A stretch of DNA of 64,000 nt, taken from the NCBI RefSeq assembly GCF_003627795.1, contig NZ_CP032685.1:186001-250000 (forward strand). Reading direction: 5' to 3'. The stretch comes from Rhizobium sp. CCGE531. Its GTDB lineage: Bacteria; Pseudomonadota; Alphaproteobacteria; Rhizobiales; Rhizobiaceae. The translations under genes were made by a program, and so were the position numbers. The notes under the pieces were generated by a model that worked only from the letters and a program-made list of their open reading frames with translations, ran no database searches and was not told the DNA's origin. Shown in pieces: positions 1-64,000 of the stretch. Position 1 is the first letter of the stretch, and every line of letters starts with the position of its first letter.

Positions 1-1
1 A

Positions 2-850
2 AGAAGCGGGCCTCTTACAGCGGTTCACTCGGCATATGAAAGGTCCTGGGAAGTCCGGACGCTCGATGAAACTCCGCAGCACCTTGGGCTTTACATGCCC
101 CGCATGGGTTCGCTTCGACTGACCATTGGACGAAAGGTCGCCGAAGGTGGCGCGGGGCACATTCTCATCGCGAACAACCACGAGGCTCGCGATCGCTTGC
201 TTCAGGGCGAGTCGAATAGCTTGGACGCTCTCTTGCTGGACTGGAAAATAGTCAAGAGAATGCTGGCTTCGCTCCTGGAAGCGCCGATCCTCGACCCGTT
301 GGATCTGGAGCCCGTTCTCGATCTTTCAACACCATCCGGCCAGCTGATCGGCAACCTGGCACAGGCGATCATACAGGGCATGCGCAATGACGGGCCGCTC
401 TTATCCTCTCCACTTGCCGTATCGATGATGAGCGAAACGCTTGCCGACCTCGTCATCAGGTTTGGGCAGCATCGTCTTTCCCATCATTTGGGCAAGGAGA
501 AGGTGTCGATGGTTGCGCCGTGGCATGTGCGCCGTGCGATAGACTATATGCATGCCAATATCACCGAGCCTTTCACCATCTCGATGGTGGCCGACGATGT
601 CGGGGTTTCGCTTCGTGCCTTGCAGATGGGGTTCAAGGCATTCAGGAAAACTTCGCCGGGTGCCTATCTACGCACAATCAGGCTGAAGGCTGCGCGCGAT
701 CAATTGCGAGATCCGTTGAATCAGCAATCCGTTCGCGAAGTTTGCGCGACGTGGGGTTTCTTTCATCCAGGCAGGTTCTCCATCATCTATCGCAGCATTT
801 TCGGAGAAAGCCCAAGCGATACGCGCGCGAAAGCCGTTGGCCTGCGTTAG
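2..850 (+). CDS. AraC-family transcriptional regulator (5' end outside the window)
   Basis: The frame is open to the left edge with no start codon before the Met at 95, and the residues before that Met read as normal protein, so the gene begins outside the window. The visible part is about 282 residues. The N-terminal half resembles the effector-sensing domain of AraC regulators. The C-terminal ~100 residues form the double helix-turn-helix, with the first helix pair around 'TISMVADDVGVSLRALQ' and the second around 'REVCATWGFFHPGRFS'. It ends 46 bp before the convergent GGDEF-EAL gene. The effector and targets cannot be told from this window. Confidence 0.85.
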   Translation, partial: RSGPLTAVHSAYERSWEVRTLDETPQHLGLYMPRMGSLRLTIGRKVAEGGAGHILIANNHEARDRLLQGESNSLDALLLDWKIVKRMLASLLEAPILDPLDLEPVLDLSTPSGQLIGNLAQAIIQGMRNDGPLLSSPLAVSMMSETLADLVIRFGQHRLSHHLGKEKVSMVAPWHVRRAIDYMHANITEPFTISMVADDVGVSLRALQMGFKAFRKTSPGAYLRTIRLKAARDQLRDPLNQQSVREVCATWGFFHPGRFSIIYRSIFGESPSDTRAKAVGLR

Positions 851-896
851 CAGCTATGCCAATCCGGGGACGTTATTCTTCTTTTTGGGCGAAACT

Positions 897-3287
897 CTAG
901 GCGTCCGACAGGACTCTCGTGACTGCCGTAGCCGCATTGAGAGCCGTGACTGCATCGGCATCCTTCCGGCTCGGCTCCGGGCGACCAAAGAAATAGCCTT
1001 GGACTTCGCTGCATCCCTCGGTCAGAACGCATTCGAGATGCGCTTCCGTCTCCACACCCTCGGCGACGGTCGTGACGCCCAGCCGCTTGCCCAGATCGGC
1101 AATCGCCCGGACAACGGCTGCGGATTCCGGTCGCTTCACGGCATCTCTCACGAATGAACCATCGATCTTGATCTTGTCGAAAGGGAAGGCGCGCAGATGG
1201 GTAAGGGACGAGTAGCCGGTTCCAAAATCGTCCAGGGCCACGCGGACCCCGAGATCGCGGACGCGCCGCAGATCTCCAATGCCCCCGTGTTCGTCGTCGA
1301 AGATCGCGGTTTCAGTCACCTCAATTTCAAGCCGGTCGGGCGACAGCCCGGAAGACGCCAGGGCCGACAACACCGTGGAGGCGATCGTGCCCTTGCCGAG
1401 CTGCGCGGCCGATACGTTGACGGCTACGCGCGCGCCATCCTCCCATTGGACGGCGTCCAGACATGCGGTGTTCAAGACGAACTCGCCAAGCTGGTCGATC
1501 AATCCGTTCTGTTCGGCAACGGGAATGAACTCCGCGGGTGAGACCCAGCCCCTTTGAGGATGATGCCAGCGGATCAATGCTTCCCGTGCCGTGACCCTGT
1601 GGCTGCGGATATCGACGATCGGCTGATAGAAGACGAACAATCCCCGGCGGTCCCGCAAGGATGCCCGCAGCGTCGTTTGAAGCTGAATACTCTCCTGGAT
1701 GCGATTTTCCATCTCTTCGGAAAACACCTTGTATGCGCTCTTGCCGGCGGCCTTTGCCGCGTAAAGGGCGATGTCGGCTCGCGCCAGCAAGGCTTCTCCC
1801 GTCTCCCCATGCATTGGCGCGTACACGATGCCAATCGATGCGCCGATTTGAACCTGGCTCACTTGGTCGAGGTCGAACGGCATGGAGAGCGCATCGATGA
1901 TCCGGCCGGCCAGCCGCGCCACCGGCAAGGGTTCGGCATATGGAACAAGCACGGCAAATTCGTCGCCGCCGAGCCGTCCAATCGTCATGGCCGGCGCAGA
2001 ACAAATGGCGCGCAGCCGATCAGCGACCGCTTTCAGCAGGGCATCGCCGATACGATGACCTTTGGTATCGTTGACCAGCTTGAAGCCGTCGAGGTCTATG
2101 AATAATAGCGAAGAACCATGGTCCGCCTCGGCGAGGCTCGCGTCAAATTGCGCATTGAATGTGGTGCGGTTTGCCAGCCCCGTCAGCGTGTCGTAATGCG
2201 CGAGCTGGCCTATGCGTCTCTCCGCCTCCACTTCCTTTGTGACGATCGCCCAGCTGAGCATCGGCCCCAGAAAGCTTCCGTCATCGGCGGTAATTGCCGA
2301 AATCCTGAGATCGAGCACTTCCGGCCCGAGCTTGATGCGGGCATTGTGCGGCAGATTTGCCGGATCCGCGAGAATGCGGCGTTGGTGCTCCGGATTCCTA
2401 TGGAAAACATCGATCGAGGTGCCAAGCAGCTCGTCTGCCTTGATTGGCAGCAGATGCTCGATTTTGCGTATGAGGTCCTTGGAGGTCTCGTTGGCGTAAT
2501 TGATGATCAGTGTTTCGGGCTCAACCGTCATCACGGCGACGGGCATGTCGTCGATCATCCGCAGCAAACGGCTTTGTGCCTCCTCGCGTCGATGCGCCTC
2601 CGTCTGCGTATTCACCATGCGCGCAAAGTCGCGATAGTTGATGTTGAGGATGACGAGCATGCCAATAGATACCAATGCGATGTTGATCGCGGTCGCAATG
2701 AAGGTTGGCTGTCCGGTTGCACAGAAGAAGATGATGAAGGCGCCATTGACGACTGCAGTCACAGTGATGGCTGCCGAGCGAAGATGCGTCAGGCAGAAGA
2801 TGCAGGAGATCACCGTGATGGCCATGTAAAAGGCGAGGTGCGAACGCGTATATGCATCGCCATAGGGAAAGAGCAGGAATGACCAGGCTGTAAAGGTGAA
2901 AGCAATTGCGAAAGCAAGGCGATTGGTCCGCCTCAGAGCATGCAGCGCAGTCTCCGGAGCTGGATCCATGTGACGTGACCGCCACCAATGACGGATGCGG
3001 AATATGGAAGCCAATGTGAAGGAAAGAGGAGCTCCGATCGTCAGCCAAGATGGCGCGATCATCATATGCGTCGCGGCAACCGCCCAGGTGCTCGACATCA
3101 GGATGAAATACATCATCGGCATCTGGCGCGAGAGCGCGCGATATTGCGCTTTCAACAGCTCGGGATTGTCGGCCGGTACCGCCATAAATCGCCGGACGCT
3201 GTCGAATATCTGCAACACGGCGCCGCCCTTTCCATGCATTCCGAATTGTCTGTGTGCCATCTCGCCCACGCGTTGCGGGATGGTCAT
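897..3287 (-). CDS. Membrane-bound bifunctional GGDEF-EAL cyclic-di-GMP protein
   Basis: A 796-residue protein with an N-terminal membrane region of several hydrophobic segments (about residues 45-215), a PAS-like segment (about 230-340), a GGDEF domain (about 360-515) and an EAL domain (about 530-775). The cyclase motif is intact in 'RLGGDEFAVL'. The phosphodiesterase domain keeps EALIRW, NVS, ETE, DDFGTGYSSL, KIDGSFV, AEGVET and QGYFFGRP, so both activities are possible on sequence. It would make or break cyclic-di-GMP at the inner membrane, affecting motility and biofilm. Its start overlaps the upstream membrane gene by 4 bp (ATGA), so the two are probably co-translated. Internal Met codons make the exact start uncertain. 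Confidence 0.92.
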   Translation of the reverse strand: MTIPQRVGEMAHRQFGMHGKGGAVLQIFDSVRRFMAVPADNPELLKAQYRALSRQMPMMYFILMSSTWAVAATHMMIAPSWLTIGAPLSFTLASIFRIRHWWRSRHMDPAPETALHALRRTNRLAFAIAFTFTAWSFLLFPYGDAYTRSHLAFYMAITVISCIFCLTHLRSAAITVTAVVNGAFIIFFCATGQPTFIATAINIALVSIGMLVILNINYRDFARMVNTQTEAHRREEAQSRLLRMIDDMPVAVMTVEPETLIINYANETSKDLIRKIEHLLPIKADELLGTSIDVFHRNPEHQRRILADPANLPHNARIKLGPEVLDLRISAITADDGSFLGPMLSWAIVTKEVEAERRIGQLAHYDTLTGLANRTTFNAQFDASLAEADHGSSLLFIDLDGFKLVNDTKGHRIGDALLKAVADRLRAICSAPAMTIGRLGGDEFAVLVPYAEPLPVARLAGRIIDALSMPFDLDQVSQVQIGASIGIVYAPMHGETGEALLARADIALYAAKAAGKSAYKVFSEEMENRIQESIQLQTTLRASLRDRRGLFVFYQPIVDIRSHRVTAREALIRWHHPQRGWVSPAEFIPVAEQNGLIDQLGEFVLNTACLDAVQWEDGARVAVNVSAAQLGKGTIASTVLSALASSGLSPDRLEIEVTETAIFDDEHGGIGDLRRVRDLGVRVALDDFGTGYSSLTHLRAFPFDKIKIDGSFVRDAVKRPESAAVVRAIADLGKRLGVTTVAEGVETEAHLECVLTEGCSEVQGYFFGRPEPSRKDADAVTALNAATAVTRVLSDA

Positions 3288-3745
3288 GAATGCAACAATT
3301 TACTGATTGATAGAGCCACACGGCCGCAGGCCGCCGCGAAGAACCACCCGAAGATAAGCGTCAGCCATCCCGGATTGAGCAGCGCCAGCGAATTGCCGAA
3401 TTCCCGTGTTCCAGCTTTTAGGCAGTAAGAGACGGTAGCCAAACTCATCACGACCCAAGCGATCCATGACAGATTGAACATGAATCCGATTTTCTTTCGC
3501 TGTTCTTCCCGCCGCTGCAAAAGAACAAGGATGATTACAGGGATGCTTGCACCTATCAGGGTCAATGGCGTCCATGAGGGGGAGAACGCGTGCGGGAAGC
3601 AAGCCATCAATAGGGCCGCCGCTGCAACAGGCCCAAGAAATATGATGGCGGCACTCAAAGGCGGCGTAGACAGGCTGCTTGTCAAACCATTCAGTTTACC
3701 AACTTCCGATAGCAATACTTCCGTATTCTTATCTGCGCTCTTCAA
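3284..3745 (-). CDS. Small integral membrane protein of unknown function
   Basis: A 153-residue protein with about four hydrophobic segments (near residues 33-50, 60-77, 90-107 and 125-142) and a basic loop, 'QRREEQRKKIG', between the second and third. I do not recognise a family. It lies directly upstream of the GGDEF-EAL gene and shares an ATGA overlap with it. This suggests one transcript and perhaps a sensory or accessory role for the cyclic-di-GMP enzyme, which is inference from position only. Confidence 0.7.
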   Translation of the reverse strand: MKSADKNTEVLLSEVGKLNGLTSSLSTPPLSAAIIFLGPVAAAALLMACFPHAFSPSWTPLTLIGASIPVIILVLLQRREEQRKKIGFMFNLSWIAWVVMSLATVSYCLKAGTREFGNSLALLNPGWLTLIFGWFFAAACGRVALSISKLLHS

Positions 3746-4047
3746 GTGTTTCCCCGATGGCCGTAAATGCTTGCTGCTAGATGACCATCCCTTTCGATAG
3801 CTTTTAGAGTGGTTGTGAAATGTTAATGATCTGTTGGCGTTCCCCGAACTGACGGCGTCGCGACGTCACTCGGCCGGATTGTTGCGTTACTTGGATATCT
3901 GTTTCGCAAAATGCGGACCAACAACATTTGCCGCAAATTGTTGTTGCCGCGCCATTGCCTGAAGAGGAATTCCATCCGGCTCTTCGGATCGGCGAGAGGT
4001 GGATCGTCGGAAACCACGAGAGCAAGTTCGTTGTTTTTCTTAATCGA
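3746..4047. other. Intergenic region with two dyad-symmetry sites
   Basis: About 300 bp without a convincing gene, between the stop of an amine-type FAD oxidoreductase and the start of the small membrane protein. Short frames on the minus strand lack good codon use and ribosome sites. It contains a near-perfect inverted repeat at 3919-3946 and most of a palindrome at 4038-4053, listed separately. Confidence 0.6.
3919..3946. promoter_or_regulatory. Near-perfect inverted repeat, possible operator
   Basis: The left arm CAACAACATTTGC and the right arm GCAAATTGTTGTTG are reverse complements apart from one extra base in the right arm, and a single C separates them. With almost no loop it is a poor RNA hairpin but a plausible protein-binding dyad. 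It lies 174 bp upstream of the small membrane protein gene, so it could control that gene and the GGDEF-EAL gene. Confidence 0.4.
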
Positions 4048-4053
4048 TTAAGA
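4038..4053. promoter_or_regulatory. Perfect 16-bp palindrome TCTTAATCGATTAAGA
   Basis: The palindrome straddles the stop codon of the FAD oxidoreductase (TAA on the minus strand at 4048-4050). The core TTAATCGATTAA resembles operators of LacI-family regulators. No LacI-family gene is in the window, so the binding protein is unknown. It is not a terminator, because no T-run follows it on the minus strand. Confidence 0.35.
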
Positions 4054-5205
4054 TCCGGACAAGGCAGCGCCCGCGCTCAATACCGATCCTCCGTCGGCGT
4101 TTGCGAAGCGCTCGATGCGGAAGTCTTGCAATGGGATGTCCGTTTTACCCTTGGCCATGATCTCGGCCATGACGTCGCCGACGCCGGGTCCGAGTTGGAA
4201 ACCGTGGCCGGAAAAGCCGAATGCGTGGAAGAGCCCCGCTGTCGTCGATGACCGCCCCATCACCGGGAGACCGTCTTCGACATAGCCTTCGCAACCCGAC
4301 CAGGTGCGTATCACGGCAACCTCTTTCAGCGCCGGCAAAATCGGCAGCAGCGAACGAAGCTGGCCGGGCAAGCGCGCCGGGTCTGCCTTGGCATATCCGG
4401 TATCGAGCGAAACCTTGGTGCGATCGGCGCCGCCACCGAAGACGATGTTGCCCCTTTCCACTTGCCGCAGATAACCGCCGCCGTGATCATGCGCCCAGAC
4501 GCCGACGACCGGGAGAATACGATGGGGGAGAGGTTCGGTCACTCCCATTTGCGGACCTTTGGCCGCCATCGGGACTGTCTCTCCGAACAGGCCCGCGACG
4601 CGCGCGCCCCAGGCGCCCGTCGCGTTCAGCAGCATCGAGGCTTCATGCGGGCCTTTCGACGTCTCGACCCGAAATCCATAGTCACTTTTTCTGATGGCCC
4701 CGATCGCGGCATTTTCGACGATATCGGCCCCCAATTTCCGGGCGGCGTCCGCGAAGGCCGGTGCAATAAGACGCGGGTTGCCGCTTCCATCATTCGGGGA
4801 AAAGGATGCCGCTATCGCATCGGGGCCAAGGCCGGGAAAGCGCGACCGCACGTCCTTCGCGCTCAACTCTTCCAGTTCCAGTCCCCAAGGTCGGGCGTCC
4901 TTGATGAAGGATCGCATCGCCGCAAGTCCATCCTCGCTGAATACCAGCCTCAGGTGACCGGTTGCGCGGAATTCCACGTCGCGTCCGAGCATGGCTTCGG
5001 CCTGTTCCCATAGGGCGAGCGAGCGGTGGGCAAGCGGCAATTGCGGAATATACCGGCCGCTTCGCCTGATGTTGCCGAATGACGCCACGGTCGCGCCGCT
5101 CCCGATCCGGTTGCGTTCGATGAGCGTCACGCGGATGCCGCGCCGGGCGAGAAAAAAGGCAGAGGCGGCTCCCATGAGCCCGCCGCCCAGCACGATAGCA
5201 TCCAT
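4048..5205 (-). CDS. FAD-dependent oxidoreductase, DAO family (opine/amino acid dehydrogenase beta-subunit type)
   Basis: A 385-residue DAO-fold flavoprotein. The Rossmann FAD motif is at the N-terminus ('VLGGGLMGAASAFFLARRG') and the C-terminal FAD-contacting segment is 'FGFSGHGFQLGPGVG'. The start at 5205 is chosen because GGAG lies 7 bases upstream and the FAD motif begins at residue 4. Members of this family oxidise C-N bonds of amino acids, sarcosine or opines, often as the beta subunit of a complex with small [2Fe-2S] and FAD/[2Fe-2S] subunits. Just such subunits are encoded at 9490-11180, at the end of the divergent operon. The gene diverges from the hydantoinase operon across a promoter with two LysR-type boxes. 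The substrate is unknown. Confidence 0.85.
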   Translation of the reverse strand: MDAIVLGGGLMGAASAFFLARRGIRVTLIERNRIGSGATVASFGNIRRSGRYIPQLPLAHRSLALWEQAEAMLGRDVEFRATGHLRLVFSEDGLAAMRSFIKDARPWGLELEELSAKDVRSRFPGLGPDAIAASFSPNDGSGNPRLIAPAFADAARKLGADIVENAAIGAIRKSDYGFRVETSKGPHEASMLLNATGAWGARVAGLFGETVPMAAKGPQMGVTEPLPHRILPVVGVWAHDHGGGYLRQVERGNIVFGGGADRTKVSLDTGYAKADPARLPGQLRSLLPILPALKEVAVIRTWSGCEGYVEDGLPVMGRSSTTAGLFHAFGFSGHGFQLGPGVGDVMAEIMAKGKTDIPLQDFRIERFANADGGSVLSAGAALSGS

Positions 5206-5286
5206 TGAGGATCTCCAGAGGCTGAAAACAATCTCCACCTTGTCCGAGCCGGCTTGCCGCTGTCAAAGTCGGGATCACGCTGCGCC

Positions 5287-5303
5287 CATAAGTCCAGCCT
5301 ATG
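5287..5303. promoter_or_regulatory. LysR-type box, copy 1 (CATAAGTCCAGCCTATG)
   Basis: An imperfect palindrome of the T-N11-A form used by LysR-type regulators, in the divergent promoter between the FAD oxidoreductase and hydantoinase A. It differs from copy 2 at two positions. The centre-to-centre distance between the copies is 36 bp, similar to the spacing of recognition and activation sites of LysR regulators. A LysR gene lies at 11212-12120. Confidence 0.55.
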
Positions 5304-5322
5304 GGTTTGCCCTTCGTCAGGG

Positions 5323-5339
5323 CATAAGTCCGGCTTATG
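5323..5339. promoter_or_regulatory. LysR-type box, copy 2 (CATAAGTCCGGCTTATG)
   Basis: A palindrome with perfect 6-bp arms, CATAAG and CTTATG, around TCCGG, containing ATAAG-N5-CTTAT, which fits T-N11-A. It lies 78 bp upstream of the hydantoinase A start. With copy 1 it forms a tandem array expected of a LysR activator controlling one or both divergent genes. Confidence 0.6.
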
Positions 5340-5416
5340 ACCTTTGGCATTTTCGCTCTTGGACCTTGCCGATCCGTCCATGCCAGTTTCATGACAGGCA
5401 ACGGAAAGGAACGGAC

Positions 5417-7498
5417 ATGGCGGACGCGGCAGGGCAGGCTCGAGGGGCTTCGCAGCAGGATTGGAAGATCGGTGTCGACATCGGCGGCACCTTCATCGAT
5501 TTCTGCGCGCTGGAAAGCCGCTCCGGTCGCGTCGCTTCGCTCAAGGTGCTGACGACGCCCGATGATCCCGGTGCCGAATTGATGACCGGGCTTTCCTTGC
5601 TTGCCGAGCGCGAGGGATTGGCGCCGGAGGCCATCAGCCGCTTCGTTCACGGCACCACGGTCGGTATCAACACCGTTATCCAGAGGCGCGGTGTGTCGCT
5701 CGCGCTCATGACGAATGCCGGTTTCGAGGATGTCATCGAACTGGCCCGGCTGAGAATGCCTGACGTCTATTCTCTGTTCTGCTCGCGGCCGGAACAGCTC
5801 ATCGCACGCGACATGATCTTCGGTATCCCCGCGCGGTTGCGGGCCGACGGCAGCGAAGCGCAGGCACCGGACATGAAGGCGGTTGCCGCGGCCGTAGCAG
5901 CCGCAAGGGCCAAGGGCGCGGCGGGCGTCATCATATCCTTCCTGCACTCCTGGCGCGACGATGCCCAGGAAACCGCGGTCAAGAACGAAATCGAGAAGCT
6001 CGCGCCCGATCTCTTCGTCTTCACCTCCTCGGAAGTGTGGCCGGTCATTCGTGAATACGAGCGGACAACGACGGCGATCCTCAACGGCTACGTCCATCCG
6101 AGGGTTTCGGGTTATCTGACGGCCCTCGAAGACAAGCTCGCATCGCGGGGAGTGAGGGCGCCGGCTCTGCTGACGAAATCGAACGGCGGCGTGATGAACG
6201 CGGCCGAAGGAAAGCGTTCCTGCGTCCAGATGCTGCTGTCCGGAACGGCCTCGGGCGTGATCGGCGCCGCCTGGCTGGCGCGCCGCGCCGGTGAGAAACA
6301 TATCCTCACCCTCGACATCGGCGGCACCTCGGCGGATTTCGCGTTGATCATCGATGGCGAGCCGCAATTCGGGACAGGCGAGCTGATCGGCGAGTTTCCG
6401 CTTCACATTCCCTCGGTCTCGGTCAGCTCCATCGGCATCGGCGGTGGCTCCATTGCCAGCATCGACGCTCGGGGCGTCCTGCGGGTGGGGCCGGAATCGG
6501 CCGGATCGACACCCGGTCCTGCCTGTTATGGCCGGGGCGGCACGCAAGCGACCGTGACCGATGCCATGGCCGTCTGCGGCTGGCTGGGACACAGCGAGAT
6601 GGCCTATGGTCAGCTGCGCATCGATGTCGGGCTGGCGCGCGCAGCCGTCGCAAAACTTGCCGAGCGTATCGGACGCTCGGTTGAAGAGGTCTCCCAGGCC
6701 ATTCTCGACATCGCGATCTCCGAGATGTTTGTCGAGGTGGAAAAGCTGGCATCGCGGGCGGGGGTCGACTTGCGGGAGTTTACCCTCATGCCGTTCGGCG
6801 GCGGCGGCCCCATGCTGGGCGCGTTCCTCGCTCGCGAATTCCGCATGGCGAAGGTCATCGGGCCGCCGCGTCCGGGTGTGGTATCGGCTCTCGGCGGCCT
6901 GGTCGCGGATCTGCGCGGCGACTTCATCAGAACGGTTTTCACGTATCTGTCACCGGAGGCCGTACCGTTGCTGCGCGCTTCTTCCGAGGCGCTGTCCGGC
7001 GAAGGGCGGAGCTGGCTTATCAAGCAGGGCCATGAAGGTTCCGCCGAATTGCGGATTTCCGCCGATATGCGCTATGTCGGCCAGAGCTTTGAAATCGAGG
7101 TTCCGTTGCAGGCGGCCTGGGTGGCGGAAGGCAATCTCGCCGCGATGGAAGAGGCGTTCCATGGCATGCATGCCCGCCTTTATGATTTTGCCGACCAGGA
7201 CGGCAAGATCGAAATCGTCAATCTCCGTCTGTCTGCAATCGGTGCGGGACCGGCGCTGCAAACGACCGTCGACCTCGAAGAGAGTGCCGGCATAGCCGAG
7301 CCGGAGCGCGAAATACCGGTCTATACCGGGAAGGCGTTCGAATGGATCGGACTATACCGGCGGGACCAATTGCATCCAGGCGGGCGCTTCAGCGGCCCTG
7401 CCGTCGTAGCCCAGGACGATACGACCTTCGCCATTCCGGCCGGTACCCAGGTGACGATCGATCGTCACCTGAACCTTCATCTCACATTTTCGGAGTAG
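5417..7498 (+). CDS. hyuA: Hydantoinase/oxoprolinase family protein, A subunit
   Basis: A 693-residue protein with the two actin-like ATPase signatures of the hydantoinase A/oxoprolinase family: 'VGVDIGGTFIDF' near residue 18 and 'LTLDIGGTSADFAL' near 300, followed by 'SIGIGGGSIA'. Family members use ATP to open cyclic amides (N-methylhydantoin, 5-oxoproline) or carboxylate ketones. The start at 5417 is preferred over the longer open frame because a GGAAAGGA site lies just upstream and the first domain begins soon after. The stop is 6 bp before the B subunit. Exact substrate specificity cannot be read from sequence. Confidence 0.9.
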   Translation: MADAAGQARGASQQDWKIGVDIGGTFIDFCALESRSGRVASLKVLTTPDDPGAELMTGLSLLAEREGLAPEAISRFVHGTTVGINTVIQRRGVSLALMTNAGFEDVIELARLRMPDVYSLFCSRPEQLIARDMIFGIPARLRADGSEAQAPDMKAVAAAVAAARAKGAAGVIISFLHSWRDDAQETAVKNEIEKLAPDLFVFTSSEVWPVIREYERTTTAILNGYVHPRVSGYLTALEDKLASRGVRAPALLTKSNGGVMNAAEGKRSCVQMLLSGTASGVIGAAWLARRAGEKHILTLDIGGTSADFALIIDGEPQFGTGELIGEFPLHIPSVSVSSIGIGGGSIASIDARGVLRVGPESAGSTPGPACYGRGGTQATVTDAMAVCGWLGHSEMAYGQLRIDVGLARAAVAKLAERIGRSVEEVSQAILDIAISEMFVEVEKLASRAGVDLREFTLMPFGGGGPMLGAFLAREFRMAKVIGPPRPGVVSALGGLVADLRGDFIRTVFTYLSPEAVPLLRASSEALSGEGRSWLIKQGHEGSAELRISADMRYVGQSFEIEVPLQAAWVAEGNLAAMEEAFHGMHARLYDFADQDGKIEIVNLRLSAIGAGPALQTTVDLEESAGIAEPEREIPVYTGKAFEWIGLYRRDQLHPGGRFSGPAVVAQDDTTFAIPAGTQVTIDRHLNLHLTFSE

Positions 7499-7504
7499 CG
7501 GCCC

Positions 7505-9493
7505 ATGTTCGACCATTCGAATCTTCAAGTGTTTGCCAACCACACCCGGGCTGCCGCCGAAAACATGGCCTACACGCTGCAGCGGACGGCCCATTCGGCC
7601 TTCGTCAAGGAGACGGAGGATTTCACCGTCATGCTGATCAATCGCAAGGGGGAAACCTTCGGCGTCCCGATGGGCCTCGGCGCAACATGGTATCCCGGGC
7701 TTACCTATACCCGGGCCATCGAAATGATCGGAGATTACAAGCCGGGCGACGTCGCCTTTACCAATGATCCCTATTCCTGCTTCGTGGCCACGCATGCACC
7801 GGACACGCACCTCTGGAAGCCTGTTTTTTATGACGGCGAGATCATCGCCTGGACCGGCGGGCATATCCACAATACCGACATGGGCGGCGCCGTGCCTGCC
7901 TCCCTGTCGCGGGCGCTGACGGAGATCCATCAGGAAGGCATACGCTTTCCGCCGATGAAGCTGGTCAATGAAGGCGTCTTCGACGAAGACATCCTGAAAA
8001 TCATGACCACCAATGTGCGCAAACCCGATCTCAACATCGGCGATATCAAGGCGCTGGTCGGCGCGCTGAACACCGGCGAGCGCAAGATCCTGGCCATGGT
8101 CGAGAAATTCGGCAAGCAGGCATTTCTTAAAGGCGCCGAAGTGCTTCTGGATCATGCCGAAGCGCAGGCTCGTGATCTCCTGCGGGCGATGCCGGATGGC
8201 ACGTGGGAATTCGTCGACTACGCGGACGAGGATTCTGTCGAAGCCAATCCATGCCGGCTGAAGCTGACGCTGACGATCAAGGGCGACGAGGCGATCCTCG
8301 ATTTTACCGGATCCGATCCGCAGCTCGGCTCGTCGCTCAATGTCCCCTCGGGTGGCGATCCGCGCCATACCATGCTGCTGGTCGGCGTCTATTACATTCT
8401 CTATACGCTGAACCCGAAGATCCTTCTCAACACCGGTTTGACCCGCCCCTTCACCTGCATTGCACCGCAGGGGAGCGTCCTCAATCCGGTATCACCGGCG
8501 GCTGTCGGCATGCGCTCGCTCACCTGCGCGCGCTTGCGATCCGTGATCTTCGGCGCCTTCTGCCAGGCGGTCCCCGAATTGTTGCCTGCCGCACCGGCCG
8601 GCAACAATTGCATCGTCAACGTCATGACCACGGACGAACGGACCGGCCGCAGCGTGATCGCCGCCGTCAATCCGGTGGTCGGTGGCGGCGGCGGGATGCC
8701 GCATCGCGACGGGACCAACGGTTCGGGTGCCGACGCCGCCTATCTGAAGAATACGCCGATCGAAATCACGGAAACCGAAGTGCCGATCGAGTTCGTCAAA
8801 TACGGGCTTGCCAGGGACAGCGGCGGTGCCGGCCGCTGGCGCGGGGGGCTGGCGACTGAAATGGCGTTCCGCGTTTTCGCGCCCGGGAGCCGTATCACGG
8901 CCCGCAACCGCGACCGCAGTTTCTTCCGGCCCTGGGGGCTGCTCGGCGGCAAGGCGGCGGGGCTCTCCGACATGGTATTGAACCCCGGACGTGATGATTA
9001 TCGCCGGCTCGGCAATATCGATACCGCCGTCCTACAGCCCGGAGATGTGCTTGAGATTCGCTCAGCCGGGGGCGGCGGTCGCGGAAACCCCTTGGAGCGC
9101 GAGGTCTGGCGCGTGCTGCAGGATGTGGAGCGTGGCTATGTTTCCCTTGCCGCTGCCGAGCGCGACTATGGCGTGGTCATCCGGGACGGCAATGTGGATG
9201 AAGCCGAAACGTCCCGTCTCAGGGCATCGCGTGCCGTTCCAACGGCCCACTTCCATTACGGCGAGGAGCGAGACGGTTACGAGGCGCAGTGGACATCAGC
9301 TGCTTACAACCTGCTCACGGATATTCTGGCCAGCCTTCCGATCCACTGGCGGTTCTTCACCAAGACGGAGATTTTCCGTCGAATGAAGGGACGTGCCGGG
9401 CATGAGGGCGTCGCCGCTGCTTTTGCCGATGTTCGCGCACGGTTCCCGGAAATGCCCGAGGTTCGTCTTCAGATCAAAGAGGCAGCCGAATGA
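7505..9493 (+). CDS. hyuB: Hydantoinase/oxoprolinase family protein, B subunit
   Basis: A 662-residue protein, usual length for HyuB. Family features include 'AAENMAYTLQRTAHSAFVKE' near the N-terminus, 'GDVAFTNDPY', 'HIHNTDMGG' and a glycine-rich 'RSAGGGGRGNPLERE' segment. It pairs with the A subunit to form the ATP-dependent amidohydrolase or carboxylase. It follows hyuA after 6 bp and overlaps the [2Fe-2S] gene by 4 bp (ATGA), so the operon is translationally coupled. The C-terminal ~110 residues beyond the normal end of the domain are less recognisable. Confidence 0.9.
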   Translation: MFDHSNLQVFANHTRAAAENMAYTLQRTAHSAFVKETEDFTVMLINRKGETFGVPMGLGATWYPGLTYTRAIEMIGDYKPGDVAFTNDPYSCFVATHAPDTHLWKPVFYDGEIIAWTGGHIHNTDMGGAVPASLSRALTEIHQEGIRFPPMKLVNEGVFDEDILKIMTTNVRKPDLNIGDIKALVGALNTGERKILAMVEKFGKQAFLKGAEVLLDHAEAQARDLLRAMPDGTWEFVDYADEDSVEANPCRLKLTLTIKGDEAILDFTGSDPQLGSSLNVPSGGDPRHTMLLVGVYYILYTLNPKILLNTGLTRPFTCIAPQGSVLNPVSPAAVGMRSLTCARLRSVIFGAFCQAVPELLPAAPAGNNCIVNVMTTDERTGRSVIAAVNPVVGGGGGMPHRDGTNGSGADAAYLKNTPIEITETEVPIEFVKYGLARDSGGAGRWRGGLATEMAFRVFAPGSRITARNRDRSFFRPWGLLGGKAAGLSDMVLNPGRDDYRRLGNIDTAVLQPGDVLEIRSAGGGGRGNPLEREVWRVLQDVERGYVSLAAAERDYGVVIRDGNVDEAETSRLRASRAVPTAHFHYGEERDGYEAQWTSAAYNLLTDILASLPIHWRFFTKTEIFRRMKGRAGHEGVAAAFADVRARFPEMPEVRLQIKEAAE

Positions 9494-9813
9494 GCAAAGG
9501 CCCGCGTCCGGCTGGAGAAGCGGGGCGCATCGTCCGTCTCGCTGAGCAAGGCCGGCCACCCGTTCGCTTCCTGCTCGACGGCATCGAACGCGAAGCCATG
9601 GCCGGCGACACGGTGCTGACGGCCATGCTGACATTCTCACAGGTTCTTCGGCAATCCGAATTCGGGCCGGAAGGGCGGGCGGGTTTCTGCCTGATGGGCG
9701 CCTGCCAGGATTGCTGGGTCTGGCAACAGGATGGAACCCGCCTGCGCGCCTGTTCGACCCTCGTCGGCAACGGCATGTCCCTGATGACCCAGGCGCCGGG
9801 AGATTGGCCATGA
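9490..9813 (+). CDS. (2Fe-2S)-binding protein, small subunit of an opine/cyanide-type dehydrogenase
   Basis: A 107-residue protein with a ferredoxin-like cysteine pattern, C-x4-C-x2-C in 'FCLMGACQDCW' and a fourth Cys in 'RLRACSTLV'. This matches the small electron-transfer subunit of opine oxidases, hydrogen cyanide synthase (HcnA-like) and sarcosine/proline dehydrogenase complexes. It overlaps hyuB by 4 bp and the next FAD gene by 4 bp, so it is made together with both. The coupling to hydantoinase subunits suggests that ring opening feeds an amino acid dehydrogenase. Confidence 0.85.
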   Translation: MSKGPRPAGEAGRIVRLAEQGRPPVRFLLDGIEREAMAGDTVLTAMLTFSQVLRQSEFGPEGRAGFCLMGACQDCWVWQQDGTRLRACSTLVGNGMSLMTQAPGDWP

Positions 9814-11180
9814 CAATGGCGGCTGATCGCAAGGCAATAGTGATCGTCGGTGCCGGTCCGGCGGGCATTCGCGCCGCCGAGCTTCTGGTGACCGCTGACA
9901 TCCGACCCGTCGTCATCGATGAGGGGATGAAGGCGGGCGGCCAGATATATCGCCGACCCCCGGAAGGCTTTATGCGTTCGGCCGAGCAGCTCTATGGATC
10001 GGAGGCCGGCAAAGCCCTTGCTCTTCATTCGCTCTTCGATCGCATGGTGGCGCGCGGGGAGGTCGAATACCATCCTCAAAGCTCAGTGATGGCGCTCGCC
10101 GCCAATGTGCTGCAGGTGCTCACACCAGCCGGCCGCCGGGAGTTCGCCTATGACCGGCTGATACTCGCAACCGGCGCGACCGACCGGCTGGCGCCGGTGC
10201 CCGGCTGGCAGGCGCCCGGCGTCTACAGTCTCGGTGCCGCGCAGATCGCGCTGAAGGCGCAAGGCGTCGCCTTGGGGCGAAGGATCGTTCTGGCAGGCTC
10301 CGGGCCGCTGCTGACCCTCGTTGCGATCCAGCTTCTGAAGGCTGGAGCGAATGTTGCGGCCGTTCTCGATACATCCACAGTTCGAAACCAGATCCTGGCC
10401 TTTCCGGGCATGATGGCAAGGCCGGCCCTGGTTCTGCGGGGCCTGGCAATGCGGATGAAACTCCGCCGCTTATATCGCGCGGGCGTGACGCTGACCGATA
10501 TCGTCAGCGGCGAAAGCGGTCCGGTGGCCGTTCGTTGGCGGGACGCGGGTGGGCGCGACCATCACACCGAATGCGATATGGTCGGGATTGGCTGGCACCT
10601 GAGGGCCGAAACGCAGCTTGCCGGCCTGGCTCGATGCAAGTTCGACTACGATCCGGGCTGGGCTCAATGGCTGCCGCAGGCGGATCGGATGGGCCGGTCC
10701 GCGGATGGTGTCTATCTTGCCGGCGACGGCCTGCGGATCCTTGGCGCCGATGGTGCGGAAGTTGCCGGACGGCTTGCCGCGAGCGCCTGCCTTGCCGATA
10801 TGGGATTGCCTTTTCCAGATCCTGCGCGGGATCTCCGGCGGCTCGCCCGCTACGAACGCTTTGCTCGCGCCATTGCCCGCGCCTTTCCCTGGCCTGCCGG
10901 CATGGTGCGGTCCATTCCCGATGAAACGATGGTCTGCCGCTGCGAAGGGATCAGCGCCGGCGATCTGCGTGAGAGCGTTGACTATGCTGGAGGTGAAGCA
11001 AACAGGGTGAAGTCAATAGTGCGGGTGGGTATGGGACGATGCCAGGGGCGGTTTTGTCAGCTCGCCGGCGCCGAACTGATTGCGGAGCGCGCGCAAGTCC
11101 CGGTTTGCGATGTCGGTCGTCTGCGCGAGCAGGCGCCTGTTCGTCCGCTGCCGATCGGATGCTGGATAAACAAGACGTGA
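9810..11180 (+). CDS. NAD(P)/FAD-dependent oxidoreductase with C-terminal [2Fe-2S] domain (opine dehydrogenase alpha-subunit type)
   Basis: A 456-residue protein with an N-terminal FAD Rossmann motif ('IVIVGAGPAGIRAAELL'), a second nucleotide-binding segment ('RIVLAGSGPLLTLVAIQLL', about residue 155) and a C-terminal BFD-like iron-sulfur domain with C-x-C ('VCRCEG') and C-x4-C ('GRCQGRFC'). This layout is that of HcnB/OoxA-type alpha subunits. The ATG at 9810 is used because it overlaps the stop of the [2Fe-2S] gene as ATGA; a second ATG lies 6 bp on. It needs a DAO-type beta subunit, and two candidates flank the operon (4048-5205 and 12180-13505). Confidence 0.88.
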   Translation: MTMAADRKAIVIVGAGPAGIRAAELLVTADIRPVVIDEGMKAGGQIYRRPPEGFMRSAEQLYGSEAGKALALHSLFDRMVARGEVEYHPQSSVMALAANVLQVLTPAGRREFAYDRLILATGATDRLAPVPGWQAPGVYSLGAAQIALKAQGVALGRRIVLAGSGPLLTLVAIQLLKAGANVAAVLDTSTVRNQILAFPGMMARPALVLRGLAMRMKLRRLYRAGVTLTDIVSGESGPVAVRWRDAGGRDHHTECDMVGIGWHLRAETQLAGLARCKFDYDPGWAQWLPQADRMGRSADGVYLAGDGLRILGADGAEVAGRLAASACLADMGLPFPDPARDLRRLARYERFARAIARAFPWPAGMVRSIPDETMVCRCEGISAGDLRESVDYAGGEANRVKSIVRVGMGRCQGRFCQLAGAELIAERAQVPVCDVGRLREQAPVRPLPIGCWINKT

Positions 11181-11211
11181 ATAGCTTCACTTCGACTGTG
11201 CCGAAGAGATA

Positions 11212-12120
11212 TTACTCCCGCGCGGCTTCGCCATCCTTTAAAACGCCGGCACAAGCCTGGCGCAGATAGTCGCGCATGGTGAGGTGATTGCCCGTCAAGG
11301 GACGGTCCCGGCTGGTCAGCAGGGCGATCGGAACGGTCTTTCGTGGCAGCAGCGGCCGGCGCACGAGGCCGGGAAACTGCTCCCACGGCAGGAGACCATC
11401 CACGATCGCGACACCGAAACCGTTGCGGACAAAGGGCAGGGCGGTAATGGAAATGTCGATCTCGATCGCGGGATTGAACGATTGATTTTCCGTCGCTGCG
11501 GCATTGGCAAGCAGCTGGCCGGGGAAAGTGTCGGCGCGGTAGGAAATCAGGGTCTCGTCCTGAAGATCGGCGAAGGCGATACTGTCGCGCGCGGCAAGAT
11601 GGTGTCCCTCCGGCACGATGCAGATGAGTTCGGCATATCCGAGCGTTTCGACATCGATGCCGGGCCGTGCGATATTGTTCATGACGATGCCGAGTGGGGC
11701 GTCGCCATTGCGGATCATGTCGACGACGTTGATCAGCGGCGCGATCAGCGAGCGGACGACGATATCCGGATGGGTAGTCCTGAAGGCGAGAAGCGCCTTC
11801 GGTACGATCGACATGGCGGGCGGCGTCGTAGCAGCGACCCTGATCAACCCAGTCCGCCCGTAGCGCATGTCGGTCGTTCGGCGCCGAAGCGCTCCGAGCT
11901 CGGAAAAGATGCGCTCGGCTTCCGGATATAGTTCTTCGGCTTCCCGTGTCGGGACCAGCTTGCCACGCACGCGGTTGAAGAGTTTGAATCCCAGCTGGTC
12001 TTCGGCGTGCAGCAGGATCTGGCTCAGCGCCGGCTGCGTGATGTTGAGCATGGCGGCAGCGCCGGTCACCGTCCCGGATCGCATGAGCATGCAGAAGACT
12101 TCGAGCTGACGGGCCTGCAT
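11212..12120 (-). CDS. LysR-family transcriptional regulator
   Basis: A 302-residue LysR-type regulator with an N-terminal winged helix ('GTVTGAAAMLNITQPALSQIL') and a C-terminal periplasmic-binding-like effector domain. The ATG at 12120 is chosen because the DNA-binding domain begins directly after it; the open frame extends further but into the neighbouring gene's end. It lies downstream of the second FAD oxidoreductase on the same strand and converges on the hydantoinase operon. It is the best candidate to bind the two T-N11-A boxes at 5287-5339. Confidence 0.92.
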   Translation of the reverse strand: MQARQLEVFCMLMRSGTVTGAAAMLNITQPALSQILLHAEDQLGFKLFNRVRGKLVPTREAEELYPEAERIFSELGALRRRTTDMRYGRTGLIRVAATTPPAMSIVPKALLAFRTTHPDIVVRSLIAPLINVVDMIRNGDAPLGIVMNNIARPGIDVETLGYAELICIVPEGHHLAARDSIAFADLQDETLISYRADTFPGQLLANAAATENQSFNPAIEIDISITALPFVRNGFGVAIVDGLLPWEQFPGLVRRPLLPRKTVPIALLTSRDRPLTGNHLTMRDYLRQACAGVLKDGEAARE

Positions 12121-12179
12121 CAGGAAATTCCGTATTGTCTGGTTCGGTTGTCGGCGGAGTCTAGCACGGGCAGGCCATT

Positions 12180-13505
12180 TCAGAAGTCCGCCACCTTGCC
12201 CCATGCGGATTGCAGGAAGCGGTCGGGATGATAGGGTTTGGGGTCGACTATCGGTGCGGCACCGGTGACGATATCGGCGATCAGGTGGCCGGCTCCCGGT
12301 CCGATCCCGAAGCCATGACCACTGAAACCGGCCGCCAGCACGAAGCCTGGTATAGTTGCGACCTCGCCTATGCCGGGCACGCCGTCCGGCGTCGAATCGA
12401 TGTAGCCGGCCCAGCTTGCGGTGATGCGGCGGTTTGCGATCGCAGGCAGCAATTCGCGTGCACGGTCATAGGTCAGCCGGATCGTTCCCCTGTCGACCGC
12501 CGGATCGAGGATGCGCATCCGCTCCATCGGCGTCGGCCGGTCCAGGCGCCAGCGCGACAGGTTTTCGTGGCCGCTGCGAAAGCCCTCGAAGCCGCCCAGG
12601 GAAAGCGCGCGCCAGCGGCGAAGGAACATCGGCAGAAACTGCGCCCCGAACCGCATGTTCTGGGGTGTCGGATCGACGCGGCCGCGTCCGCTGATCGCGA
12701 GCGTATGGCCGCCGTCGCCTCTGCGCGTGATCGAAACATAGGCGGTATGAAGAGCGTCCGGAAGTTCGCCGTCGCCGGCGCTGACGGAAAGGATCGATGA
12801 GCGGATCGACGCCTGCGGGAAGCGGACGCCGAGCTGGCGGCAGAAGGACGAAGCCCAGGCGCCGCCTGACAGGATGGCAATCCGGGTCCTGATCGTGCCT
12901 TGCTCGGTCACGACGGCGGAGAGCTTTCCGCCTTCGGTTTCTATGCCGCGCGCAGCGCAGTTCTGGCGCAGGCAGCCCCCCAATTTCATCAGGGCGCGCG
13001 CGACCGCCGGGGCGGCGTTGGCCGGATCGGCGATGCCATCCGTCGGGGAAAAGACGCCGCCCTTCCAGCTGCGGCCGGTCGCCTTGCCGCGTTCGCTGGC
13101 CTGAGCGCTGTCGAGCATATGCGTGGTCACGCCGACGCCGCGGGCAAAGTCGCGCCAGCGGGCCCAGCCGGCAAGCTCTTCCTCGCTATTGCTCAGATAG
13201 AAGAGGCCGCAGCGGCGAAAGCCGGTGTCTTCTCCTGTTTCCGCGGCGAATTGGTCCCAGAGCTCGAGGCTTTTCGTCGCCATAGGCAGTTCGCGGGCGT
13301 CGCGGTTCTGCTGCCTGCACCAGCCCCAATTGCGGCTGGACTGCTCGGCGCCGACGCGGCCCTTCTCGAGGAGGACGACCGAGAGGCCCCGCTTTGCCAA
13401 ATAATAGGCCGTAAAAACGCCGACAATCCCGGCCCCGATGACGACGACATCGGCGGAGGAGGGCAATTCGGGAGAGTTTTCGACAAGGGTGAGCGGTGCG
13501 GGCAT
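12180..13505 (-). CDS. FAD-dependent oxidoreductase, DAO family
   Basis: A 441-residue DAO-type flavoprotein with the FAD motif at residues 20-40 ('VVVIGAGIVGVFTAYYLAKR'), a 'SSRNWGWCRQQNRD' segment and a C-terminal 'GFSGHGFGIGPGAG' FAD contact. It is longer than the 385-residue homologue at 4048-5205 but clearly of the same superfamily. It could be an amino acid, opine or sarcosine-type dehydrogenase, or an alternative beta subunit for the iron-sulfur/FAD proteins at 9490-11180. LysR lies 59 bp downstream on the same strand. The upstream region, shared with the Lrp gene, carries inverted repeats. Confidence 0.85.
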   Translation of the reverse strand: MPAPLTLVENSPELPSSADVVVIGAGIVGVFTAYYLAKRGLSVVLLEKGRVGAEQSSRNWGWCRQQNRDARELPMATKSLELWDQFAAETGEDTGFRRCGLFYLSNSEEELAGWARWRDFARGVGVTTHMLDSAQASERGKATGRSWKGGVFSPTDGIADPANAAPAVARALMKLGGCLRQNCAARGIETEGGKLSAVVTEQGTIRTRIAILSGGAWASSFCRQLGVRFPQASIRSSILSVSAGDGELPDALHTAYVSITRRGDGGHTLAISGRGRVDPTPQNMRFGAQFLPMFLRRWRALSLGGFEGFRSGHENLSRWRLDRPTPMERMRILDPAVDRGTIRLTYDRARELLPAIANRRITASWAGYIDSTPDGVPGIGEVATIPGFVLAAGFSGHGFGIGPGAGHLIADIVTGAAPIVDPKPYHPDRFLQSAWGKVADF

Positions 13506-13572
13506 GGATGCGGGTCTCCTATCGAGCCGAAAGCATAGCGAAACGATCGGACATGAAGCTGCCGCACAACCG

Positions 13573-13603
13573 CGCCATGCGGCATAAGATTCCGCTCATG
13601 GCG
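13573..13603. promoter_or_regulatory. Inverted repeat CGCCATG-N17-CATGGCG containing a CATAAG half-site
   Basis: Perfect 7-bp arms flank a 17-bp spacer. The spacer holds CATAAG at 13583, the same half-site as in the two LysR-type boxes at 5287-5339. It lies 68 bp upstream of the DAO gene that starts at 13505, so it may bind the same LysR protein, though the second half-site is degenerate. Confidence 0.35.
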
Positions 13604-13692
13604 AACCAAGCGGCTTATTGTGCCGGGTCGATTCATGCAGAATGAAATAGACAAGATAGGCCATGGTGTTATGCTCGATCTTGGAAAATTCG

Positions 13693-13707
13693 CAGCATAA
13701 AATGCTG
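13693..13707 (+). promoter_or_regulatory. Lrp-like binding box (CAGCATAAAATGCTG)
   Basis: This 15-mer matches 13 of 15 positions of the E. coli Lrp consensus YAGHAWATTWTDCTR. With one more base on each side it is a 7-3-7 palindrome (13692-13708). It ends 23 bp before the start of the Lrp/AsnC gene, as expected for autoregulation. Confidence 0.6.
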
Positions 13708-13730
13708 CCTCATGTGGGAAAGATTTGCCG

Positions 13731-14207
13731 ATGAAGCTCGACCGTATCGACATCAAGATCCTGTACGAACTTCAGAAGAACGGCCGCATCACCAATGTCG
13801 AATTGGCGGAACTGGTCAACCTGTCGCCGAGCCCTTGCCTGATGCGGGTCAAGAAACTGCAGCAGGAAGGCTATATCGAGGGATATTCGGCCCAGATCAA
13901 TATCGGCAAACTGGGCCAGACACTGACCGTCTTTACGGAGGTCACGCTCAAGAACCACCGCCAGATCGACTTCGCGCGTTTCCTCTCGGCGGTGGAGAAG
14001 GTCGATCAGGTCGTCGAATGCCACCTCGTCTCAGGTGGCTACGATTACATGCTGAAGTTCGTGACGGCCGGTATCGGAGAATACCAGACGATCATGGAGC
14101 GCCTGACCGACATGGATATCGGCATCGACAAGTATTTCAGCTTCGTGGTGCTCAAGTCGCCGATCGTGAAAGCCCACATGCCGTTGACCAGCCTGTTTCC
14201 CATGTAG
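13731..14207 (+). CDS. Lrp/AsnC-family transcriptional regulator
   Basis: A 158-residue regulator with an N-terminal winged helix ('NGRITNVELAELVNLSPSPC') and a C-terminal RAM ligand-binding domain ('VEKVDQVVECHLVSGGYDYMLKF' region). The ATG at 13731 has GGGAAAG 8 bases upstream and is preferred over a TTG two codons earlier. Such proteins sense amino acids and control their uptake and breakdown. It is convergent with the peptide-type importer operon and divergent from the DAO gene. A good Lrp box lies just upstream and a weaker one precedes the importer operon at 20218. Confidence 0.93.
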   Translation: MKLDRIDIKILYELQKNGRITNVELAELVNLSPSPCLMRVKKLQQEGYIEGYSAQINIGKLGQTLTVFTEVTLKNHRQIDFARFLSAVEKVDQVVECHLVSGGYDYMLKFVTAGIGEYQTIMERLTDMDIGIDKYFSFVVLKSPIVKAHMPLTSLFPM

Positions 14208-14229
14208 CGGGCGGCAGTGGGATTTCCGG

Positions 14230-15891
14230 CTAGCCATGGCCATATTCACGCTTGAGTTCCGGATCCTGGACAAGATTGTCCAGCCAGGTCGGATCAAGTT
14301 TCGGAACGGACCCGAACAGCAGCTGCGAATAGGGGTGGCGGGGCGCATTTGCGGCTTCGCGCGTGATTTGTTCAACTTTTCTGCCGCCATACATCACGAC
14401 GATCTCGTCGCAGATCGCCTCGACAACCGACAGGTCGTGGCTGATGAAGATATAGGACAAATGCAGTTCACGCTGCAGTTCCTTGAGCAGGTCGATGATC
14501 GCTGCCGCAACGACGGTATCGAGGGCGGATGTGATTTCATCGCAAATGATCAGGCGCGGCTCTGCGGCAAGCGCGCGGGCGAAATTCACGCGCTGCTTCT
14601 GTCCACCTGACAGTTCCGACGGATAGCGATAGCGAAGCGCGCGCGGCAGTCGCACCATGTCGAGCAATTGGTCGACCCTGGCCTCTCGAGCCTTGCGGTC
14701 CATCCCATGATAGAAGGCCAAGGGCCGTTCGAGAATATCGGCGATCGATTTTGCCGGATTGAGCGCCGTGTCGGCATATTGAAAGACGATCTGCATCTCC
14801 CGCAACTGATCGCGCGTGCGCAATTTCGCGGCCCGGTTCATCTCGCTGCCGTTGAAGCCGATGGTGCCTGATATGGCGGGCAGTATGCCGGCGATCGCAC
14901 GCGCCAGCGTCGACTTTCCGCATCCGGATTCGCCGATGATGCCGAGATTTCTGCCCTTCTCCACCGCAAGGCTCACGGATTGAACCGCGCAGACCGCCGG
15001 CAGGCCGCTGGGCTGAATATCGCCATAGCCCGCAATCAGGCCGTCGATCTTCAGCACAGGTGCAATCGAGCTGCCCACGCTGCTGCTACGCAAGGCCTGT
15101 TTCGGCTCGAAGGCCGCCAGCAGCTCGCGCGTGTAGGGATGGCTTGGCCGTGTGAGGATCGTTTCCGTCTTCGCCAGTTCCTGGATTTCGCCGCCCTTGA
15201 GCACGGCGATGCGATCGGCGATCTGGGCGACGACCGCCAGATCGTGTGAAACATAGACGCCGGCGATATTGCCGGCACGGATGACGGATTTGAATGCTTT
15301 CAGCACGTCGATCTGCGTCGTTACGTCGAGTGCGGTGGTCGGTTCGTCGAAAATGACCAGCTTGGGTTCGCCGATCAAAGCCATGGCCGCCGCCAGCCGC
15401 TGCAACTGGCCGCCGGAGACCTGATGCGGATATCGCTCACCGATCGTTTCGGGATTTGGCAAGGAAAGAGCCCGGAAGAGCTCGATGGCGCGCCGGCGCG
15501 CTTGTTCGGGGGGTATCAGCCGGTGAATGCGGGTGACCTCGATCACCTGCTCCATGATCTTCGTGGCCGGATTGAAGGCGGCCGCCGCGCTTTGCGGAAT
15601 ATAGGCGACCGTGGTGCCGCGGACCTTCGAGCGTTCGCTTTCGGAAAGGGCGGCCATGTCCTGTCCATCGACCTGGATCGTGCCGCCGGAGATGCGACAG
15701 CCCTCCCGCGCATGCCCCATGAGCGTCAGCGCGATCGTCGTCTTGCCCGAGCCGCTTTCGCCGATGAGCGCGACAATTTCGCCCTTGGCGATATCGAAGC
15801 TGACGCCCTTGATGATCTCGACGATGCGACCGGAGTCGGTCGTCGCCTCGACCTTCAGATTGTTGATTTCAACAAGATTGGTCATCGTCAT
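14230..15891 (-). CDS. ABC transporter, fused dual ATP-binding protein (dipeptide/opine/nickel type)
   Basis: A 553-residue protein with two complete nucleotide-binding domains. The first has Walker A 'GESGSGKTTIAL', signature 'VSGGQLQRLAAA' and Walker B 'LVIFDEPTTALD'. The second has 'GESGCGKSTLAR', 'LSGGQKQRVNFA' and 'LIICDEITSALD'. This is the DppD-DppF fusion (GsiA/YejF-like) that powers peptide-type importers. It overlaps the upstream permease by 4 bp. It is the last gene of the five-gene importer operon read from 20172 to 14230. Confidence 0.93.
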   Translation of the reverse strand: MTMTNLVEINNLKVEATTDSGRIVEIIKGVSFDIAKGEIVALIGESGSGKTTIALTLMGHAREGCRISGGTIQVDGQDMAALSESERSKVRGTTVAYIPQSAAAAFNPATKIMEQVIEVTRIHRLIPPEQARRRAIELFRALSLPNPETIGERYPHQVSGGQLQRLAAAMALIGEPKLVIFDEPTTALDVTTQIDVLKAFKSVIRAGNIAGVYVSHDLAVVAQIADRIAVLKGGEIQELAKTETILTRPSHPYTRELLAAFEPKQALRSSSVGSSIAPVLKIDGLIAGYGDIQPSGLPAVCAVQSVSLAVEKGRNLGIIGESGCGKSTLARAIAGILPAISGTIGFNGSEMNRAAKLRTRDQLREMQIVFQYADTALNPAKSIADILERPLAFYHGMDRKAREARVDQLLDMVRLPRALRYRYPSELSGGQKQRVNFARALAAEPRLIICDEITSALDTVVAAAIIDLLKELQRELHLSYIFISHDLSVVEAICDEIVVMYGGRKVEQITREAANAPRHPYSQLLFGSVPKLDPTWLDNLVQDPELKREYGHG

Positions 15892-16739
15892 GCGCTCCTG
15901 TCCCTGATTCTGCGCGGCAGGTTGTCGATCAGCAGGTTGACGCTGATGGTGAGGCTGGCAATGGCAAAGGAGGGCACGAGCACGGCCGGTGCGGCGAAGG
16001 GCAGACCGCCGATATTTTCGCGAACCAGGGCTCCCCAGTCGGCATAGGGCGGCTGCAGGCCGAGGCCGAGAAACGAAAGGCCGGACAACAGAAGAACGAC
16101 GAAGACGAAGCGCAGGCCGAAATCCGCCAGAACGGGGCGAATAATGTTCGGCAGGATTTCCGAGCTGATGATGTAGCCGACCCTCTCACCGCGGGTACGA
16201 GCCACCGTGATGAAATCCATCGTGTTGATGTTGACGGCAAGCGCGCGGGCAAAGCGATAGGCACCGGGCGTGTAGATGACGCCGAGTGTGATGATCAGCA
16301 CCGGAATGGACGATCCGACGGCGGCAACGACGACCAGGCCGAAAAGCTTGCTTGGAATGGAATTCAGGGCATCGAGAAACCGGCTCAGGATCGTGTCGAA
16401 CCATCCACCGATAACGGCGGCGATCATGCCGAGCGTCACGCCGCAAAGACAGCATAGCGCGACTGAAGCCAATGAAATGCCGACCGTATAGCGTGCACCC
16501 ATCAGCACGCGTGAGAACATGTCACGGCCGAGATAGTCCGAGCCGAGCCACAATTGCCGGCTTATCGGGCCGAAATAGTCCGTATCGACGATATCGCCGA
16601 CGGAATAGGGGAGCATGTAGGGTGCGAACAATGCGGTGATCGTCCAGCCAAGAATGACGGCAAAAGCCACGATGCCAACAAGGCTGACATTGTAGCCAAG
16701 AAGGGAGGGGGTGCGGTGAAGCAAGCTGTTCGTGGTCAT
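15888..16739 (-). CDS. ABC transporter permease, DppC type
   Basis: A 283-residue inner-membrane protein with about six transmembrane segments and the 'ARTRGERVGYIISSEILPNI' type EAA loop of the DppC family. It forms the channel together with the DppB-type protein. It overlaps both neighbours by 4 bp, which indicates tight translational coupling. Confidence 0.92.
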   Translation of the reverse strand: MTTNSLLHRTPSLLGYNVSLVGIVAFAVILGWTITALFAPYMLPYSVGDIVDTDYFGPISRQLWLGSDYLGRDMFSRVLMGARYTVGISLASVALCCLCGVTLGMIAAVIGGWFDTILSRFLDALNSIPSKLFGLVVVAAVGSSIPVLIITLGVIYTPGAYRFARALAVNINTMDFITVARTRGERVGYIISSEILPNIIRPVLADFGLRFVFVVLLLSGLSFLGLGLQPPYADWGALVRENIGGLPFAAPAVLVPSFAIASLTISVNLLIDNLPRRIRDRSA

Positions 16740-17692
16740 CGCAGCCTCGGATTTGACAGGATTGCGACGATATCGGCGACGGTGATCAGCAGAAGATAAC
16801 CAAGGCAGAAGATCATCGCGCAGCTTTGGATGAGCGGGAGATCGCGGGTCGCGACGGCATCCACCATCAATTTGGCGATGCCTGGATAATTGAAGATGGT
16901 CTCGACGATGATCACGCCGCCAACGAGGTAGGAAAGCGAAAGCGCAATTGCGTTGACGATCGGCCCGAGCGCATTCGGCAGGGCGTGTCTGAACACCATG
17001 CGGCCGCGCGAGGCGCCCTTGAGCAGGGCCATTTCCACATAGGGCGTCTTCAGCGTCTCGATCAGCGCCGCGCGCGTCATGCGGATCATCTGGGCCGATA
17101 TGACGAAGGTCAGCGTAATGACCGGCATGGCATAGATCTTTAAAAGATCGAAGACCGTATGCGCCTCGCTGATGGAAGACAGCGCCGGCAGCCAGCGCAG
17201 ATAGACGGCGAATAACAGTACGGCAAGCGTTGCGACCATGAATTCGGGCACCGATATGACGCCGATGGAAATGATCGTGACAATCCGATCGTAGTAGGAG
17301 CCGCGAAGCATGGCCGAGGTAATGCCAAGCAGGAGGGCAAGCGGCACCGAGACGAGCGTCGTGATGGCCGCAAGCTCAAGCGTCGCCACCAGTCGGCGGC
17401 CTATCAGCTGCGCAACGGGCATATTGTTTGCATAGGAAGTACCGAGGTCGCCCTTCATCAGGCCCAAAAGCCATCCCAGGAACCGCAGGATCGCGGGATC
17501 GTCGAGATGCATTGCCTTGCGCAGGCCGGCAACCGCTTCGGGCGTGGCCGCCTGGCCGAGCAGGATGGAGGCCGTGTCTCCCGGCAGCATGCTGGTTGCG
17601 AAGAAGACGGCGAACGACACGATCAGCAAGGTGATGACCGCAATGAAGAGCCGGTTTAGGACAAGAATGGAGACCTCGGATCTCAATGGCAA
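16736..17692 (-). CDS. ABC transporter permease, DppB type
   Basis: A 318-residue inner-membrane protein starting with the typical DppB opening ('LNRLFIAVITLLIVSFAVFF') and ending with 'YLLLITVADIVAILSNPRLR'. The cytoplasmic EAA-like loop is 'LLKGASRGRMVFRHALPNAL'. It is the first permease after the binding-protein gene, separated from it by 88 bp that hold a strong hairpin. Confidence 0.92.
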   Translation of the reverse strand: MPLRSEVSILVLNRLFIAVITLLIVSFAVFFATSMLPGDTASILLGQAATPEAVAGLRKAMHLDDPAILRFLGWLLGLMKGDLGTSYANNMPVAQLIGRRLVATLELAAITTLVSVPLALLLGITSAMLRGSYYDRIVTIISIGVISVPEFMVATLAVLLFAVYLRWLPALSSISEAHTVFDLLKIYAMPVITLTFVISAQMIRMTRAALIETLKTPYVEMALLKGASRGRMVFRHALPNALGPIVNAIALSLSYLVGGVIIVETIFNYPGIAKLMVDAVATRDLPLIQSCAMIFCLGYLLLITVADIVAILSNPRLR

Positions 17693-17739
17693 TGCTCCTG
17701 CGTCGATCTACGAAACGAACGGCGTTCGCGAGCGGAGGT

Positions 17740-17766
17740 CCCCGGGCGGCTTTGCGCCGTCCGGGG
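17740..17766 (-). terminator. GC-rich hairpin between binding protein and permease genes (attenuator or mRNA stabiliser)
   Basis: An 11-bp stem with one mismatch, CCCCGGACGGC paired with GCCGCCCGGGG on the minus strand, and a 5-base loop. It lies between the stop of the substrate-binding protein gene and the DppB-type permease. Such hairpins usually let more binding protein than permease be made. There is no T-run, so complete termination is unlikely. Confidence 0.5.
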
Positions 17767-17780
17767 AGGTTCAACGGCCG

Positions 17781-19391
17781 CTAGGCATTGAGCCACAGAT
17801 ACTCCGCCATTGCATAACCCATCATGCCACCGAGCGGGTTGGCTTCCAATCCGTTCACCTTGCTCGAAAGCGCATCCACATTCGAGATATAGGCAGGGAT
17901 GATGGTACCTGCTTCTTCAGCAACCATCACCTGCATTTCGGCGTAGATCTGCTTGCGCTTGGCCTGATCCAGCAAGCCGCGCGCTTCGACAAGCATCTTG
18001 TCGAATTTTTCCGACTTGTACTGGCTTTCGTTCCAGGGTGCATTCGAAGCATAAAGAAGCGAAAACAGGATGTCCGGCGTCGGGCGCGGATTGATGTTGC
18101 CGAAATGGATCGGCGCCTTCAGCCAATAATTATCCCAATAGCCATCGGAGGGAACGCGCTGGACGTCGAGCTTCATGCCGATGTCGGCGCCGGCCGCCTG
18201 GATGATCATCGCCATGTCGATCGACGAGGTTGCGGCGTCGGAAGCGACCACCGGAATGGATTGCCCGAGCACGCCCGCCTTTTGGAAATGGAACTTGGCC
18301 TTGTCCGGATCGAAGGCCTTCGGCTTCAGATCGTTGTTGTGATAGATATTGGCGGGAGAAACGGGCTGATCGTTGGCGACCTCGCCAAGGCCGCGCAAGG
18401 CCGACTTGACGATCTGCTCACGATTGACGAGCGACTTCATGCCATCGATGAAGTCCTTCTTGTTGCCCGGCGTCATGTCTAGGCGCATGTTGAGGTTGGT
18501 ATAATTGCCGCTGGTCGTTTTCGACAGTGTAAAGCCCGACTGGCCGTCGATCAGCTTCATGGCGCGTGGATTGATCGAGGCGGCGTAGTGAATGTCGCCC
18601 GAAAGCAATGCATTGACGCGGGCATTGTCATCGCTGATCGCAAAGAATTCGAACGAGTCGAGATAGGGCTGGCCGGACTTCCAGTAGTTCTTGTTCTTCA
18701 CAACGACCGAGCGATTGCCCGGATCGAAGGTTTCGAGAACGAAGGCCCCGGTGCCGTTGCCCTTCGAGAAGTCGGTCGTGCCGTTGGCAACGATCATGAA
18801 GTGATGCAGGGCAAGAATGGTCGGCAGGTCGGCATTCGGGTCGGCCAGGGCAATTTCGACCGTCGATGTGTCGACAGCCTTGAAGCCAGTCATCTGCGCG
18901 GCAATCTTGGCGACTTTCGAGCCGACGCCGGGATCGAGATGGCGTTTGAGCGAGAAGACGACATCGTCGGCCGTCAGCTCCTTGCCGTCATGGAATGTCA
19001 CGCCCTTGCGCAGCTTGACCGTCCAGGTCTTGGCGTCCTTGCTTTCGATGCTTTCGGCGAGTTCCATCTGCGTCACGCCGGCCTTGTCGATGAAGGTCAG
19101 GCGATTATAGAGCGAACAGCAGCGCACGTAGTCGGTGGAAAGTGATGCCTTGGCAGGGTCGAGCGTATCGGCGGTCGAGGACGACCAGCCGGCAGCTTTC
19201 AGGTTGCCGCCGGATTTGGGCGTGGCCGCGACGGCATTCGACGCCCTGCCGAGCACCAGGCCGCCCGCTGACATGGCGACGCCGCCTGCCAGAAGCATTG
19301 TGAGAAGTTCGCGGCGGGTGGCGCCTCGACGAATGGCATTCTCGACCATTGCGTCATCCGAGGCGGTCCAGTTCATGATCTTGTCGTTCAT
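17781..19391 (-). CDS. ABC transporter substrate-binding protein, peptide/opine family 5
   Basis: A 536-residue periplasmic protein of the SBP_bac_5 family, with features such as 'VKLRKGVTFHDGKELTADDVVFSLKRHLDP'-type sequence around residues 125-155. The start at 19391 is chosen because a GGGGAA site precedes it. The N-terminus has 'TRRELLTMLLAGG' followed by a hydrophobic stretch, which looks like a Tat signal. It captures peptides, opines or similar amines for the importer. A HAD hydrolase gene lies 64 bp upstream in the same operon. Confidence 0.92.
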   Translation of the reverse strand: MNDKIMNWTASDDAMVENAIRRGATRRELLTMLLAGGVAMSAGGLVLGRASNAVAATPKSGGNLKAAGWSSSTADTLDPAKASLSTDYVRCCSLYNRLTFIDKAGVTQMELAESIESKDAKTWTVKLRKGVTFHDGKELTADDVVFSLKRHLDPGVGSKVAKIAAQMTGFKAVDTSTVEIALADPNADLPTILALHHFMIVANGTTDFSKGNGTGAFVLETFDPGNRSVVVKNKNYWKSGQPYLDSFEFFAISDDNARVNALLSGDIHYAASINPRAMKLIDGQSGFTLSKTTSGNYTNLNMRLDMTPGNKKDFIDGMKSLVNREQIVKSALRGLGEVANDQPVSPANIYHNNDLKPKAFDPDKAKFHFQKAGVLGQSIPVVASDAATSSIDMAMIIQAAGADIGMKLDVQRVPSDGYWDNYWLKAPIHFGNINPRPTPDILFSLLYASNAPWNESQYKSEKFDKMLVEARGLLDQAKRKQIYAEMQVMVAEEAGTIIPAYISNVDALSSKVNGLEANPLGGMMGYAMAEYLWLNA

Positions 19392-19455
19392 GTCATTCCC
19401 CTTTTTTCTGGTTGGCAGTCTGCTTTTTATTGGATGCGACGATGGTGGCGGCCGG

Positions 19456-20172
19456 TCAGGCCGCCTCAAGCGCTTTCACGGCTTCGGCGAGCTCGGCCAT
19501 GGATTTGAAGTGGAAGTCCGGCGTGGTGAATTCGGCCGGTTCGATCGTGCCGCCGTATCCGGCCTGCGCGTGACGACGCTCGATCCAGCAATTCGTCATC
19601 CCCAATTGGCGGGATACGCCGATATCGTGGTATTGGCTCTGCGCCACGTGGAGAATGTCGTCCTTGCTGGCATTTTCGCCGGCCACGAAATCGAAGACCT
19701 TGTGAAAGAAGGCCGGATCCGGCTTTTCGGTGCCGGTGTCATCAGCCGTGAAGGCAGCATGGAAGGGATGTCCAAGTTCTGCCGAGAAATGTTCGAAGGC
19801 CCAGCGGCGGGCGTTCGTCATGGCGATAAGCCGATAGTTGCCGGCAAGCTGTGCCAGCGCTTCGGCACTGTCGGGAAAGGCTTTCCATTGCCTGGCGGAA
19901 TCGCGCAGGCGCTGACCATAGGCCTCGTAGACCGGCAAACCGAGTTTCGGTGCGATGGCGAGATAGACACGCACGAGATCATCGGGAAACAGATCTGCAT
20001 TGTCGGCATAGCGTGCGGCTCGATAGAGCGCGAGCGCCTCCTCGCCGTCGATCGTCACCTTCGCTTCAGCCGCAATTTCGCTGAGGCAGGTTTTCAGGCC
20101 GCCTTCGAAGTCGATGAGCGTTCCGACAACGTCGAAGCTCATATATTTGAATTCTGCCAATGACGTGGTCAT
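19456..20172 (-). CDS. HAD-family hydrolase, haloacid dehalogenase type II-like
   Basis: A 238-residue protein with HAD motif I 'FDVVGTLIDF' (nucleophile Asp14), motif II 'AMTNARRWAF', motif III Lys in 'EKPDPAFF' and a C-terminal acidic 'QSQYHDIGVSRQLG' motif. It resembles (S)-2-haloacid dehalogenases, but many such proteins are phosphatases of unknown substrate. It is the first gene of the importer operon, and a second member of the family is at 22958-23626. An Lrp-like site lies 46-60 bp upstream. Confidence 0.85.
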   Translation of the reverse strand: MTTSLAEFKYMSFDVVGTLIDFEGGLKTCLSEIAAEAKVTIDGEEALALYRAARYADNADLFPDDLVRVYLAIAPKLGLPVYEAYGQRLRDSARQWKAFPDSAEALAQLAGNYRLIAMTNARRWAFEHFSAELGHPFHAAFTADDTGTEKPDPAFFHKVFDFVAGENASKDDILHVAQSQYHDIGVSRQLGMTNCWIERRHAQAGYGGTIEPAEFTTPDFHFKSMAELAEAVKALEAA

Positions 20173-20217
20173 GTCTTACCCCAGTCTGCTTGCTGGCGGC
20201 ACCGGGCCGCCGCCTTG

Positions 20218-20232
20218 CGGAAGATTATGCTG
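20218..20232. promoter_or_regulatory. Possible Lrp-like site upstream of the importer operon (CGGAAGATTATGCTG)
   Basis: It matches 13 of 15 positions of the Lrp consensus YAGHAWATTWTDCTR but is not a good palindrome. It lies upstream of the HAD-ABC importer operon. The 11-mer CGGAAGATTAT also occurs near 22679, in the promoter region between the GNAT and HAD genes, so both could be targets of the Lrp-like protein. Confidence 0.35.
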
Positions 20233-20403
20233 TTCCCAGGCCCACTTGTTTTCTGACGCTCCCGGATTTACCGGGGTGGACCTTTAACTGAGACAAGTTT
20301 GGCACTTCGACCGCACCGTTTGCGCCGAATCGGACTAGTGGTGCGGCACAAAATTCCGAAAAAATGCCTGCTCGCGGTATATCGGTCCTGGGCCTTGGCG
20401 GGC

Positions 20404-21780
20404 TCAGTCCTTGAGCGCCCGGCGGACATCCGGATCTTCGAGTGTCTGATCAAGCGTCCTTTCCGTTCGGTCGATGATCGCGTCGATATCGGCGTCCGTG
20501 CAGCAAAGCGGTGGGGCATAACCCAGCACGCCGTTGTTGAAGGCGCGGATCACCAGGCCGTTTTCCCAAGCGCGGTCGAAAATCCGGCGCGAGGGCTGGG
20601 CCTCCACCGGCAGCGGCGTCTTTGCCGCCTTGTCCACGACCAGTTCGATCGCAGCCAGCATGCCGCGACCGCGGACCTCACCCACCAGGGGATGATCTCT
20701 CAGGCTTTCGAGGCCGGCCATCAGCCTCGCGCCGGCCTTTATGCCGTTTTCGAGCAGCCCGCCTTCGTAAAGTTTCAGTACTTCCAGGCCGACGGCTGCG
20801 CTAACGGGATGAGCCGAATAGGTATAGCCGTGGCCGACGGCAGAGGCTCCCGCCCCATCGGCAATGACCTGATAGACGTGATCCGCCATGAAGACCGCGC
20901 CCATCGGAACATAGCCGGAGGTGAGCCCCTTCGCCGTGGTGATGAAATCGGGAACGATCTCGTCTTCGGAACAGGCGAAAAGCGGACCGGTGCGGCCGAA
21001 GCCGGTAATCACTTCGTCGGCGACGAAAAGAATGTCGAGCTCCTTGCAAAGGTTGCGCATGGCCTTCATCCATCCCTTGGGCGGGACAATCACGCCCCCC
21101 GAGCCCTGGATCGGTTCGGCATAGAAGGCGGCGACCCGGTTTGCACCAATCGCTTCGACCTTCGACCTGAGTGCCGCAAGCGACGCCCGGATGATGGCGT
21201 TCGCATCCTGCCCAACGGGATTGCGATAAGGGTAGGGCGATGGAATCTTGTGCTGCCAGTCGAGGGGAAGGCCGAAGCCGGCATGGAAGTTGGGCAGGGC
21301 GGTCAATCCCGCACCGACCGTTGAAGAGCCATGATAACCTTGCTCGATCGAGATGAACTGATCGCGTTGCGGTTCGCCGCGCGCAAACCAGTAGTATCGG
21401 ATGAAGCGGACGGTACTGTCGATGGCATCCGAACCGCCCAGCGTGAAATAGATGTGGTTGAGGTCGCCGGGCGCGCGTTCGGCGAGCTCGGCGGCAAGGC
21501 GGATGGCCGATTCGCAGCCAAGGCCGAAATAGGCTGTCGCATAGGGAAGCTCGCGCATCTGGCGAGCCGCCGCCTCCACGATCGTTTCGTGACCGTAGCC
21601 GGCGTTGACGCACCAAAGACCCGCGAAGCCATCTATCAACTGGCGGCCTTGAGCATCGGTGATCGTCGCTCCCTTGGCGGATGTGAGTACCCGCACGCCT
21701 TGCTGCTCATGGCCGCGATAGGAGGCCACGGGATGCACCAGATGAGCGCGATCGAGCTCGATGAGAGAATTGCTGTACAT
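20404..21780 (-). CDS. Class III aminotransferase (omega-amino acid:pyruvate/GABA aminotransferase type)
   Basis: A 458-residue PLP enzyme with 'FVADEVITGFGRTG' and the likely PLP lysine in 'TTAKGLTSGYVPMG'. The start at 21780 is chosen because GGAGAAG precedes it and the family alignment begins at 'RAHLVHP'. These enzymes move the terminal amino group of omega-amino acids or diamines to pyruvate or 2-oxoglutarate. It follows the GNAT gene by 13 bp on the same strand. Together with the succinate-semialdehyde dehydrogenase at 25631 it could form a GABA-type degradation route. Confidence 0.92.
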   Translation of the reverse strand: MYSNSLIELDRAHLVHPVASYRGHEQQGVRVLTSAKGATITDAQGRQLIDGFAGLWCVNAGYGHETIVEAAARQMRELPYATAYFGLGCESAIRLAAELAERAPGDLNHIYFTLGGSDAIDSTVRFIRYYWFARGEPQRDQFISIEQGYHGSSTVGAGLTALPNFHAGFGLPLDWQHKIPSPYPYRNPVGQDANAIIRASLAALRSKVEAIGANRVAAFYAEPIQGSGGVIVPPKGWMKAMRNLCKELDILFVADEVITGFGRTGPLFACSEDEIVPDFITTAKGLTSGYVPMGAVFMADHVYQVIADGAGASAVGHGYTYSAHPVSAAVGLEVLKLYEGGLLENGIKAGARLMAGLESLRDHPLVGEVRGRGMLAAIELVVDKAAKTPLPVEAQPSRRIFDRAWENGLVIRAFNNGVLGYAPPLCCTDADIDAIIDRTERTLDQTLEDPDVRRALKD

Positions 21781-21793
21781 GTTCTTCTCCGGA

Positions 21794-22633
21794 TCAGCCG
21801 AGCGCCTGGTTGGCGAGGGCGAAAGTGGTGACGGTCGAGGAATTGCTGCGCTTGATAACGGGGTTCGCCATGGTGATGCCGCCACCGACATGGACAAGCG
21901 AATGGCTGGCCAGCCACGGTCCAAGACCGGTTTCCGTGCCGGTGTCGACGCGCAGGAACGCGCCTGTTTTCCGGCTCAAGAAGTGGGACAGGAGCGATTT
22001 CGCATCGTCGATGTCTGGCGCGACGACCGGCCCCACGACCTCGCCTCGGCCGAAGGTGCGAAGGCAGGCGAAGGCGACGACTTTACCGTTACGTCGGATG
22101 ATCGCGAATTCACCCAGATCGGCAAACCGTGCAATGAGAGCGGAGCGGTCGGCGCCAAAAGCCTCGCGGTCGAGGGCTGTAATTGCCGGGATATCGGCCT
22201 TGGTCGCCGCTTCGGTGTTTCCCGGGTTTTCAGTTGCTGCGACAAGGCCTTGGTGCTGGACGACGGCGCCGGTCTGGTAAAACCCCAGCTTTTCATAGAG
22301 GGGCAGGCCATCGGCGGTCGCGGTGAGGCGCAGGGGGCGGTCATCCGCGAGAGCCAAGGCGGCGTCCATGAGGCGGCGTCCCAGTCCGCGTCCGCGCATG
22401 CTTGCAGCGACGATCACCATATTGATCGTCGCGCAGTCGGTTTCGTAGGGTGTCAGAAGCGTGGTACCGACGACTTCATCGTCAGCCCCGATCGCAACCA
22501 CACCTTTGCTCAGGTCCAGGGCGACTTTCCAGTCTTCCAGGCGATGAGGCCAGCCGGCCTCTTGCGACAAGCGGACCGCAGCGTCCAAATGTTCGGGACC
22601 GAAAGGCCTGATTTCTATCTGTCGCTCCTGCAT
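21794..22633 (-). CDS. Tandem-GNAT acetyltransferase
   Basis: A 279-residue protein with an N-terminal GNAT domain (acetyl-CoA site 'VAASMRGRGLGRRLM') and a C-terminal half of the GNAT-like type seen in some bacterial acetyltransferases. The ATG at 22633 has GAGGAG upstream. It is paralogous to the protein at 32442-33359: both have 'GWPHRL-x-DW' near the N-terminus and the same two-part layout. It is the first gene of the pair with the aminotransferase. Acetylation of an amine intermediate is plausible but unproven. Confidence 0.85.
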   Translation of the reverse strand: MQERQIEIRPFGPEHLDAAVRLSQEAGWPHRLEDWKVALDLSKGVVAIGADDEVVGTTLLTPYETDCATINMVIVAASMRGRGLGRRLMDAALALADDRPLRLTATADGLPLYEKLGFYQTGAVVQHQGLVAATENPGNTEAATKADIPAITALDREAFGADRSALIARFADLGEFAIIRRNGKVVAFACLRTFGRGEVVGPVVAPDIDDAKSLLSHFLSRKTGAFLRVDTGTETGLGPWLASHSLVHVGGGITMANPVIKRSNSSTVTTFALANQALG

Positions 22634-22957
22634 GGCGCTCCTCGCATTTCTTTTGCCCAAGTGTCGGAGCGTCGGTGCCGGAAGATTATCTGAAGGCGAT
22701 GTCGTTGACGGTATCTTTCGCCGTAGCTGCTCGCCCTTGCCGCATCTTATGCCGTGGCCCGGACGACAGCGGTTTCGAAACTGGAAGGGAAGGGCGTCTT
22801 TATCGGCCGGTCCTGCAAGCAAATGCCAAACGAATGCCGGTATACGAAACTTTCTGCTCCGAACCTCGCAAAATCAGTGGGCTCACACGCCGAAAGCAAT
22901 CCTATTATCTTATTCTCCACCAATCGCCTCGAGGGGCAGCACGTAAGGACGAAGCGC
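22634..22957. other. Divergent promoter region between GNAT-aminotransferase and HAD-amine oxidase pairs
   Basis: A 324-bp region with no convincing gene. It must hold promoters for both divergent transcripts. The sequence CGGAAGATTAT near 22679 repeats part of the Lrp-like site at 20218. I see no strong palindrome or terminator. Confidence 0.5.
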
Positions 22958-23626
22958 ATGACCACCTTCCGCCCGAAATATATCACCTTCGACTGCCACG
23001 GCACGCTGATCAATTTCCAGATGGCGGAAGCTGCCCGTGACCTTTATGGTGATCGTCTCGATGAACAGGCCATGCTGCAGTTCATCAAGAATTTCGCTGC
23101 TTACCGGCTCGACGAGATCATGGGCGCCTGGAAGCCTTATGCGGACGTGGTGCATAATTCGCTCGAGCGGACGTGCAAGCGCAACGGCGTTGCCTTCAAG
23201 GATGAAGACGCCAGGATGGTTTATGAGCGCGTACCCACCTGGGGGCCACATGCCGACGTTCCGGCTGGCCTCGCCAAGGTCGCAAAGGAAATTCCGCTCG
23301 TCATCCTGTCGAACGCGATGAATAGTCAGATCATGTCAAATGTCGCAAAGCTCGGCGCACCCTTCCATGCCGTCTACACGGCAGAGCAGGCCAATGCCTA
23401 TAAGCCGCGCTTCCAGGCCTTCGAATACATGTTCGACATGCTGGGCTGCGGTCCGGAAGACATCCTGCACTGCTCGTCTTCCTTCCGCTACGACCTGATG
23501 TCGGCCCATGACCTCGGCATCAAGAACAAAGTCTGGGTCAACCGTGGTCACGAGCCGGCCAATCCTTATTACGGCTATGTCGAAATCGCCGACATTTCCG
23601 GCCTGCCCGGCGTGGTGGGGCTCTGA
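22958..23626 (+). CDS. HAD-family hydrolase, haloacid dehalogenase type II-like
   Basis: A 222-residue protein with motif I 'FDCHGTLINF' (nucleophile Asp12), motif II 'ILSNAMNSQ', a Lys in 'AYKPRFQAF' and 'CSSSFRYDLMSAHDLG' near the C-terminus. The ATG at 22958 has AAGGA upstream, and the longer open frame before it is ignored. It lies 14 bp before the amine oxidase gene. It is distantly related to the HAD protein at 19456-20172. Confidence 0.87.
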   Translation: MTTFRPKYITFDCHGTLINFQMAEAARDLYGDRLDEQAMLQFIKNFAAYRLDEIMGAWKPYADVVHNSLERTCKRNGVAFKDEDARMVYERVPTWGPHADVPAGLAKVAKEIPLVILSNAMNSQIMSNVAKLGAPFHAVYTAEQANAYKPRFQAFEYMFDMLGCGPEDILHCSSSFRYDLMSAHDLGIKNKVWVNRGHEPANPYYGYVEIADISGLPGVVGL

Positions 23627-23640
23627 GAAAGGGCGACCAG

Positions 23641-24915
23641 ATGAAATATTCCTCTTATTGGCATGATACGGCACCCCGCTTTGCGGGTGCTGCCGCCGGC
23701 CCCGTCGAGGGGCACTATGACGTCGTCGTCGTGGGCGGAGGCTTCACCGGGCTCGGTGCTGCCCGGCAGCTCGCTATCGCTGGCGCGAAGGTCCTTGTTC
23801 TGGAAGCCGAGACCGTCGGCTTCGGTGCGTCCGGGCGCAATGGCGGCCATCTGAACAATGGTCTGGCGCATAGTTACATCGCGGCAAAGGCGGAATTGGG
23901 CAAGGAGCGGGCCATCGCGCTCTATCGCGCATTCGATGCTTCGATCGACACGCTCGAAGCGATCATCGCGGAAGAGGGGATCGACTGCAATTTCCGCCGC
24001 GCCGGCAAGCTGAAGCTTGCCTCCAAGCCACAGCATTTCGAAGGCCTGGCCAGGAATTTCGAAGCGGTGCATGCCGAGGTCGATCCCGATACCGCGCTGC
24101 TTTCCGCCACCGATCTCAAGAATGAAATCGGTTCGCCATTCCACGGCGCGATGCTCTCGAAGAAGAGCGCCATGATGCATATGGGCCGCTATGTCGTTGG
24201 ATTGGCCGAGGCAGCCAGACGACGCGGTGCGGTCATCGCGGAGGGCGCTGCCGTGACGGAGCGCAGCCGGTCCGACGGCAAGCATGTGCTCAGGACAGCC
24301 AAGGGCACCGTCACGGCGGACAATGTCATGATCGCGACCGGCGCCTATACGACAGCCAATTTCAGCTACTTCCGCCGCCGCATCATGGCGGTCGGCAGTT
24401 TCATCGTCGCGACCCGGCCCTTGACGGATGCGGAAGTTGCCTCGGCAATGCCCGGCAATCGCACCTGCGTGAACACGATGAACATCGGCAACTACTGGCG
24501 CCTGTCACCCGATAACCGGCTGATCTTCGGAGGGCGGGCCCGGTTTTCCGCGACGTCGGACCAGCGTTCCGACGCCAGGAGCGGCGCGATCCTGCGCGAA
24601 AGCCTCGCCCGCATATTCCCCCAGCTCGCCAAGGTCGAGATCGACTATTGCTGGGGCGGTCTCGTCGATATCACCAAGGATCGCTATCCGCGCGCCGGCT
24701 ATCATGACGGCATCTGGTACGCCATGGGCTATTCGGGTCATGGTGCGCAGCTTTCCACCCATCTCGGCATGACGATCGCGGATGCTATCCTGGGAAGGCC
24801 CGACCGCAACCCGCTCAAGGGGCTCGATTGGCCGGCGGTCCCCGGGCATTTCGGCAAGCCCTGGTTCCTGCCCTTGGTCGGCTTGTATTACCAAACGCTC
24901 GACAGATTTCAGTGA
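23641..24915 (+). CDS. FAD-dependent amine oxidoreductase, gamma-glutamylputrescine oxidase-like (DAO family)
   Basis: A 424-residue flavoprotein opening with 'YSSYWHDTAPRF' before the FAD motif ('VVVVGGGFTGLGAARQL', about residue 28). The signature 'GFGASGRNGGHLNNG' and the C-terminal 'YAMGYSGHGAQLSTHLG' match PuuB/OrdL-like oxidases, which oxidise gamma-glutamylated diamines or related N-substituted amino acids to aldehydes. It is cotranscribed with the HAD gene. The aldehyde could feed the aldehyde dehydrogenases at 25631 and 28162. No gamma-glutamylputrescine synthetase (PuuA) is seen, so the substrate is probably different. Confidence 0.87.
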   Translation: MKYSSYWHDTAPRFAGAAAGPVEGHYDVVVVGGGFTGLGAARQLAIAGAKVLVLEAETVGFGASGRNGGHLNNGLAHSYIAAKAELGKERAIALYRAFDASIDTLEAIIAEEGIDCNFRRAGKLKLASKPQHFEGLARNFEAVHAEVDPDTALLSATDLKNEIGSPFHGAMLSKKSAMMHMGRYVVGLAEAARRRGAVIAEGAAVTERSRSDGKHVLRTAKGTVTADNVMIATGAYTTANFSYFRRRIMAVGSFIVATRPLTDAEVASAMPGNRTCVNTMNIGNYWRLSPDNRLIFGGRARFSATSDQRSDARSGAILRESLARIFPQLAKVEIDYCWGGLVDITKDRYPRAGYHDGIWYAMGYSGHGAQLSTHLGMTIADAILGRPDRNPLKGLDWPAVPGHFGKPWFLPLVGLYYQTLDRFQ

Positions 24916-24972
24916 TATCAGCCGGCGGCGGTTTTGGCGAAAGCGTCACTGCAAAAGAGAGGGGTCGCGCTT

Positions 24973-25595
24973 GCGCCAGCCACTAACTTAAATGTGGAAT
25001 CGTTGGCCTGCCATACACCAATACCCCTATAGCGCCGCTTATTGGGGATATTGCTCATGTCGGAGATTTTTTCGGCAGCCCCAAAGCGGCTTCTGCCGCC
25101 TTTTCCATCAACAGATGATCGGAACTGCCCTCTGCTGTGAAGCGCGATGGCAACTATGCGCCAGAAGGGGTCAACAGCTTGTCAGGTTAAACAACCTGTC
25201 CGGAAACATGGGGCAGGCCCACTCATGCCGTGTGATGGGAATGTTATGATCTCATCTGCGTCAACATGACTGATGTTGTATACAGCAGTTTTGAGGTAGT
25301 GCTCCCCCACGATAGATAGTGTCAAGTGATAGTCTGGAAATATCCGAAATGTGGGATTGGTTCCCTATAGTCTTCTTTCCGCTCAAGCTTCTTGTGTTAG
25401 GCACGGGCATGTTCTTCGCCATCAAGTGGCATCACGATCAAGAGAAGAAGAAATAACGAAACCAGCGGACCGTAAGCGCCCGCCGATTAGAGAAGCGCCG
25501 CCCATTTAGTCCGCTTAGGGCCATCAGCGGTCACGACTGAGAAATGTGGAACCGTAAAATTTTGGCGATTCCACATTTACGCTAGTGGCTGGCGC
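24973..25595. mobile_element. 623-bp MITE-like element with 30-bp terminal inverted repeats
   Basis: The 30 bases at 24973-25002 and the reverse complement of 25566-25595 match at 28 positions. Both ends begin GCGCCAGCCACTA and finish TAAATGTGGAATCG. GCTT occurs immediately outside both ends (24969-24972 and 25596-25599), a possible 4-bp target duplication. The right end also carries a third copy of the inner motif (AAATGTGGAACCG at 25543). Internal hairpins include CAGGTT-AAAC-AACCTG (25183-25198) and AGCGGAC paired with GTCCGCT (25464-25515). No transposase is present, so it would be a non-autonomous element or an IS deletion remnant. Confidence 0.6.
25349..25456 (+). CDS. Possible 35-residue single-span membrane microprotein
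   Basis: A short open frame ATG to TAA starting MWDWFPIVFFPLKLLVLG, with a hydrophobic core of about 20 residues and a charged tail ending HHDQEKKK. The pattern of one membrane span followed by a basic end is typical of small membrane proteins. A weak GGAAA lies about 9 bases upstream. It lies inside the repeat-bounded element. I recognise no named family, and conservation would be needed to prove it is expressed. Confidence 0.5.
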   Translation: MWDWFPIVFFPLKLLVLGTGMFFAIKWHHDQEKKK

Positions 25596-25630
25596 GCTTG
25601 CTGCCCCTTTTCAGTCCGATAGGCGGCAGC

Positions 25631-27088
25631 TTAAGTGAGGCCGCCGATATGGAAGGCCTTTGTTTCCAGATACTCCTCGATGCCGAGCTGCGAGCCTTCT
25701 CGCCCGAGGCCTGATTGCTTGACCCCGCCGAACGGTGCGACCTCCGTGGAGATCAGGCCGGTATTGAGGCCAACCATGCCGAATTCGAGCGCCTCGCCCA
25801 CCCGCCAGGCGCGCTTCAGGCTCTCGGTATAGAAATAGGCCGCAAGTCCGTAGGGCGTGCCGTTGGCGATGGCGATTGCCTCTTCTTCCGTTTCGAAGCG
25901 GAAGAGCGGCGCGACCGGGCCGAACGTCTCCTCGGCGGCGAGCTGCATGGCGATGGTGGCCCCGGTCAGGACGATCGGCGCGGTATATTGCGGGCCGGCC
26001 GGCAGATCCCGCTTGGCAGTGACGATCGTTGCACCCTTCGAAAGCGCGTCGTCGACATGGCGGTTGATCTTGGCGATCGCCGCTTCGTTGATCATCGGAC
26101 CGATCGCAACGCCGGCTTCGGTGCCCGGACCGACCTTCATGGCATCGACGCGGGCGGCGAGCTTCTTGGCGAAAGCATCGTAGACGCCGGCCTGGACCAG
26201 GATGCGGTTGGCGCAGACGCAGGTCTGGCCGCCGTTGCGGAATTTGGAGACGATCGCTCCCTCCACGGCAAGGTCGAGATCCGCGTCATCGAAGACGATG
26301 AAGGGAGCATTGCCGCCAAGCTCGAGGGAAAGCCGCTTGATGCTGGTAGCTGCTCCGCGCATCAGCAGTGAGCCGACGGGCGTGGAGCCGGTGAAGGAAA
26401 TCTTGCGCACGGTCGGGTTGGCGAGAATCTCGGCGCCGATCTCGGACGGCATGCCTGTGACGATATTGATGACTCCAGCCGGGATACCAGCCATTTCTGC
26501 CAGCACGCCGAGCGCCAGAGCCGAGTAGGGTGTGAATTCGGAAGGCTTGACCACGACCGTGCAGCCGGCCGCGAGCGCCGGCGCAAGCTTGCGCGTGATC
26601 ATCGCGTTCGGAAAATTCCAGGGCGTAATGATACCGCAAACCCCGACCGGCTCCTTCAGCACGAGAATGCGGCGGTCAGGGGTCGGCGAGGGAATGGTCT
26701 GGCCGCCGATGCGGCGTGCTTCCTCGGCGAACCATTTGACGAAGGAGGCGCCGTAGCGGATTTCGCCACGGGCTTCGTCGAGCGGCTTACCCTGTTCGAT
26801 CGTCAGGATCAGTGCCAGATCATCGATATGCTCGAGCATCAGATCGTGCCAGGCTTCCAGCCGCGCCGCGCGCTCGGCATGCGTGCGCTTCTTCCAGGGG
26901 GCATAGGCCGCGTCGGCGGCCTCGATTGCTGCCCGGGTCTCATCGCCGCCCATATCCGGCACGGTTCCGATGACGGCACGCGTTGCCGGATTGACGACGG
27001 CAACGGTCTTGCCCGAGCGGGCGGGAAGCCAGTCGCCACCGATCAGCGCCTGCTCACGGAACAGGGATGGCACTTTCAGATTTTGCAT
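25631..27088 (-). CDS. gabD: NAD(P)-dependent succinate-semialdehyde dehydrogenase
   Basis: A 485-residue aldehyde dehydrogenase with the catalytic glutamate in 'LELGGNAPFIVFDDADLD' and the catalytic cysteine in 'GGQTCVCANRI', the pattern typical of GabD. It oxidises succinate semialdehyde to succinate, the last step of GABA and omega-amino acid breakdown. It is the last gene of the operon read from 32221, 21 bp after the dehydrogenase gene. Full length and all family motifs present. Confidence 0.93.
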   Translation of the reverse strand: MQNLKVPSLFREQALIGGDWLPARSGKTVAVVNPATRAVIGTVPDMGGDETRAAIEAADAAYAPWKKRTHAERAARLEAWHDLMLEHIDDLALILTIEQGKPLDEARGEIRYGASFVKWFAEEARRIGGQTIPSPTPDRRILVLKEPVGVCGIITPWNFPNAMITRKLAPALAAGCTVVVKPSEFTPYSALALGVLAEMAGIPAGVINIVTGMPSEIGAEILANPTVRKISFTGSTPVGSLLMRGAATSIKRLSLELGGNAPFIVFDDADLDLAVEGAIVSKFRNGGQTCVCANRILVQAGVYDAFAKKLAARVDAMKVGPGTEAGVAIGPMINEAAIAKINRHVDDALSKGATIVTAKRDLPAGPQYTAPIVLTGATIAMQLAAEETFGPVAPLFRFETEEEAIAIANGTPYGLAAYFYTESLKRAWRVGEALEFGMVGLNTGLISTEVAPFGGVKQSGLGREGSQLGIEEYLETKAFHIGGLT

Positions 27089-27109
27089 GTTCGGATCCTC
27101 GATGAGACT

Positions 27110-28150
27110 TCAGATTGCGGCGAGCAGCGCGGCTGTGATCGCGTCGGTCCGGTCTTTACCCGGAACCGTGCCGATACCGCTTGCGGTTGTTGCCTCGATC
27201 GCCGCCATGACGGCATTTGCCGCATCCTGCTCGCCCAGATGTTCGAGCATCATGGCGCCGGACCACGCCGTTGCAATCGGGTTGGCGATGCCGAGATGCG
27301 CAATATCGGGCGCAGACCCGTGCACGGGTTCGAACATCGACGGAGCACTCCGCTCGGGGTTGATATTGGCCGATGCCGCAAAACCGAGGCCGCCCTGGAT
27401 TGCTGCGCCGAGATCGGTGAGGATGTCGCCGAAGAGGTTGGAAGCGACGACCACGTCGAGGCTTTCCGGCGCCATCACCATGCGGGCGGCCATGGCATCG
27501 ATGTGATAGCTCGTGACCTCGACATCGGGATAATCCTGCGCAAGCTGCCGGGTAATTTCATCCCAGAAGACCATCGAATGCTTCTGGGCATTGGATTTCG
27601 TCACCGAGGCGAGCTTGCCGCGCCGCGCCCTTGCCTGCTCGAAGGCGAAACGCAGGATGCGCTCGACGCCTTTGCGGGTGAAGATCGACGTCTCGACCGC
27701 GACCTCGTCGAGCGTGCCCTGATGAATGCGGCCGCCCGCGCCGGAATATTCGCCCTCGGTGTTTTCGCGGATGCAGAGAATGTCGAAGGCTGACGCCTTG
27801 AGCGGCCCCTGGACGCCCGGCAGCAGGCGGTGCGGGCGAATATTGGCATATTGCACGAAGCTCTTGCGGATCGGCAGCAGCAGCCCGTGCAGAGATACAG
27901 AATCCGGCACTTCGGCCGGCCAGCCGACGGCTCCGAGCAGGATGGCATCGAAACCGCGCAGCGTTGCGATGCCATCGGCGGGCATCATGGCGCCGGTTTC
28001 CTTGTAGAAGGCGCAGGACCAGGGAAATTCGGTGCCGTCGAGCGTGAAACCGTGGGCGCCCGCCGCCTTTTGCAGAACCGACCAAGCGGCGGCGGTCATG
28101 TCGCGACCGATGCCGTCACCCGGGATCAAGGCGATCTTGTAGGTTTTCAT
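27110..28150 (-). CDS. Isocitrate/isopropylmalate-family dehydrogenase (tartrate or D-malate dehydrogenase type)
   Basis: A 346-residue NAD-dependent decarboxylating dehydrogenase with 'IALIPGDGIGRDM' at the N-terminus, 'RENTEGEYSGAGGRIH' and 'SMFEPVHGSAPDIA'. These features fit the TtuC/DmlA group acting on tartrate, D-malate or related hydroxyacids. The ATG at 28150 is preferred over a TTG five codons earlier. It lies 11 bp after the aldehyde dehydrogenase gene and 21 bp before gabD. Confidence 0.88.
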   Translation of the reverse strand: MKTYKIALIPGDGIGRDMTAAAWSVLQKAAGAHGFTLDGTEFPWSCAFYKETGAMMPADGIATLRGFDAILLGAVGWPAEVPDSVSLHGLLLPIRKSFVQYANIRPHRLLPGVQGPLKASAFDILCIRENTEGEYSGAGGRIHQGTLDEVAVETSIFTRKGVERILRFAFEQARARRGKLASVTKSNAQKHSMVFWDEITRQLAQDYPDVEVTSYHIDAMAARMVMAPESLDVVVASNLFGDILTDLGAAIQGGLGFAASANINPERSAPSMFEPVHGSAPDIAHLGIANPIATAWSGAMMLEHLGEQDAANAVMAAIEATTASGIGTVPGKDRTDAITAALLAAI

Positions 28151-28161
28151 GTTCGCTATCC

Positions 28162-29625
28162 TCAAAGACTGATCAAAACGCTCTTGCTCTTGCGATTGGC
28201 CTGAAATGCCTCGCGGCCGAGATCCTTGCCGATACCGGATTGCTTGTAGCCGCCGGTCGGCAGGATGTGGTCCCGCGAACGGCCGTAGCGATTGACCCAG
28301 ACGGTGCCGGCTTGCAGACGACGGGTCAGCCGGATGGCGCGCGACAGGTCGCGGGTGAAGAGGCCTGCCGCAAGCCCGTAGCTCGGATGGTCGGCAAGCT
28401 GCAGGGCTTCCTCTTCATCCTCGAATGTCTGGAGCGTCAGCACCGGGCCGAAGATCTCCTCGGTGATGGCAGGAGAGTTCCGATCGACGCCGGCTATCAG
28501 TGTCGGGGCGTAGAAATAGCCTGGCGCGTCTATGCGCGTGCCGCCGGCAAGGCATTCTGCGCCGGCCGCGACGGTGGCGGAGACGATCGCATCGATGCGC
28601 TGTCTCTGCTTTTCCGAAATGATGGGGGAGTACCGGCTTGCCGTATCCCAGGTGGGACCTGGGGCAACGCCCTTCATCCGGTCCCTGATGGCATCGATCA
28701 GCTGCGGCGCTATCTTTTTCTCGACGATGAGCCGTGATCCGGCCACGCAGGCCTGGCCTGCATTGCCGATGATACTGGCCGTCACGGCAGCCGCGGCCTT
28801 GTCGAGGTCCGCATCCGCAAAGACGATCTGGGGGCTTTTGCCGCCGAGTTCCAGCGTCATCGGCTTTATGCCCGTGCGGGCGATGTTCTCCATGATGGCC
28901 GATCCAGCCCGGCTTGAGCCGGTAAAGCTGATCTTGGCGATCTCGGGATGGCCGGTGATCGCCTGGCCGGTCGTCATGCCGTCACCCAGCACCACATTGA
29001 TCAGGCCGGCCGGAAGGCCGGCGCGCACGGCGAGCTGAGCCAGATAGATGGATGAAAACGGCGTCATTTCGGACGGCTTCAGGACGACGGCGTTTCCGGC
29101 GGCCAGCGCCGGTCCAAGTTTCCAGGCGGCCATGTTGATCGGAAAATTCCAGGGCGTGATGGCGCCCACCACCCCATAGGGCTCCGTCATGACCATGCCG
29201 ATATTGCCATCGTCGGTCGGCACGAGGTCGCTGCCTTCCTTGTCGGCGAATTCGGCAAAGAACCGGATCTGCTCCGCCGAAATCGCGATATCGCCCTCGA
29301 CAAGCTGGCCCACGGGTCGTGTCGAAGCGACGGCTTCCAGCCTGGCCAGCGTTTCGGCTTCCTGTTCGATGAGATCGGCCCAGCGATGAAGCACGTTCAG
29401 GCGTTCGCGCGGGCGGACGCCACCCCAATTGCTTGCCTTCAATGCGGCCTTGGCCGTCTGGACAGCCTGGTCGACGACGGAGGCGTCCGCGACCGGGCAT
29501 TCGGCATAGGCCTTGCCATCGGAAGGGCGGTGCATGGGAATGACACCATTCGCGGCACTAAAATGCTCGCCGATGAAATGTCCGACGGGAAGCGAAAGAC
29601 TGTCGGGATCGAAACTCAGGTCCAT
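28162..29625 (-). CDS. Aldehyde dehydrogenase (PuuC/betaine-aldehyde dehydrogenase-like)
   Basis: A 487-residue NAD-dependent aldehyde dehydrogenase with the catalytic glutamate in 'LELGGKSPQIVFADADLD' and cysteine in 'GNAGQACVAGSRL'. The start at 29625 has a perfect GGAGG site upstream. It resembles dehydrogenases for amino-aldehydes, such as gamma-glutamyl-gamma-aminobutyraldehyde or betaine aldehyde, so it could use the product of the amine oxidase at 23641. Exact substrate unknown. Confidence 0.9.
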   Translation of the reverse strand: MDLSFDPDSLSLPVGHFIGEHFSAANGVIPMHRPSDGKAYAECPVADASVVDQAVQTAKAALKASNWGGVRPRERLNVLHRWADLIEQEAETLARLEAVASTRPVGQLVEGDIAISAEQIRFFAEFADKEGSDLVPTDDGNIGMVMTEPYGVVGAITPWNFPINMAAWKLGPALAAGNAVVLKPSEMTPFSSIYLAQLAVRAGLPAGLINVVLGDGMTTGQAITGHPEIAKISFTGSSRAGSAIMENIARTGIKPMTLELGGKSPQIVFADADLDKAAAAVTASIIGNAGQACVAGSRLIVEKKIAPQLIDAIRDRMKGVAPGPTWDTASRYSPIISEKQRQRIDAIVSATVAAGAECLAGGTRIDAPGYFYAPTLIAGVDRNSPAITEEIFGPVLTLQTFEDEEEALQLADHPSYGLAAGLFTRDLSRAIRLTRRLQAGTVWVNRYGRSRDHILPTGGYKQSGIGKDLGREAFQANRKSKSVLISL

Positions 29626-29765
29626 AATGATACCTCCGGTCAATTTACCGAGATGCTATAGGATCGGCGAAGTAGCTTGATCCGATCGCGTCGGCCGGCG
29701 CGGCGGAAAAACCCGTTTTGAGGCGGTCCGGCAGCGTATTCTTTGGCAGCGCCGTGCAGCCGAAC

Positions 29766-30122
29766 TCAAGGGGTGACGGTCACGTAGATCTTGCGGACGG
29801 TTTCGATCGTCTTCCAGATTCCAACAAAGCCCGGCTTCATGACGAAGCTGTCGCCCGCCCTATAGACGACGGGCTCGCCACCTTCCGGGGTCAGTTCGAC
29901 GACGCCGGAGAGGATGTGGCAGAATTCGAAGGTCTCGCCCTTGATCGAACGGCTGATGCCAGGGGTCGCCTCCCACACGCCGGTGTGCACCGTCTCGTTG
30001 CGGGCGGTATCCTGTGCCCAGGTCTTGAGCTTCGGATCGCCCGAGATCAGCCGCTCCGGAGCGACGACGTTTTCGCGCGGTGCGAAGGAGGGGTTAGGGT
30101 CAATCGTCTTCAGGAGGGACAT
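29766..30122 (-). CDS. Small cupin protein (DUF861/EutQ-like)
   Basis: A 118-residue single-domain cupin, with the beta-barrel motifs around 'GETFEFCHILSGVVELTPEGG' and 'GDSFVMKPGFVGIWKTIE'. Such cupins often sit in amine and ureide catabolic operons, where they may be isomerases, hydrolases or ligand sensors. It lies between the hydroxyacid dehydrogenase (22 bp) and the aldehyde dehydrogenase (140 bp). No specific function can be assigned. Confidence 0.85.
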   Translation of the reverse strand: MSLLKTIDPNPSFAPRENVVAPERLISGDPKLKTWAQDTARNETVHTGVWEATPGISRSIKGETFEFCHILSGVVELTPEGGEPVVYRAGDSFVMKPGFVGIWKTIETVRKIYVTVTP

Positions 30123-30144
30123 CGGGTTCCTTTCGAGGGTGAGG

Positions 30145-31068
30145 TCAATAGCCGCGGCGGCGGTCGACGAGGCCGAGCGGGTCCATGCCCGCCCGGATCC
30201 TTTTGATATTGTCGATGACGGCGCGCGCGGCGCTATGGGGCTGAGTGACGCTTGCGATATGTGGCGTCAGCAGAATGCGTTCGTGGTTCCAGAAGGGATG
30301 TCCGGCGGGCAGCGGTTCGGGATCGGTGACATCGATCACGGCGCCGGCAAGCCGGCCATTATCGAGCGCGGCCAGGAGATCTTCCGATACGAGCTGCGGT
30401 CCGCGACCGACATGCACAAGGCCCGCACCCTGGGGCAGCTTCTCGAAGCGATCGGCGTTGAGAAAACCACGGGTCTCGTCGGTTAGCGGAAGCAGGCAGA
30501 TCAGAATATCGGTCTCGGAAAGCATGGCCTGGAGTCCTGCTTCGCCGGCAAAACAGGCAACGCCTTCCAGTTCGCGTTGACTGCGGCTCCAGCCGGAAAG
30601 CGAAAAGCCGAACGGCTTCAGCCTTTCGAGCACGGCCTGCCCAAGGTTCCCGAGCCCCAGCACGCCGATGCGGCGCTCGGCGGCCTGAACCTGTGGCAAG
30701 GCATTCCAGACCTGATGGCGCTGCTGGCTGAGATAGGTCGGCAGATTGCGGTGAAGCGCGAGGGCGCCAAGCGTCACATATTCCTGCATCATGCGGGTGA
30801 TGCCGTCTTCGACCATCCGGACGACTTTTACGCGAGCGGGGATCTGTGCCGTGTCGAATTGATCGATGCCGGCGCCGATGGAAAAGAGAACTTCGAGATT
30901 GCCATAGCGTGGCAAGTCGTCCGGAACCGTCCAGCTTATCAGATAGCGCACGGCGTCGGGATCGACCGACAGCGGATCCATGGAAAACGAGATGTCCGGC
31001 AGCTCCTGGGCGAAGGCCTGCTGAAAGATATGGCCGCGGCGGGCATCCGAGTTGAAAAGGAACGTCAT
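30145..31068 (-). CDS. ghrA: D-2-hydroxyacid dehydrogenase, glyoxylate/hydroxypyruvate reductase A type
   Basis: A 307-residue protein with the NAD(P) motif '[16 protein letters not shown]' near residue 135 and the catalytic set Arg ('[10 protein letters not shown]'), Glu ('DVTDPEPLP') and His ('LLTPHIASV'). The short N-terminal domain and length fit the GhrA group, which reduces glyoxylate and hydroxypyruvate. In this operon it probably handles a 2-oxo or 2-hydroxy acid released from the substrate. It follows the deacetylase gene after 28 bp. Confidence 0.88.
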
Positions 31069-31096
31069 GGGCTATCCATTCTTCGGTCTTGCGGCA

Positions 31097-32221
31097 TCAT
31101 GCCCGGCAACGACGGCCAAGAGCCTCGATCATGGCCTGGCAGGCGGCGAGTTCGTCCGTGAGGATGAATTCGTTCGGCTTGTGCGCGCGCCCGATGTCGC
31201 CCGGACCGCAAATGATCGCCTCGAGGCCGGCGCGCTGGTAGAGTCCGGCTTCGGTGCCGTAGCTGACGGCGGCCAGCGGCTCGATATCAGTCAGCTCGGT
31301 CAGCAGGCCGGCAAGGGGGGCGGCCCGGGGAAGAGATAGGGCGGGATAGGAGCTTAGTTCCTCCCATTGGATCTGGAAGCCCCGGCGCTCAAGCGCGGCG
31401 GCGGCCTCACGCACCGGTAAGAGCAGGGCTGCCGGGTCCGCGCCGGAAATTGCCCGCGCTTCGGCTTCGAGCACGCAGAGATCCGGAATGATGTTGAGGG
31501 CCTGCCCGCCGTGAATGATGCCAACCGAAACCGATGAATAAGGCGGCTCGAACTCTGCTTCGAATGGTCCCTGGGCAAGAGCATGTGCGGTCGAAACGGC
31601 TGCCAGCAGGACCTCGGTGGCCGCATGGATGGCATTGAGGCCGAGGTCGGGGCGCGACGAATGACCGGAACGTCCCTTCAGGGTGATGCGGGCCGCTGAT
31701 TTCCCTTTATGCGCGAGGATGGCGCGCATGTTGCTCGGTTCGCCGACGATCACGCCGAGCGGCGTTTCACAAAGCTCCGGCAGGTGCGCAATGAGATGCG
31801 GCACGCCACGGCAACCTGCTTCCTCATCATAGGAAAAGGCAAAATGAATTGGCCGCAGGAGGGGGTTTGCCGCGAGTATCGGCAGAGCAGCCAGGGACGC
31901 GGCCAGAAAGCCCTTCATGTCGCTGGTGCCGCGGCCATATAGCCTCTCGCCATCGACCTGCAGCTCGAAGGGATTGCTCGCCCATCCCGCCTCGTTGGCC
32001 GGCACGACATCCATGTGACCGGAGAGGACATAACCCGGTTTGTCACGCGGGCCGATCGTCGCGAAAATGTTCGACCGATCACCCTCGGGGCCGGGAATAA
32101 TATCGACGGTAGCGCCGAAGGACTTCAGATGGGCACCGATCCACTCCACGATTTCAGCATTCGGCATTCCGACGACGGAATTGAAACCGACCAGTTTTGC
32201 CAGGATGTCCGCTGCCTGCAT
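31097..32221 (-). CDS. argE: M20-family deacetylase, acetylornithine deacetylase-like
   Basis: A 374-residue zinc peptidase-like protein with metal ligands and catalytic residues in 'LSGHMDVVP', 'GRGTSDMKG', 'YDEEAGCRG', 'VGEPSN' and 'RAHKPNEF', the full set for ArgE-type enzymes. It would remove an acetyl group from N-acetylornithine or a similar N-acyl amino acid. The ATG at 32221 is preferred over a TTG four codons upstream. It is the first gene of the six-gene operon, which hints that the imported or first-formed compound is N-acylated. The symbol is by resemblance only. Confidence 0.85.
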   Translation of the reverse strand: MQAADILAKLVGFNSVVGMPNAEIVEWIGAHLKSFGATVDIIPGPEGDRSNIFATIGPRDKPGYVLSGHMDVVPANEAGWASNPFELQVDGERLYGRGTSDMKGFLAASLAALPILAANPLLRPIHFAFSYDEEAGCRGVPHLIAHLPELCETPLGVIVGEPSNMRAILAHKGKSAARITLKGRSGHSSRPDLGLNAIHAATEVLLAAVSTAHALAQGPFEAEFEPPYSSVSVGIIHGGQALNIIPDLCVLEAEARAISGADPAALLLPVREAAAALERRGFQIQWEELSSYPALSLPRAAPLAGLLTELTDIEPLAAVSYGTEAGLYQRAGLEAIICGPGDIGRAHKPNEFILTDELAACQAMIEALGRRCRA

Positions 32222-32441
32222 TGCTGTTCCCAATCTCCGATTGCCGTCCTCGTCTGGGCAAGTGACGTTGTGATCAGCGAGAAGGTTAGGCGACTGTCAG
32301 AAGAATACCTGCCGAAAGCGTTGCTCATACGGTCAATTCTTGCGTCGGCATTTGCATACGCAGTGAAATGTTTTGCGCGGCCTCGGCTAAGGTCGCCAAA
32401 GCATGATGCCGGCTTGCGCGAACAAGCAGTCGGAAGATCGG

Positions 32442-33359
32442 ATGGCGGCCGGATCACGAATGGATACAAAGATACCCGAGAGACTGCATGTCGATGCATT
32501 CGAACTGCGTTTTGCCGACATTGCGGATGTCGCTCTGTCACAGCTTCAGGCTCTCTCGATGTCGGTCGGATGGCCGCATCGATTGCTGGACTGGCAACAT
32601 CTGCGGGATGTCGGCCGCGGCTTTGTGGCGCTTGACGAAATCGACAGGGTTTCCGGCTCGACCATGTGGTTTCCGCATGGAGAGCATTTCGCCACATTCG
32701 GCATGCTGATCACCGCGCCGCGCCTGCAGACGAATGGGACGGCGGAGTGGCTGGTCCAACGGATGCTGGCCGAATGCCGTCAGGAACGGTTAAGGCTGAA
32801 TGCGACAAGAGCGGCGCGCCGGATGTGCGCGACACTCGGGTTCATGCCGCAACAGACGGTTTTTCAGTGTCAGGGTGAGGTTCTATCCGTGCCTGAAGTC
32901 GGCAATATCAAGCCGGGGCTTCAGCTGAGGCGGCTCGAACGTGGTGATCTGGATGGCGTCGCTGCCTTGGATGAGCCCGCTTTCGGCACGCTGCGCTACC
33001 AGCATCTTCAGCGGTTGTTCGAGAGTTCCATCTGCTACGGTCTCTATGAGGGCGAAAAGCTGATGGCTTATTCCATGCGGCGCCGCTTCGGCCGCGGTCA
33101 TGTCGTCGGTCCCGTCGTTGCCTATTGCGAGGAAGATGCAATTTCCGTCGTTCATCCGCATGTCGTCGCGCATGTCGGCAGTTTTCTCCGGCTCGATACC
33201 CACTACGGTACTGGCTCATTTGCCGGTTTCGTCCAGCAAAGCGGCATGTCCGTCTTCGACACCGTGACAACAATGGTTTCTTCCGAGGCAGCCGCCTATG
33301 GGAGCCCGAACACAGGTTCCCCGATCGTTTTTGCCCTCGCTTCGCAGTCTTTCGGATAA
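32442..33359 (+). CDS. Tandem-GNAT acetyltransferase
   Basis: A 305-residue protein with the same two-part layout as the acetyltransferase at 21794-22633, including 'GWPHRLLDWQHL' near the N-terminus, a GNAT core with a degenerate acetyl-CoA loop, and a C-terminal GNAT-like half ('RLERGDLDGVAALDEPAFG'). Its start is ambiguous: ATG at 32442 has GGAAG five bases upstream, while ATG at 32460 would begin nearer the conserved part. It diverges from the deacetylase operon, so an acetylase and a deacetylase share one 220-bp promoter region. Confidence 0.78.
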   Translation: MAAGSRMDTKIPERLHVDAFELRFADIADVALSQLQALSMSVGWPHRLLDWQHLRDVGRGFVALDEIDRVSGSTMWFPHGEHFATFGMLITAPRLQTNGTAEWLVQRMLAECRQERLRLNATRAARRMCATLGFMPQQTVFQCQGEVLSVPEVGNIKPGLQLRRLERGDLDGVAALDEPAFGTLRYQHLQRLFESSICYGLYEGEKLMAYSMRRRFGRGHVVGPVVAYCEEDAISVVHPHVVAHVGSFLRLDTHYGTGSFAGFVQQSGMSVFDTVTTMVSSEAAAYGSPNTGSPIVFALASQSFG

Positions 33360-33427
33360 TTGCGAAGCGCGCCTTGTGATAAATCGCCGCTAAGTGAGTT
33401 GAAGCCGAACATGTATCTTATTTCTAC

Positions 33428-33455
33428 GTTGAACGCTTTATATGTTATGTTCAAC
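33428..33455. promoter_or_regulatory. Inverted repeat GTTGAAC-N14-GTTCAAC with an orphan ribosome site downstream
   Basis: Perfect 7-bp arms with a 14-bp AT-rich spacer, followed by ATAGGAGACTATC and an ATG at 33469. The frame after that ATG runs only 26 codons and overlaps the 3' end of the GNAT gene on the other strand. The promoter-operator-ribosome site arrangement looks like the front of a gene whose body has been lost, for example a small regulator or antitoxin. Confidence 0.35.
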
Positions 33456-33478
33456 ATAGGAGACTATCATGGGTGGTT

Positions 33479-34039
33479 TCAGCGGGTGGAGAGGGCCGGC
33501 GGTGGCGGTGGGGTGGTCGAGCCGGCGGCGAGTGAGCGTTGGACCATGACCGTATCGGCCCAGCGGCCGTAGCGATAGGCAACCGCCGGTAACAACCCGA
33601 CGCGGGCGAAGCCGAAGCGTTCGTGCAGTGCGAGCGAAGCGACGTTGTCTGCGTCGATATAGCCGATCATCTGCCGGAAGCCGGCCGCCGCGCAGGTGTC
33701 GATCAACCCGCGCATGAGCAGGCTCCCGACACCCTGGCCGACATGGTCGTGATGCACATAGATCGAATGCTTGACTGTGTAGCGGTAGGCCGGGCGTTTG
33801 CGGAACAGCACCACATAAGCATAGCCGACGACCTTCTCGCCTTCGATCGCAACGACATGCGGGAATCGGCGGTCCTTTAAATTCTTGCGCCGTTCCCGCA
33901 GGTCGTCCGGTTGCGGCGTGTCGCTATCATCAACACCAGCCTCGACGCCGCGGTGAATATGGCGGCGATAGATCGCCAACATGGCATCGACGTCGCTCTC
34001 CCGGGACGGGCGAACGACGATTGCTTTATCCTGCTTCAT
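33479..34039 (-). CDS. GNAT acetyltransferase, phosphinothricin acetyltransferase-like
   Basis: A 186-residue single GNAT domain with the acetyl-CoA site 'VHHDHVGQGVGSLLM' and a PAT-like 'LHERFGFARVGLLPAVAYRYGRW' C-terminal part. It ends in a proline-rich tail ('TTPPPPPALSTR') not usual in the family. The ATG at 34039 is chosen over a TTG two codons upstream. It lies 21 bp after the decarboxylase gene on the same strand, so it may acetylate the amine made by that enzyme. Confidence 0.87.
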   Translation of the reverse strand: MKQDKAIVVRPSRESDVDAMLAIYRRHIHRGVEAGVDDSDTPQPDDLRERRKNLKDRRFPHVVAIEGEKVVGYAYVVLFRKRPAYRYTVKHSIYVHHDHVGQGVGSLLMRGLIDTCAAAGFRQMIGYIDADNVASLALHERFGFARVGLLPAVAYRYGRWADTVMVQRSLAAGSTTPPPPPALSTR

Positions 34040-34060
34040 GACCAATCCGAATTTTCCAGC

Positions 34061-36418
34061 CTATTCCGCGACGACGTAGGTATAGAGTCGGATTTTGCCG
34101 GATGCATCAATCTCGCGATAGAGTCCCTGGATTTCAACCTCGAAGCCGGGGAAGGTATTGAAGCAGGTCTCGAACATCTTGAGATAGTCGATCATCGGCT
34201 TTGCCTGCTCCGTCAGGCGCTCGCCGGGCACGATGGTCGCAATCCCCGGCGGATAGACGACGAACGGCGTCGTTGCGATGCGGCCGGCAATGGCGTCGAT
34301 CGGCAGATAGTCCACATCGTTGCGCACCAGGCAGCGCGCGGCGTCATGCGGCGACATGGCGATCGGCGGCAGGTGGTCGGCGGAAAACTGCTTTGTCTGG
34401 AGCGCACTGACATCGGCCTGACGGAAGAAGTTGTGCATTTCCGCGCAGAGATCGCGCAGCCGCACGCCCGCGTAGCGGCCCGGACGGCGTCGATAGAATT
34501 CGGGAATCGCCTCCTCCAGCAAAGCATTGTCGTCATGGAGTCTCTTGAAGGCGACAAGACCACTGATCAAGGTACCGGCTTTGCTTGCCTCCACGCCGGG
34601 GGTGAGCAGGAACAGCAGCGAATTGAGGTCGTTCTTTTCCGCAACGATGCGGTTTTCGCGCAGATATTGAGCAACCACGGGCGCGGGTATGCCGTGCTCG
34701 GTATATTTTCCGCTCGCCCGGTCGAAGCCGGGGGTCAGCAGGGTGAGCTTGTTCGGATCGGTCATGGCGAAGCCCGGTTCCATCGCGGAAAAGCCGTGCC
34801 ATGCCGCGTCGGGCGTCAGGTGCCAGAAGGCGGGATTGGTGGCGAGCTGGTCGGTGGCGACGCTTTCCCAGGGCACATTGTGGACGGCGCCGGGGCTGGA
34901 CACATCCGGGATCGCCACCCGGTCCGGCACGAAGGGCTCGAAAAACCAGCGACGCTCGGGGCGATGTTCCTTCTCCTCGAATTCGCGGCGCACGGCGCGG
35001 ATCTTCTTGCGCAGTTCGATGCCGAGGCGGATCGTGTCGTCCCAGAGCACTTCGCCCGAGCGGCCCTTCATCATCTGCGCGCCGACGTCGAGAGAGGCAA
35101 ACAGCGGATAGAAGGGCGAGGTCGAGGCGTGCTGCATGAAGCTTTCGTTGAAGCGCCGGTGCTCCACGCGGCGCTTCTGGCCGGTGATATGCCGATCCTT
35201 CATGTGGATCTGCGAGGCCTGCGAGAAGCTGGCGAGCTGCTTATGGGTCGATTGCGTGGCGATAATGCCCGGCGCGTCCGGGCCGAGATCGGCAAGGCCC
35301 ATGGCAAAACGCCCGGCGTAGAGCGGGTGAAACTTCATGAAGCCCGCCCAGGCCTCGTCGAAGAGGATGTAGTCGCACAAATGGCCGACGCGCTTGAGGA
35401 TCATCTCGGCATTGTGAATGGTGCCGTCATAGGTGCACTGCTCCACGACAGCGACGCGGAACGGGCGCGGCTTTTTGTAGGCCTCGGGGTCTTTCACCAA
35501 TGGATGCGTGCGGATGCGCTCGCGCAGGGCGTCCTCGTCCATTTCAGCGAAATCCATGGGACCGATCAGGCCATAGAGGTTGCGTGCGGTCGGCAAGTAG
35601 ACCGGAATACCGCCCGAGATCATCAAGGCGCCGTGATGGGCGGCCTTGTGGTTGTTGCGGTCGAACAGCACGAGATCGCCATCGGTAACGAGGGCCGACA
35701 GAGCGACCTTGTTGGAGGTGGAGGTGCCGTTCAGCACGAAATAGGTCTTTTCGGCGCCGAAGATCTTCGCCGCTTCCTTCTGCGCGGCAAGCGCAGGTCC
35801 CTCATGGGTCAGAAGGTCGCCGAGATCGAGTACGGAATTGTCGAGGTCGTCGCGAAACACCGCTTCGCCGAGATGCTCCATGAAGACACGGCCGATGGGG
35901 CTGCGGCTGTAGAAGATGCCGCCATTATGCCCGGGGCAGGTCCAGAGGTGATTGCCTTCCTCGGCATAATCGACGAGCGCACCGAAAAACGGCGTCTTCA
36001 GCGTTTCGGCATATTGCTTGAGCCGGCTGATGAGGCTCTTGGCGATGAAGGCGGGCGTCTCTTCGGACAGGAAGACATAGCCGTCGATGAAATCGAGGAC
36101 CTCGACCGGCACATCCTCGAAGCGCTTGCGGCGGATGAGCAGGATGATCGGGAATTCGAGGCCGCGCCGGCGCATCAGATTGATGAGAGAGGCCGTCTTG
36201 CCTTCGAGCCCCTTCTTGCCCCAGTCGACCAGCATGCAACCGATGGCGGCGTCAGTCTGTACGGCAATCTCCGCATCTTCGAGATTGCGCGCGCGCACCA
36301 CTTCAAAGCCCGAGCGTTCGATCTCCTCGACGATCTGGTTATAGCGGGCGCCCTCCAGATCCTCATTGTCGAAGGTTGGCGTTGCGAACAGGAAGTTGAA
36401 ACGTCTGAAATAATCCAT
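34061..36418 (-). CDS. Orn/Lys/Arg decarboxylase, fold-type I biodegradative family
   Basis: A 785-residue PLP decarboxylase. The N-terminal 'wing' receiver-like domain (about residues 1-130) is followed by the aminotransferase-fold domain with 'FVLNGTSTSNKVAL', 'FDEAWAGFMKFHP' and the PLP lysine in 'STHKQLASFSQAS', then the C-terminal domain. It would produce cadaverine, putrescine or agmatine from the amino acid. Length and domains are those of SpeC/LdcC/AdiA relatives. The substrate among Orn, Lys and Arg cannot be fixed from motifs. It is followed at 21 bp by a GNAT gene. Confidence 0.92.
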   Translation of the reverse strand: MDYFRRFNFLFATPTFDNEDLEGARYNQIVEEIERSGFEVVRARNLEDAEIAVQTDAAIGCMLVDWGKKGLEGKTASLINLMRRRGLEFPIILLIRRKRFEDVPVEVLDFIDGYVFLSEETPAFIAKSLISRLKQYAETLKTPFFGALVDYAEEGNHLWTCPGHNGGIFYSRSPIGRVFMEHLGEAVFRDDLDNSVLDLGDLLTHEGPALAAQKEAAKIFGAEKTYFVLNGTSTSNKVALSALVTDGDLVLFDRNNHKAAHHGALMISGGIPVYLPTARNLYGLIGPMDFAEMDEDALRERIRTHPLVKDPEAYKKPRPFRVAVVEQCTYDGTIHNAEMILKRVGHLCDYILFDEAWAGFMKFHPLYAGRFAMGLADLGPDAPGIIATQSTHKQLASFSQASQIHMKDRHITGQKRRVEHRRFNESFMQHASTSPFYPLFASLDVGAQMMKGRSGEVLWDDTIRLGIELRKKIRAVRREFEEKEHRPERRWFFEPFVPDRVAIPDVSSPGAVHNVPWESVATDQLATNPAFWHLTPDAAWHGFSAMEPGFAMTDPNKLTLLTPGFDRASGKYTEHGIPAPVVAQYLRENRIVAEKNDLNSLLFLLTPGVEASKAGTLISGLVAFKRLHDDNALLEEAIPEFYRRRPGRYAGVRLRDLCAEMHNFFRQADVSALQTKQFSADHLPPIAMSPHDAARCLVRNDVDYLPIDAIAGRIATTPFVVYPPGIATIVPGERLTEQAKPMIDYLKMFETCFNTFPGFEVEIQGLYREIDASGKIRLYTYVVAE

Positions 36419-36934
36419 CTGGGTACCCGCTTTTGATCTGGCACGAGGTGTCGACGTATTTCATGACATGGATGTGACAAAATATCGAATGCCCGAAACA
36501 CTCGAACAGAATGGCATTTCCGCCATTCGTAGCGTTTGATTGTGCATGCCTCAGCGCAAATCGATACCCTGCAGCCACGTCCGCGATGATTTTGGTCGCA
36601 ACGACAATCTCGATCTGCGGAAGTCGGGTTCAAGCCCGTTCAAGGCGGCTGATCATGCGAGGTCGGTTGTTCGGAGCGGCAGGATCGATCAATAAGTCAT
36701 CGTCGAGCTTAAGCGATCATCCGCCCGCGGCCTCAATCGTTATCACCTAGCGACTGCTTGAGCGCGGCCGATCGCTGACGCTGGCTAGCTGAAGATCGGG
36801 AGAAAAGCCGCCGCCCTGTGGAGGCGCTGATCGTAGGCAGCCATATCTCCATTCTCGGAAACAAGCCCGCAGAGGTTCAAGATCATTCAGGTCTTTTTGA
36901 GCCGGCCTCAGAGACAATAGCGGGATTGTTGGTC
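36419..36934. other. Intergenic region between decarboxylase and response regulator
   Basis: More than 500 bp without a supportable gene. Short frames on both strands have no convincing ribosome sites or family features. It must hold the decarboxylase promoter; I see no strong terminator or riboswitch-like structure. The tandem repeat array starts at its right end. Confidence 0.5.
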
Positions 36935-36967
36935 TTTGGTGGATGTTTCGTGGAGGTTTCATGAACA
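36935..36967 (+). promoter_or_regulatory. Tandem 11-bp repeats upstream of the response regulator (TTTSRTGRA type)
   Basis: Three adjoining 11-mers: TTTGGTGGATG, TTTCGTGGAGG and TTTCATGAACA. The GTGGA cores start at 36939 and 36950, exactly 11 bp apart. Direct repeats with this period are the normal target of OmpR-class regulators bound as head-to-tail dimers. The array ends 63 bp before the response-regulator start, so autoregulation is likely. Confidence 0.6.
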
Positions 36968-37030
36968 AGGGCAAAGGAGCGTTGACGCGCGGGCCTTGTC
37001 TGGGGTTTCTTGCCGCTGAAGGAGCCGCGG

Positions 37031-37723
37031 ATGGAAAATGCATTGATTTTGATCGTAGAGGACGAGCCGGAAATCTCCGAAATTCTCGAACGCTATTTTG
37101 AACGCGAAGGTTTCCGCGTATTGACGGCAGCGGATGGCGAGATCGGCCTTTCCCATCATCAACGGCTCAGGCCGGACCTTGTGGTCCTTGACGTAAAATT
37201 GCCGAAGCTGGACGGCCATACCGTGCTTGCCAGTATCCGGCAAAGGGGGAACACGCCCGTCATCATGGTCACGGCGCTTGCCGACGACATCGACAAACTG
37301 CACGGGCTGCGCTCAGGCGCGGACGACTACGTCGTAAAGCCGTTCAATCCCGTGGAGGTCGTCGCGCGGGCGCGGGCCATTCTGAGGCGAACCACGGGAA
37401 ATGCGACCAACAAGATGCTGAGGGTGGGCAGGCTTGCGATAGATCCGGTGGCGCATATGGCTGTGGTCGAGAACGGCGAAAACCGCGTTCTTCTAAACCT
37501 GACACGGACTGAATTTCGGATCCTGGAATATATGGCGGTTTTCCCGAACCGCGCTTTCGAGAGAAGCGAGATCGTCGATGCATGCCTTCCGGAAGGTGAC
37601 GCGCTCGATCGAACCGTGGACAGTCATATGAGCAAGCTCCGTAAGAAGTTGGAGGCCGCGGGGATCGGCGAACTTCTCAACGGCGTGAGGGGAGTAGGTT
37701 ACCGCCTTGGTGACTTCGGCTAA
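37031..37723 (+). CDS. Response regulator, OmpR class (BaeR/AdeR-like)
   Basis: A 230-residue protein with an N-terminal receiver domain: acidic pair 'VEDEPE', phosphoacceptor Asp in 'LVVLDVKLPKLDG', Thr in 'MVTAL' and Lys in 'YVVKPFNP'. The C-terminal winged helix includes 'LTRTEFRILEYMAVFPNRAF' and 'DRTVDSHMSKLRKKLE'. The stretch 'TALADDIDKLHGLRSGADDY' is typical of BaeR/AdeR-type efflux regulators. The ATG at 37031 has GGAG upstream. No kinase is next to it; two related kinases lie at 44691 and 47604. Tandem GTGGA repeats precede this gene and two other units. Confidence 0.93.
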   Translation: MENALILIVEDEPEISEILERYFEREGFRVLTAADGEIGLSHHQRLRPDLVVLDVKLPKLDGHTVLASIRQRGNTPVIMVTALADDIDKLHGLRSGADDYVVKPFNPVEVVARARAILRRTTGNATNKMLRVGRLAIDPVAHMAVVENGENRVLLNLTRTEFRILEYMAVFPNRAFERSEIVDACLPEGDALDRTVDSHMSKLRKKLEAAGIGELLNGVRGVGYRLGDFG

Positions 37724-37812
37724 ACATTTATCGCCGGTGCCGCGGTGGGGAGGCCCTGGTCTGGCTTCGCAGCTATCATGGTACGAAGTGCCCAAATCGA
37801 TGGGAAACGAGA

Positions 37813-38271
37813 TCAATGGGAAACAAGGCGGCCGCCGACCATCGTCATGAGAATTATGCCGCAGATCACGGCAATGAAGCAGATTGTCGGCGTAGGCTCG
37901 TAAACGGCCCGCGGGGTTCTGATGCCCCATAAGCATTTCGTGGTAATCGTCGCTGGCGAACGACAGGGTGCCCGCCTGTCCTGAAGGTTCGAAGCCGCCC
38001 CTGGTTCCGAAGAGATCTCTTGCCGCAAATCCTCCGGCATCCACCAGTCTACTTGCAAACCCAGCGCACGGCGACCATCGTCAGTGAGTACATAGCGCGC
38101 TCCTGTGTCCCAGCCTGTGCTGTCATCTCTGATCAAGCGGAGATCCAGTGCTTGTGCGAGCAATCCGATCGCCGCGCGATCGAGGGCCTCAAAATCAGAA
38201 ATCTCATAGGTGGTATCGCGAAGAACTCTCTTAAGGAGCCTCAATAGATCGGATTCGTCCGGTATTTCCAT
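37813..38271 (-). CDS. Hypothetical protein with possible C-terminal membrane segment
   Basis: A 152-residue open frame. The first ~90 residues look like a small soluble domain ('DTTYEISDFEALDRAAIGLL', 'ARYVLTDDGRRALG') that could be winged-helix-like. The rest is less protein-like (Pro/Arg/Thr-rich) until a hydrophobic end ('FIAVICGIILMTMVGGRLV'). The junction could reflect a frameshift or a fusion. The ATG at 38271 is preferred over a TTG four codons upstream. I do not recognise the family. Confidence 0.45.
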   Translation of the reverse strand: MEIPDESDLLRLLKRVLRDTTYEISDFEALDRAAIGLLAQALDLRLIRDDSTGWDTGARYVLTDDGRRALGLQVDWWMPEDLRQEISSEPGAASNLQDRRAPCRSPATITTKCLWGIRTPRAVYEPTPTICFIAVICGIILMTMVGGRLVSH

Positions 38272-38588
38272 TTTCGTGTCCAAGCATCTGTCGTGTGATA
38301 GGCGTTTGGAAATTCAGCACGATTGCGTGGACATTGGGTGCACGTTTGCTTGAGAATTTGCGATGTGGCTGATCGCTGTCCCAGCGGATTACCGCTATCT
38401 TCAGCCGGCTCCGCGCTGGACATGATAGCGGGGCCATCTTCACCCTTCGAAATCGCCTTTCTTCACTCGACCCATACACTATCTCCACGCAATCTGCACA
38501 AAAATGGGCCATATCGCGGACAATCGTTGGGGATCTTCTCCGACATGGGATCTGCCGCTGATACGATCGAGAAGGATGCCATCGAAAC
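38272..38588. other. Intergenic region upstream of the SH3-domain protein
   Basis: About 315 bp between a hypothetical gene on the minus strand and the SH3-domain gene. Apart from the promoters it must contain, I see only a weak GTGGA/GTGCA pair 11 bp apart (38327-38342), too degenerate to count with the repeat arrays at 36935, 44461 and 53357. Confidence 0.4.
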
Positions 38589-39011
38589 ATGAAGTTCCGA
38601 GCCGAAGTAAAGCAAGTATTTGTTGCGAGCGCTCTGGCGATGACATGCCCGGTGGTCGTTCATGCAACTGCAATGGAATATTCGAAGACAAATGCTGTGC
38701 TTCGATCGGGGCCAGGCGACCGGTTTCCGGCCGTCGGAATGGTGATGGCGGGCTCCCGCGTCCATATGTTCGGATGCACGAAAGAATTTAGATGGTGCGA
38801 TGTCACCGTCTCGGGGCGAAGGGGATGGATGCCTTCCGCCGACGTCGACGTTGAGTACCATCACCAGAGGCTGCCGATGCCAAGCTACGTTCGCATCGCG
38901 GAAAGGCCGGGCATCGCCATCGTTTCATTCGACATCGATTCTTACTGGTCCCGAAACTACTCGAAGCTGTACTTTTATGGCGAGATCGAAAACTGGCGAA
39001 ACATCCACTGA
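38589..39011 (+). CDS. Secreted SH3-domain (SH3b) protein
   Basis: A 140-residue protein with a signal peptide ending near 'CPVVVHATA' and a bacterial SH3 domain around residues 30-85 ('NAVLRSGPGDRFPAVGMVMAGSRVHMFGC' region, 'RRGWMPSADVDV'). Such domains bind peptidoglycan or protein partners in the periplasm. The C-terminus is aromatic-rich ('YWSRNYSKLYFYGEIENW'). It lies just upstream of the TolC-type gene on the same strand and may be cotranscribed with the exporter. Confidence 0.8.
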   Translation: MKFRAEVKQVFVASALAMTCPVVVHATAMEYSKTNAVLRSGPGDRFPAVGMVMAGSRVHMFGCTKEFRWCDVTVSGRRGWMPSADVDVEYHHQRLPMPSYVRIAERPGIAIVSFDIDSYWSRNYSKLYFYGEIENWRNIH

Positions 39012-39120
39012 TATCATGATTGAATATTTGATCGGATCGCGACATTCATGAAACACGCCCGGCGGCGGGAAGCCTGTGCGATTGCAAGGGCTGCGAAATG
39101 GATCGCTTGGTGACAAGACC

Positions 39121-40605
39121 ATGATCGGCAGATCTTACAGTATTCCATGCCGACTGCGCGGCATATGTCGAAAGAACAGCCTCGATATAGCGAAAGGCGA
39201 ACGCAAGCGTCGATATAACATCTTGTCGATGATGGTGGTGGCATTGGCATTGCCAGCCTGTCAAACGATGGACCTATCTCTACCCGTGACACCACCACCC
39301 TTGCCTTCGGCCTACGCGGGAGCGCCTGCCAAGGTCTCCCGGGTACGAACAAGTGGCCCCGCATGGTGGGAAAGTTTCCACGATAAGACGTTGTCATCGC
39401 TTGTCTCCCGTGTAGCCGCTAACAATCTGACCGTTGCGCAGGCTCGACAGAATCTCGCGGCGGCAAGGGCCATGGCTCATTCCGCGATTGCCGGCTATCG
39501 CCCCGAGGTTGGTGGCGTCGCGCTTGCAAACGCTTCGACCGGCTCGCGGGTCAACAACGATTTCACACGACGTCCGCTGCAATTGAACCTCGAGGCCAGT
39601 TGGGAGGCGGCACTTTTCGGGCAGGACAAACTAGCGCAGAAATCGGCTGACCTGAGCGCGGCAATCGCGAACGCGGATCTGGCGGCAGCAAGATTGGCGG
39701 TAACGACGGAAGTTGCTGCCAGCTATGTTCACCTGCGGGCACTTCAGAGACGTCACGCCGACGCCGTTGAGATGATCGGGTTGCTGGAGAGGAATTCAAA
39801 GCTTGCGAGCGTCAAGGAGCAGGTTGGGCTGTCCACGGCAATCGAAACCGAACCCCAGAAATTAGGTCTCGATGCTGCGAGATCGAAGCGTCTCGAGCTG
39901 GAAAATGAGATCGCCATCTCAGCGCAGCAAATCGCGACCCTGGAAGGAACCTCCATTCCGGCCGCAGACATTCTCAAGCCTCAATCGCAACCGGTCGTAC
40001 AGGCAAGTCTCATCGAAGGCCGCCCCGCCGATCTCTTGCGCTCACGACCTGATGTGGTGCGAGCCGAACTCGCAGTCGCTCAGGCCGGCGCGCAGGTGGG
40101 TATCGCAAGAAGCGACCTTTATCCGAAATTGCGCCTTTTGGGAACAATCGGGATTGGCGCTCCGGCCGGTCACTCGTTGTTTGGCGTCGCCGGCGGGCCA
40201 TCGCTGCAAATGCCGATATTTGATCTCGGCCGGCGCAAAGATGTCGTCGCGGCAAGCGAAGCGAAATTCCGTGAGGCGGGCCTGGCATATCAGCAGGCCG
40301 TTCTTGTCGCCTATGAGGAAGCGTCGAGGGCACTGCGTGAATTCAACGCCGCACGACAGAGAACGGCGGAACTGAGATCGCGGTTGAAACGCGTTACCAC
40401 GGTCCGCAACGGCGCCGACATTCTCGTTCGCGAAGGTCTTGAAGATAGATCGAAATCCATAAGGGGCGCGCTCGACCTGCTGGAACTGCGGGCCTCATTG
40501 ACCGACAGCATCGAAGACGAGGCTCGCGCCCTCATCGCCTTCCATAAGGCAGCGGGCACTGTAGAGCAGGGCATCCCTTCACCGGCGTCGGAAAGGCGGA
40601 TGTGA
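39121..40605 (+). CDS. Outer-membrane efflux lipoprotein, TolC/NodT type
   Basis: A protein of about 494 residues with a lipobox 'LALPACQ' after a basic, hydrophobic leader, then two repeats of the outer-membrane factor fold, with 'LRSRPDVVRAELAVAQAGAQVGIARSDLYPKL' type sequence near residue 320. It forms the exit duct of a tripartite pump. The start is uncertain: several Met codons precede the leader, and I chose ATG at 39121. The stop overlaps a possible GTG start of the permease, so the genes are coupled. Confidence 0.87.
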   Translation: MIGRSYSIPCRLRGICRKNSLDIAKGERKRRYNILSMMVVALALPACQTMDLSLPVTPPPLPSAYAGAPAKVSRVRTSGPAWWESFHDKTLSSLVSRVAANNLTVAQARQNLAAARAMAHSAIAGYRPEVGGVALANASTGSRVNNDFTRRPLQLNLEASWEAALFGQDKLAQKSADLSAAIANADLAAARLAVTTEVAASYVHLRALQRRHADAVEMIGLLERNSKLASVKEQVGLSTAIETEPQKLGLDAARSKRLELENEIAISAQQIATLEGTSIPAADILKPQSQPVVQASLIEGRPADLLRSRPDVVRAELAVAQAGAQVGIARSDLYPKLRLLGTIGIGAPAGHSLFGVAGGPSLQMPIFDLGRRKDVVAASEAKFREAGLAYQQAVLVAYEEASRALREFNAARQRTAELRSRLKRVTTVRNGADILVREGLEDRSKSIRGALDLLELRASLTDSIEDEARALIAFHKAAGTVEQGIPSPASERRM

Positions 40606-40607
40606 TC

Positions 40608-41744
40608 ATGGCCGTGCCGATCGCGCGAAAAACTCTCCTCTATGAATGGCGTCGCTTTCTGCCGGCCGTTGCGGCGGTTGCTTTCTCCGGGCTGCTCATG
40701 ACGGCTCAAGGGGCACTTCTCTTGGGGATTGTGAGTGCAAATTCGCTTTACGTGTCCCAGTCGAATGCCGATTATTGGGTTGGCTATCCGGGTACGCAAA
40801 GTGTCGAACTCGGGCGCACGGTCAAGGTTGGCGTCTTGACGAACCTGTATTCGGAGCCTCTTGTCTCTCATATCGAGCCGTTGCTGCTTGGGTCGGGCGA
40901 TTGGCGGGCGACCGGGGGCAACGGCGGCGTCAGTGTCACGGTCGTGGGTGTCGATACGCAAGCCGATAGTGCCGGACTGGCCCGGGTCGTTTCGCCGGAT
41001 CTACGCGACCAGCTCCGCGAGCCTGGCGCTGTGGTCGTCGACGCCTCGGATAGCGACAAGCTTTCCGCCAAGCCCGGCGATCGTGCAGAGGTGAATGGCC
41101 ATACCGTACACGTCATTGGCCTCATTGACGGGCTTCGCGGTCTAGGCGGGGTGAACGTAGTCAGTTCGCTCGATACCGCGCGCATGCTCGATCAGGCGCT
41201 GCCTGATGACGGCGCAGCAACTTATTTCCTCTTCGATGTGAAGGCCGGAAGCGATCCATCAGCGGTAATCGCGCGCCTCAATCGAAGAGCATCCGTCGAA
41301 CGCTTCGAGATCTGGCCCTCCGGACAGCTGGCAAGCATGTCGACCAACTATATGCTGTTCGATTCCGGTGCCGGCATCGCTTTTATCTTCGCGACGCTTA
41401 TTGCCGCCACCATTGGAGCGCTCATAACCAGCCAAACCCTGATGGCTGCCGTAGCAGGTGCGCTTCCGCAATATGCCACGCTTCGAGCGCTTGGCGTACC
41501 ATTTGGCGGCCTGAGAACCATTGTTGCCGAGCAGGCGGCCTGGGTCGGTATTTCAGGCTTGATTATAAGTGGTGGCCTGAGCCTTCTCATAGCCCTTATC
41601 GCACGGGTCTATAAGGTTCCCTTTGTGCTTGATGGCATCGTTGTCCTTCTTGCTTCGCTCGTTGTGCTCGTCGTGGCAATTCTTGCCTGCCTTTTAGCAA
41701 TTCATCGGCTGCGTCAGGCCGACCCTGCTTCGTTGTTGAGATGA
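40608..41744 (+). CDS. ABC exporter permease, FtsX/MacB-DevC type
   Basis: A 378-residue membrane protein with one N-terminal transmembrane segment, a large periplasmic domain (about residues 45-240) and three C-terminal segments, the FtsX/DevC layout. It works with the separate ATPase and the HlyD-like protein encoded next. A GTG at 40602 overlapping the TolC stop is an alternative start. The exported compound is unknown. Confidence 0.88.
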   Translation: MAVPIARKTLLYEWRRFLPAVAAVAFSGLLMTAQGALLLGIVSANSLYVSQSNADYWVGYPGTQSVELGRTVKVGVLTNLYSEPLVSHIEPLLLGSGDWRATGGNGGVSVTVVGVDTQADSAGLARVVSPDLRDQLREPGAVVVDASDSDKLSAKPGDRAEVNGHTVHVIGLIDGLRGLGGVNVVSSLDTARMLDQALPDDGAATYFLFDVKAGSDPSAVIARLNRRASVERFEIWPSGQLASMSTNYMLFDSGAGIAFIFATLIAATIGALITSQTLMAAVAGALPQYATLRALGVPFGGLRTIVAEQAAWVGISGLIISGGLSLLIALIARVYKVPFVLDGIVVLLASLVVLVVAILACLLAIHRLRQADPASLLR

Positions 41745-41748
41745 TCTC

Positions 41749-42483
41749 ATGCGGTCCGCTATCTCGGCCTTCAATCTCCATAAATCCTTCACCGTCCAGA
41801 ATGTGCGCACGAACGCGCTCATCGATATTTCCGTCGAGATCTATCGCGGTGAATTCACCGTGCTCAGCGGCCCTTCCGGTTGTGGCAAGAGCACGCTTTT
41901 GGCGACACTCGGCGGCATGACCAAGCCAGACAGCGGACTTCTTCGCGCCGGGGAAATCGATCTCTCGTCATCGACGGATGCACAGCGGGATGCGTTTCGC
42001 TTGAAAAATTGCGGATTTATCTTTCAAGGCTTCAACCTGTTTCCCGCGCTGACGGCCCTTGAACAGGTTCAGGTGCCGCTGGACTACCTGAATGTTCCGG
42101 AGACGGAAGCGCGCGCCAAGGCGCTCGAAGCGCTGGAGCGCGTCGGCTTGCTGCACCGCCAGCATTTGCGACCTTCGCATCTGTCGGGCGGGGAAAAACA
42201 GCGGGTCGCCATTGCGAGAGCGATCGTCAAGGAGCCAGCCATCCTGTTTGCCGATGAGCCGACGAGCGCGCTGGACAGCGGCAATGGGCAGCGGATCGTC
42301 GAGATTCTGCGCGACACGGCGAGACAACTGGGAACGGCGGTTCTGTGCGTTTCGCACGATACACGCCTGTTTTCGAAAGCAGATCGCCTCCTCAGGATGG
42401 AGGACGGGCGCCTGGTGGCTGATCAACGTTCCATCTCCGGGCGAGACATTGACACACGAGAGTATTGGCATGGATCAAATTAA
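41749..42483 (+). CDS. ABC exporter ATP-binding protein, MacB/LolD/DevA type
   Basis: A 244-residue ATPase with Walker A 'SGPSGCGKSTLL', signature 'LSGGEKQRVAIARAI' and Walker B 'ILFADEPTSALD'. The MacB/LolD-type ATPases energise FtsX-like permeases. The gene starts 4 bp after the permease stop and overlaps the membrane fusion gene by 14 bp. Confidence 0.92.
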   Translation: MRSAISAFNLHKSFTVQNVRTNALIDISVEIYRGEFTVLSGPSGCGKSTLLATLGGMTKPDSGLLRAGEIDLSSSTDAQRDAFRLKNCGFIFQGFNLFPALTALEQVQVPLDYLNVPETEARAKALEALERVGLLHRQHLRPSHLSGGEKQRVAIARAIVKEPAILFADEPTSALDSGNGQRIVEILRDTARQLGTAVLCVSHDTRLFSKADRLLRMEDGRLVADQRSISGRDIDTREYWHGSN

Positions 42484-43396
42484 GCGTACCCGTCGGTTTT
42501 GGGCGACTGGCGTGTTGGGCCTGTCCCTGACATTGGGCCTGCTATGGATGACCGTCGGCGTCCCAAAGGCAGACGAAAACTCGAACACCATCGAACGCGG
42601 TACGCCGGCAATCGCCGCCGCGGCGCGCGGAACCGTCGATGTCGAGGGAGGACTCTATCGGATAACCGCCGTGCGCGACGGGGTCGTTGCCGAGGTGCAG
42701 GTGATGGAAGGGGCCTATGTGCGCAAAGGGGATGTCCTTGCCGTTCTGGACAACCGGCAGGAGGAAGCCGCGGCTCGTATCGCCGAACAGGAGGTCTCCC
42801 AGGCGGACGATCGCTATAAGCTCCTCGCAATCAAGAAGAAGAACCTTTCGAAGACCTATGAAAGGATGCGCCGCGCCGCCGCCGGCATGGCCGTGTCGGA
42901 TCAGGCGCTCCAGGATGCAGGCGATGCTTATGAGATGCAGGTCATCGAAACCAACTCAGCGGCAACGGCTCTGGACATAGCGCGTGAACGTCTCGAAATG
43001 GCCAAACGCGAGGTCAGCCTGCGTTCGATCACGGCACCGGCCGATGGCGTCGTCGTGCGCCAGGCGGTCAAGGCCGGGGAGGTCGTTTCCGCTCAGGCGA
43101 TGAGCGAGATGTTTGTCCTGCTGCCGGATGGTCCGAGGATTGTGCGTGCAGACGTTCCGGAAGAATATCTGGACCTTGTCGGTCCCGGCATGATTGTGGA
43201 GATCGTCCCCGAGGGGCGCTCGGCGCAAACGGTTTCGGGGCGCATTAGCCGGGTCTCCAAAGTGTTGACGCATGCAAAATCGACGGAGAACTCCGGAGAC
43301 CGCAGTGACATGAGAACGGCAAACTGCATCATCACTGTCGCACGCGATGCGCCCTTGGCCATCGGACAGCGCGTCGTCATTCGCGTCCTAAAATGA
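42470..43396 (+). CDS. Membrane fusion (HlyD/DevB-type) protein of the ABC exporter
   Basis: A 308-residue periplasmic adaptor with one N-terminal transmembrane segment, a lipoyl-like domain ('VAEVQVMEGAYVRKGDVLAVLD'), a coiled-coil hairpin (about residues 100-180) and the second lipoyl half ('RSITAPADGVVVRQAVKAGEVV'). It links the FtsX-type permease to the TolC-type duct. The ATG at 42470 lies inside the end of the ATPase gene. Gene order TolC-permease-ATPase-adaptor makes a self-contained tripartite exporter. Confidence 0.9.
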   Translation: MDQIKRTRRFWATGVLGLSLTLGLLWMTVGVPKADENSNTIERGTPAIAAAARGTVDVEGGLYRITAVRDGVVAEVQVMEGAYVRKGDVLAVLDNRQEEAAARIAEQEVSQADDRYKLLAIKKKNLSKTYERMRRAAAGMAVSDQALQDAGDAYEMQVIETNSAATALDIARERLEMAKREVSLRSITAPADGVVVRQAVKAGEVVSAQAMSEMFVLLPDGPRIVRADVPEEYLDLVGPGMIVEIVPEGRSAQTVSGRISRVSKVLTHAKSTENSGDRSDMRTANCIITVARDAPLAIGQRVVIRVLK

Positions 43397-43722
43397 TGCG
43401 GCCGGGCCGGAACATACGACGGTATGCCAAAGGGACCGGCCATGCCGTCTTGTCCGGAGAGCAGCGACGAGGTCGATATCCCACATGCCGAACGTGCGTG
43501 AAAATGTCGAATTTGGAGTCAAATGCAGAGCAAAAGCGCATCAGTTACGTCTGATTTGCTTAAACTACTTGTGGATCCGAACGATAATGCCTGTTGTGTA
43601 AAGCCATCATCTATCCAGAGCTTCGCCGTTGCACATATATGGTCGGCTGCAATGGTAGAACTCAGATCTTCTTGAACTCGCAACATGTCGGCGACAGTCG
43701 TGCAACGGAAGAACTGTCTCTG
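43397..43722. other. Intergenic region after the ABC exporter operon
   Basis: About 325 bp without a convincing gene, between the exporter operon and the convergent cytochrome b561 gene. Near its left end is a compound hairpin (43405-43441). The rest shows no repeats or regulatory sites that I can support. Confidence 0.5.
43405..43441 (+). terminator. Possible terminator hairpin of the ABC exporter operon
   Basis: GGCCGG (43405-43410) pairs with CCGGCC (43436-43441), enclosing a second stem, CATAC-GACG-GTATG (43413-43426). It lies just after the stop of the HlyD-like gene. There is no U-run, so it may be a processing or Rho-dependent end. Confidence 0.4.
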
Positions 43723-44295
43723 CTACAGCATCCGCGGGAGTACATCCGTGTCTCCACCCTTGTCCGTCAGCCTGTGCTTCAATGTGCCCGCGACATGCAG
43801 AAGGATACAGGTCAAAAGAATGTAGGCGCTGTACCTATGCAGCATTTGAAATATCGCGAATGCTGCATCGTTCTTGGGCAGGAGTTCTGGAATTTGGGAA
43901 ATGAAAAAGAAAGGTACGCCATCGCTCTGCGTGAAGCTGCTCGACATGGAATAGCCAAGCAACGGAGTGATCAATGTCAGGACAACGATAAGTCGGTGCG
44001 TGACATGCGCGAGCCATTTTTCCCAGGGTGCCAAGTTCGAAGGCGTGTTGGGAAGAGAGGTCGTATATTGCCAGCACAAGATGAGATGCACCAATGCCAG
44101 AAGCCAAACCAGAACGCCAAACTGCTTGTGGTTGGGATACAAAAAGCCTGATGTCGCGACGGCGTCCTCCGGAAGCCGGGTCATATACCAGCCGGATGCC
44201 AGCAAACCCAGGATTAGAGCTGCACGCAGCCAGTGAAGAACCCGCATTGATAACGGATATTTCATAATGCCGCTTTTGCGCGGGTGTTCAATCAT
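43723..44295 (-). CDS. Cytochrome b561 family protein
   Basis: A 190-residue protein with four hydrophobic segments and histidines placed as haem b ligands ('RVLHWLRAALILG', 'YPNHKQFGVLVW', 'HVTHRLIVVLTL', 'LLHVAGTLKHR'). It would carry electrons in the inner membrane, for example from quinol. The ATG at 44295 has AAAGGAG upstream. It shares its promoter region, with a GTGGA repeat array, with the divergent kinase gene, which suggests co-control. Confidence 0.87.
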   Translation of the reverse strand: MIEHPRKSGIMKYPLSMRVLHWLRAALILGLLASGWYMTRLPEDAVATSGFLYPNHKQFGVLVWLLALVHLILCWQYTTSLPNTPSNLAPWEKWLAHVTHRLIVVLTLITPLLGYSMSSSFTQSDGVPFFFISQIPELLPKNDAAFAIFQMLHRYSAYILLTCILLHVAGTLKHRLTDKGGDTDVLPRML

Positions 44296-44460
44296 GCCAG
44301 CTCCTTTCCAGAATGGGGAATCCGTCTTGGTTCGTGAGGATTTGCGATGTAGCGAGAAGAATGGAAAACACAATGCCACACAGCATCGCGACCATTAAAT
44401 TCCAGGCAGAAAACGAACCATATCGACAACTCAGCTTCCTTCCCATCTAAGGCGATAATT
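44296..44460. other. Left part of the divergent promoter region (cytochrome b561 / sensor kinase)
   Basis: The full gene-free stretch runs from 44296 to 44690. I see no gene in it. The main recognisable feature is the GTGGA repeat array at 44461-44498. Remaining sequence gives no supportable site. Confidence 0.4.
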
Positions 44461-44498
44461 GTGGATGTCGCGCTGTCAGTTCGTGGAGATCTCGTGGA
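44461..44498 (+). promoter_or_regulatory. GTGGA repeat array with 11-bp period (cytochrome b561 / sensor kinase promoter)
   Basis: GTGGA cores start at 44461, 44483 and 44494, that is at 0, 22 and 33 bp, all in an 11-bp register. The run AGTTCGTGGAG is identical in the RND promoter array, where it is again followed 11 bp later by GTGGAA. The site lies 166 bp from the cytochrome start and about 190 bp from the kinase start. Confidence 0.6.
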
Positions 44499-44690
44499 AC
44501 GGCGCGACCCACTTGGCAAAGAAAGTTGTCAATCGTCGAGGCGAAAGAGCGACTGAAGTGATAAATGAACGGCTTCGCCATCCGGCATCGTGGTATTTTG
44601 CCGTCCTTTGATTGTGCTCGGGATTCCCTGCGGCAGTTGGTCAATATCCGACTGTTTCGTCACAGGGTTCCGACAAACTGAGTGATCGTG

Positions 44691-45755
44691 ATGATTAAGA
44701 GACTGAACGGCTACATCGTTAAGGCGATGCTCATCGTGGCGCTGATCGCCTTCATCGTCACCTATCTAGGCATCACCATCTACTATGTTTGGGTGGAGCA
44801 ATGGCTTTATCCCGATATCATTGATGAAACCAAATGGCAGATCAGTGACTTCGTCCTGATCGGCATAATTCTCGCGATTGGCCTCGTGGTGGCCTCCATT
44901 GCCGGCTGGCGTCTTACAAAGACGATAGTCGAGCCTCTGGAAGCAGTTGCCTCCGCCGCGCGAGCGATCGCGGAAGGCGATTTCACGGCGAGAGCACCAA
45001 AAGTCCGGCCTGCTTTCCACGAGGCTCACGCTTTGGTCGAGGACTTCAATTCAATGGCGGAGCGCCTGAGCAAAGCGGAAGCCGAGCTCAAATATTCCAA
45101 CTCGTCCATTGCCCACGAGCTGCGCACCCCGCTGACCATTCTTCGCGGACGACTGCAGGGTTTGCTTGATGGGACATTCGAGCCGAGCTCGGATCTTTAC
45201 GTTCGGCTGATCGCGCACGTAGACGATTTGTCCACGATCGTCGAGGAGCTGCGCACGCTGGCACTGAGTAGTGCCGGAAAACTGGATCTCGAACTCGATA
45301 CGGTTGATCTGGCAAGGGAGGTGAGGGGCATTCTCGAATCCATCGCGGAAGAACTGAGACGCGCTGGAATAACATTGGACGGCTATTTCGCGCCGGCGGT
45401 CTCGATGGCTGATCGGACCAAGATCCGGCAAGCCGTGTTGGCATTGCTGGAGAATTGTCGCCGATATGCGCCAGGCAGCAAGGTTGAATTGCACACTGGG
45501 CAGAAGTTGGATTACGTTTTCATACGGATCGCGGATAATGGGCCAGGGCTGAAGGACATGGGCCGCGAACGCGCCTTCGAACGATTTTGGCGCGCTGATG
45601 AATCCCGGACACGCGCTCTAGGTGGTTCAGGATTGGGTCTTTCCGTTGTGCGCGGAATAGCTATAGCACATGGCGGCGAGGCGCTTATCGTCGATCAGCA
45701 GGGTCCTGGATTGGCGATCGAAATTCGTTTGCCGTTGAAGCACGTCCAAGCATAG
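44691..45755 (+). CDS. Sensor histidine kinase, BaeS/AdeS-like
   Basis: A 354-residue kinase with two transmembrane segments (about 8-30 and 52-75) around a short periplasmic loop, a HAMP linker, H-box 'SSIAHELRTPLTIL', N-box 'LLENCRRYAP', G1 'DNGPGL' and G2 'GGSGLGLSV'. It is a close paralogue of the kinase at 47604-48707. No regulator adjoins it; the full-length BaeR-like regulator at 37031 is the likely partner. The ATG at 44691 is preferred over a GTG three codons upstream. Confidence 0.92.
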   Translation: MIKRLNGYIVKAMLIVALIAFIVTYLGITIYYVWVEQWLYPDIIDETKWQISDFVLIGIILAIGLVVASIAGWRLTKTIVEPLEAVASAARAIAEGDFTARAPKVRPAFHEAHALVEDFNSMAERLSKAEAELKYSNSSIAHELRTPLTILRGRLQGLLDGTFEPSSDLYVRLIAHVDDLSTIVEELRTLALSSAGKLDLELDTVDLAREVRGILESIAEELRRAGITLDGYFAPAVSMADRTKIRQAVLALLENCRRYAPGSKVELHTGQKLDYVFIRIADNGPGLKDMGRERAFERFWRADESRTRALGGSGLGLSVVRGIAIAHGGEALIVDQQGPGLAIEIRLPLKHVQA

Positions 45756-45841
45756 AGCGTTCCGGCTGCTCCGTGGGCATTGTCCCCGCCGAGGCCGCGA
45801 TCCGGTTGGATGCCGCGATGGATGAATGACATCCGGTAAGG

Positions 45842-47629
45842 TCAAGCCCCTCGAAGTAGGCCGGCATATAGGCCACCGGAGGCGGCGAGCTCGTCATGCA
45901 TGCCCTGTTCGACAATGCGTCCGGCCTGCATCACCACAATCAGGTCGGCCCGACGGATGGTTGAAAGTCGATGCGCGATGGTGATCGTGGTGCGCCCCTT
46001 GGACATTTTGTCCAGCGCTATCGACATGGCGCGCTCAGTACGGGTGTCCAGAGCGCTGGTCGCCTCGTCCAACAGAAGAATAGGCGGGTTGCGCAAGATG
46101 GTGCGAGCCAGCACGAGGCGCTGCTTCTCACCGCCCGAAAAGCGATAGCCGCCTTCGCCGACCAATGTGTCGTAGCCTTGTGGCAGCGACGCGATATGAT
46201 CATGGATTTGGGCGATCTTCGCGGCCTCGACCAGCTCCGCCTCGGTCGCATCCGATTTGGCAAAGCGTAGGTTCTCCGCCACCGACGTGTGCAGCAGATA
46301 GGGTTCCTGCGACACCACGCCCAGCATGTCCGACAGCGACTGGAAGCTGAGATCGCGCAGGTCGACGCCATCGAAGCGGATTGCGCCACTGTCCACGTCG
46401 TAAAGCCGCGCCAGCAAATATCCGAGCGTCGTCTTTCCCGAGCCGGTGGGGCCGACTATGGCGACATGGGTGCCAGCGGCAATGGTCAGGTTGAGGTCGT
46501 GGACCGCGGGGCGATTGCCTTCGCGATAGGCGAAGCTGACGTGGTCAAGTCGCACCTCGCCACGCATTTCCGTGCGCGGCACGCTGACCGGGTCGGCCCG
46601 TTCGGTAATCTCGACCGGCTTGTCGAGATATTCGAAGATGCGCGCGAAGAGGGCGCGGGTCTTACGCATGTCGCGGCCAATTTCCAACAATTGCTCGAAT
46701 GGCCACAAGAGCTGCTCCTGCAGCGCAATCATTGCGACCAGCGTGCCGATCGTGACAGGGTTGTCGGTCTGAATCAGCACCCCACCCGCCAGCAGCGTCA
46801 TCGCCGGCAGCACCGCCAACGAGAAACTGATCAACGACCATTGCCACTCGCCGGCTGTGTGGGACTTCACCTCGAGCTTGGCTAGGTCGCGCGAAATGCG
46901 GGCGAAGCGTTGTGACAGATGCGAGCCGCGGCCCATTGTGCGCGCAAGGATGATGCCCGATATGGAAAGCGTCTCCTGCACGGCCGCCGACATGTCGGCG
47001 GCGCGAGCCTGCTGTGCATAGGTCAGCGCTTCCCGCATCCGGGCCACGCGGCTGCTGATCAGCATCGTCCCCGGTACGATCAGAAGCACGAACAGCGCGA
47101 GCCGCCAGTCGAGCAGCGCAATGGCGACGGCGGTCATGAGAACCGAGCTGAGCGAGCGGCCAAGTTCGTTCGCGGTGTCGGTCACCAGCGATTGCAGCCC
47201 GGCGATGTCGCTGGCGATGCGCGACTGCACCTCGCCCACCCGCGTGCCGGTGAAAAACCGCAGTGACAGACTTTGCAGATGCGAATAGAGCCGCACGCGC
47301 AGGTCGTGCAGGATCGCCTGCCCGATACGGGACGAAAGGATAACCTGCAGCGCCGCGATTCCAGACGAAGCCAGCGCGACCGCTACCATGCCCGCGGCCA
47401 GCCAAACCAACAGGCTCAGATCGCGCTGTGGCAGGGCGGTGTCGATGATCGCACGCAACAGAAAGGGGCCGACCAGGCCAACCGCCGAGGCGACAGCCAT
47501 CAGCAGCCCGACACAGGCGATACGTCCGCGATAGGGCCGAAAGAGCGACAGTACTCGTGAGAGCGAGGCATGCTGCATGGCCAGGTCGGAATAGCCGTAG
47601 TCTTCATGATCGGGGGTGTCGTGATGCAT
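45842..47629 (-). CDS. ABC exporter, MsbA/multidrug type (membrane and ATPase domains fused)
   Basis: A 595-residue half-transporter. The N-terminal six-helix domain (about residues 25-320) is followed by an ATPase with Walker A 'GPTGSGKTTLGYLLA', signature 'FSGGEKQRLVLARTIL' and Walker B 'ILLLDEATSALD'. It would act as a homodimer exporting a lipophilic compound. It overlaps the kinase gene by 26 bp and is the last gene of the RND-kinase operon. Confidence 0.92.
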   Translation of the reverse strand: MHHDTPDHEDYGYSDLAMQHASLSRVLSLFRPYRGRIACVGLLMAVASAVGLVGPFLLRAIIDTALPQRDLSLLVWLAAGMVAVALASSGIAALQVILSSRIGQAILHDLRVRLYSHLQSLSLRFFTGTRVGEVQSRIASDIAGLQSLVTDTANELGRSLSSVLMTAVAIALLDWRLALFVLLIVPGTMLISSRVARMREALTYAQQARAADMSAAVQETLSISGIILARTMGRGSHLSQRFARISRDLAKLEVKSHTAGEWQWSLISFSLAVLPAMTLLAGGVLIQTDNPVTIGTLVAMIALQEQLLWPFEQLLEIGRDMRKTRALFARIFEYLDKPVEITERADPVSVPRTEMRGEVRLDHVSFAYREGNRPAVHDLNLTIAAGTHVAIVGPTGSGKTTLGYLLARLYDVDSGAIRFDGVDLRDLSFQSLSDMLGVVSQEPYLLHTSVAENLRFAKSDATEAELVEAAKIAQIHDHIASLPQGYDTLVGEGGYRFSGGEKQRLVLARTILRNPPILLLDEATSALDTRTERAMSIALDKMSKGRTTITIAHRLSTIRRADLIVVMQAGRIVEQGMHDELAASGGLYAGLLRGA

Positions 47630-48707
47630 CGGGAGATTCAGTCCGTGTTTGTTGCGGCCCGCGCGGCAGGCGGATTTCTATGGCAAGGCCAGGCCGATCG
47701 GAGGAAAGGATCGTTGCATCGCCGCCATGCGCTTGGGCGATAGCCTTGACGATGGGCAGACCCAGGCCCGATCCGCCCAGGCTGCGGCCGCGCGAGCAGT
47801 CGGCGCGCCAGAAGCGTTCAAAGGCACGGACGCGGTTTTCGGCGGAAAGCCCGGGGCCGGTATCGGTGCAGCGGAAAAAGACATGCTGATCCGTTCGACC
47901 CGTCTCGATGTGCACCTGAGCCAACGGTGCGTAACGACGACAATTATCCAGGACGGCGACAATGGCCTGCCGCAGCCGCGCTCGGTCGCCGGTGGCGACG
48001 GCGCTGTCCAGTTGGCGGGAGATCGTGATCCCGGCCATAGTGAGTTGATCTTCGAGAGAATTGATCGCGCGTTCGGCCTCCACCGCCAGGTCGATCCGCG
48101 AACATTGCAGCGCAAGCTGCCCTGCATTGTTCAATGCCAGAGTGCGCAACTCTTCAACGATGGCTGAAAGATCATCCACATGCGCGATCAGTCGGCGGTA
48201 GAGTTCGGGACTGGGCACGAAAGCGCCGTCGAGCAGCCCTTGCAGCCGTCCGCGCAGGATTGTCAGCGGAGTACGCAATTCATGCGCGATAGCCGAGTTC
48301 GAGTACTTCAGCTCGGCTTCCGCCCGCTGTAACCGCTTGGCCATCTGGTTAAAGTCGGCGACCAGATCACCCGCCTCGCCGAAACTGTTGCCCGGCAACA
48401 CCGCGCGGGCGGAGAAGTCGCCCTTTGCGATCATACGTGCTGCTCCGGCTACCGACTTCACCGGGATGATGATGCGACAGGCTAGCCGCCAGCCAAAAAG
48501 CGAGGCGGCCAGGACGCACGCGCCCAGCAGCAGCCCAAGCGCAAGCGTGTCGCTCAGGTGCCAGCTTTCGTCATAGGTCGCGTCCGGATAAAGCCAATCA
48601 TAGATGAAGGAGAAATAGGCCAGCAGGCCGAAATAGACGACCGCGAACGCCAGAAGGGTCAATCCGATCATCGCCCGCACGATCGGGGAATTCAGGTCAC
48701 CGATCAT
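47604..48707 (-). CDS. Sensor histidine kinase, BaeS/AdeS-like, second copy
   Basis: A 367-residue kinase with the same plan as that at 44691: two transmembrane segments, HAMP, H-box 'SAIAHELRTPLTIL', N-box 'VLDNCRRYAP', G1 'DTGPGL' and G2 'GGSGLGLPIV'. Stretches such as 'ELRTPLTILRGRLQGLLDG' are identical in both. It overlaps the regulator remnant by 4 bp (ATGA) and the ABC exporter by 26 bp. With its own regulator reduced to a fragment, it may signal to the regulator at 37031. Confidence 0.92.
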   Translation of the reverse strand: MIGDLNSPIVRAMIGLTLLAFAVVYFGLLAYFSFIYDWLYPDATYDESWHLSDTLALGLLLGACVLAASLFGWRLACRIIIPVKSVAGAARMIAKGDFSARAVLPGNSFGEAGDLVADFNQMAKRLQRAEAELKYSNSAIAHELRTPLTILRGRLQGLLDGAFVPSPELYRRLIAHVDDLSAIVEELRTLALNNAGQLALQCSRIDLAVEAERAINSLEDQLTMAGITISRQLDSAVATGDRARLRQAIVAVLDNCRRYAPLAQVHIETGRTDQHVFFRCTDTGPGLSAENRVRAFERFWRADCSRGRSLGGSGLGLPIVKAIAQAHGGDATILSSDRPGLAIEIRLPRGPQQTRTESPDASRHPRS

Positions 48708-48979
48708 GACGGTCCTCCAACCGGCAGCAGCGCCATCGCATTGCCGCCGCCTGGGACCACGTGGACTGGCGATCGCCAGCTTGCGGCGCGATAGCCGTCC
48801 TGGCCCGGCAATTTAAAGTCCGGAATCGTCAGATCGGACCCAAGCCACCGATGCCGGGCGAGCCCGAGGGCGTTATCGTTTGCCGTGATCACCCGAAAGC
48901 TCTCGCGCGTGAAATAGATCTCGGTGAGCTCGGCGATATCAGGCTCGTCTTCGGTGGCAAGGATCAGCGCGTTGTTCAT
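48704..48979 (-). pseudogene. Truncated response regulator (BaeR/AdeR-like), receiver fragment only
   Basis: An open frame of 91 codons. The first ~57 residues are clearly homologous to the regulator at 37031: 'NALILATEDEPDIAELTEIY' against 'NALILIVEDEPEISEILERY', and 'DFKLPGQDG' against 'DVKLPKLDG'. After that the sequence is unrelated and Gly/Pro-rich, and the rest of the receiver and the whole DNA-binding domain are missing. About 400 bp have been lost compared with a normal gene. The 4-bp overlap with the kinase start is kept. Confidence 0.8.
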
Positions 48980-49015
48980 GGCTAGCTCTCGGAGTCCGGC
49001 TTGCTGTCTTGGCGG

Positions 49016-52000
49016 TCATTCGGCTGCGGCAGGATGTTCCCGCAGGTCCGGGCGCTGAGCGGATCGAAAGGTCAGCCGACTGACGGCAACATAAAGGACC
49101 GGCACGAAGAAAACGGCGAGCACGGTCGCGGCAATCATCCCCCCGAAAACTCCGGTGCCGATGGCATTCTGGATTTCCGACCCGGCGCCTTGCGCGACCA
49201 TGAGCGGAATGACGCCCAGGATGAAGGCCAGCGAGGTCATCAGGATCGGTCTCAGCCGCAGCCGCGCAGCCTGCAGCACCGCCCGGTATCGCCCCATCCC
49301 CTGTTGACGCAGGTGACGGACATACTCGACCAGCAATATCGCGTTCTTGGCCGACAGGCCGATGATGGTGATGAGGCCGACCTTGAAGAAGACGTCATTC
49401 TCCATCCCTCTCGCCAGTACGGCCATGACGGCGCCCAGCATGCCCAGCGGCACGATCAGCATGACCGCCAGCGGGATCGACCAGCTTTCGTAAAGCGCCG
49501 CCAGCACCAGGAAGACGATCAGCATGGAGGCCGCCAACAGCATCGGAACCTGCGCGGCGGATTGCTTTTCCTGAAAGGATTGGCCTGTCCATTCCAGCGC
49601 GAAGCCTTGCGGCAGTTGCCGGGCCAGCCGCTCCATCTCACCCATCGCCGAACCACTGGAGACGCCCGGTGCAGCCGAGCCCGCGATGCGCGCCGCGGGA
49701 TAGCCGTTGTAACGCGCCATCTGCAAGGGCGAGGTCTGCCAAGCGGGGCTGACAACTTCGGAAAGGGGCACCATGCCGCCATCGATATTGCGCACTTCAA
49801 GGCGCAACACGTCCTCGACGCGCATCCGCGCGGACGCGTCGGCCTGGACAATCACCTGCTGCAGGTTGCCGCGGTTCGGGAAGTCGTTGACATAGTTCGA
49901 TCCGATCGCGGTGGAGATCGTGTCGCTGATGGCAGAAAATGGCACTCCAAGCGCTTGTGCCTTCTGACGATCGATCTGAAGCGCGATGCTTTGGCCGTCG
50001 GGCAGTCCCTCGCTTGTCACATCGGTCACCAGCTTGCTCGTGGCCGCCAATGCGATGAGCTGGTTCTCGGCCGCCTTCAGCGCTGACGGCCCACTGTTGG
50101 CGCGGTCTTCCAGCCGCAGCGAGAAGCCAGAGGTTGTGCCGAGCGATTCGATCGCCGGCGGCTTCATGATCATCGCCGTGCCTTCCGGAATATCGGTCAT
50201 CGCTGCTTCGGCTGCGGCGATCTCCTCGTTCACGCTCGTCTTGCGTTCGCTCCAATCTTTCAGGCTGGTGAAGGCTTGCGCGGCATTAGGCCCGGAGCCG
50301 GAAAAGCCGAAGCCGAGGATCACGATGTTGCCCGCGATATCGGGACGCGTTGCGGTGTGCGTCTCGTAGGCGGCGACAATCTCCCGCGTGCGCTCGGCGG
50401 TGGCGCCGGCCGGAAGTTCGAACATGGCCATGAAGTTGCCCTGATCCTCCTGCGGGACGAAGGCGGTGGGCAGGCGCATATAGCCGATGCCCGCGATGAT
50501 TAGCAGGGCGGCATAGACCAACAACATGCGGCCGCCGCGCTGCAGGGTCCAACCGACCCACCCCGTATAGCGAGCGGTCAGCCGGCCGAACCAGCGATTA
50601 AACCATGCAAAGAAGCCGCTCGTCGCCTGGCCCGTCGCAGGCTTCAGGATCGTCGCGCAGAGTGCGGGCGTCAGGGTCAGGGCCAGGAAGGCTGATAAAA
50701 GAATGGAGATCGACATCGACATGGTGAATTGGCGATAAATTGCACCGACCGACCCGCTGGCCATGCCCATCGGCACGAAGACGGCCGCGAGCACCAGTGT
50801 GATACCGACGATGGCGCCCGAGATTTCGCGCATGGCTTGACGGGTCGCTTCCTTGGGCGACAGGCCCTGCCGGGTCATGATCCGCTCGACGTTCTCAACA
50901 ACGACAATGGCATCGTCGACGATGATGCCTATCGCCAGGACCATGCCGAACATCGTCAGTACGTTGATCGAATAGCCCGATACCATCATCACGGCGAAGG
51001 TGCCCAGCAGCGCGATCGGAGCCACGATGGCCGGGATGAGCGTGTAGCGGATCTTTTGAAGGAACAAGAGCATGACGAAGAACACCAGCACCATCGCCTC
51101 GATCAGCGTTTGGACCACTTTGACGATCGAGACCTTCACGAAGGGCGCTGTGTTGTAGGAGATCGAAACCTCCATGTCCTTGGGCATTGTGGTCTGCAGC
51201 TCGGCCAGGCGCTGCTCGATCGCGGCCGCGGTTTGCACCGCATTCGCCCCCGATGAGAGCTGAATGGCGGCCGCCGCCGCCGGTTTGCCGTTGCTGGTGA
51301 CGCTGAAATTCAGCGACTGTGCGCCCAATTCCACCCGAGCGATGTCCGACAACAGCAAACGCGATCCATCGGCCTGCGCCCGCAGCGGGATGGCTGCGAA
51401 TTCCTCAGGGGTGGTCAGCTGGCCCCGCACCGTCAGCGGAGTCGATATCTTCGTCCCCGGCATGGTCGGTTCGTCTCCGACCCTGCCGGGCGATACCTGC
51501 GCGTTTTCGCGGGCGATGGCCTCGGTCACGTCGGCCATGGCCAACCCATAGGCCGCTAGTTTCGCGGGGTCGACCCAGATCCGCATCGCGCGCTCTGATC
51601 CGAATTGCTGTACGCGGCCCACCCCCGGAAGACGCTTCAATTCCTCGCCAAGGTTGCGAGTCATATAGTCGCCGAGAGTGAGTTCGTCCGTTGTGCCGTT
51701 GCGCGACTTCAGCGTCAGGATCATCAAGAAGCCCGACTCTGCTGCTTCAACGGTGAGGCCGCCGCGGCGCACGGGCTCGGGAAGGCGTTGCTCGGCATTC
51801 TTCAGGCGGTTCTGTACGTCAACCTGCGCCAGTTCCGGGTCGGTGCCGGGCTTGAAGGTCACGGAGATATTTGCCCCACCGGTCGAATCGACGGTGGATT
51901 CGTAATAGAGCACGTTCTTGACGCTCGAGAGTTCCTTCTCGATCGGCGTGACGACGCTGTCGCTGACGGTTTGCACGGTCGCGCCGTTGTAGGTCGTAAA

Positions 52001-52135
52001 GATGCTGACGCTCGGAGGAGCAATTTCCGGGAAGCGCGCCACCGGCAATTGCGGAATGGCGAGAACGCCTGCCAATGTGATGAAGATCGCGATAACCCAG
52101 GCAAAGATTGGGCGGTCGATGAAGAACTGCGACAT
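49016..52135 (-). CDS. RND efflux pump inner-membrane transporter (AcrB/MexB/AdeB type)
   Basis: A 1039-residue RND pump starting 'MSQFFIDRPIFAWVIAIF'. It keeps the proton-relay residues: the Asp pair in 'AIGIIVDDAIVVVE' and the Lys in 'GLSAKNAILLVEY'. Twelve transmembrane segments and two large periplasmic loops are in the usual places. The ATG at 52135 has AGAGG upstream. It forms a drug/proton antiporter with the adaptor at 52149. No outer-membrane partner is in the operon, so it probably uses the TolC/NodT protein at 39121 or another. Confidence 0.95.
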   Translation of the reverse strand: MSQFFIDRPIFAWVIAIFITLAGVLAIPQLPVARFPEIAPPSVSIFTTYNGATVQTVSDSVVTPIEKELSSVKNVLYYESTVDSTGGANISVTFKPGTDPELAQVDVQNRLKNAEQRLPEPVRRGGLTVEAAESGFLMILTLKSRNGTTDELTLGDYMTRNLGEELKRLPGVGRVQQFGSERAMRIWVDPAKLAAYGLAMADVTEAIARENAQVSPGRVGDEPTMPGTKISTPLTVRGQLTTPEEFAAIPLRAQADGSRLLLSDIARVELGAQSLNFSVTSNGKPAAAAAIQLSSGANAVQTAAAIEQRLAELQTTMPKDMEVSISYNTAPFVKVSIVKVVQTLIEAMVLVFFVMLLFLQKIRYTLIPAIVAPIALLGTFAVMMVSGYSINVLTMFGMVLAIGIIVDDAIVVVENVERIMTRQGLSPKEATRQAMREISGAIVGITLVLAAVFVPMGMASGSVGAIYRQFTMSMSISILLSAFLALTLTPALCATILKPATGQATSGFFAWFNRWFGRLTARYTGWVGWTLQRGGRMLLVYAALLIIAGIGYMRLPTAFVPQEDQGNFMAMFELPAGATAERTREIVAAYETHTATRPDIAGNIVILGFGFSGSGPNAAQAFTSLKDWSERKTSVNEEIAAAEAAMTDIPEGTAMIMKPPAIESLGTTSGFSLRLEDRANSGPSALKAAENQLIALAATSKLVTDVTSEGLPDGQSIALQIDRQKAQALGVPFSAISDTISTAIGSNYVNDFPNRGNLQQVIVQADASARMRVEDVLRLEVRNIDGGMVPLSEVVSPAWQTSPLQMARYNGYPAARIAGSAAPGVSSGSAMGEMERLARQLPQGFALEWTGQSFQEKQSAAQVPMLLAASMLIVFLVLAALYESWSIPLAVMLIVPLGMLGAVMAVLARGMENDVFFKVGLITIIGLSAKNAILLVEYVRHLRQQGMGRYRAVLQAARLRLRPILMTSLAFILGVIPLMVAQGAGSEIQNAIGTGVFGGMIAATVLAVFFVPVLYVAVSRLTFRSAQRPDLREHPAAAE

Positions 52136-52148
52136 TGCCTCTGATCCC

Positions 52149-53309
52149 TTACGACTTGCCTGCGATGCTGGCGGAGGGCTGCGAGGCCGGAATCGCGTGC
52201 ACGGCCATGCCATCCAGAGCCTTGTCCTGCCCGCGCACGGCAATGATTTCGCCCGCGGTCAGGCCAGAGGTAACGACGACGCGCCCTCCGATCGCATCGC
52301 CCAGTTGCACAGTGCGTCGTTCGGCCCGGCCGTTCGCATCCACGACCACGACCTGCGCTCCAGCGGCGCTTGTTCTCTGCACCGCATCCGTCGGCACCAA
52401 AAGCGCCTTCGGAAGCAGGCCGCGCGGCAGTCTGGCGCGAACATACATGCCCGGTAGCAGTGACAGACCGGGGTTCTCCACTTCGGCTCGGACCGAAGCA
52501 TTGCCGGTACCCGGATCGACGATGACATCGGAAAATTTCAACAGACCCGGCCGGGGATGGGACGCGCCCTGCGCGCTCAAGATTTCGATTGGGCCAAGCC
52601 CGTCATCGGCAGCGCGCTGGAGGGCGTCAAGCCGGGCGGCCGGCAGGCGTAGATCGACATACAGGCGGTCTATATCCTGCACGACAGCCAGCGCCCGTTC
52701 CGATGTCGGGGCAGCCAGCCCGCCTTCATCCGCCAGCGTGGCGCCCACATAGCCCGAGATGGGTGAGCGAATGGTGGCGAATTCGAGGTCCAGTCTCCGC
52801 CTTTCGACGATGGCTCGCGCTTCGTTAAGGTTGGCCCGCGCGGCTGCAAGTTCACTGCGGGCATTCTCGTTCTTCTCGCGACTGGTCGCGTTCTTGGACA
52901 GCAGCTGATCTGCCCGTTCCAGGCCGCGCTGAGCATGCGCTTCCGCCGCCGTAGCGCGTTCCAACCCGGCTTCCGCCGTTTCCAGATCGGCGGTCAAAGG
53001 CGCGGTGTCGATTTCGAACAGAATCTGCCCCTTCGAGACGCGCGCCCCCATTTCGACAAGCCGTCTTCTAATAATACCTCCCACCTGCGGCCGGATTTCG
53101 ACCCTGTGGTATGCCGCGACGCGGCCGGGAAGTTCGTCGAGAAGCATCACATTTTCGGGCACGAGCGTGCTTACCACTACCTGGGGCCGGCTTTCCTCAA
53201 TGGGATGTTGTTCCTCGTTCCCAGCATTTGCGACCCAACGGGCAAGGAACAATGCCGATGCAAGAAGGGTACAGATAAGGAGCAGTTTCGGAAGTGAATG
53301 ATGCTGCAT
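52149..53309 (-). CDS. RND efflux periplasmic adaptor (AcrA/MexA/AdeA type)
   Basis: A 386-residue adaptor with an N-terminal hydrophobic anchor ('LLLICTLLASALFLARWV'), a lipoyl half ('VEIRPQVGGIIRRRLVEMGARV'), a coiled-coil hairpin (about residues 95-170), the second lipoyl half ('IRSPISGYVGATLADEGGL') and a beta-barrel. No lipobox cysteine is evident. It lies 13 bp before the RND pump gene and is the first gene of the operon, behind a GTGGA repeat array at 53357. Confidence 0.93.
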   Translation of the reverse strand: MQHHSLPKLLLICTLLASALFLARWVANAGNEEQHPIEESRPQVVVSTLVPENVMLLDELPGRVAAYHRVEIRPQVGGIIRRRLVEMGARVSKGQILFEIDTAPLTADLETAEAGLERATAAEAHAQRGLERADQLLSKNATSREKNENARSELAAARANLNEARAIVERRRLDLEFATIRSPISGYVGATLADEGGLAAPTSERALAVVQDIDRLYVDLRLPAARLDALQRAADDGLGPIEILSAQGASHPRPGLLKFSDVIVDPGTGNASVRAEVENPGLSLLPGMYVRARLPRGLLPKALLVPTDAVQRTSAAGAQVVVVDANGRAERRTVQLGDAIGGRVVVTSGLTAGEIIAVRGQDKALDGMAVHAIPASQPSASIAGKS

Positions 53310-53778
53310 GTCGAGCTCGGTGTTCGCTGTATGTTGCGCCCTGTTGACATGTGCTCATGGAAATCTGGCATAGAGTTCGTGGAGTTTTGGTGGAATTGCG
53401 GTAGAGCAGACCCGCGGAACCATCGGTTCGGCACCGAGACCGAGGCTGTGCGTGCTTGAATCCGCTCTAAGGCGTCATATTGCCGAAAATAGCCTTCACT
53501 CTGCACAGGAATTTCTAGCTGACCTAACTGCCAAGCTTGGATTGCCGAAGCGGATTTCACTGGCTCACCCGGGAACCGCATCACGCCAGGTTTACGCGCA
53601 TGTCCCACCGGAACCGCTGCAGCTATTATCGCTCATAGCTGGATGGAATTGTAATTCTTCATGTCAGGCACGGCGCCGAAGACGTCAAGCCGCAGGGCTT
53701 CGAATCTTAGGTATCCATGGCACCTGACGCAAACTCCACGACGTCCAAATTGACGAAGCGGCGTCAAAGAGCAACGGA
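53310..53778. other. Intergenic region between RND operon and ROK regulator
   Basis: About 470 bp. It contains the GTGGA repeat array of the RND promoter at 53357-53394. The rest carries only short open frames with unusual starts and no family features, so I call no gene here. Confidence 0.5.
53357..53394 (+). promoter_or_regulatory. GTGGA repeat array with 11-bp period upstream of the RND operon
   Basis: ATGGA at 53357 and GTGGA at 53379 and 53390 lie at 0, 22 and 33 bp, the same spacing as the array at 44461. The shared block AGTTCGTGGAG is followed 11 bp later by GTGGAA in both. It lies 48 bp or more upstream of the adaptor start codon and reads on the opposite strand to the operon, as direct-repeat sites can. 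Confidence 0.6.
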
Positions 53779-54993
53779 TCATGAGAAATAGGCTGGCGTG
53801 GCCGGTTCGCTCATTCCGGTTGTTCCGTCCGCCGTCTCGAAGTCGAAAAATTTCTGAGTGACGAGGGCGGCGGCGCCGCGTGCCCAGGAGTTGTCTTCCC
53901 AATCGAGCAGGAGAGGCGGAGAGGCGAAAAAGGTGCGGGCCGCCATGCTGGCTTCCAGGGGACCGAAAAGGGCATCGCCGAACGAAACCGCCTCGCCTCC
54001 GACGACGATGACTTCGGGGTCGGTGATGTTGACGAGATTGGCGAGCGCCTTGCCGATCCCGGCGCCTGCGTCGCTCAGGATCTTGCCGACCTCTGCCTCT
54101 CCCGCCTTCGCCGACCGCAGCATGTCGGATAGGCTATGGCGGTCATCGCGCTTCGTCGCCTCGCGCCATGTGCGAAGCATGGCGGGTTCGGAATAATAGG
54201 CCATCAGGCAGCCACGCTTGCCGCATTCGCAAAGCCGGCCATTCTCCTCATGCAAGGTATGACCGAATTTGCCGGCTGCTCCATGGGCGCCGCGGTAGAG
54301 TTTTCCATCGACGATGACGGCGCAGCTGATGCCGACGCCGATCGCAAGCACGGCCATATTGCGATGCTGCCTTCCCGGGCCAAAGAGCTGTTGGGCGATG
54401 GCATAGGCATTCGTGTCGTCCTCGAGCCAGACCGGTACCTTGACCTTTTGCGCGACCATCGATGCGAAGGGTACATTGTTCCACTTGAAGCGAAAGCTGC
54501 GCACGCAGATGGCCTGGCCGTTGTCGATGACGCCGGGCATGGAAACACCAATTCCCGCCAATCGCGCGTGGGGACGCCCTGCGGCCTTGACGAGCTCAGG
54601 CACGGCTTCGGCCAGCGTCGTCGCAACATTTTCCGGCTCGTTGTCGCCAAGGGACAAGCGGCAGGAGGCAAGCGGGTTGGTCGCAAGATCGGTGACGACG
54701 CATTCGACCGAGCCGACCATCAGCTTGAAGCCGATCGCCAACCCGTTGGCGTAATTGATCTCGACGGGTATGGGGCGCCGGCCCGAAAGCCCGGGCACCG
54801 CCTTGCCTTCGGCGACATGTCCTTCCTCGATCAGGTCGGCAATGACGAAGGTGACGGCCGCTGGGCTGAGGCCGGTGATCGTCGCGATCTCGGCGCGGCT
54901 TTTCGGCCCTTCTTGCCGCAGAAGGTTCAGGATGAGCCGCCGGTTGAGGGCCCGCGAAGTGCTCTGGTCGCCTTTCAGCTTCACGATTTCCAT
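53779..54993 (-). CDS. ROK-family transcriptional regulator
   Basis: A 404-residue regulator with an N-terminal winged helix ('GPKSRAEIATITGLSPAAVT') and a sugar-kinase-like ROK domain. The zinc-binding cysteine motif of the family is present in 'CECGKRGCLMAY'. ROK repressors release DNA when they bind a sugar. It is divergent from the sugar importer-galactosidase operon, and a 17-bp palindrome lies 4 bp upstream of its start, so autoregulation and control of the operon are likely. Confidence 0.9.
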   Translation of the reverse strand: MEIVKLKGDQSTSRALNRRLILNLLRQEGPKSRAEIATITGLSPAAVTFVIADLIEEGHVAEGKAVPGLSGRRPIPVEINYANGLAIGFKLMVGSVECVVTDLATNPLASCRLSLGDNEPENVATTLAEAVPELVKAAGRPHARLAGIGVSMPGVIDNGQAICVRSFRFKWNNVPFASMVAQKVKVPVWLEDDTNAYAIAQQLFGPGRQHRNMAVLAIGVGISCAVIVDGKLYRGAHGAAGKFGHTLHEENGRLCECGKRGCLMAYYSEPAMLRTWREATKRDDRHSLSDMLRSAKAGEAEVGKILSDAGAGIGKALANLVNITDPEVIVVGGEAVSFGDALFGPLEASMAARTFFASPPLLLDWEDNSWARGAAALVTQKFFDFETADGTTGMSEPATPAYFS

Positions 54994-54996
54994 TTC

Positions 54997-55013
54997 TTAA
55001 TTTTGTAAATTAA
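54997..55013. promoter_or_regulatory. 17-bp palindrome TTAATTTTGTAAATTAA, likely ROK operator
   Basis: Perfect 7-bp arms TTAATTT and AAATTAA around TGT, AT-rich in a GC-rich genome, 4 bp from the ROK start codon. AT-rich palindromes of this kind are usual targets of ROK repressors. Confidence 0.6.
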
Positions 55014-55259
55014 TTATTGCGTCCGTTTCAGACTTATGCATAACTTCACTTGTCGATCAACATCCGGCATGTGCGCAAGCACGAAGAAGTCAGCAATAGG
55101 ACAAGGTTTCTCGAGCCGAGGCTTCCGGGCGGTGCAAATGCATTGCTGCGGCAGGTTCGTTGCGACCATTGCGTAGGCGGCAAGAGGGGCGTCCGCCGCG
55201 CATTCCATCCGGTTCGCTGGCTAAGGACGAAGATAGATACCACAACGGGAGGAGTTCAA

Positions 55260-56531
55260 ATGACTTTCAATTTGCTTGGAAGGCCGGCGAGCCGGCGCGT
55301 CTTTTTGAAGGGGGCAGGGGCGGTTTCCGTCGCAGCGCTCACTGGTTTTCCCATGCCTGCCATCGCGCAGGCGCAGGATATCAACATCATTTCCGACGAG
55401 AACAACGCCGATGCGCTGGCGATCCTGCGCAAGACGGCGGAGGACTTCGGCAAGCAGGCCGGCGTCAAGGTCGTGGTCAACAATATGGACCACGAGGCGC
55501 ACAAGACAGCGATCCGCAATTATCTGGTCGCCGGCGCGCCGGATATCTGCTTCTGGTTTTCGGGAAACCGCATGCGCGCCTTCGTCAAGCGCGGCCTGTT
55601 CGATGACATTTCCGATCTCTTCGAAAAAGAGAAGTATAAGGACGTCCTTGGCGCTGCGGCCGGTTCGGTCACGGTCGACGGCAAGCAGTACGGCCTGCCG
55701 ACGGGCGGCACGCTCTGGGGCATGTTCTATCGCAAGGACGTCTTCGCCCAGCTCGGCACCACGGTACCGGCAAGTTGGGACGATTTCCTGGCCTACGGTG
55801 CCAAATGCAAGAGCGCCAATCTGACGCCGATTGCGATGGGCACCAAGGAATTGTGGCCGGCAGCCGGGTGGTTCGATCAGATGAACCTGCGCATAAACGG
55901 CCTCGACAAGCACATGGCGTTGATGAACGGCGAGATGAGCTATCTCGATCCGGCACTGAAGCCGGTGTTCGACATGTGGGAAACCCTGATCAAGCAGGAT
56001 TTCTTCACGCCGAACAATACATCCTTCGGCTGGCAGGAGGCGGGTGCGCTTCTGTCGCAAAAGAAGGCGGGCATGATGAACCTCGGCGCCTTCGTCCGCT
56101 CCACTTTCCCGAAGGAAGAGCTCGATCAGCTCGCTTTCGCACCCTTCCCGACGATCGATCCGAAGATCGGCCGTTTCGAGGAGTTTTCGCTAAACTCGGT
56201 GCATATCCCGGCCAATGCGAAGAACAAGCAGGGCGCGCGCGAGTTCCTCGCCTATTTCTATCGGCCGGAAAACCTCGGCCCCTATCTCGAGCCCGGCGGC
56301 AACGTGCCGCCCCGCAATGACCTGCCGCCCAGCAAGGACCCGCTCGTCAACGCAGCCGTCGAAACGCTGAAGACGGTACAGGGGACCTCGCAATATTACG
56401 ACCGCGACAGCGATCCCGACATGGCCCAGGCCGGCCTCGTCGGCTTCCAGGAGTTCATGGCAAAGCCCGAGCGGCGCGATGCGATCCTGAAGCGGCTCGA
56501 AGGTACGCGCAAGCGTATCTACAAGATCTGA
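55260..56531 (+). CDS. Sugar ABC transporter substrate-binding protein
   Basis: A 423-residue family 1 solute-binding protein. The N-terminus carries a near-perfect Tat signal, 'SRRVFLKGAGAVSVAALTG', so it is exported folded. The body includes 'WFSGNRMRAFVKRGLFDDIS' and 'GTLWGMFYRKDVFAQLG', typical of CUT1 sugar-binding proteins. The ATG at 55260 has GGAGGAG upstream. It is the first gene of the operon that ends with a beta-galactosidase, so galactosides are the likely ligands. Confidence 0.92.
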   Translation: MTFNLLGRPASRRVFLKGAGAVSVAALTGFPMPAIAQAQDINIISDENNADALAILRKTAEDFGKQAGVKVVVNNMDHEAHKTAIRNYLVAGAPDICFWFSGNRMRAFVKRGLFDDISDLFEKEKYKDVLGAAAGSVTVDGKQYGLPTGGTLWGMFYRKDVFAQLGTTVPASWDDFLAYGAKCKSANLTPIAMGTKELWPAAGWFDQMNLRINGLDKHMALMNGEMSYLDPALKPVFDMWETLIKQDFFTPNNTSFGWQEAGALLSQKKAGMMNLGAFVRSTFPKEELDQLAFAPFPTIDPKIGRFEEFSLNSVHIPANAKNKQGAREFLAYFYRPENLGPYLEPGGNVPPRNDLPPSKDPLVNAAVETLKTVQGTSQYYDRDSDPDMAQAGLVGFQEFMAKPERRDAILKRLEGTRKRIYKI

Positions 56532-56548
56532 CCTTCCTCCCAGCGACC

Positions 56549-56576
56549 GGCAGGCGGAGCCGCTGCTCCGCCTGCC
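56549..56576 (+). terminator. Strong hairpin between binding-protein and permease genes
   Basis: A perfect 12-bp stem, GGCAGGCGGAGC pairing with GCTCCGCCTGCC, with a CGCT loop, between the binding-protein stop and the first permease. It probably protects the upstream message or partly terminates transcription, giving more binding protein than permease. No T-run follows. Confidence 0.6.
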
Positions 56577-56595
56577 CATACCGAAAGAGGATGAG

Positions 56596-57480
56596 ATGAT
56601 GAGATTTTGGCGCCGCCATCGCTGGTGGCTCACCCCGACTTTGCTGATATTGCCCGCGGCCGTTCTCTTTTCGGTCGTGATCCTGTGGTCGGCGATAGAA
56701 AGCCTCTGGATCAGCCTGCACGAATGGGATGGCTTCAGCCCGATGATCTGGATCGGCTTCGGCAATTATGTCGAGCTGTTCAACGACCCGCAATTCTATG
56801 TCTCGTTGAAGAACAACGTCATCTGGCTGGTCATGTTCATGGCGGCGCCACCGCTCGGGTTGGCGATCGCCCTGTTGGTCAACCAGAAGATTCGCGGCAT
56901 GCGGTTCATGAAGTCGCTTTTCTTCATTCCGTTGGTGCTCGCCTCGGTCGCCGTCGGCGTCGTCTTTACCTGGGTTTATACGCCGCAGCTCGGTTTGCTG
57001 GCGCTGGTCTTCGGCTTTTTCGGCGCGACCGCACCGGCGGTCCTGTCGGACGAGCATTTCGTCACTTTCGCGATCGTGATTGCAGCGCTCTGGCCGCAGA
57101 TCGCCTTCTGCATGGTGCTCTATCTCGCGGGATTGAACAATCTCAGCGAGGAATTGATCGGCGCCGGCCGCGTCGATGGGGCGAGGGGCTTGAACATGCT
57201 GCGCCATATCGTCCTGCCGCAACTGACGCAGGTCACCTTCATCGCGATCGCCGTCACCGTCGTCGGTGCGCTGCGTTCGTTCGACATGGTTTCGGTCATG
57301 ACGCAGGGCGGTCCCTTCGGCTCGTCCGAAGTGCTTGCCTACCAGATGTTCGAGCAATCGATCTTCTCTTATCGCTTCGGCTACGGCGCTGCGATCGCTT
57401 CGGTTCTGTTCGTGATCATGGCGGTATTCATCGTCTGGTATCTCACGCGCATTATTCGTATCGAAGAAAGAGGGGCCTGA
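56596..57480 (+). CDS. Sugar ABC transporter permease (MalF/UgpA type)
   Basis: A 294-residue permease with six hydrophobic segments and an EAA loop ('LIGAGRVDGARGLNMLRHIV'). It begins 64 bp after the binding-protein gene and overlaps the next permease gene by 1 bp (TGATG). It forms the channel of the CUT1 importer. Confidence 0.92.
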   Translation: MMRFWRRHRWWLTPTLLILPAAVLFSVVILWSAIESLWISLHEWDGFSPMIWIGFGNYVELFNDPQFYVSLKNNVIWLVMFMAAPPLGLAIALLVNQKIRGMRFMKSLFFIPLVLASVAVGVVFTWVYTPQLGLLALVFGFFGATAPAVLSDEHFVTFAIVIAALWPQIAFCMVLYLAGLNNLSEELIGAGRVDGARGLNMLRHIVLPQLTQVTFIAIAVTVVGALRSFDMVSVMTQGGPFGSSEVLAYQMFEQSIFSYRFGYGAAIASVLFVIMAVFIVWYLTRIIRIEERGA

Positions 57481-58331
57481 TGTATCCGCGCCCAATTGCC
57501 GAAGATGCCATCTGGCGGCGTCGCTTCTATTTCATTGCCGTGCTTGCTATCCTGATCCTCTGGCTCTGCCCGCTGTTTGCCATCATCCTGACGTCGTTTC
57601 GCTCGACGCAGGATGTCATGGGCGGCAATCTCTGGGGTTGGCCGACGCAGTTCGGGCTGGTGGAGAACTATACCTCCGTCTTCACCCAGACGCCGATGGC
57701 GCGCTATTTCCTCAACAGCCTGATGATTACCCTGCCGGCCGTCATCGGCGTGCTGACCTTAAGCACGCTCGCCGGCTTCGTGCTGGCGCGTTATCGCTTC
57801 CGTGGCAACATGCTGGTCTTTGCTTTGTTCGTTGGCGGCAATTTCCTGCCCTATCAGATCATGATGATCCCGGTGCGCGATCTGATGGTGCGCATCGGCC
57901 TCTACGACACGCCCGCAGCGCTAATCATCTTCCATATTGCCTTCCAGACGGGCTTTGCGACGCTGTTCATGCGCAATTTCATCGCCGCCTTGCCGGATGA
58001 GCTGTTTCAGGCGGCGAGAGCGGAGGGCGCGACACCTTTCCAGACACTGGTTCACGTCGTCGTGCCCCTGGTTCGCCCGGCGCTGGCAGCGCTTGCGATC
58101 CTGATCTTCACCTTCGTGTGGAACGACTATTTCTGGGCGGTGGTGCTGACCATCAGCGATACGGTAAAGCCGGTCACGGCCGGACTTGCCAACCTGCGCG
58201 GCGAATGGGTCTCCGCCTGGAACCTGATCTCCGCCGGCACCATCGTCGTCGCGGTGCCGCCGGTGGTCATGTTCTTCCTGATGCAGCGCCATTTCATTGC
58301 CGGGCTCACCATGGGCGCGGTGAAGGGATGA
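57480..58331 (+). CDS. Sugar ABC transporter permease (MalG/UgpE type)
   Basis: A 283-residue permease with six hydrophobic segments and the EAA loop 'QAARAEGATPFQTLVHVVVP'. A much longer open frame extends upstream through the other permease gene, but the ATG at 57480 gives the usual length and a TGATG overlap. It pairs with the MalF-type permease. Confidence 0.92.
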   Translation: MYPRPIAEDAIWRRRFYFIAVLAILILWLCPLFAIILTSFRSTQDVMGGNLWGWPTQFGLVENYTSVFTQTPMARYFLNSLMITLPAVIGVLTLSTLAGFVLARYRFRGNMLVFALFVGGNFLPYQIMMIPVRDLMVRIGLYDTPAALIIFHIAFQTGFATLFMRNFIAALPDELFQAARAEGATPFQTLVHVVVPLVRPALAALAILIFTFVWNDYFWAVVLTISDTVKPVTAGLANLRGEWVSAWNLISAGTIVVAVPPVVMFFLMQRHFIAGLTMGAVKG

Positions 58332-58389
58332 GTATTCCATCCGCCATATCCACCCTCAGTGCCAATCCTTTCCTTGCGAGCCCAGAAGC

Positions 58390-59535
58390 ATGACCAGTCT
58401 CGAACTACGCCACATCAACAAGAATTACGGCGCCTATCATGCGCTGCGCGGTATCGATCTTTCCGTCGAACAGGGCGAATTCATCGTCATGGTCGGCCCC
58501 TCCGGCTGCGGCAAGTCCACGTTGCTGAAGTCGATCGCCGGGCTGGAGACGATCTCTTCCGGCCAAATCCTGATCAATGGCCGCGATGTCACCACGGCAG
58601 AGCCGGGCGAGCGCGGTATCGCCATGGTGTTCCAGTCCTATGCGCTCTATCCGCATATGACGGTTGCCGAGAATATGGGCTTCGGCCTGCGCATGGCCAA
58701 ACGGCCGAAGGCGGAGATCGATGCGGCCGTGGCGCGCGCCGCCAAGATCCTCAGGATTACCGATCAGCTCGACAAGCGGCCGAAGCAGCTTTCCGGCGGA
58801 CAACGCCAGCGCGTCGCGATCGGCCGCGCCATCACCCGCTCCCCAGAGGTTTTCCTGTTCGACGAGCCGCTGTCCAATCTCGATGCAGCCCTTCGCACGC
58901 AGATGCGCGTCGAATTGAGCAGCCTGCATGCCGAGCTTGGTGCGACCATGGTCTATGTCACGCATGACCAGATCGAGGCCATGACGATGGCGAGCCGGAT
59001 CGTGGTGCTCAACCGCGGCATCATCGAGCAGGTAGGCTCGCCGTTGGAGCTCTATCGCAATCCGGAAAATCTCTTCGTGGCGGGCTTCCTCGGCGCGCCA
59101 CGGATGAATTTCTTCACCGTGACCGTCGATCGGACCTCCGGACATAGAGTGACCGTCTCCGCGCCCGGCCTTGCGCCGGTTGCCGTCGATCTCGCGCCCG
59201 GTTGCGAGGTTCGGCAGGGAGAAAAGCTCACCCTCGGCATCCGGCCCGAGAACATCGCGATCGCCGAGGGACAATCCGCGGGCGCTCCGATTTCCGGTCA
59301 GGTCCGCCTTGTGGAGCACCTCGGGCGCGAGACCATTCTCTATGTCGATGCCGGCGAGCTGCAATGCATCGGCTCCGAAAGCGGCACCGGCAGCATCACC
59401 GTGCAGATCGGCCATGTCGCCGGCATCGCCAACGATGCGCCGATCGGCCTCAGCATCGATCCCAGGGAAATCTACCTTTTCTCCAGCCAGGACGAGCGAA
59501 CCATCACCGTCCGCAAGCCAATTCTCGATAAATAA
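58390..59535 (+). CDS. Sugar ABC transporter ATP-binding protein (MalK/UgpC/MsmK type)
   Basis: A 381-residue ATPase with Walker A 'GPSGCGKSTLLKSI', Q-loop 'QSYALYPHM', signature 'LSGGQRQRVAIGRAI', Walker B 'VFLFDEPLSNLD' and a C-terminal OB/TOBE regulatory domain from about residue 240. It powers the sugar importer. It lies 58 bp after the permease gene. Confidence 0.94.
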   Translation: MTSLELRHINKNYGAYHALRGIDLSVEQGEFIVMVGPSGCGKSTLLKSIAGLETISSGQILINGRDVTTAEPGERGIAMVFQSYALYPHMTVAENMGFGLRMAKRPKAEIDAAVARAAKILRITDQLDKRPKQLSGGQRQRVAIGRAITRSPEVFLFDEPLSNLDAALRTQMRVELSSLHAELGATMVYVTHDQIEAMTMASRIVVLNRGIIEQVGSPLELYRNPENLFVAGFLGAPRMNFFTVTVDRTSGHRVTVSAPGLAPVAVDLAPGCEVRQGEKLTLGIRPENIAIAEGQSAGAPISGQVRLVEHLGRETILYVDAGELQCIGSESGTGSITVQIGHVAGIANDAPIGLSIDPREIYLFSSQDERTITVRKPILDK

Positions 59536-59555
59536 TAGTTCAGGAGCCTGATACC

Positions 59556-61697
59556 GTGTCAGTGAGCAGCAGTAAGAACGACCTTTCCGTATGGCGGACC
59601 ATCAAGACCGACAGGTTTCTGGTCGGTGCACCGCATTATCCGGAACATGTCGATGAGGGCTATTGGGAGCGGGACGCCAAGCGCATGGCCGAGGCCGGCT
59701 TCAATGTCGTGCGTCTCGGCGAATTTGCCTGGCATCTTTTCGAGCCGAAGCTCGGCACCTTCGATTTCGATCTCTTCGACCGCGCCATCGCGGTGCTGGC
59801 GCGCCACGGCATCGATACCATCATGTGCACGCCGACGGCAACGCCGCCGCGCTGGCTGACGGCTGCCCATCCCGAAATCCTTCGCGTCGACGGCAACGGC
59901 CGGACAATGAGCCACGGTTCGCGCCAGCATGCCGACACGGCGAGCCCGGTTTTCCGCGAGCATAGCAAGCGGATCACGAAGGCGATGGCCGAGCACTATC
60001 GCGCTCATCCCCATGTCATCGGCTGGCAGACCGACAACGAGCTCAACACCAGTATGCCGGAATCCTTCTCTGCGGCGACGCTTTCGGAGTTTCAGGTCTT
60101 TCTTGCGGAGAAGTACGGGACGATCGACAAGCTCAATTTCGCCTGGGGCGGCGATTTCTGGGCGACGGCCTATGACGATTTCAGCCAGGTCGTGCTTCCG
60201 ATCGAATTCGGTCCCACCTTCCCAAGTCCCGGCCATGTACAGGACTATCATCGCTTCCTCGCTTTCGCGACGGCCCGTTTTCAGCACGATCAGGTGGAAA
60301 TCCTGCGGGCCACCAAGTCAGAGTGGTTCATCTTCCACAATCTCGGCGGCCTTCGCGATATCGACTTTCGCGGGCAGTTTTCCAACGACCTCGATTTCGT
60401 CGGCTACGACATCTATCCGATGCTCTATGACGAATTCCAGCGCATCGGCAACCATGCCAAGGTGCAGGCACTCCACCTCGACGTCTGCCGCGGCTTCTCA
60501 GGGAACTACATCGTGCCCGAGCAGCAGTCCGGCTTCGGCAGCCAGCCGGGCTTCTGCACGCTGACGCCGGAGCCCGGTGAAATGCGGCGCATGGCCATGT
60601 CCTCAGTCGCGCGCGGTGCCGATGGCCTGATGTTCTTCCGCTGGCGTCCGGCGCATTTCGGCGCGGAAATCTACTGGATGGGCATCATCGATCATGATGA
60701 TGTGCCGCGTCATCGCTACGACGAGGCAAAGCAATTTGCCACCGAGATGATGGCGTTGAAGGACAAGATCCTAGGCACCCATGTGCGCATGGATGTCGGC
60801 ATCGCCGGCTCGGATTTCGACAATCAGGAGGCGCACAAGACCTATTCGATCGGATTGCCGAGCCCGCAGGACGATGCCGTCCAGCTGCACCAATATTGCT
60901 ACGATCGCGGCATCGCCTGCGGCTTCATCCACCCCGACGACGATCTGTCGCGGCTGAAGCTGCTCTATGTGCCGCATTGGGTGATGTGGAAGGACGGCTG
61001 GACCGAGCGGCTTGAGGCCTTCGCCCGGGACGGCGGCACCGTCGTCATCGGCGCGCGGACCGGCACGCGTGATGAAAACAACCATGTCATCCGCGAGGCC
61101 GCGCCGGGCTCGTCGCTGACGCAGTTGACGGGCGTCACGGTCGAGGATTTCGGCCGCCTGGCCGCACCCGGCGCCAAAGGTCTTTTCGACGTCATGTCAC
61201 GGTCGGGCGGGCTTGTCGTTCCACCTAGCCGCCCGGCGGAATCCCATCGTCGCGTTCGCCGCTTCACCTTCGGCAATCGCGAGATCGAGGCTGCCCATTT
61301 CTACGAGAACCTGACGGTGACGGACGACGTCGAGGTGATTGCGGCATGGTCGAACCGCTATGCCGAAGGCACGCCGATGGCAAGCCTGCGTCGGGTCGGC
61401 AAGGGCAGGGTCCTTTATCTCGGCACCTATCTGACATCAGAGCTGACGGATGCGCTGGCCGATCGAACCTTTGCGGAGGCGGGAATTGCGCCTCTTGTCG
61501 GCGATCTGCCCGAGGGCGTCGAAGTGACGATGCGCCAGAACGACGAGCGGCGCCTGCTTTTCCTGCAGAACTATCTCGATCGGCGCGCCGAACTGCGTGA
61601 GGTTCCGGCTGGCATCAATCTTCTTGACGATGGCAAGACGGTATCCGGCGCGCTGTCGCTCGACGCCTATGGCTGCGCCATCATAGAGCTTCGCTAG
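59556..61697 (+). CDS. Beta-galactosidase, glycoside hydrolase family 42
   Basis: A 713-residue GH42 enzyme. The acid/base Glu lies in 'GWQTDNELNT' (about residue 163) and the probable nucleophile Glu in 'IVPEQQSGFG' (about residue 320). Trimerisation and C-terminal domains follow. With no signal peptide it should act in the cytoplasm on galactosides brought in by the ABC importer. It starts at GTG with AGGAG upstream, 20 bp after the ATPase gene. Confidence 0.93.
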   Translation: MSVSSSKNDLSVWRTIKTDRFLVGAPHYPEHVDEGYWERDAKRMAEAGFNVVRLGEFAWHLFEPKLGTFDFDLFDRAIAVLARHGIDTIMCTPTATPPRWLTAAHPEILRVDGNGRTMSHGSRQHADTASPVFREHSKRITKAMAEHYRAHPHVIGWQTDNELNTSMPESFSAATLSEFQVFLAEKYGTIDKLNFAWGGDFWATAYDDFSQVVLPIEFGPTFPSPGHVQDYHRFLAFATARFQHDQVEILRATKSEWFIFHNLGGLRDIDFRGQFSNDLDFVGYDIYPMLYDEFQRIGNHAKVQALHLDVCRGFSGNYIVPEQQSGFGSQPGFCTLTPEPGEMRRMAMSSVARGADGLMFFRWRPAHFGAEIYWMGIIDHDDVPRHRYDEAKQFATEMMALKDKILGTHVRMDVGIAGSDFDNQEAHKTYSIGLPSPQDDAVQLHQYCYDRGIACGFIHPDDDLSRLKLLYVPHWVMWKDGWTERLEAFARDGGTVVIGARTGTRDENNHVIREAAPGSSLTQLTGVTVEDFGRLAAPGAKGLFDVMSRSGGLVVPPSRPAESHRRVRRFTFGNREIEAAHFYENLTVTDDVEVIAAWSNRYAEGTPMASLRRVGKGRVLYLGTYLTSELTDALADRTFAEAGIAPLVGDLPEGVEVTMRQNDERRLLFLQNYLDRRAELREVPAGINLLDDGKTVSGALSLDAYGCAIIELR

Positions 61698-61709
61698 GTT
61701 CAACCTTGC

Positions 61710-61736
61710 GGCACCCGCTTCTTTGGGGCGGGTGCC
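61710..61736 (+). terminator. Terminator-like hairpin after the galactosidase gene
   Basis: A perfect 9-bp stem, GGCACCCGC pairing with GCGGGTGCC, with a 9-base loop, starting 12 bp after the stop codon. There is no long T-run, but position and strength make it the probable end of the sugar operon. Confidence 0.6.
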
Positions 61737-61940
61737 GATAGTCGCGATGTTTCGAACCACTCGTGGCCACTCGCGTGCTTATTCTCACAGCCGCCCGTTG
61801 TCGCGACACAATCTCAAGAAAATCGTCACTTTCTCTAGACGGAGGGTGACAAAGCCGCGCGCGCTCCTATTCTCACAAACGGAACATGTCTCGCATTTCG
61901 GCGGCAGCCGATTTTTGATCTCGACTATTGGGAGGATATC

Positions 61941-62894
61941 ATGACGCGCACGGTGATTATCGGCGCCACGGGCCATGTCGGCACCTATCTCGTGCCGCGG
62001 CTGGTCGAGGCCGGGCACGAGGTGGTGGCGATCAGCCGCGGACAGGCCAGGCCCTATTCGCCGAACAAGGCCTGGAACGAGGCCGAGACGCTGGTGATGG
62101 ATCGCGCCGCCATGGAGAAGGATGGCAGCTTCGGTCCGGCCATCCGCGCATTGAAGCCGGATACCGTCATCGACATGATCTGCTTCACGCTCGATAGCGC
62201 AAGGCACCTGACGGAGACGCTTGTCGGTCATGTCGGCCATTTCCTGCATACGGGCACGATCTGGACGCATGGCTTTTCGACCGTCGTTCCGACCCCGGAG
62301 GAGGCGCCGAAGCGGCCGTTCGGCGATTATGGTATTCAGAAAGCAGCCATCGAGGCGCATTTGCTGGAGGAGGCGCGGCGCAGGGGATTTCCCGCGACCC
62401 TCATTCATCCCGGCCATATTGTCGGCCCGGGCTGGGCGCCCCTCAATCCGGCCGGGCATTTCAATCTGTCGGCATTCTCGACATTGGCGCGGGGTGAAGC
62501 GCTCGCGCTTCCGAATTTCGGCCTGGAGACGGTTCATCATGTCCATGCGGATGACGTCGCGCAGATGTTCATGGGCGCGATCGCCAATTGGCGCGTTTCG
62601 ACCGGGGAGGCCTTTCATGCGGTTTCAGGCGGCGCGCTGACGCTGAGAGGCTACGCCGAGGCCATGTCGCGCTGGTTCGGGCATGAGCCGAAGCTGGAGT
62701 TCCTGCCCTATCAGCAATGGGCGGAAGGGCAGGCGCCGGAGGACGCGCAGGCGACCTGGGAGCATATTGCCCGAAGCCCGAATTGCTCGATTGCCAAGGC
62801 GGAGCGGCTGCTTGGTTACAGGCCTCGCTATACATCGCTGCAGGCCGTTCAGGAATCGGTCACCTGGCTGATGGAGACAGGCCGGATCGGCTGA
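61941..62894 (+). CDS. NAD-dependent epimerase/dehydratase family protein
   Basis: A 317-residue short-chain dehydrogenase of the extended type, with the NAD motif 'IIGATGHVGTYLVPRL' at the N-terminus and a Y-x3-K pair in 'YGIQKAAIEAHLLEE'. It resembles nucleoside-sugar epimerases and dehydratases of unknown substrate. GGGAGGATATC precedes the ATG. It lies 243 bp after the galactosidase, behind the terminator hairpin, so it is probably transcribed separately. The end of the gene abuts a tRNA fragment. Confidence 0.85.
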   Translation: MTRTVIIGATGHVGTYLVPRLVEAGHEVVAISRGQARPYSPNKAWNEAETLVMDRAAMEKDGSFGPAIRALKPDTVIDMICFTLDSARHLTETLVGHVGHFLHTGTIWTHGFSTVVPTPEEAPKRPFGDYGIQKAAIEAHLLEEARRRGFPATLIHPGHIVGPGWAPLNPAGHFNLSAFSTLARGEALALPNFGLETVHHVHADDVAQMFMGAIANWRVSTGEAFHAVSGGALTLRGYAEAMSRWFGHEPKLEFLPYQQWAEGQAPEDAQATWEHIARSPNCSIAKAERLLGYRPRYTSLQAVQESVTWLMETGRIG

Positions 62895-62907
62895 AGGCTA
62901 GGGCGTT

Positions 62908-62956
62908 CAGGCTCATAACCTGAAGGCCGCAGCTTCAAATCCTGCCCCCGCAACCA
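62908..62956 (+). pseudogene. 3' fragment of an initiator tRNA-Met (CAT) gene, probable attachment site
   Basis: The sequence has a perfect anticodon stem-loop, TTCAGG-CTCATAA-CCTGAA (62906-62924), with anticodon CAT, then a variable loop, a T-arm with loop TTCAAAT, and the acceptor end CCCCGCA followed by ACCA. It matches the 3' half of initiator tRNA-Met as I recall it from E. coli and rhizobia. The D-arm and 5' acceptor strand are absent, and one T-stem pair is mismatched (GCAGC against CCTGC). Such fragments are left when an island integrates into a tRNA gene. No integrase gene is in the window. Confidence 0.75.
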
Positions 62957-63028
62957 CCGACGCCGTTCGCTCTGGAAAGCCTACCTACGCCGCGTTGCGA
63001 GCACCGACGTTTCGGTTTCAAACTGCTC

Positions 63029-63967
63029 TTATTCAACCGCGCTCGAAGGCGCGACCGGTGCGAACGCTTGTGCGTTTTGCTGCACGAACTCTCCAACGCT
63101 CATCGGTGGCACGCCGGTCAGCCGTTCGACATCAGCACTGAACCGGTCGTACCGGTTATCCTGATGAAGCTGCGCCATCGTCGCGACGTGCAAGACGACA
63201 TGGGGCGGCATCCCGAAGGCGGCGAGTTGCCCTTTCATAACCTCCAGCGGGACGTCGACGTAGGAGATCATGCGGCCAAGCGCGGCCGAGAATTCGCGTG
63301 CGATCGCGTTCATGTCCTGCGAAACAGGGCCGGTCAGATGGTACGTCTTGCCGATGTGCCCGGTGGGATCACTGAGGATCTCGGCGATCACCCGAGCAAC
63401 GTCGGCTGCGGCGATCGCCGAGTTCTTGCCCTTTCCGAAGGGCGCCATGATCTTGTCCTGGCTGGCGATGGCTTTGGCGGCCTGAAGGAATAGACCCTCC
63501 ATAAATGCTGTTGGTCGAACTTCCACCACCGGCAACCCGGACCAAGATAGTATCTGCTCCGCCAGCCAATGCTGCTTCTGTTGCGGGCTCGCAGTCGTGG
63601 TGAAGATATCCATCTCTTTGACTGTCATCTGGGAGAGATTGACGAACGCCTTCACGCCATGGTGCTTGGCAACGACTGCGACGTTGGCGGCGGCTTCGAG
63701 ATAGCTCGGTGAGACCGACATCGCGAAGCAGAGACGTTCGCAACCCTGGATCGCCCGATGTACCGCCGTAAGGTCGAGCAGATCGCCAACGATGACGTCG
63801 GCGCCCAGATCCCGCAGCACGGCGGCTCGCTCGTCGTCCACCCGCACCTGCGCCCGTACCCGGAACCCACGAGCAAGAAGTAACTCCGTGACCATACGCC
63901 CCACGGAGCCAATCCGGCCAGCCGCGCCGGTCACGAGGATAGGAAGTTCATACTTTACCTCGTTCAT
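63029..63967 (-). CDS. NmrA-like NAD(P)-binding protein
   Basis: A 312-residue atypical short-chain dehydrogenase with the N-terminal nucleotide motif 'ILVTGAAGRIGSVGRMVTEL' and NmrA-type features ('VNLSQMTVKEM', 'VEVRPTAFMEGLF'). Family members sense or use NAD(P)H, for example QorB-like quinone reductases and NmrA regulators. GAGGTGG lies just upstream of the start codon. It stands alone at the right edge, converging on the tRNA fragment. Confidence 0.85.
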   Translation of the reverse strand: MNEVKYELPILVTGAAGRIGSVGRMVTELLLARGFRVRAQVRVDDERAAVLRDLGADVIVGDLLDLTAVHRAIQGCERLCFAMSVSPSYLEAAANVAVVAKHHGVKAFVNLSQMTVKEMDIFTTTASPQQKQHWLAEQILSWSGLPVVEVRPTAFMEGLFLQAAKAIASQDKIMAPFGKGKNSAIAAADVARVIAEILSDPTGHIGKTYHLTGPVSQDMNAIAREFSAALGRMISYVDVPLEVMKGQLAAFGMPPHVVLHVATMAQLHQDNRYDRFSADVERLTGVPPMSVGEFVQQNAQAFAPVAPSSAVE

Positions 63968-64000
63968 CTTCCACCTCGCTCAGAATGAATATGCACGTTC

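What the first reader, a model, noticed from the sequence alone, without database searches (positions are those of the whole stretch)
36935..53394. Three promoters share 11-bp-period GTGGA repeats: a candidate efflux regulon
Arrays at 36935-36967, 44461-44498 and 53357-53394 have GTGGA-like cores in an 11-bp register. The last two share AGTTCGTGGAG followed by GTGGAA one period later, with a third core 22 bp upstream. They precede the BaeR/AdeR-like regulator, the cytochrome b561/orphan kinase pair and the RND operon. An 11-bp direct repeat fits an OmpR-class dimer. From memory, and needing checking, Acinetobacter AdeR binds tandem GTGGAG-containing repeats, and this regulator resembles AdeR. 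The simplest reading is that one regulator controls itself, both kinases, the RND pump, the ABC exporter and the cytochrome.
Basis: partly seen in the sequence, partly recalled or inferred. Interest (0 to 1): 0.82.

Follow-up and report, generated by a model that had tools for sequence, protein, structure and literature searches.

The report
AdeR-type efflux regulon in a Rhizobium
A bean-associated bacterium carries five copies of one DNA switch site in front of its drug-pump, sensor and regulator genes, and comparison with relatives suggests that a single AdeR-like regulator, which has lost its own sensor gene, controls them all.

Summary
GTGGA-N6-GTGGA occurs at 36939, 44483 and 53379 (0.14 expected in the window); two further arrays, 38319-38356 (+) and 38476-38504 (-), were missed. 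A profile built from 17 arrays of other genera gives 5 matches in the 7.14-Mb genome, all in this 16-kb stretch: 4 arrays and 1 intragenic. In 47 regions upstream of AdeR-like regulators and pump adaptors outside this genome, exact GTGGA pairs occur only at spacings 11, 22 and 33 (10, 3, 1) among spacings 6-40. The register matches the published AdeR and DzrR boxes, and the 37031 regulator nearly has AdeR's recognition helix. Best reading: it regulates its own gene, the RND-kinase-ABC operon, a DevABC-type exporter operon, a small ORF, and the cytochrome b561/kinase pair. Its ancestral kinase is gone; two related kinases without an intact neighbouring regulator remain, one beside a decayed regulator. 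Binding, activation and kinase pairing are inferred. Known kind of system, unusual wiring.

The parts
36935..36974 (+). AdeR-type array 1 (cores 36939, 36950, degenerate 36961) upstream of the response regulator
   Evidence: conserved upstream of orthologues
37031..37723 (+). AdeR-like OmpR/PhoB-type response regulator (P0001), no kinase beside it
   Evidence: Pfam Response_reg + Trans_reg_C; AdeR_RR best NCBIfam model; AdeR DNA-binding domain best PDB hit of its output domain
37813..38271 (-). ORF of unknown function (P0003, 152 aa), 61% identical in G006
   Evidence: no NCBIfam model
38319..38356 (+). array 4 (GTGGA-N6-GTGCA), about 50 bp upstream of P0003
   Evidence: counterpart in G006; weak with the out-of-genus profile (3.9 bits)
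38476..38504 (-). array 5 (GTGCA / GTGGA / GTGTA at 11 bp), about 90 bp upstream of the SH3-exporter operon
   Evidence: counterpart in G006 and in R. tropici
38589..39011 (+). SH3-domain protein
   Evidence: Pfam SH3_3
39076..40605 (+). outer-membrane efflux protein (TolC type)
   Evidence: Pfam OEP
40602..41744 (+). MacB/DevC-like ABC permease
41749..42483 (+). DevA/LolD-like ABC ATPase
42479..43396 (+). HlyD/DevB-like adaptor (frame open from 42092; start codon not determined)
43723..44379 (-). cytochrome b561
   Evidence: Pfam Ni_hydr_CYTB
44461..44504 (+). AdeR-type array 2 between cytochrome b561 and kinase 1
   Evidence: same in G006
44691..45755 (+). histidine kinase 1 (AdeS-like), no regulator beside it
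45842..47629 (-). MsbA-like ABC exporter, last gene of the RND operon
   Evidence: same order in G400
47604..48707 (-). histidine kinase 2 (57% identical to kinase 1)
48704..48979 (-). decayed response regulator: 63 aa of receiver recognisable, the rest lost
49016..52180 (-). RND multidrug transporter (frame open to 52243, overlapping the adaptor; start codon not determined)
52149..53309 (-). RND periplasmic adaptor, first gene of the operon
53357..53406 (+). AdeR-type array 3 upstream of the RND operon (GTGGA strand opposite to the genes)
   Evidence: same geometry in G400, G334 and Martelella sp. AD-3

Best explanation
The arrays are operators of the 37031 protein, an AdeR-type response regulator. 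Dimers bind head-to-tail to neighbouring 11-bp half-sites (core GTGGAG); arrays of three or more half-sites could take more than one dimer. The regulator controls its own gene, the RND-kinase 2-ABC operon, the SH3-DevABC-type exporter operon with the divergent P0003 ORF, and the cytochrome b561/kinase 1 pair. Its ancestral partner kinase is gone; kinases 1 and 2, AdeS-like and without an intact adjacent regulator, most likely phosphorylate it. Shown by sequence: the arrays, their register, conservation and concentration at this locus; the separated genes; the decayed second regulator. Inferred: binding, direction of effect (activation, by analogy with AdeR) and kinase pairing.
For: Register: 10 exact GTGGA pairs at spacing 11, 3 at 22, 1 at 33, 0 at every other spacing 6-40 in 47 merged upstream regions (18.4 kb) of 38 loci outside G000; 6 exact at spacing 11 in the other 571 kb. 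Specificity: a box with 1 mismatch or less upstream of regulator or adaptor in 22 of 38 clade loci against 1 of 62 upstream of other OmpR-type regulators (Fisher 5.6e-11; the clade figure counts up to two regions a locus; upstream of the regulator alone 16 of 38, 2.1e-7). Genome-wide: R2, 17 out-of-genus arrays, 5 hits in 7.14 Mb, all here; R1, 26 arrays, 6 hits, all here. Geometry: box close upstream of the adaptor and on the opposite strand in G400, G334 and Martelella sp. AD-3; regulator-kinase divergent from adaptor-RND, as in adeRS-adeABC, in G020, G021, G004, G010, G425 and R. tropici. Trans targets: a scan of 12 genomes puts boxes on contigs other than the regulator's at a cytochrome b561 (G431), an outer-membrane-protein gene (G425) and adaptor-RND genes (G165). 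Protein: AdeR ALERTVDSHVSKLRKKLE aligns with ALDRTVDSHMSKLRKKLE here. Partners: in this genome only kinases 1 and 2 match kinase 2 at E 1e-75 or less, whereas kinases beside orthologous regulators in G021 and G425 match at about 1e-99 and 1e-98 (57 first-look candidates here, 5 scored).
Against: No binding or expression data. 16 of 38 clade loci have no box at 1 mismatch or less; 11 of these were re-scanned with R2, which found one in 4 (L074, L075, L078, L101) and none in 7 (L082, L089, L090, L096, L100, L108, L109); 5 were not re-scanned (L083, L086, L105, L106, L110), of which L086 has an exact array upstream of its outer-membrane-protein gene. Array 38319 is weak for R2 (3.9 bits). The whole-genome model searches scored 150 of 595 (R1) or 785 (R2) first-look candidates, so sites may be missed. 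One hit of both (41772-41795) is inside the ATPase gene. Kinase pairing has little sequence support of its own: HELRTPLTILRGR is shared by kinases 1 and 2 with the kinases beside orthologous regulators in L035, L038, L039, L041 and L081, but L085 has TVLRGR and the segment is also in the kinases of L072, L073, L077 and L092, so it marks the subfamily.
Confidence: 0.75

Rival explanations
1. The arrays are true AdeR-type operators, but the regulon is not single: the 57% paralogue at C2:1403600 or another OmpR-type regulator serves some sites, and kinases 1 and 2 signal elsewhere.
For: This genome has 60 matches to the regulator; the next best full-length one is 57% identical, the others 40% or less. 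Kinase pairing is only inferred.
Against: The paralogue's locus has no box by R2 (L024, L004) or at 1 mismatch (L024); the aligned helix segment reads ALVRTVDTHISNLRRKL and a kinase lies next to it.
Confidence: 0.16
2. The arrays are relics: operators left after the original kinase and regulator genes were lost or broken, with little present function.
For: One regulator copy is decayed and the intact one has no kinase beside it.
Against: Around 38319-38504 the cores largely stay while spacers change between this genome and G006; the regulator, both kinases and the transporters are open frames.
Confidence: 0.06
3. Chance or composition: GTGGA repeats in a G-rich strand.
For: At up to 1 mismatch the window as a whole shows no excess (8 against 6.4 expected).
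Against: exceed chance, and the 11/22/33 series is seen in other genomes.
Confidence: 0.02

Closest known systems
AdeR of AdeRS-AdeABC, Acinetobacter baumannii
   Same: Nearly identical helix segment; box AAGTGTGGAGNAAGTGTGGAG with 11-bp period (passages); orthologues of the Rhizobium regulator lie divergent from adaptor-RND genes.
   Different: Here the regulator has no adjacent kinase or pump, there are five arrays over 16 kb, and ABC exporter and cytochrome genes are included. It is below the AdeR equivalog cut-off.
DzrR of Dickeya, Ralstonia and Burkholderia
   Same: AdeR-like regulator; footprinted site CGGTTCTCCATCATATCTCCATATT has two CTCCAT cores 11 bp apart; a homologue binds the promoter of distantly located RND genes in Burkholderia (PMC10052836, passages).
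   Different: DzrR is reported to act likely without phosphorylation, and the kinase gene next to it is not involved; here two kinases are candidates. DzrR's own sequence was not compared.
SmeRySy-SmeYZ, Stenotrophomonas maltophilia
   Same: Regulator-kinase genes divergent from an RND pump (PMC4981351, passages); S. maltophilia locus L103 (regulator 58% identical) has a box roughly 70 bp upstream of the regulator.
   Different: That L103 is SmeRy itself is assumed, not checked. The term 'binding site' does not occur in the main text of that paper.
RetPC57, Rhizobium etli
   Same: OmpR-type regulator divergent from RND genes; affects efflux genes and bean symbiosis (PMC7769827: passages and section 5).
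   Different: Described there as homologous to CpxR; its sequence was not compared here.

Membership tests
AdeR-type response regulators | receiver plus winged-helix output domain of the OmpR/PhoB family | tested here: met
   Pfam Response_reg and Trans_reg_C
AdeR-type response regulators | closest curated family is AdeR | tested here: met
   AdeR_RR 264.9 bits; next PhoB 181.2; BaeR 164.6
AdeR equivalog (NCBIfam NF012227) | score at or above the curated cut-off of 340 bits | tested here: not met
   264.9 bits; so AdeR-like, not AdeR
AdeR-type response regulators | 11-bp-period GTGGAG-like direct repeat at its promoters | tested here: met
AdeR-type response regulators | purified protein binds the repeat | not testable with these tools
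   needs EMSA or footprint
AdeRS-AdeABC locus layout | regulator-kinase pair divergent from adaptor-RND genes | tested here: not met
   not met in this genome; met in G020, G021, G004, G010, G425 and R. tropici CIAT 899
AdeS-type kinases | closest curated family is AdeS | tested here: met
   kinase 1: AdeS_HK 250.3 bits is best, cut-off 500 not reached; kinase 2, 57% identical, was not scanned against NCBIfam
BaeR (E. coli type) | score at or above the BaeR cut-off | tested here: not met
   164.6 bits against 380

The most novel reading that the evidence does not exclude
Regulator takeover by a self-contained operator-plus-regulator block: a stretch holding just the AdeR-type box and the regulator gene is copied out of an adeRS-adeAB-like locus, lands beside other efflux and kinase modules that carry the same box, and makes their own regulators dispensable, so that one regulator ends up with several kinases. 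Basis: within the 36401-39100 stretch compared, DNA homology with G020 and G021 covers 36922-37722, from the box to the stop codon; in G006 two contig ends share 127 bp on the box side and two share 127 bp at the regulator's 3' end, which fits two near-identical copies collapsed in assembly; here the RND operon's own regulator is decayed.
Probability: 0.33. Interest if true: 0.66.

Novelty: new variant of a known kind. Interest (0 to 1): 0.52.

Why it matters
It carries an operator worked out in Acinetobacter and Dickeya over to rhizobia, and gives a profile whose only matches in a 7-Mb genome fall at one efflux locus. It joins an RND pump, a DevABC-type exporter, a cytochrome b561 and two kinases into one testable circuit in a Phaseolus-associated Rhizobium; in R. 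etli another OmpR-type regulator of efflux genes affects bean symbiosis (PMC7769827, passages). A regulator without its kinase, two kinases without intact neighbouring regulators and a decaying third regulator make rewiring of two-component systems directly testable.

Tried and rejected
Relaxed pattern at up to 1 mismatch in the window: no excess, so exact cores and profiles were used. Coding context of the other 9 exact genome matches: all 9 lie in frames open for 100 codons or more, but so do two of the three window sites in this G+C-rich genome, so the test does not discriminate. Remains of a kinase after the regulator or of a regulator before kinase 1: nothing convincing. The 57% paralogue as regulator of these sites: its locus has no box. 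A fixed -35 at 32 bp from the second core: TTGACG after array 1, TTGTCA after array 2, but the latter is not kept in G006; dropped. The first count of spacings was wrong because two loci with the regulator cut at a contig end (L076, L081) gave negative coordinates; they were dropped and the count redone. Identities printed for HLYD come from a query in the wrong frame and are not used. One search printed three loci unturned (L014, L017, L019); later calls used the proper strand. Paper searches for AdeR with Rhizobium, for rhizobia with RND, regulator and repeat terms, for AdeRS in Alphaproteobacteria, for the AdeR motif letters and for this strain (no paper): among the titles and abstracts listed none describes an AdeR-type box in rhizobia; papers not listed were not seen.
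Full report
What is there. The window is part of a 1.46-Mb replicon (G000:C2) that matches plasmid NZ_CP032690.1 of Rhizobium sp. CCGE532 at 100% over both stretches compared, 36500-45800 and 45800-56000. The three arrays exist as described. The exact pattern GTGGAN6GTGGA occurs three times in the window (mean 0.14 in 100 shuffles) and 12 times in the 7.14-Mb genome, against 4 for the reversed pattern. Two further arrays, 38319-38356 (+) and 38476-38504 (-), lie between the regulator and an exporter operon. At up to one mismatch the window shows no excess, so the argument rests on exact cores and on the profiles below.

Independent tests of the motif. I collected regions up to 350 bp upstream of AdeR-like regulators (45% identity or more) and of nearby RND adaptors in 38 loci outside this genome; L076 and L081 were dropped because the regulator is cut at a contig end, L087 and L088 because no such regulator was found. 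In 47 merged regions (18.4 kb) exact GTGGA pairs occur 10 times at spacing 11, 3 at 22, 1 at 33 and never at other spacings from 6 to 40; 23 of 47 regions have a pair at spacing 11 with at most one mismatch; the remaining 571 kb of these loci hold 6 exact pairs at spacing 11. By regulator identity, a box is found in 6 of 6 loci at 80% or more, 12 of 20 at 60-80% and 4 of 12 at 45-60%. Upstream of 62 more distant OmpR-type regulators (37-44%) it occurs once. The loci are related to each other, so these counts are not independent events.

A sequence-only profile of 26 arrays (R1) and a stricter one of 17 arrays from other genera (R2, without this genome, G006 or the regulator orthologues of 82% or more) were scanned over the whole genome. 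R1 gives 6 matches at E 10 or less, R2 gives 5; every one is inside this cluster. Four arrays are found by both, 38319 by R1 only, and both also report 41772-41795 inside the ATPase gene. R1 includes three arrays of G006 that correspond to arrays here; R2 does not. The search scored 150 of 595 or 785 first-look candidates.

The regulator. The 37031 protein has AdeR as closest curated family but is below the equivalog cut-off. The output domain's best solved relative by sequence is AdeR (5x5l); the helix segments differ at two positions of 18 (ALDRTVDSHMSKLRKKLE against ALERTVDSHVSKLRKKLE). That this segment is the recognition helix is recalled from OmpR-family structures. AdeR's box AAGTGTGGAGNAAGTGTGGAG is quoted in PMC10052836 (passage) and its 10-bp repeat in PMC9426577 (passage); the primary AdeR paper is not held. 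DzrR's footprinted site has CTCCAT cores 11 bp apart (PMC10052836, passages).

Evolution of the locus. In G020, G021, G004, G010, G425 and R. tropici CIAT 899 regulators 82-93% identical lie with a kinase, divergent from adaptor and RND genes about 34-38% and 52-53% identical to those here. Within the stretch compared (36401-39100), DNA homology of this genome with G020 and G021 runs from 36922 to 37722, that is box plus gene. G006 keeps the order regulator, P0003, SH3, outer-membrane protein, permease, ATPase, adaptor, cytochrome, kinase 1, with counterparts of arrays 2, 4 and 5; its contig begins inside the regulator. Two of its contigs share a 127-bp end at the regulator's 3' side and two others share a 127-bp end at the box side. 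Two copies collapsed in assembly is the likely reading, by inference. The nearest relatives found for the RND-kinase 2-ABC operon are operons of other genera with an intact regulator between pump and kinase (G400, G334, G439; Martelella sp. AD-3; the ABC gene follows in G400 and G334); here that regulator is reduced to 63 recognisable residues. In this genome only kinases 1 and 2 match kinase 2 at E 1e-75 or less (5 of 57 first-look candidates scored).

Targets elsewhere. R1 was run over 12 genomes chosen because they hold these genes: 35 places at E 0.3 or less. I looked at 16 of the loci fetched. 9 have a gene related to one of the cluster: adaptor-RND on a contig other than the regulator's (G165, L190) and beside the regulator side (G006, L198); cytochrome b561 (G431, L192; in G165, L212, the weak match overlaps the likely gene start); an outer-membrane-protein gene 75% identical to the one here (G425, L205); an SH3 gene 840 bp from the box (G004, L201); the ends of kinase genes (L199, L207); and a regulator 31% identical (L204). 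The other 7 (L193, L195, L202, L203, L206, L209, L214) show none. R1 was trained on G006 arrays of such genes, so these finds are not wholly blind. In R. tropici the exporter operon, about 0.98 Mb from the regulator on the same plasmid (positions), has a 14.1-bit match to R2, and the regulator-adaptor region one of 29 bits. Agrobacterium fabrum pAt1D132a has regulator, kinase, SH3, adaptor and MacB-like genes in a row with weak matches (11.0 and 10.9 bits) before the regulator and before the SH3 gene.

Mechanism. Shown: sites, register, conservation, gene content and loss of partners. Inferred from AdeR and DzrR: dimers on neighbouring half-sites, autoregulation and activation of the pumps. 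Kinase pairing is inferred mainly from absence of a closer kinase; the shared HELRTPLTILRGR segment marks the whole subfamily, and its role in specificity is recalled from work on EnvZ. Kinase 1 seems to have a short loop between its first two membrane segments (sequence, my reading), so it may sense within the membrane.

Verdict. It is a new wiring of a known kind of system. The boldest reading, a mobile box-plus-regulator block that takes over other modules, is open and testable.

Noticed in passing
window 48704-48979 (-): Decayed response regulator between the RND pump and kinase 2: 63 residues of receiver match, the remainder is lost compared with intact operons of other genera.
   Followed up: yes
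window 37813-38271 (-): Uncharacterised 152-aa ORF (P0003), 61% identical in G006, no NCBIfam model, an array just upstream.
   Followed up: partly
window 41772-41795 (-): A box-like match (11.5-11.6 bits) inside the start of the ATPase gene, among the few matches in the whole genome; its core is kept in G006 and nearly in R. tropici, but so is the coding sequence.
   Followed up: partly
L209 1443-1852 and L200 1188-1600 (G010): The stretch around the regulator's box is duplicated (88% over 413 bp) on another contig of G010, next to other genes and apparently without most of the regulator.
   Followed up: partly
L199 1501-1535, L207 1501-1535: Further boxes just past the kinase genes in G428 and G436, near a GNAT acetyltransferase-like and a MarR-like ORF.
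   Followed up: partly
L193 396-893: In G006 one of the two box-side contig ends leads to an FMN-reductase-like ORF instead of an RND adaptor.
   Followed up: no
window 34061-36418 (-): Orn/Lys/Arg decarboxylase next to the regulator, not obviously linked to the arrays.
   Followed up: no
window 53779-56531: ROK-family regulator and a solute-binding protein beyond the RND operon; the stretch from about 53.8 kb resembles DNA of R. lusitanum and R. jaguaris plasmids.
   Followed up: no
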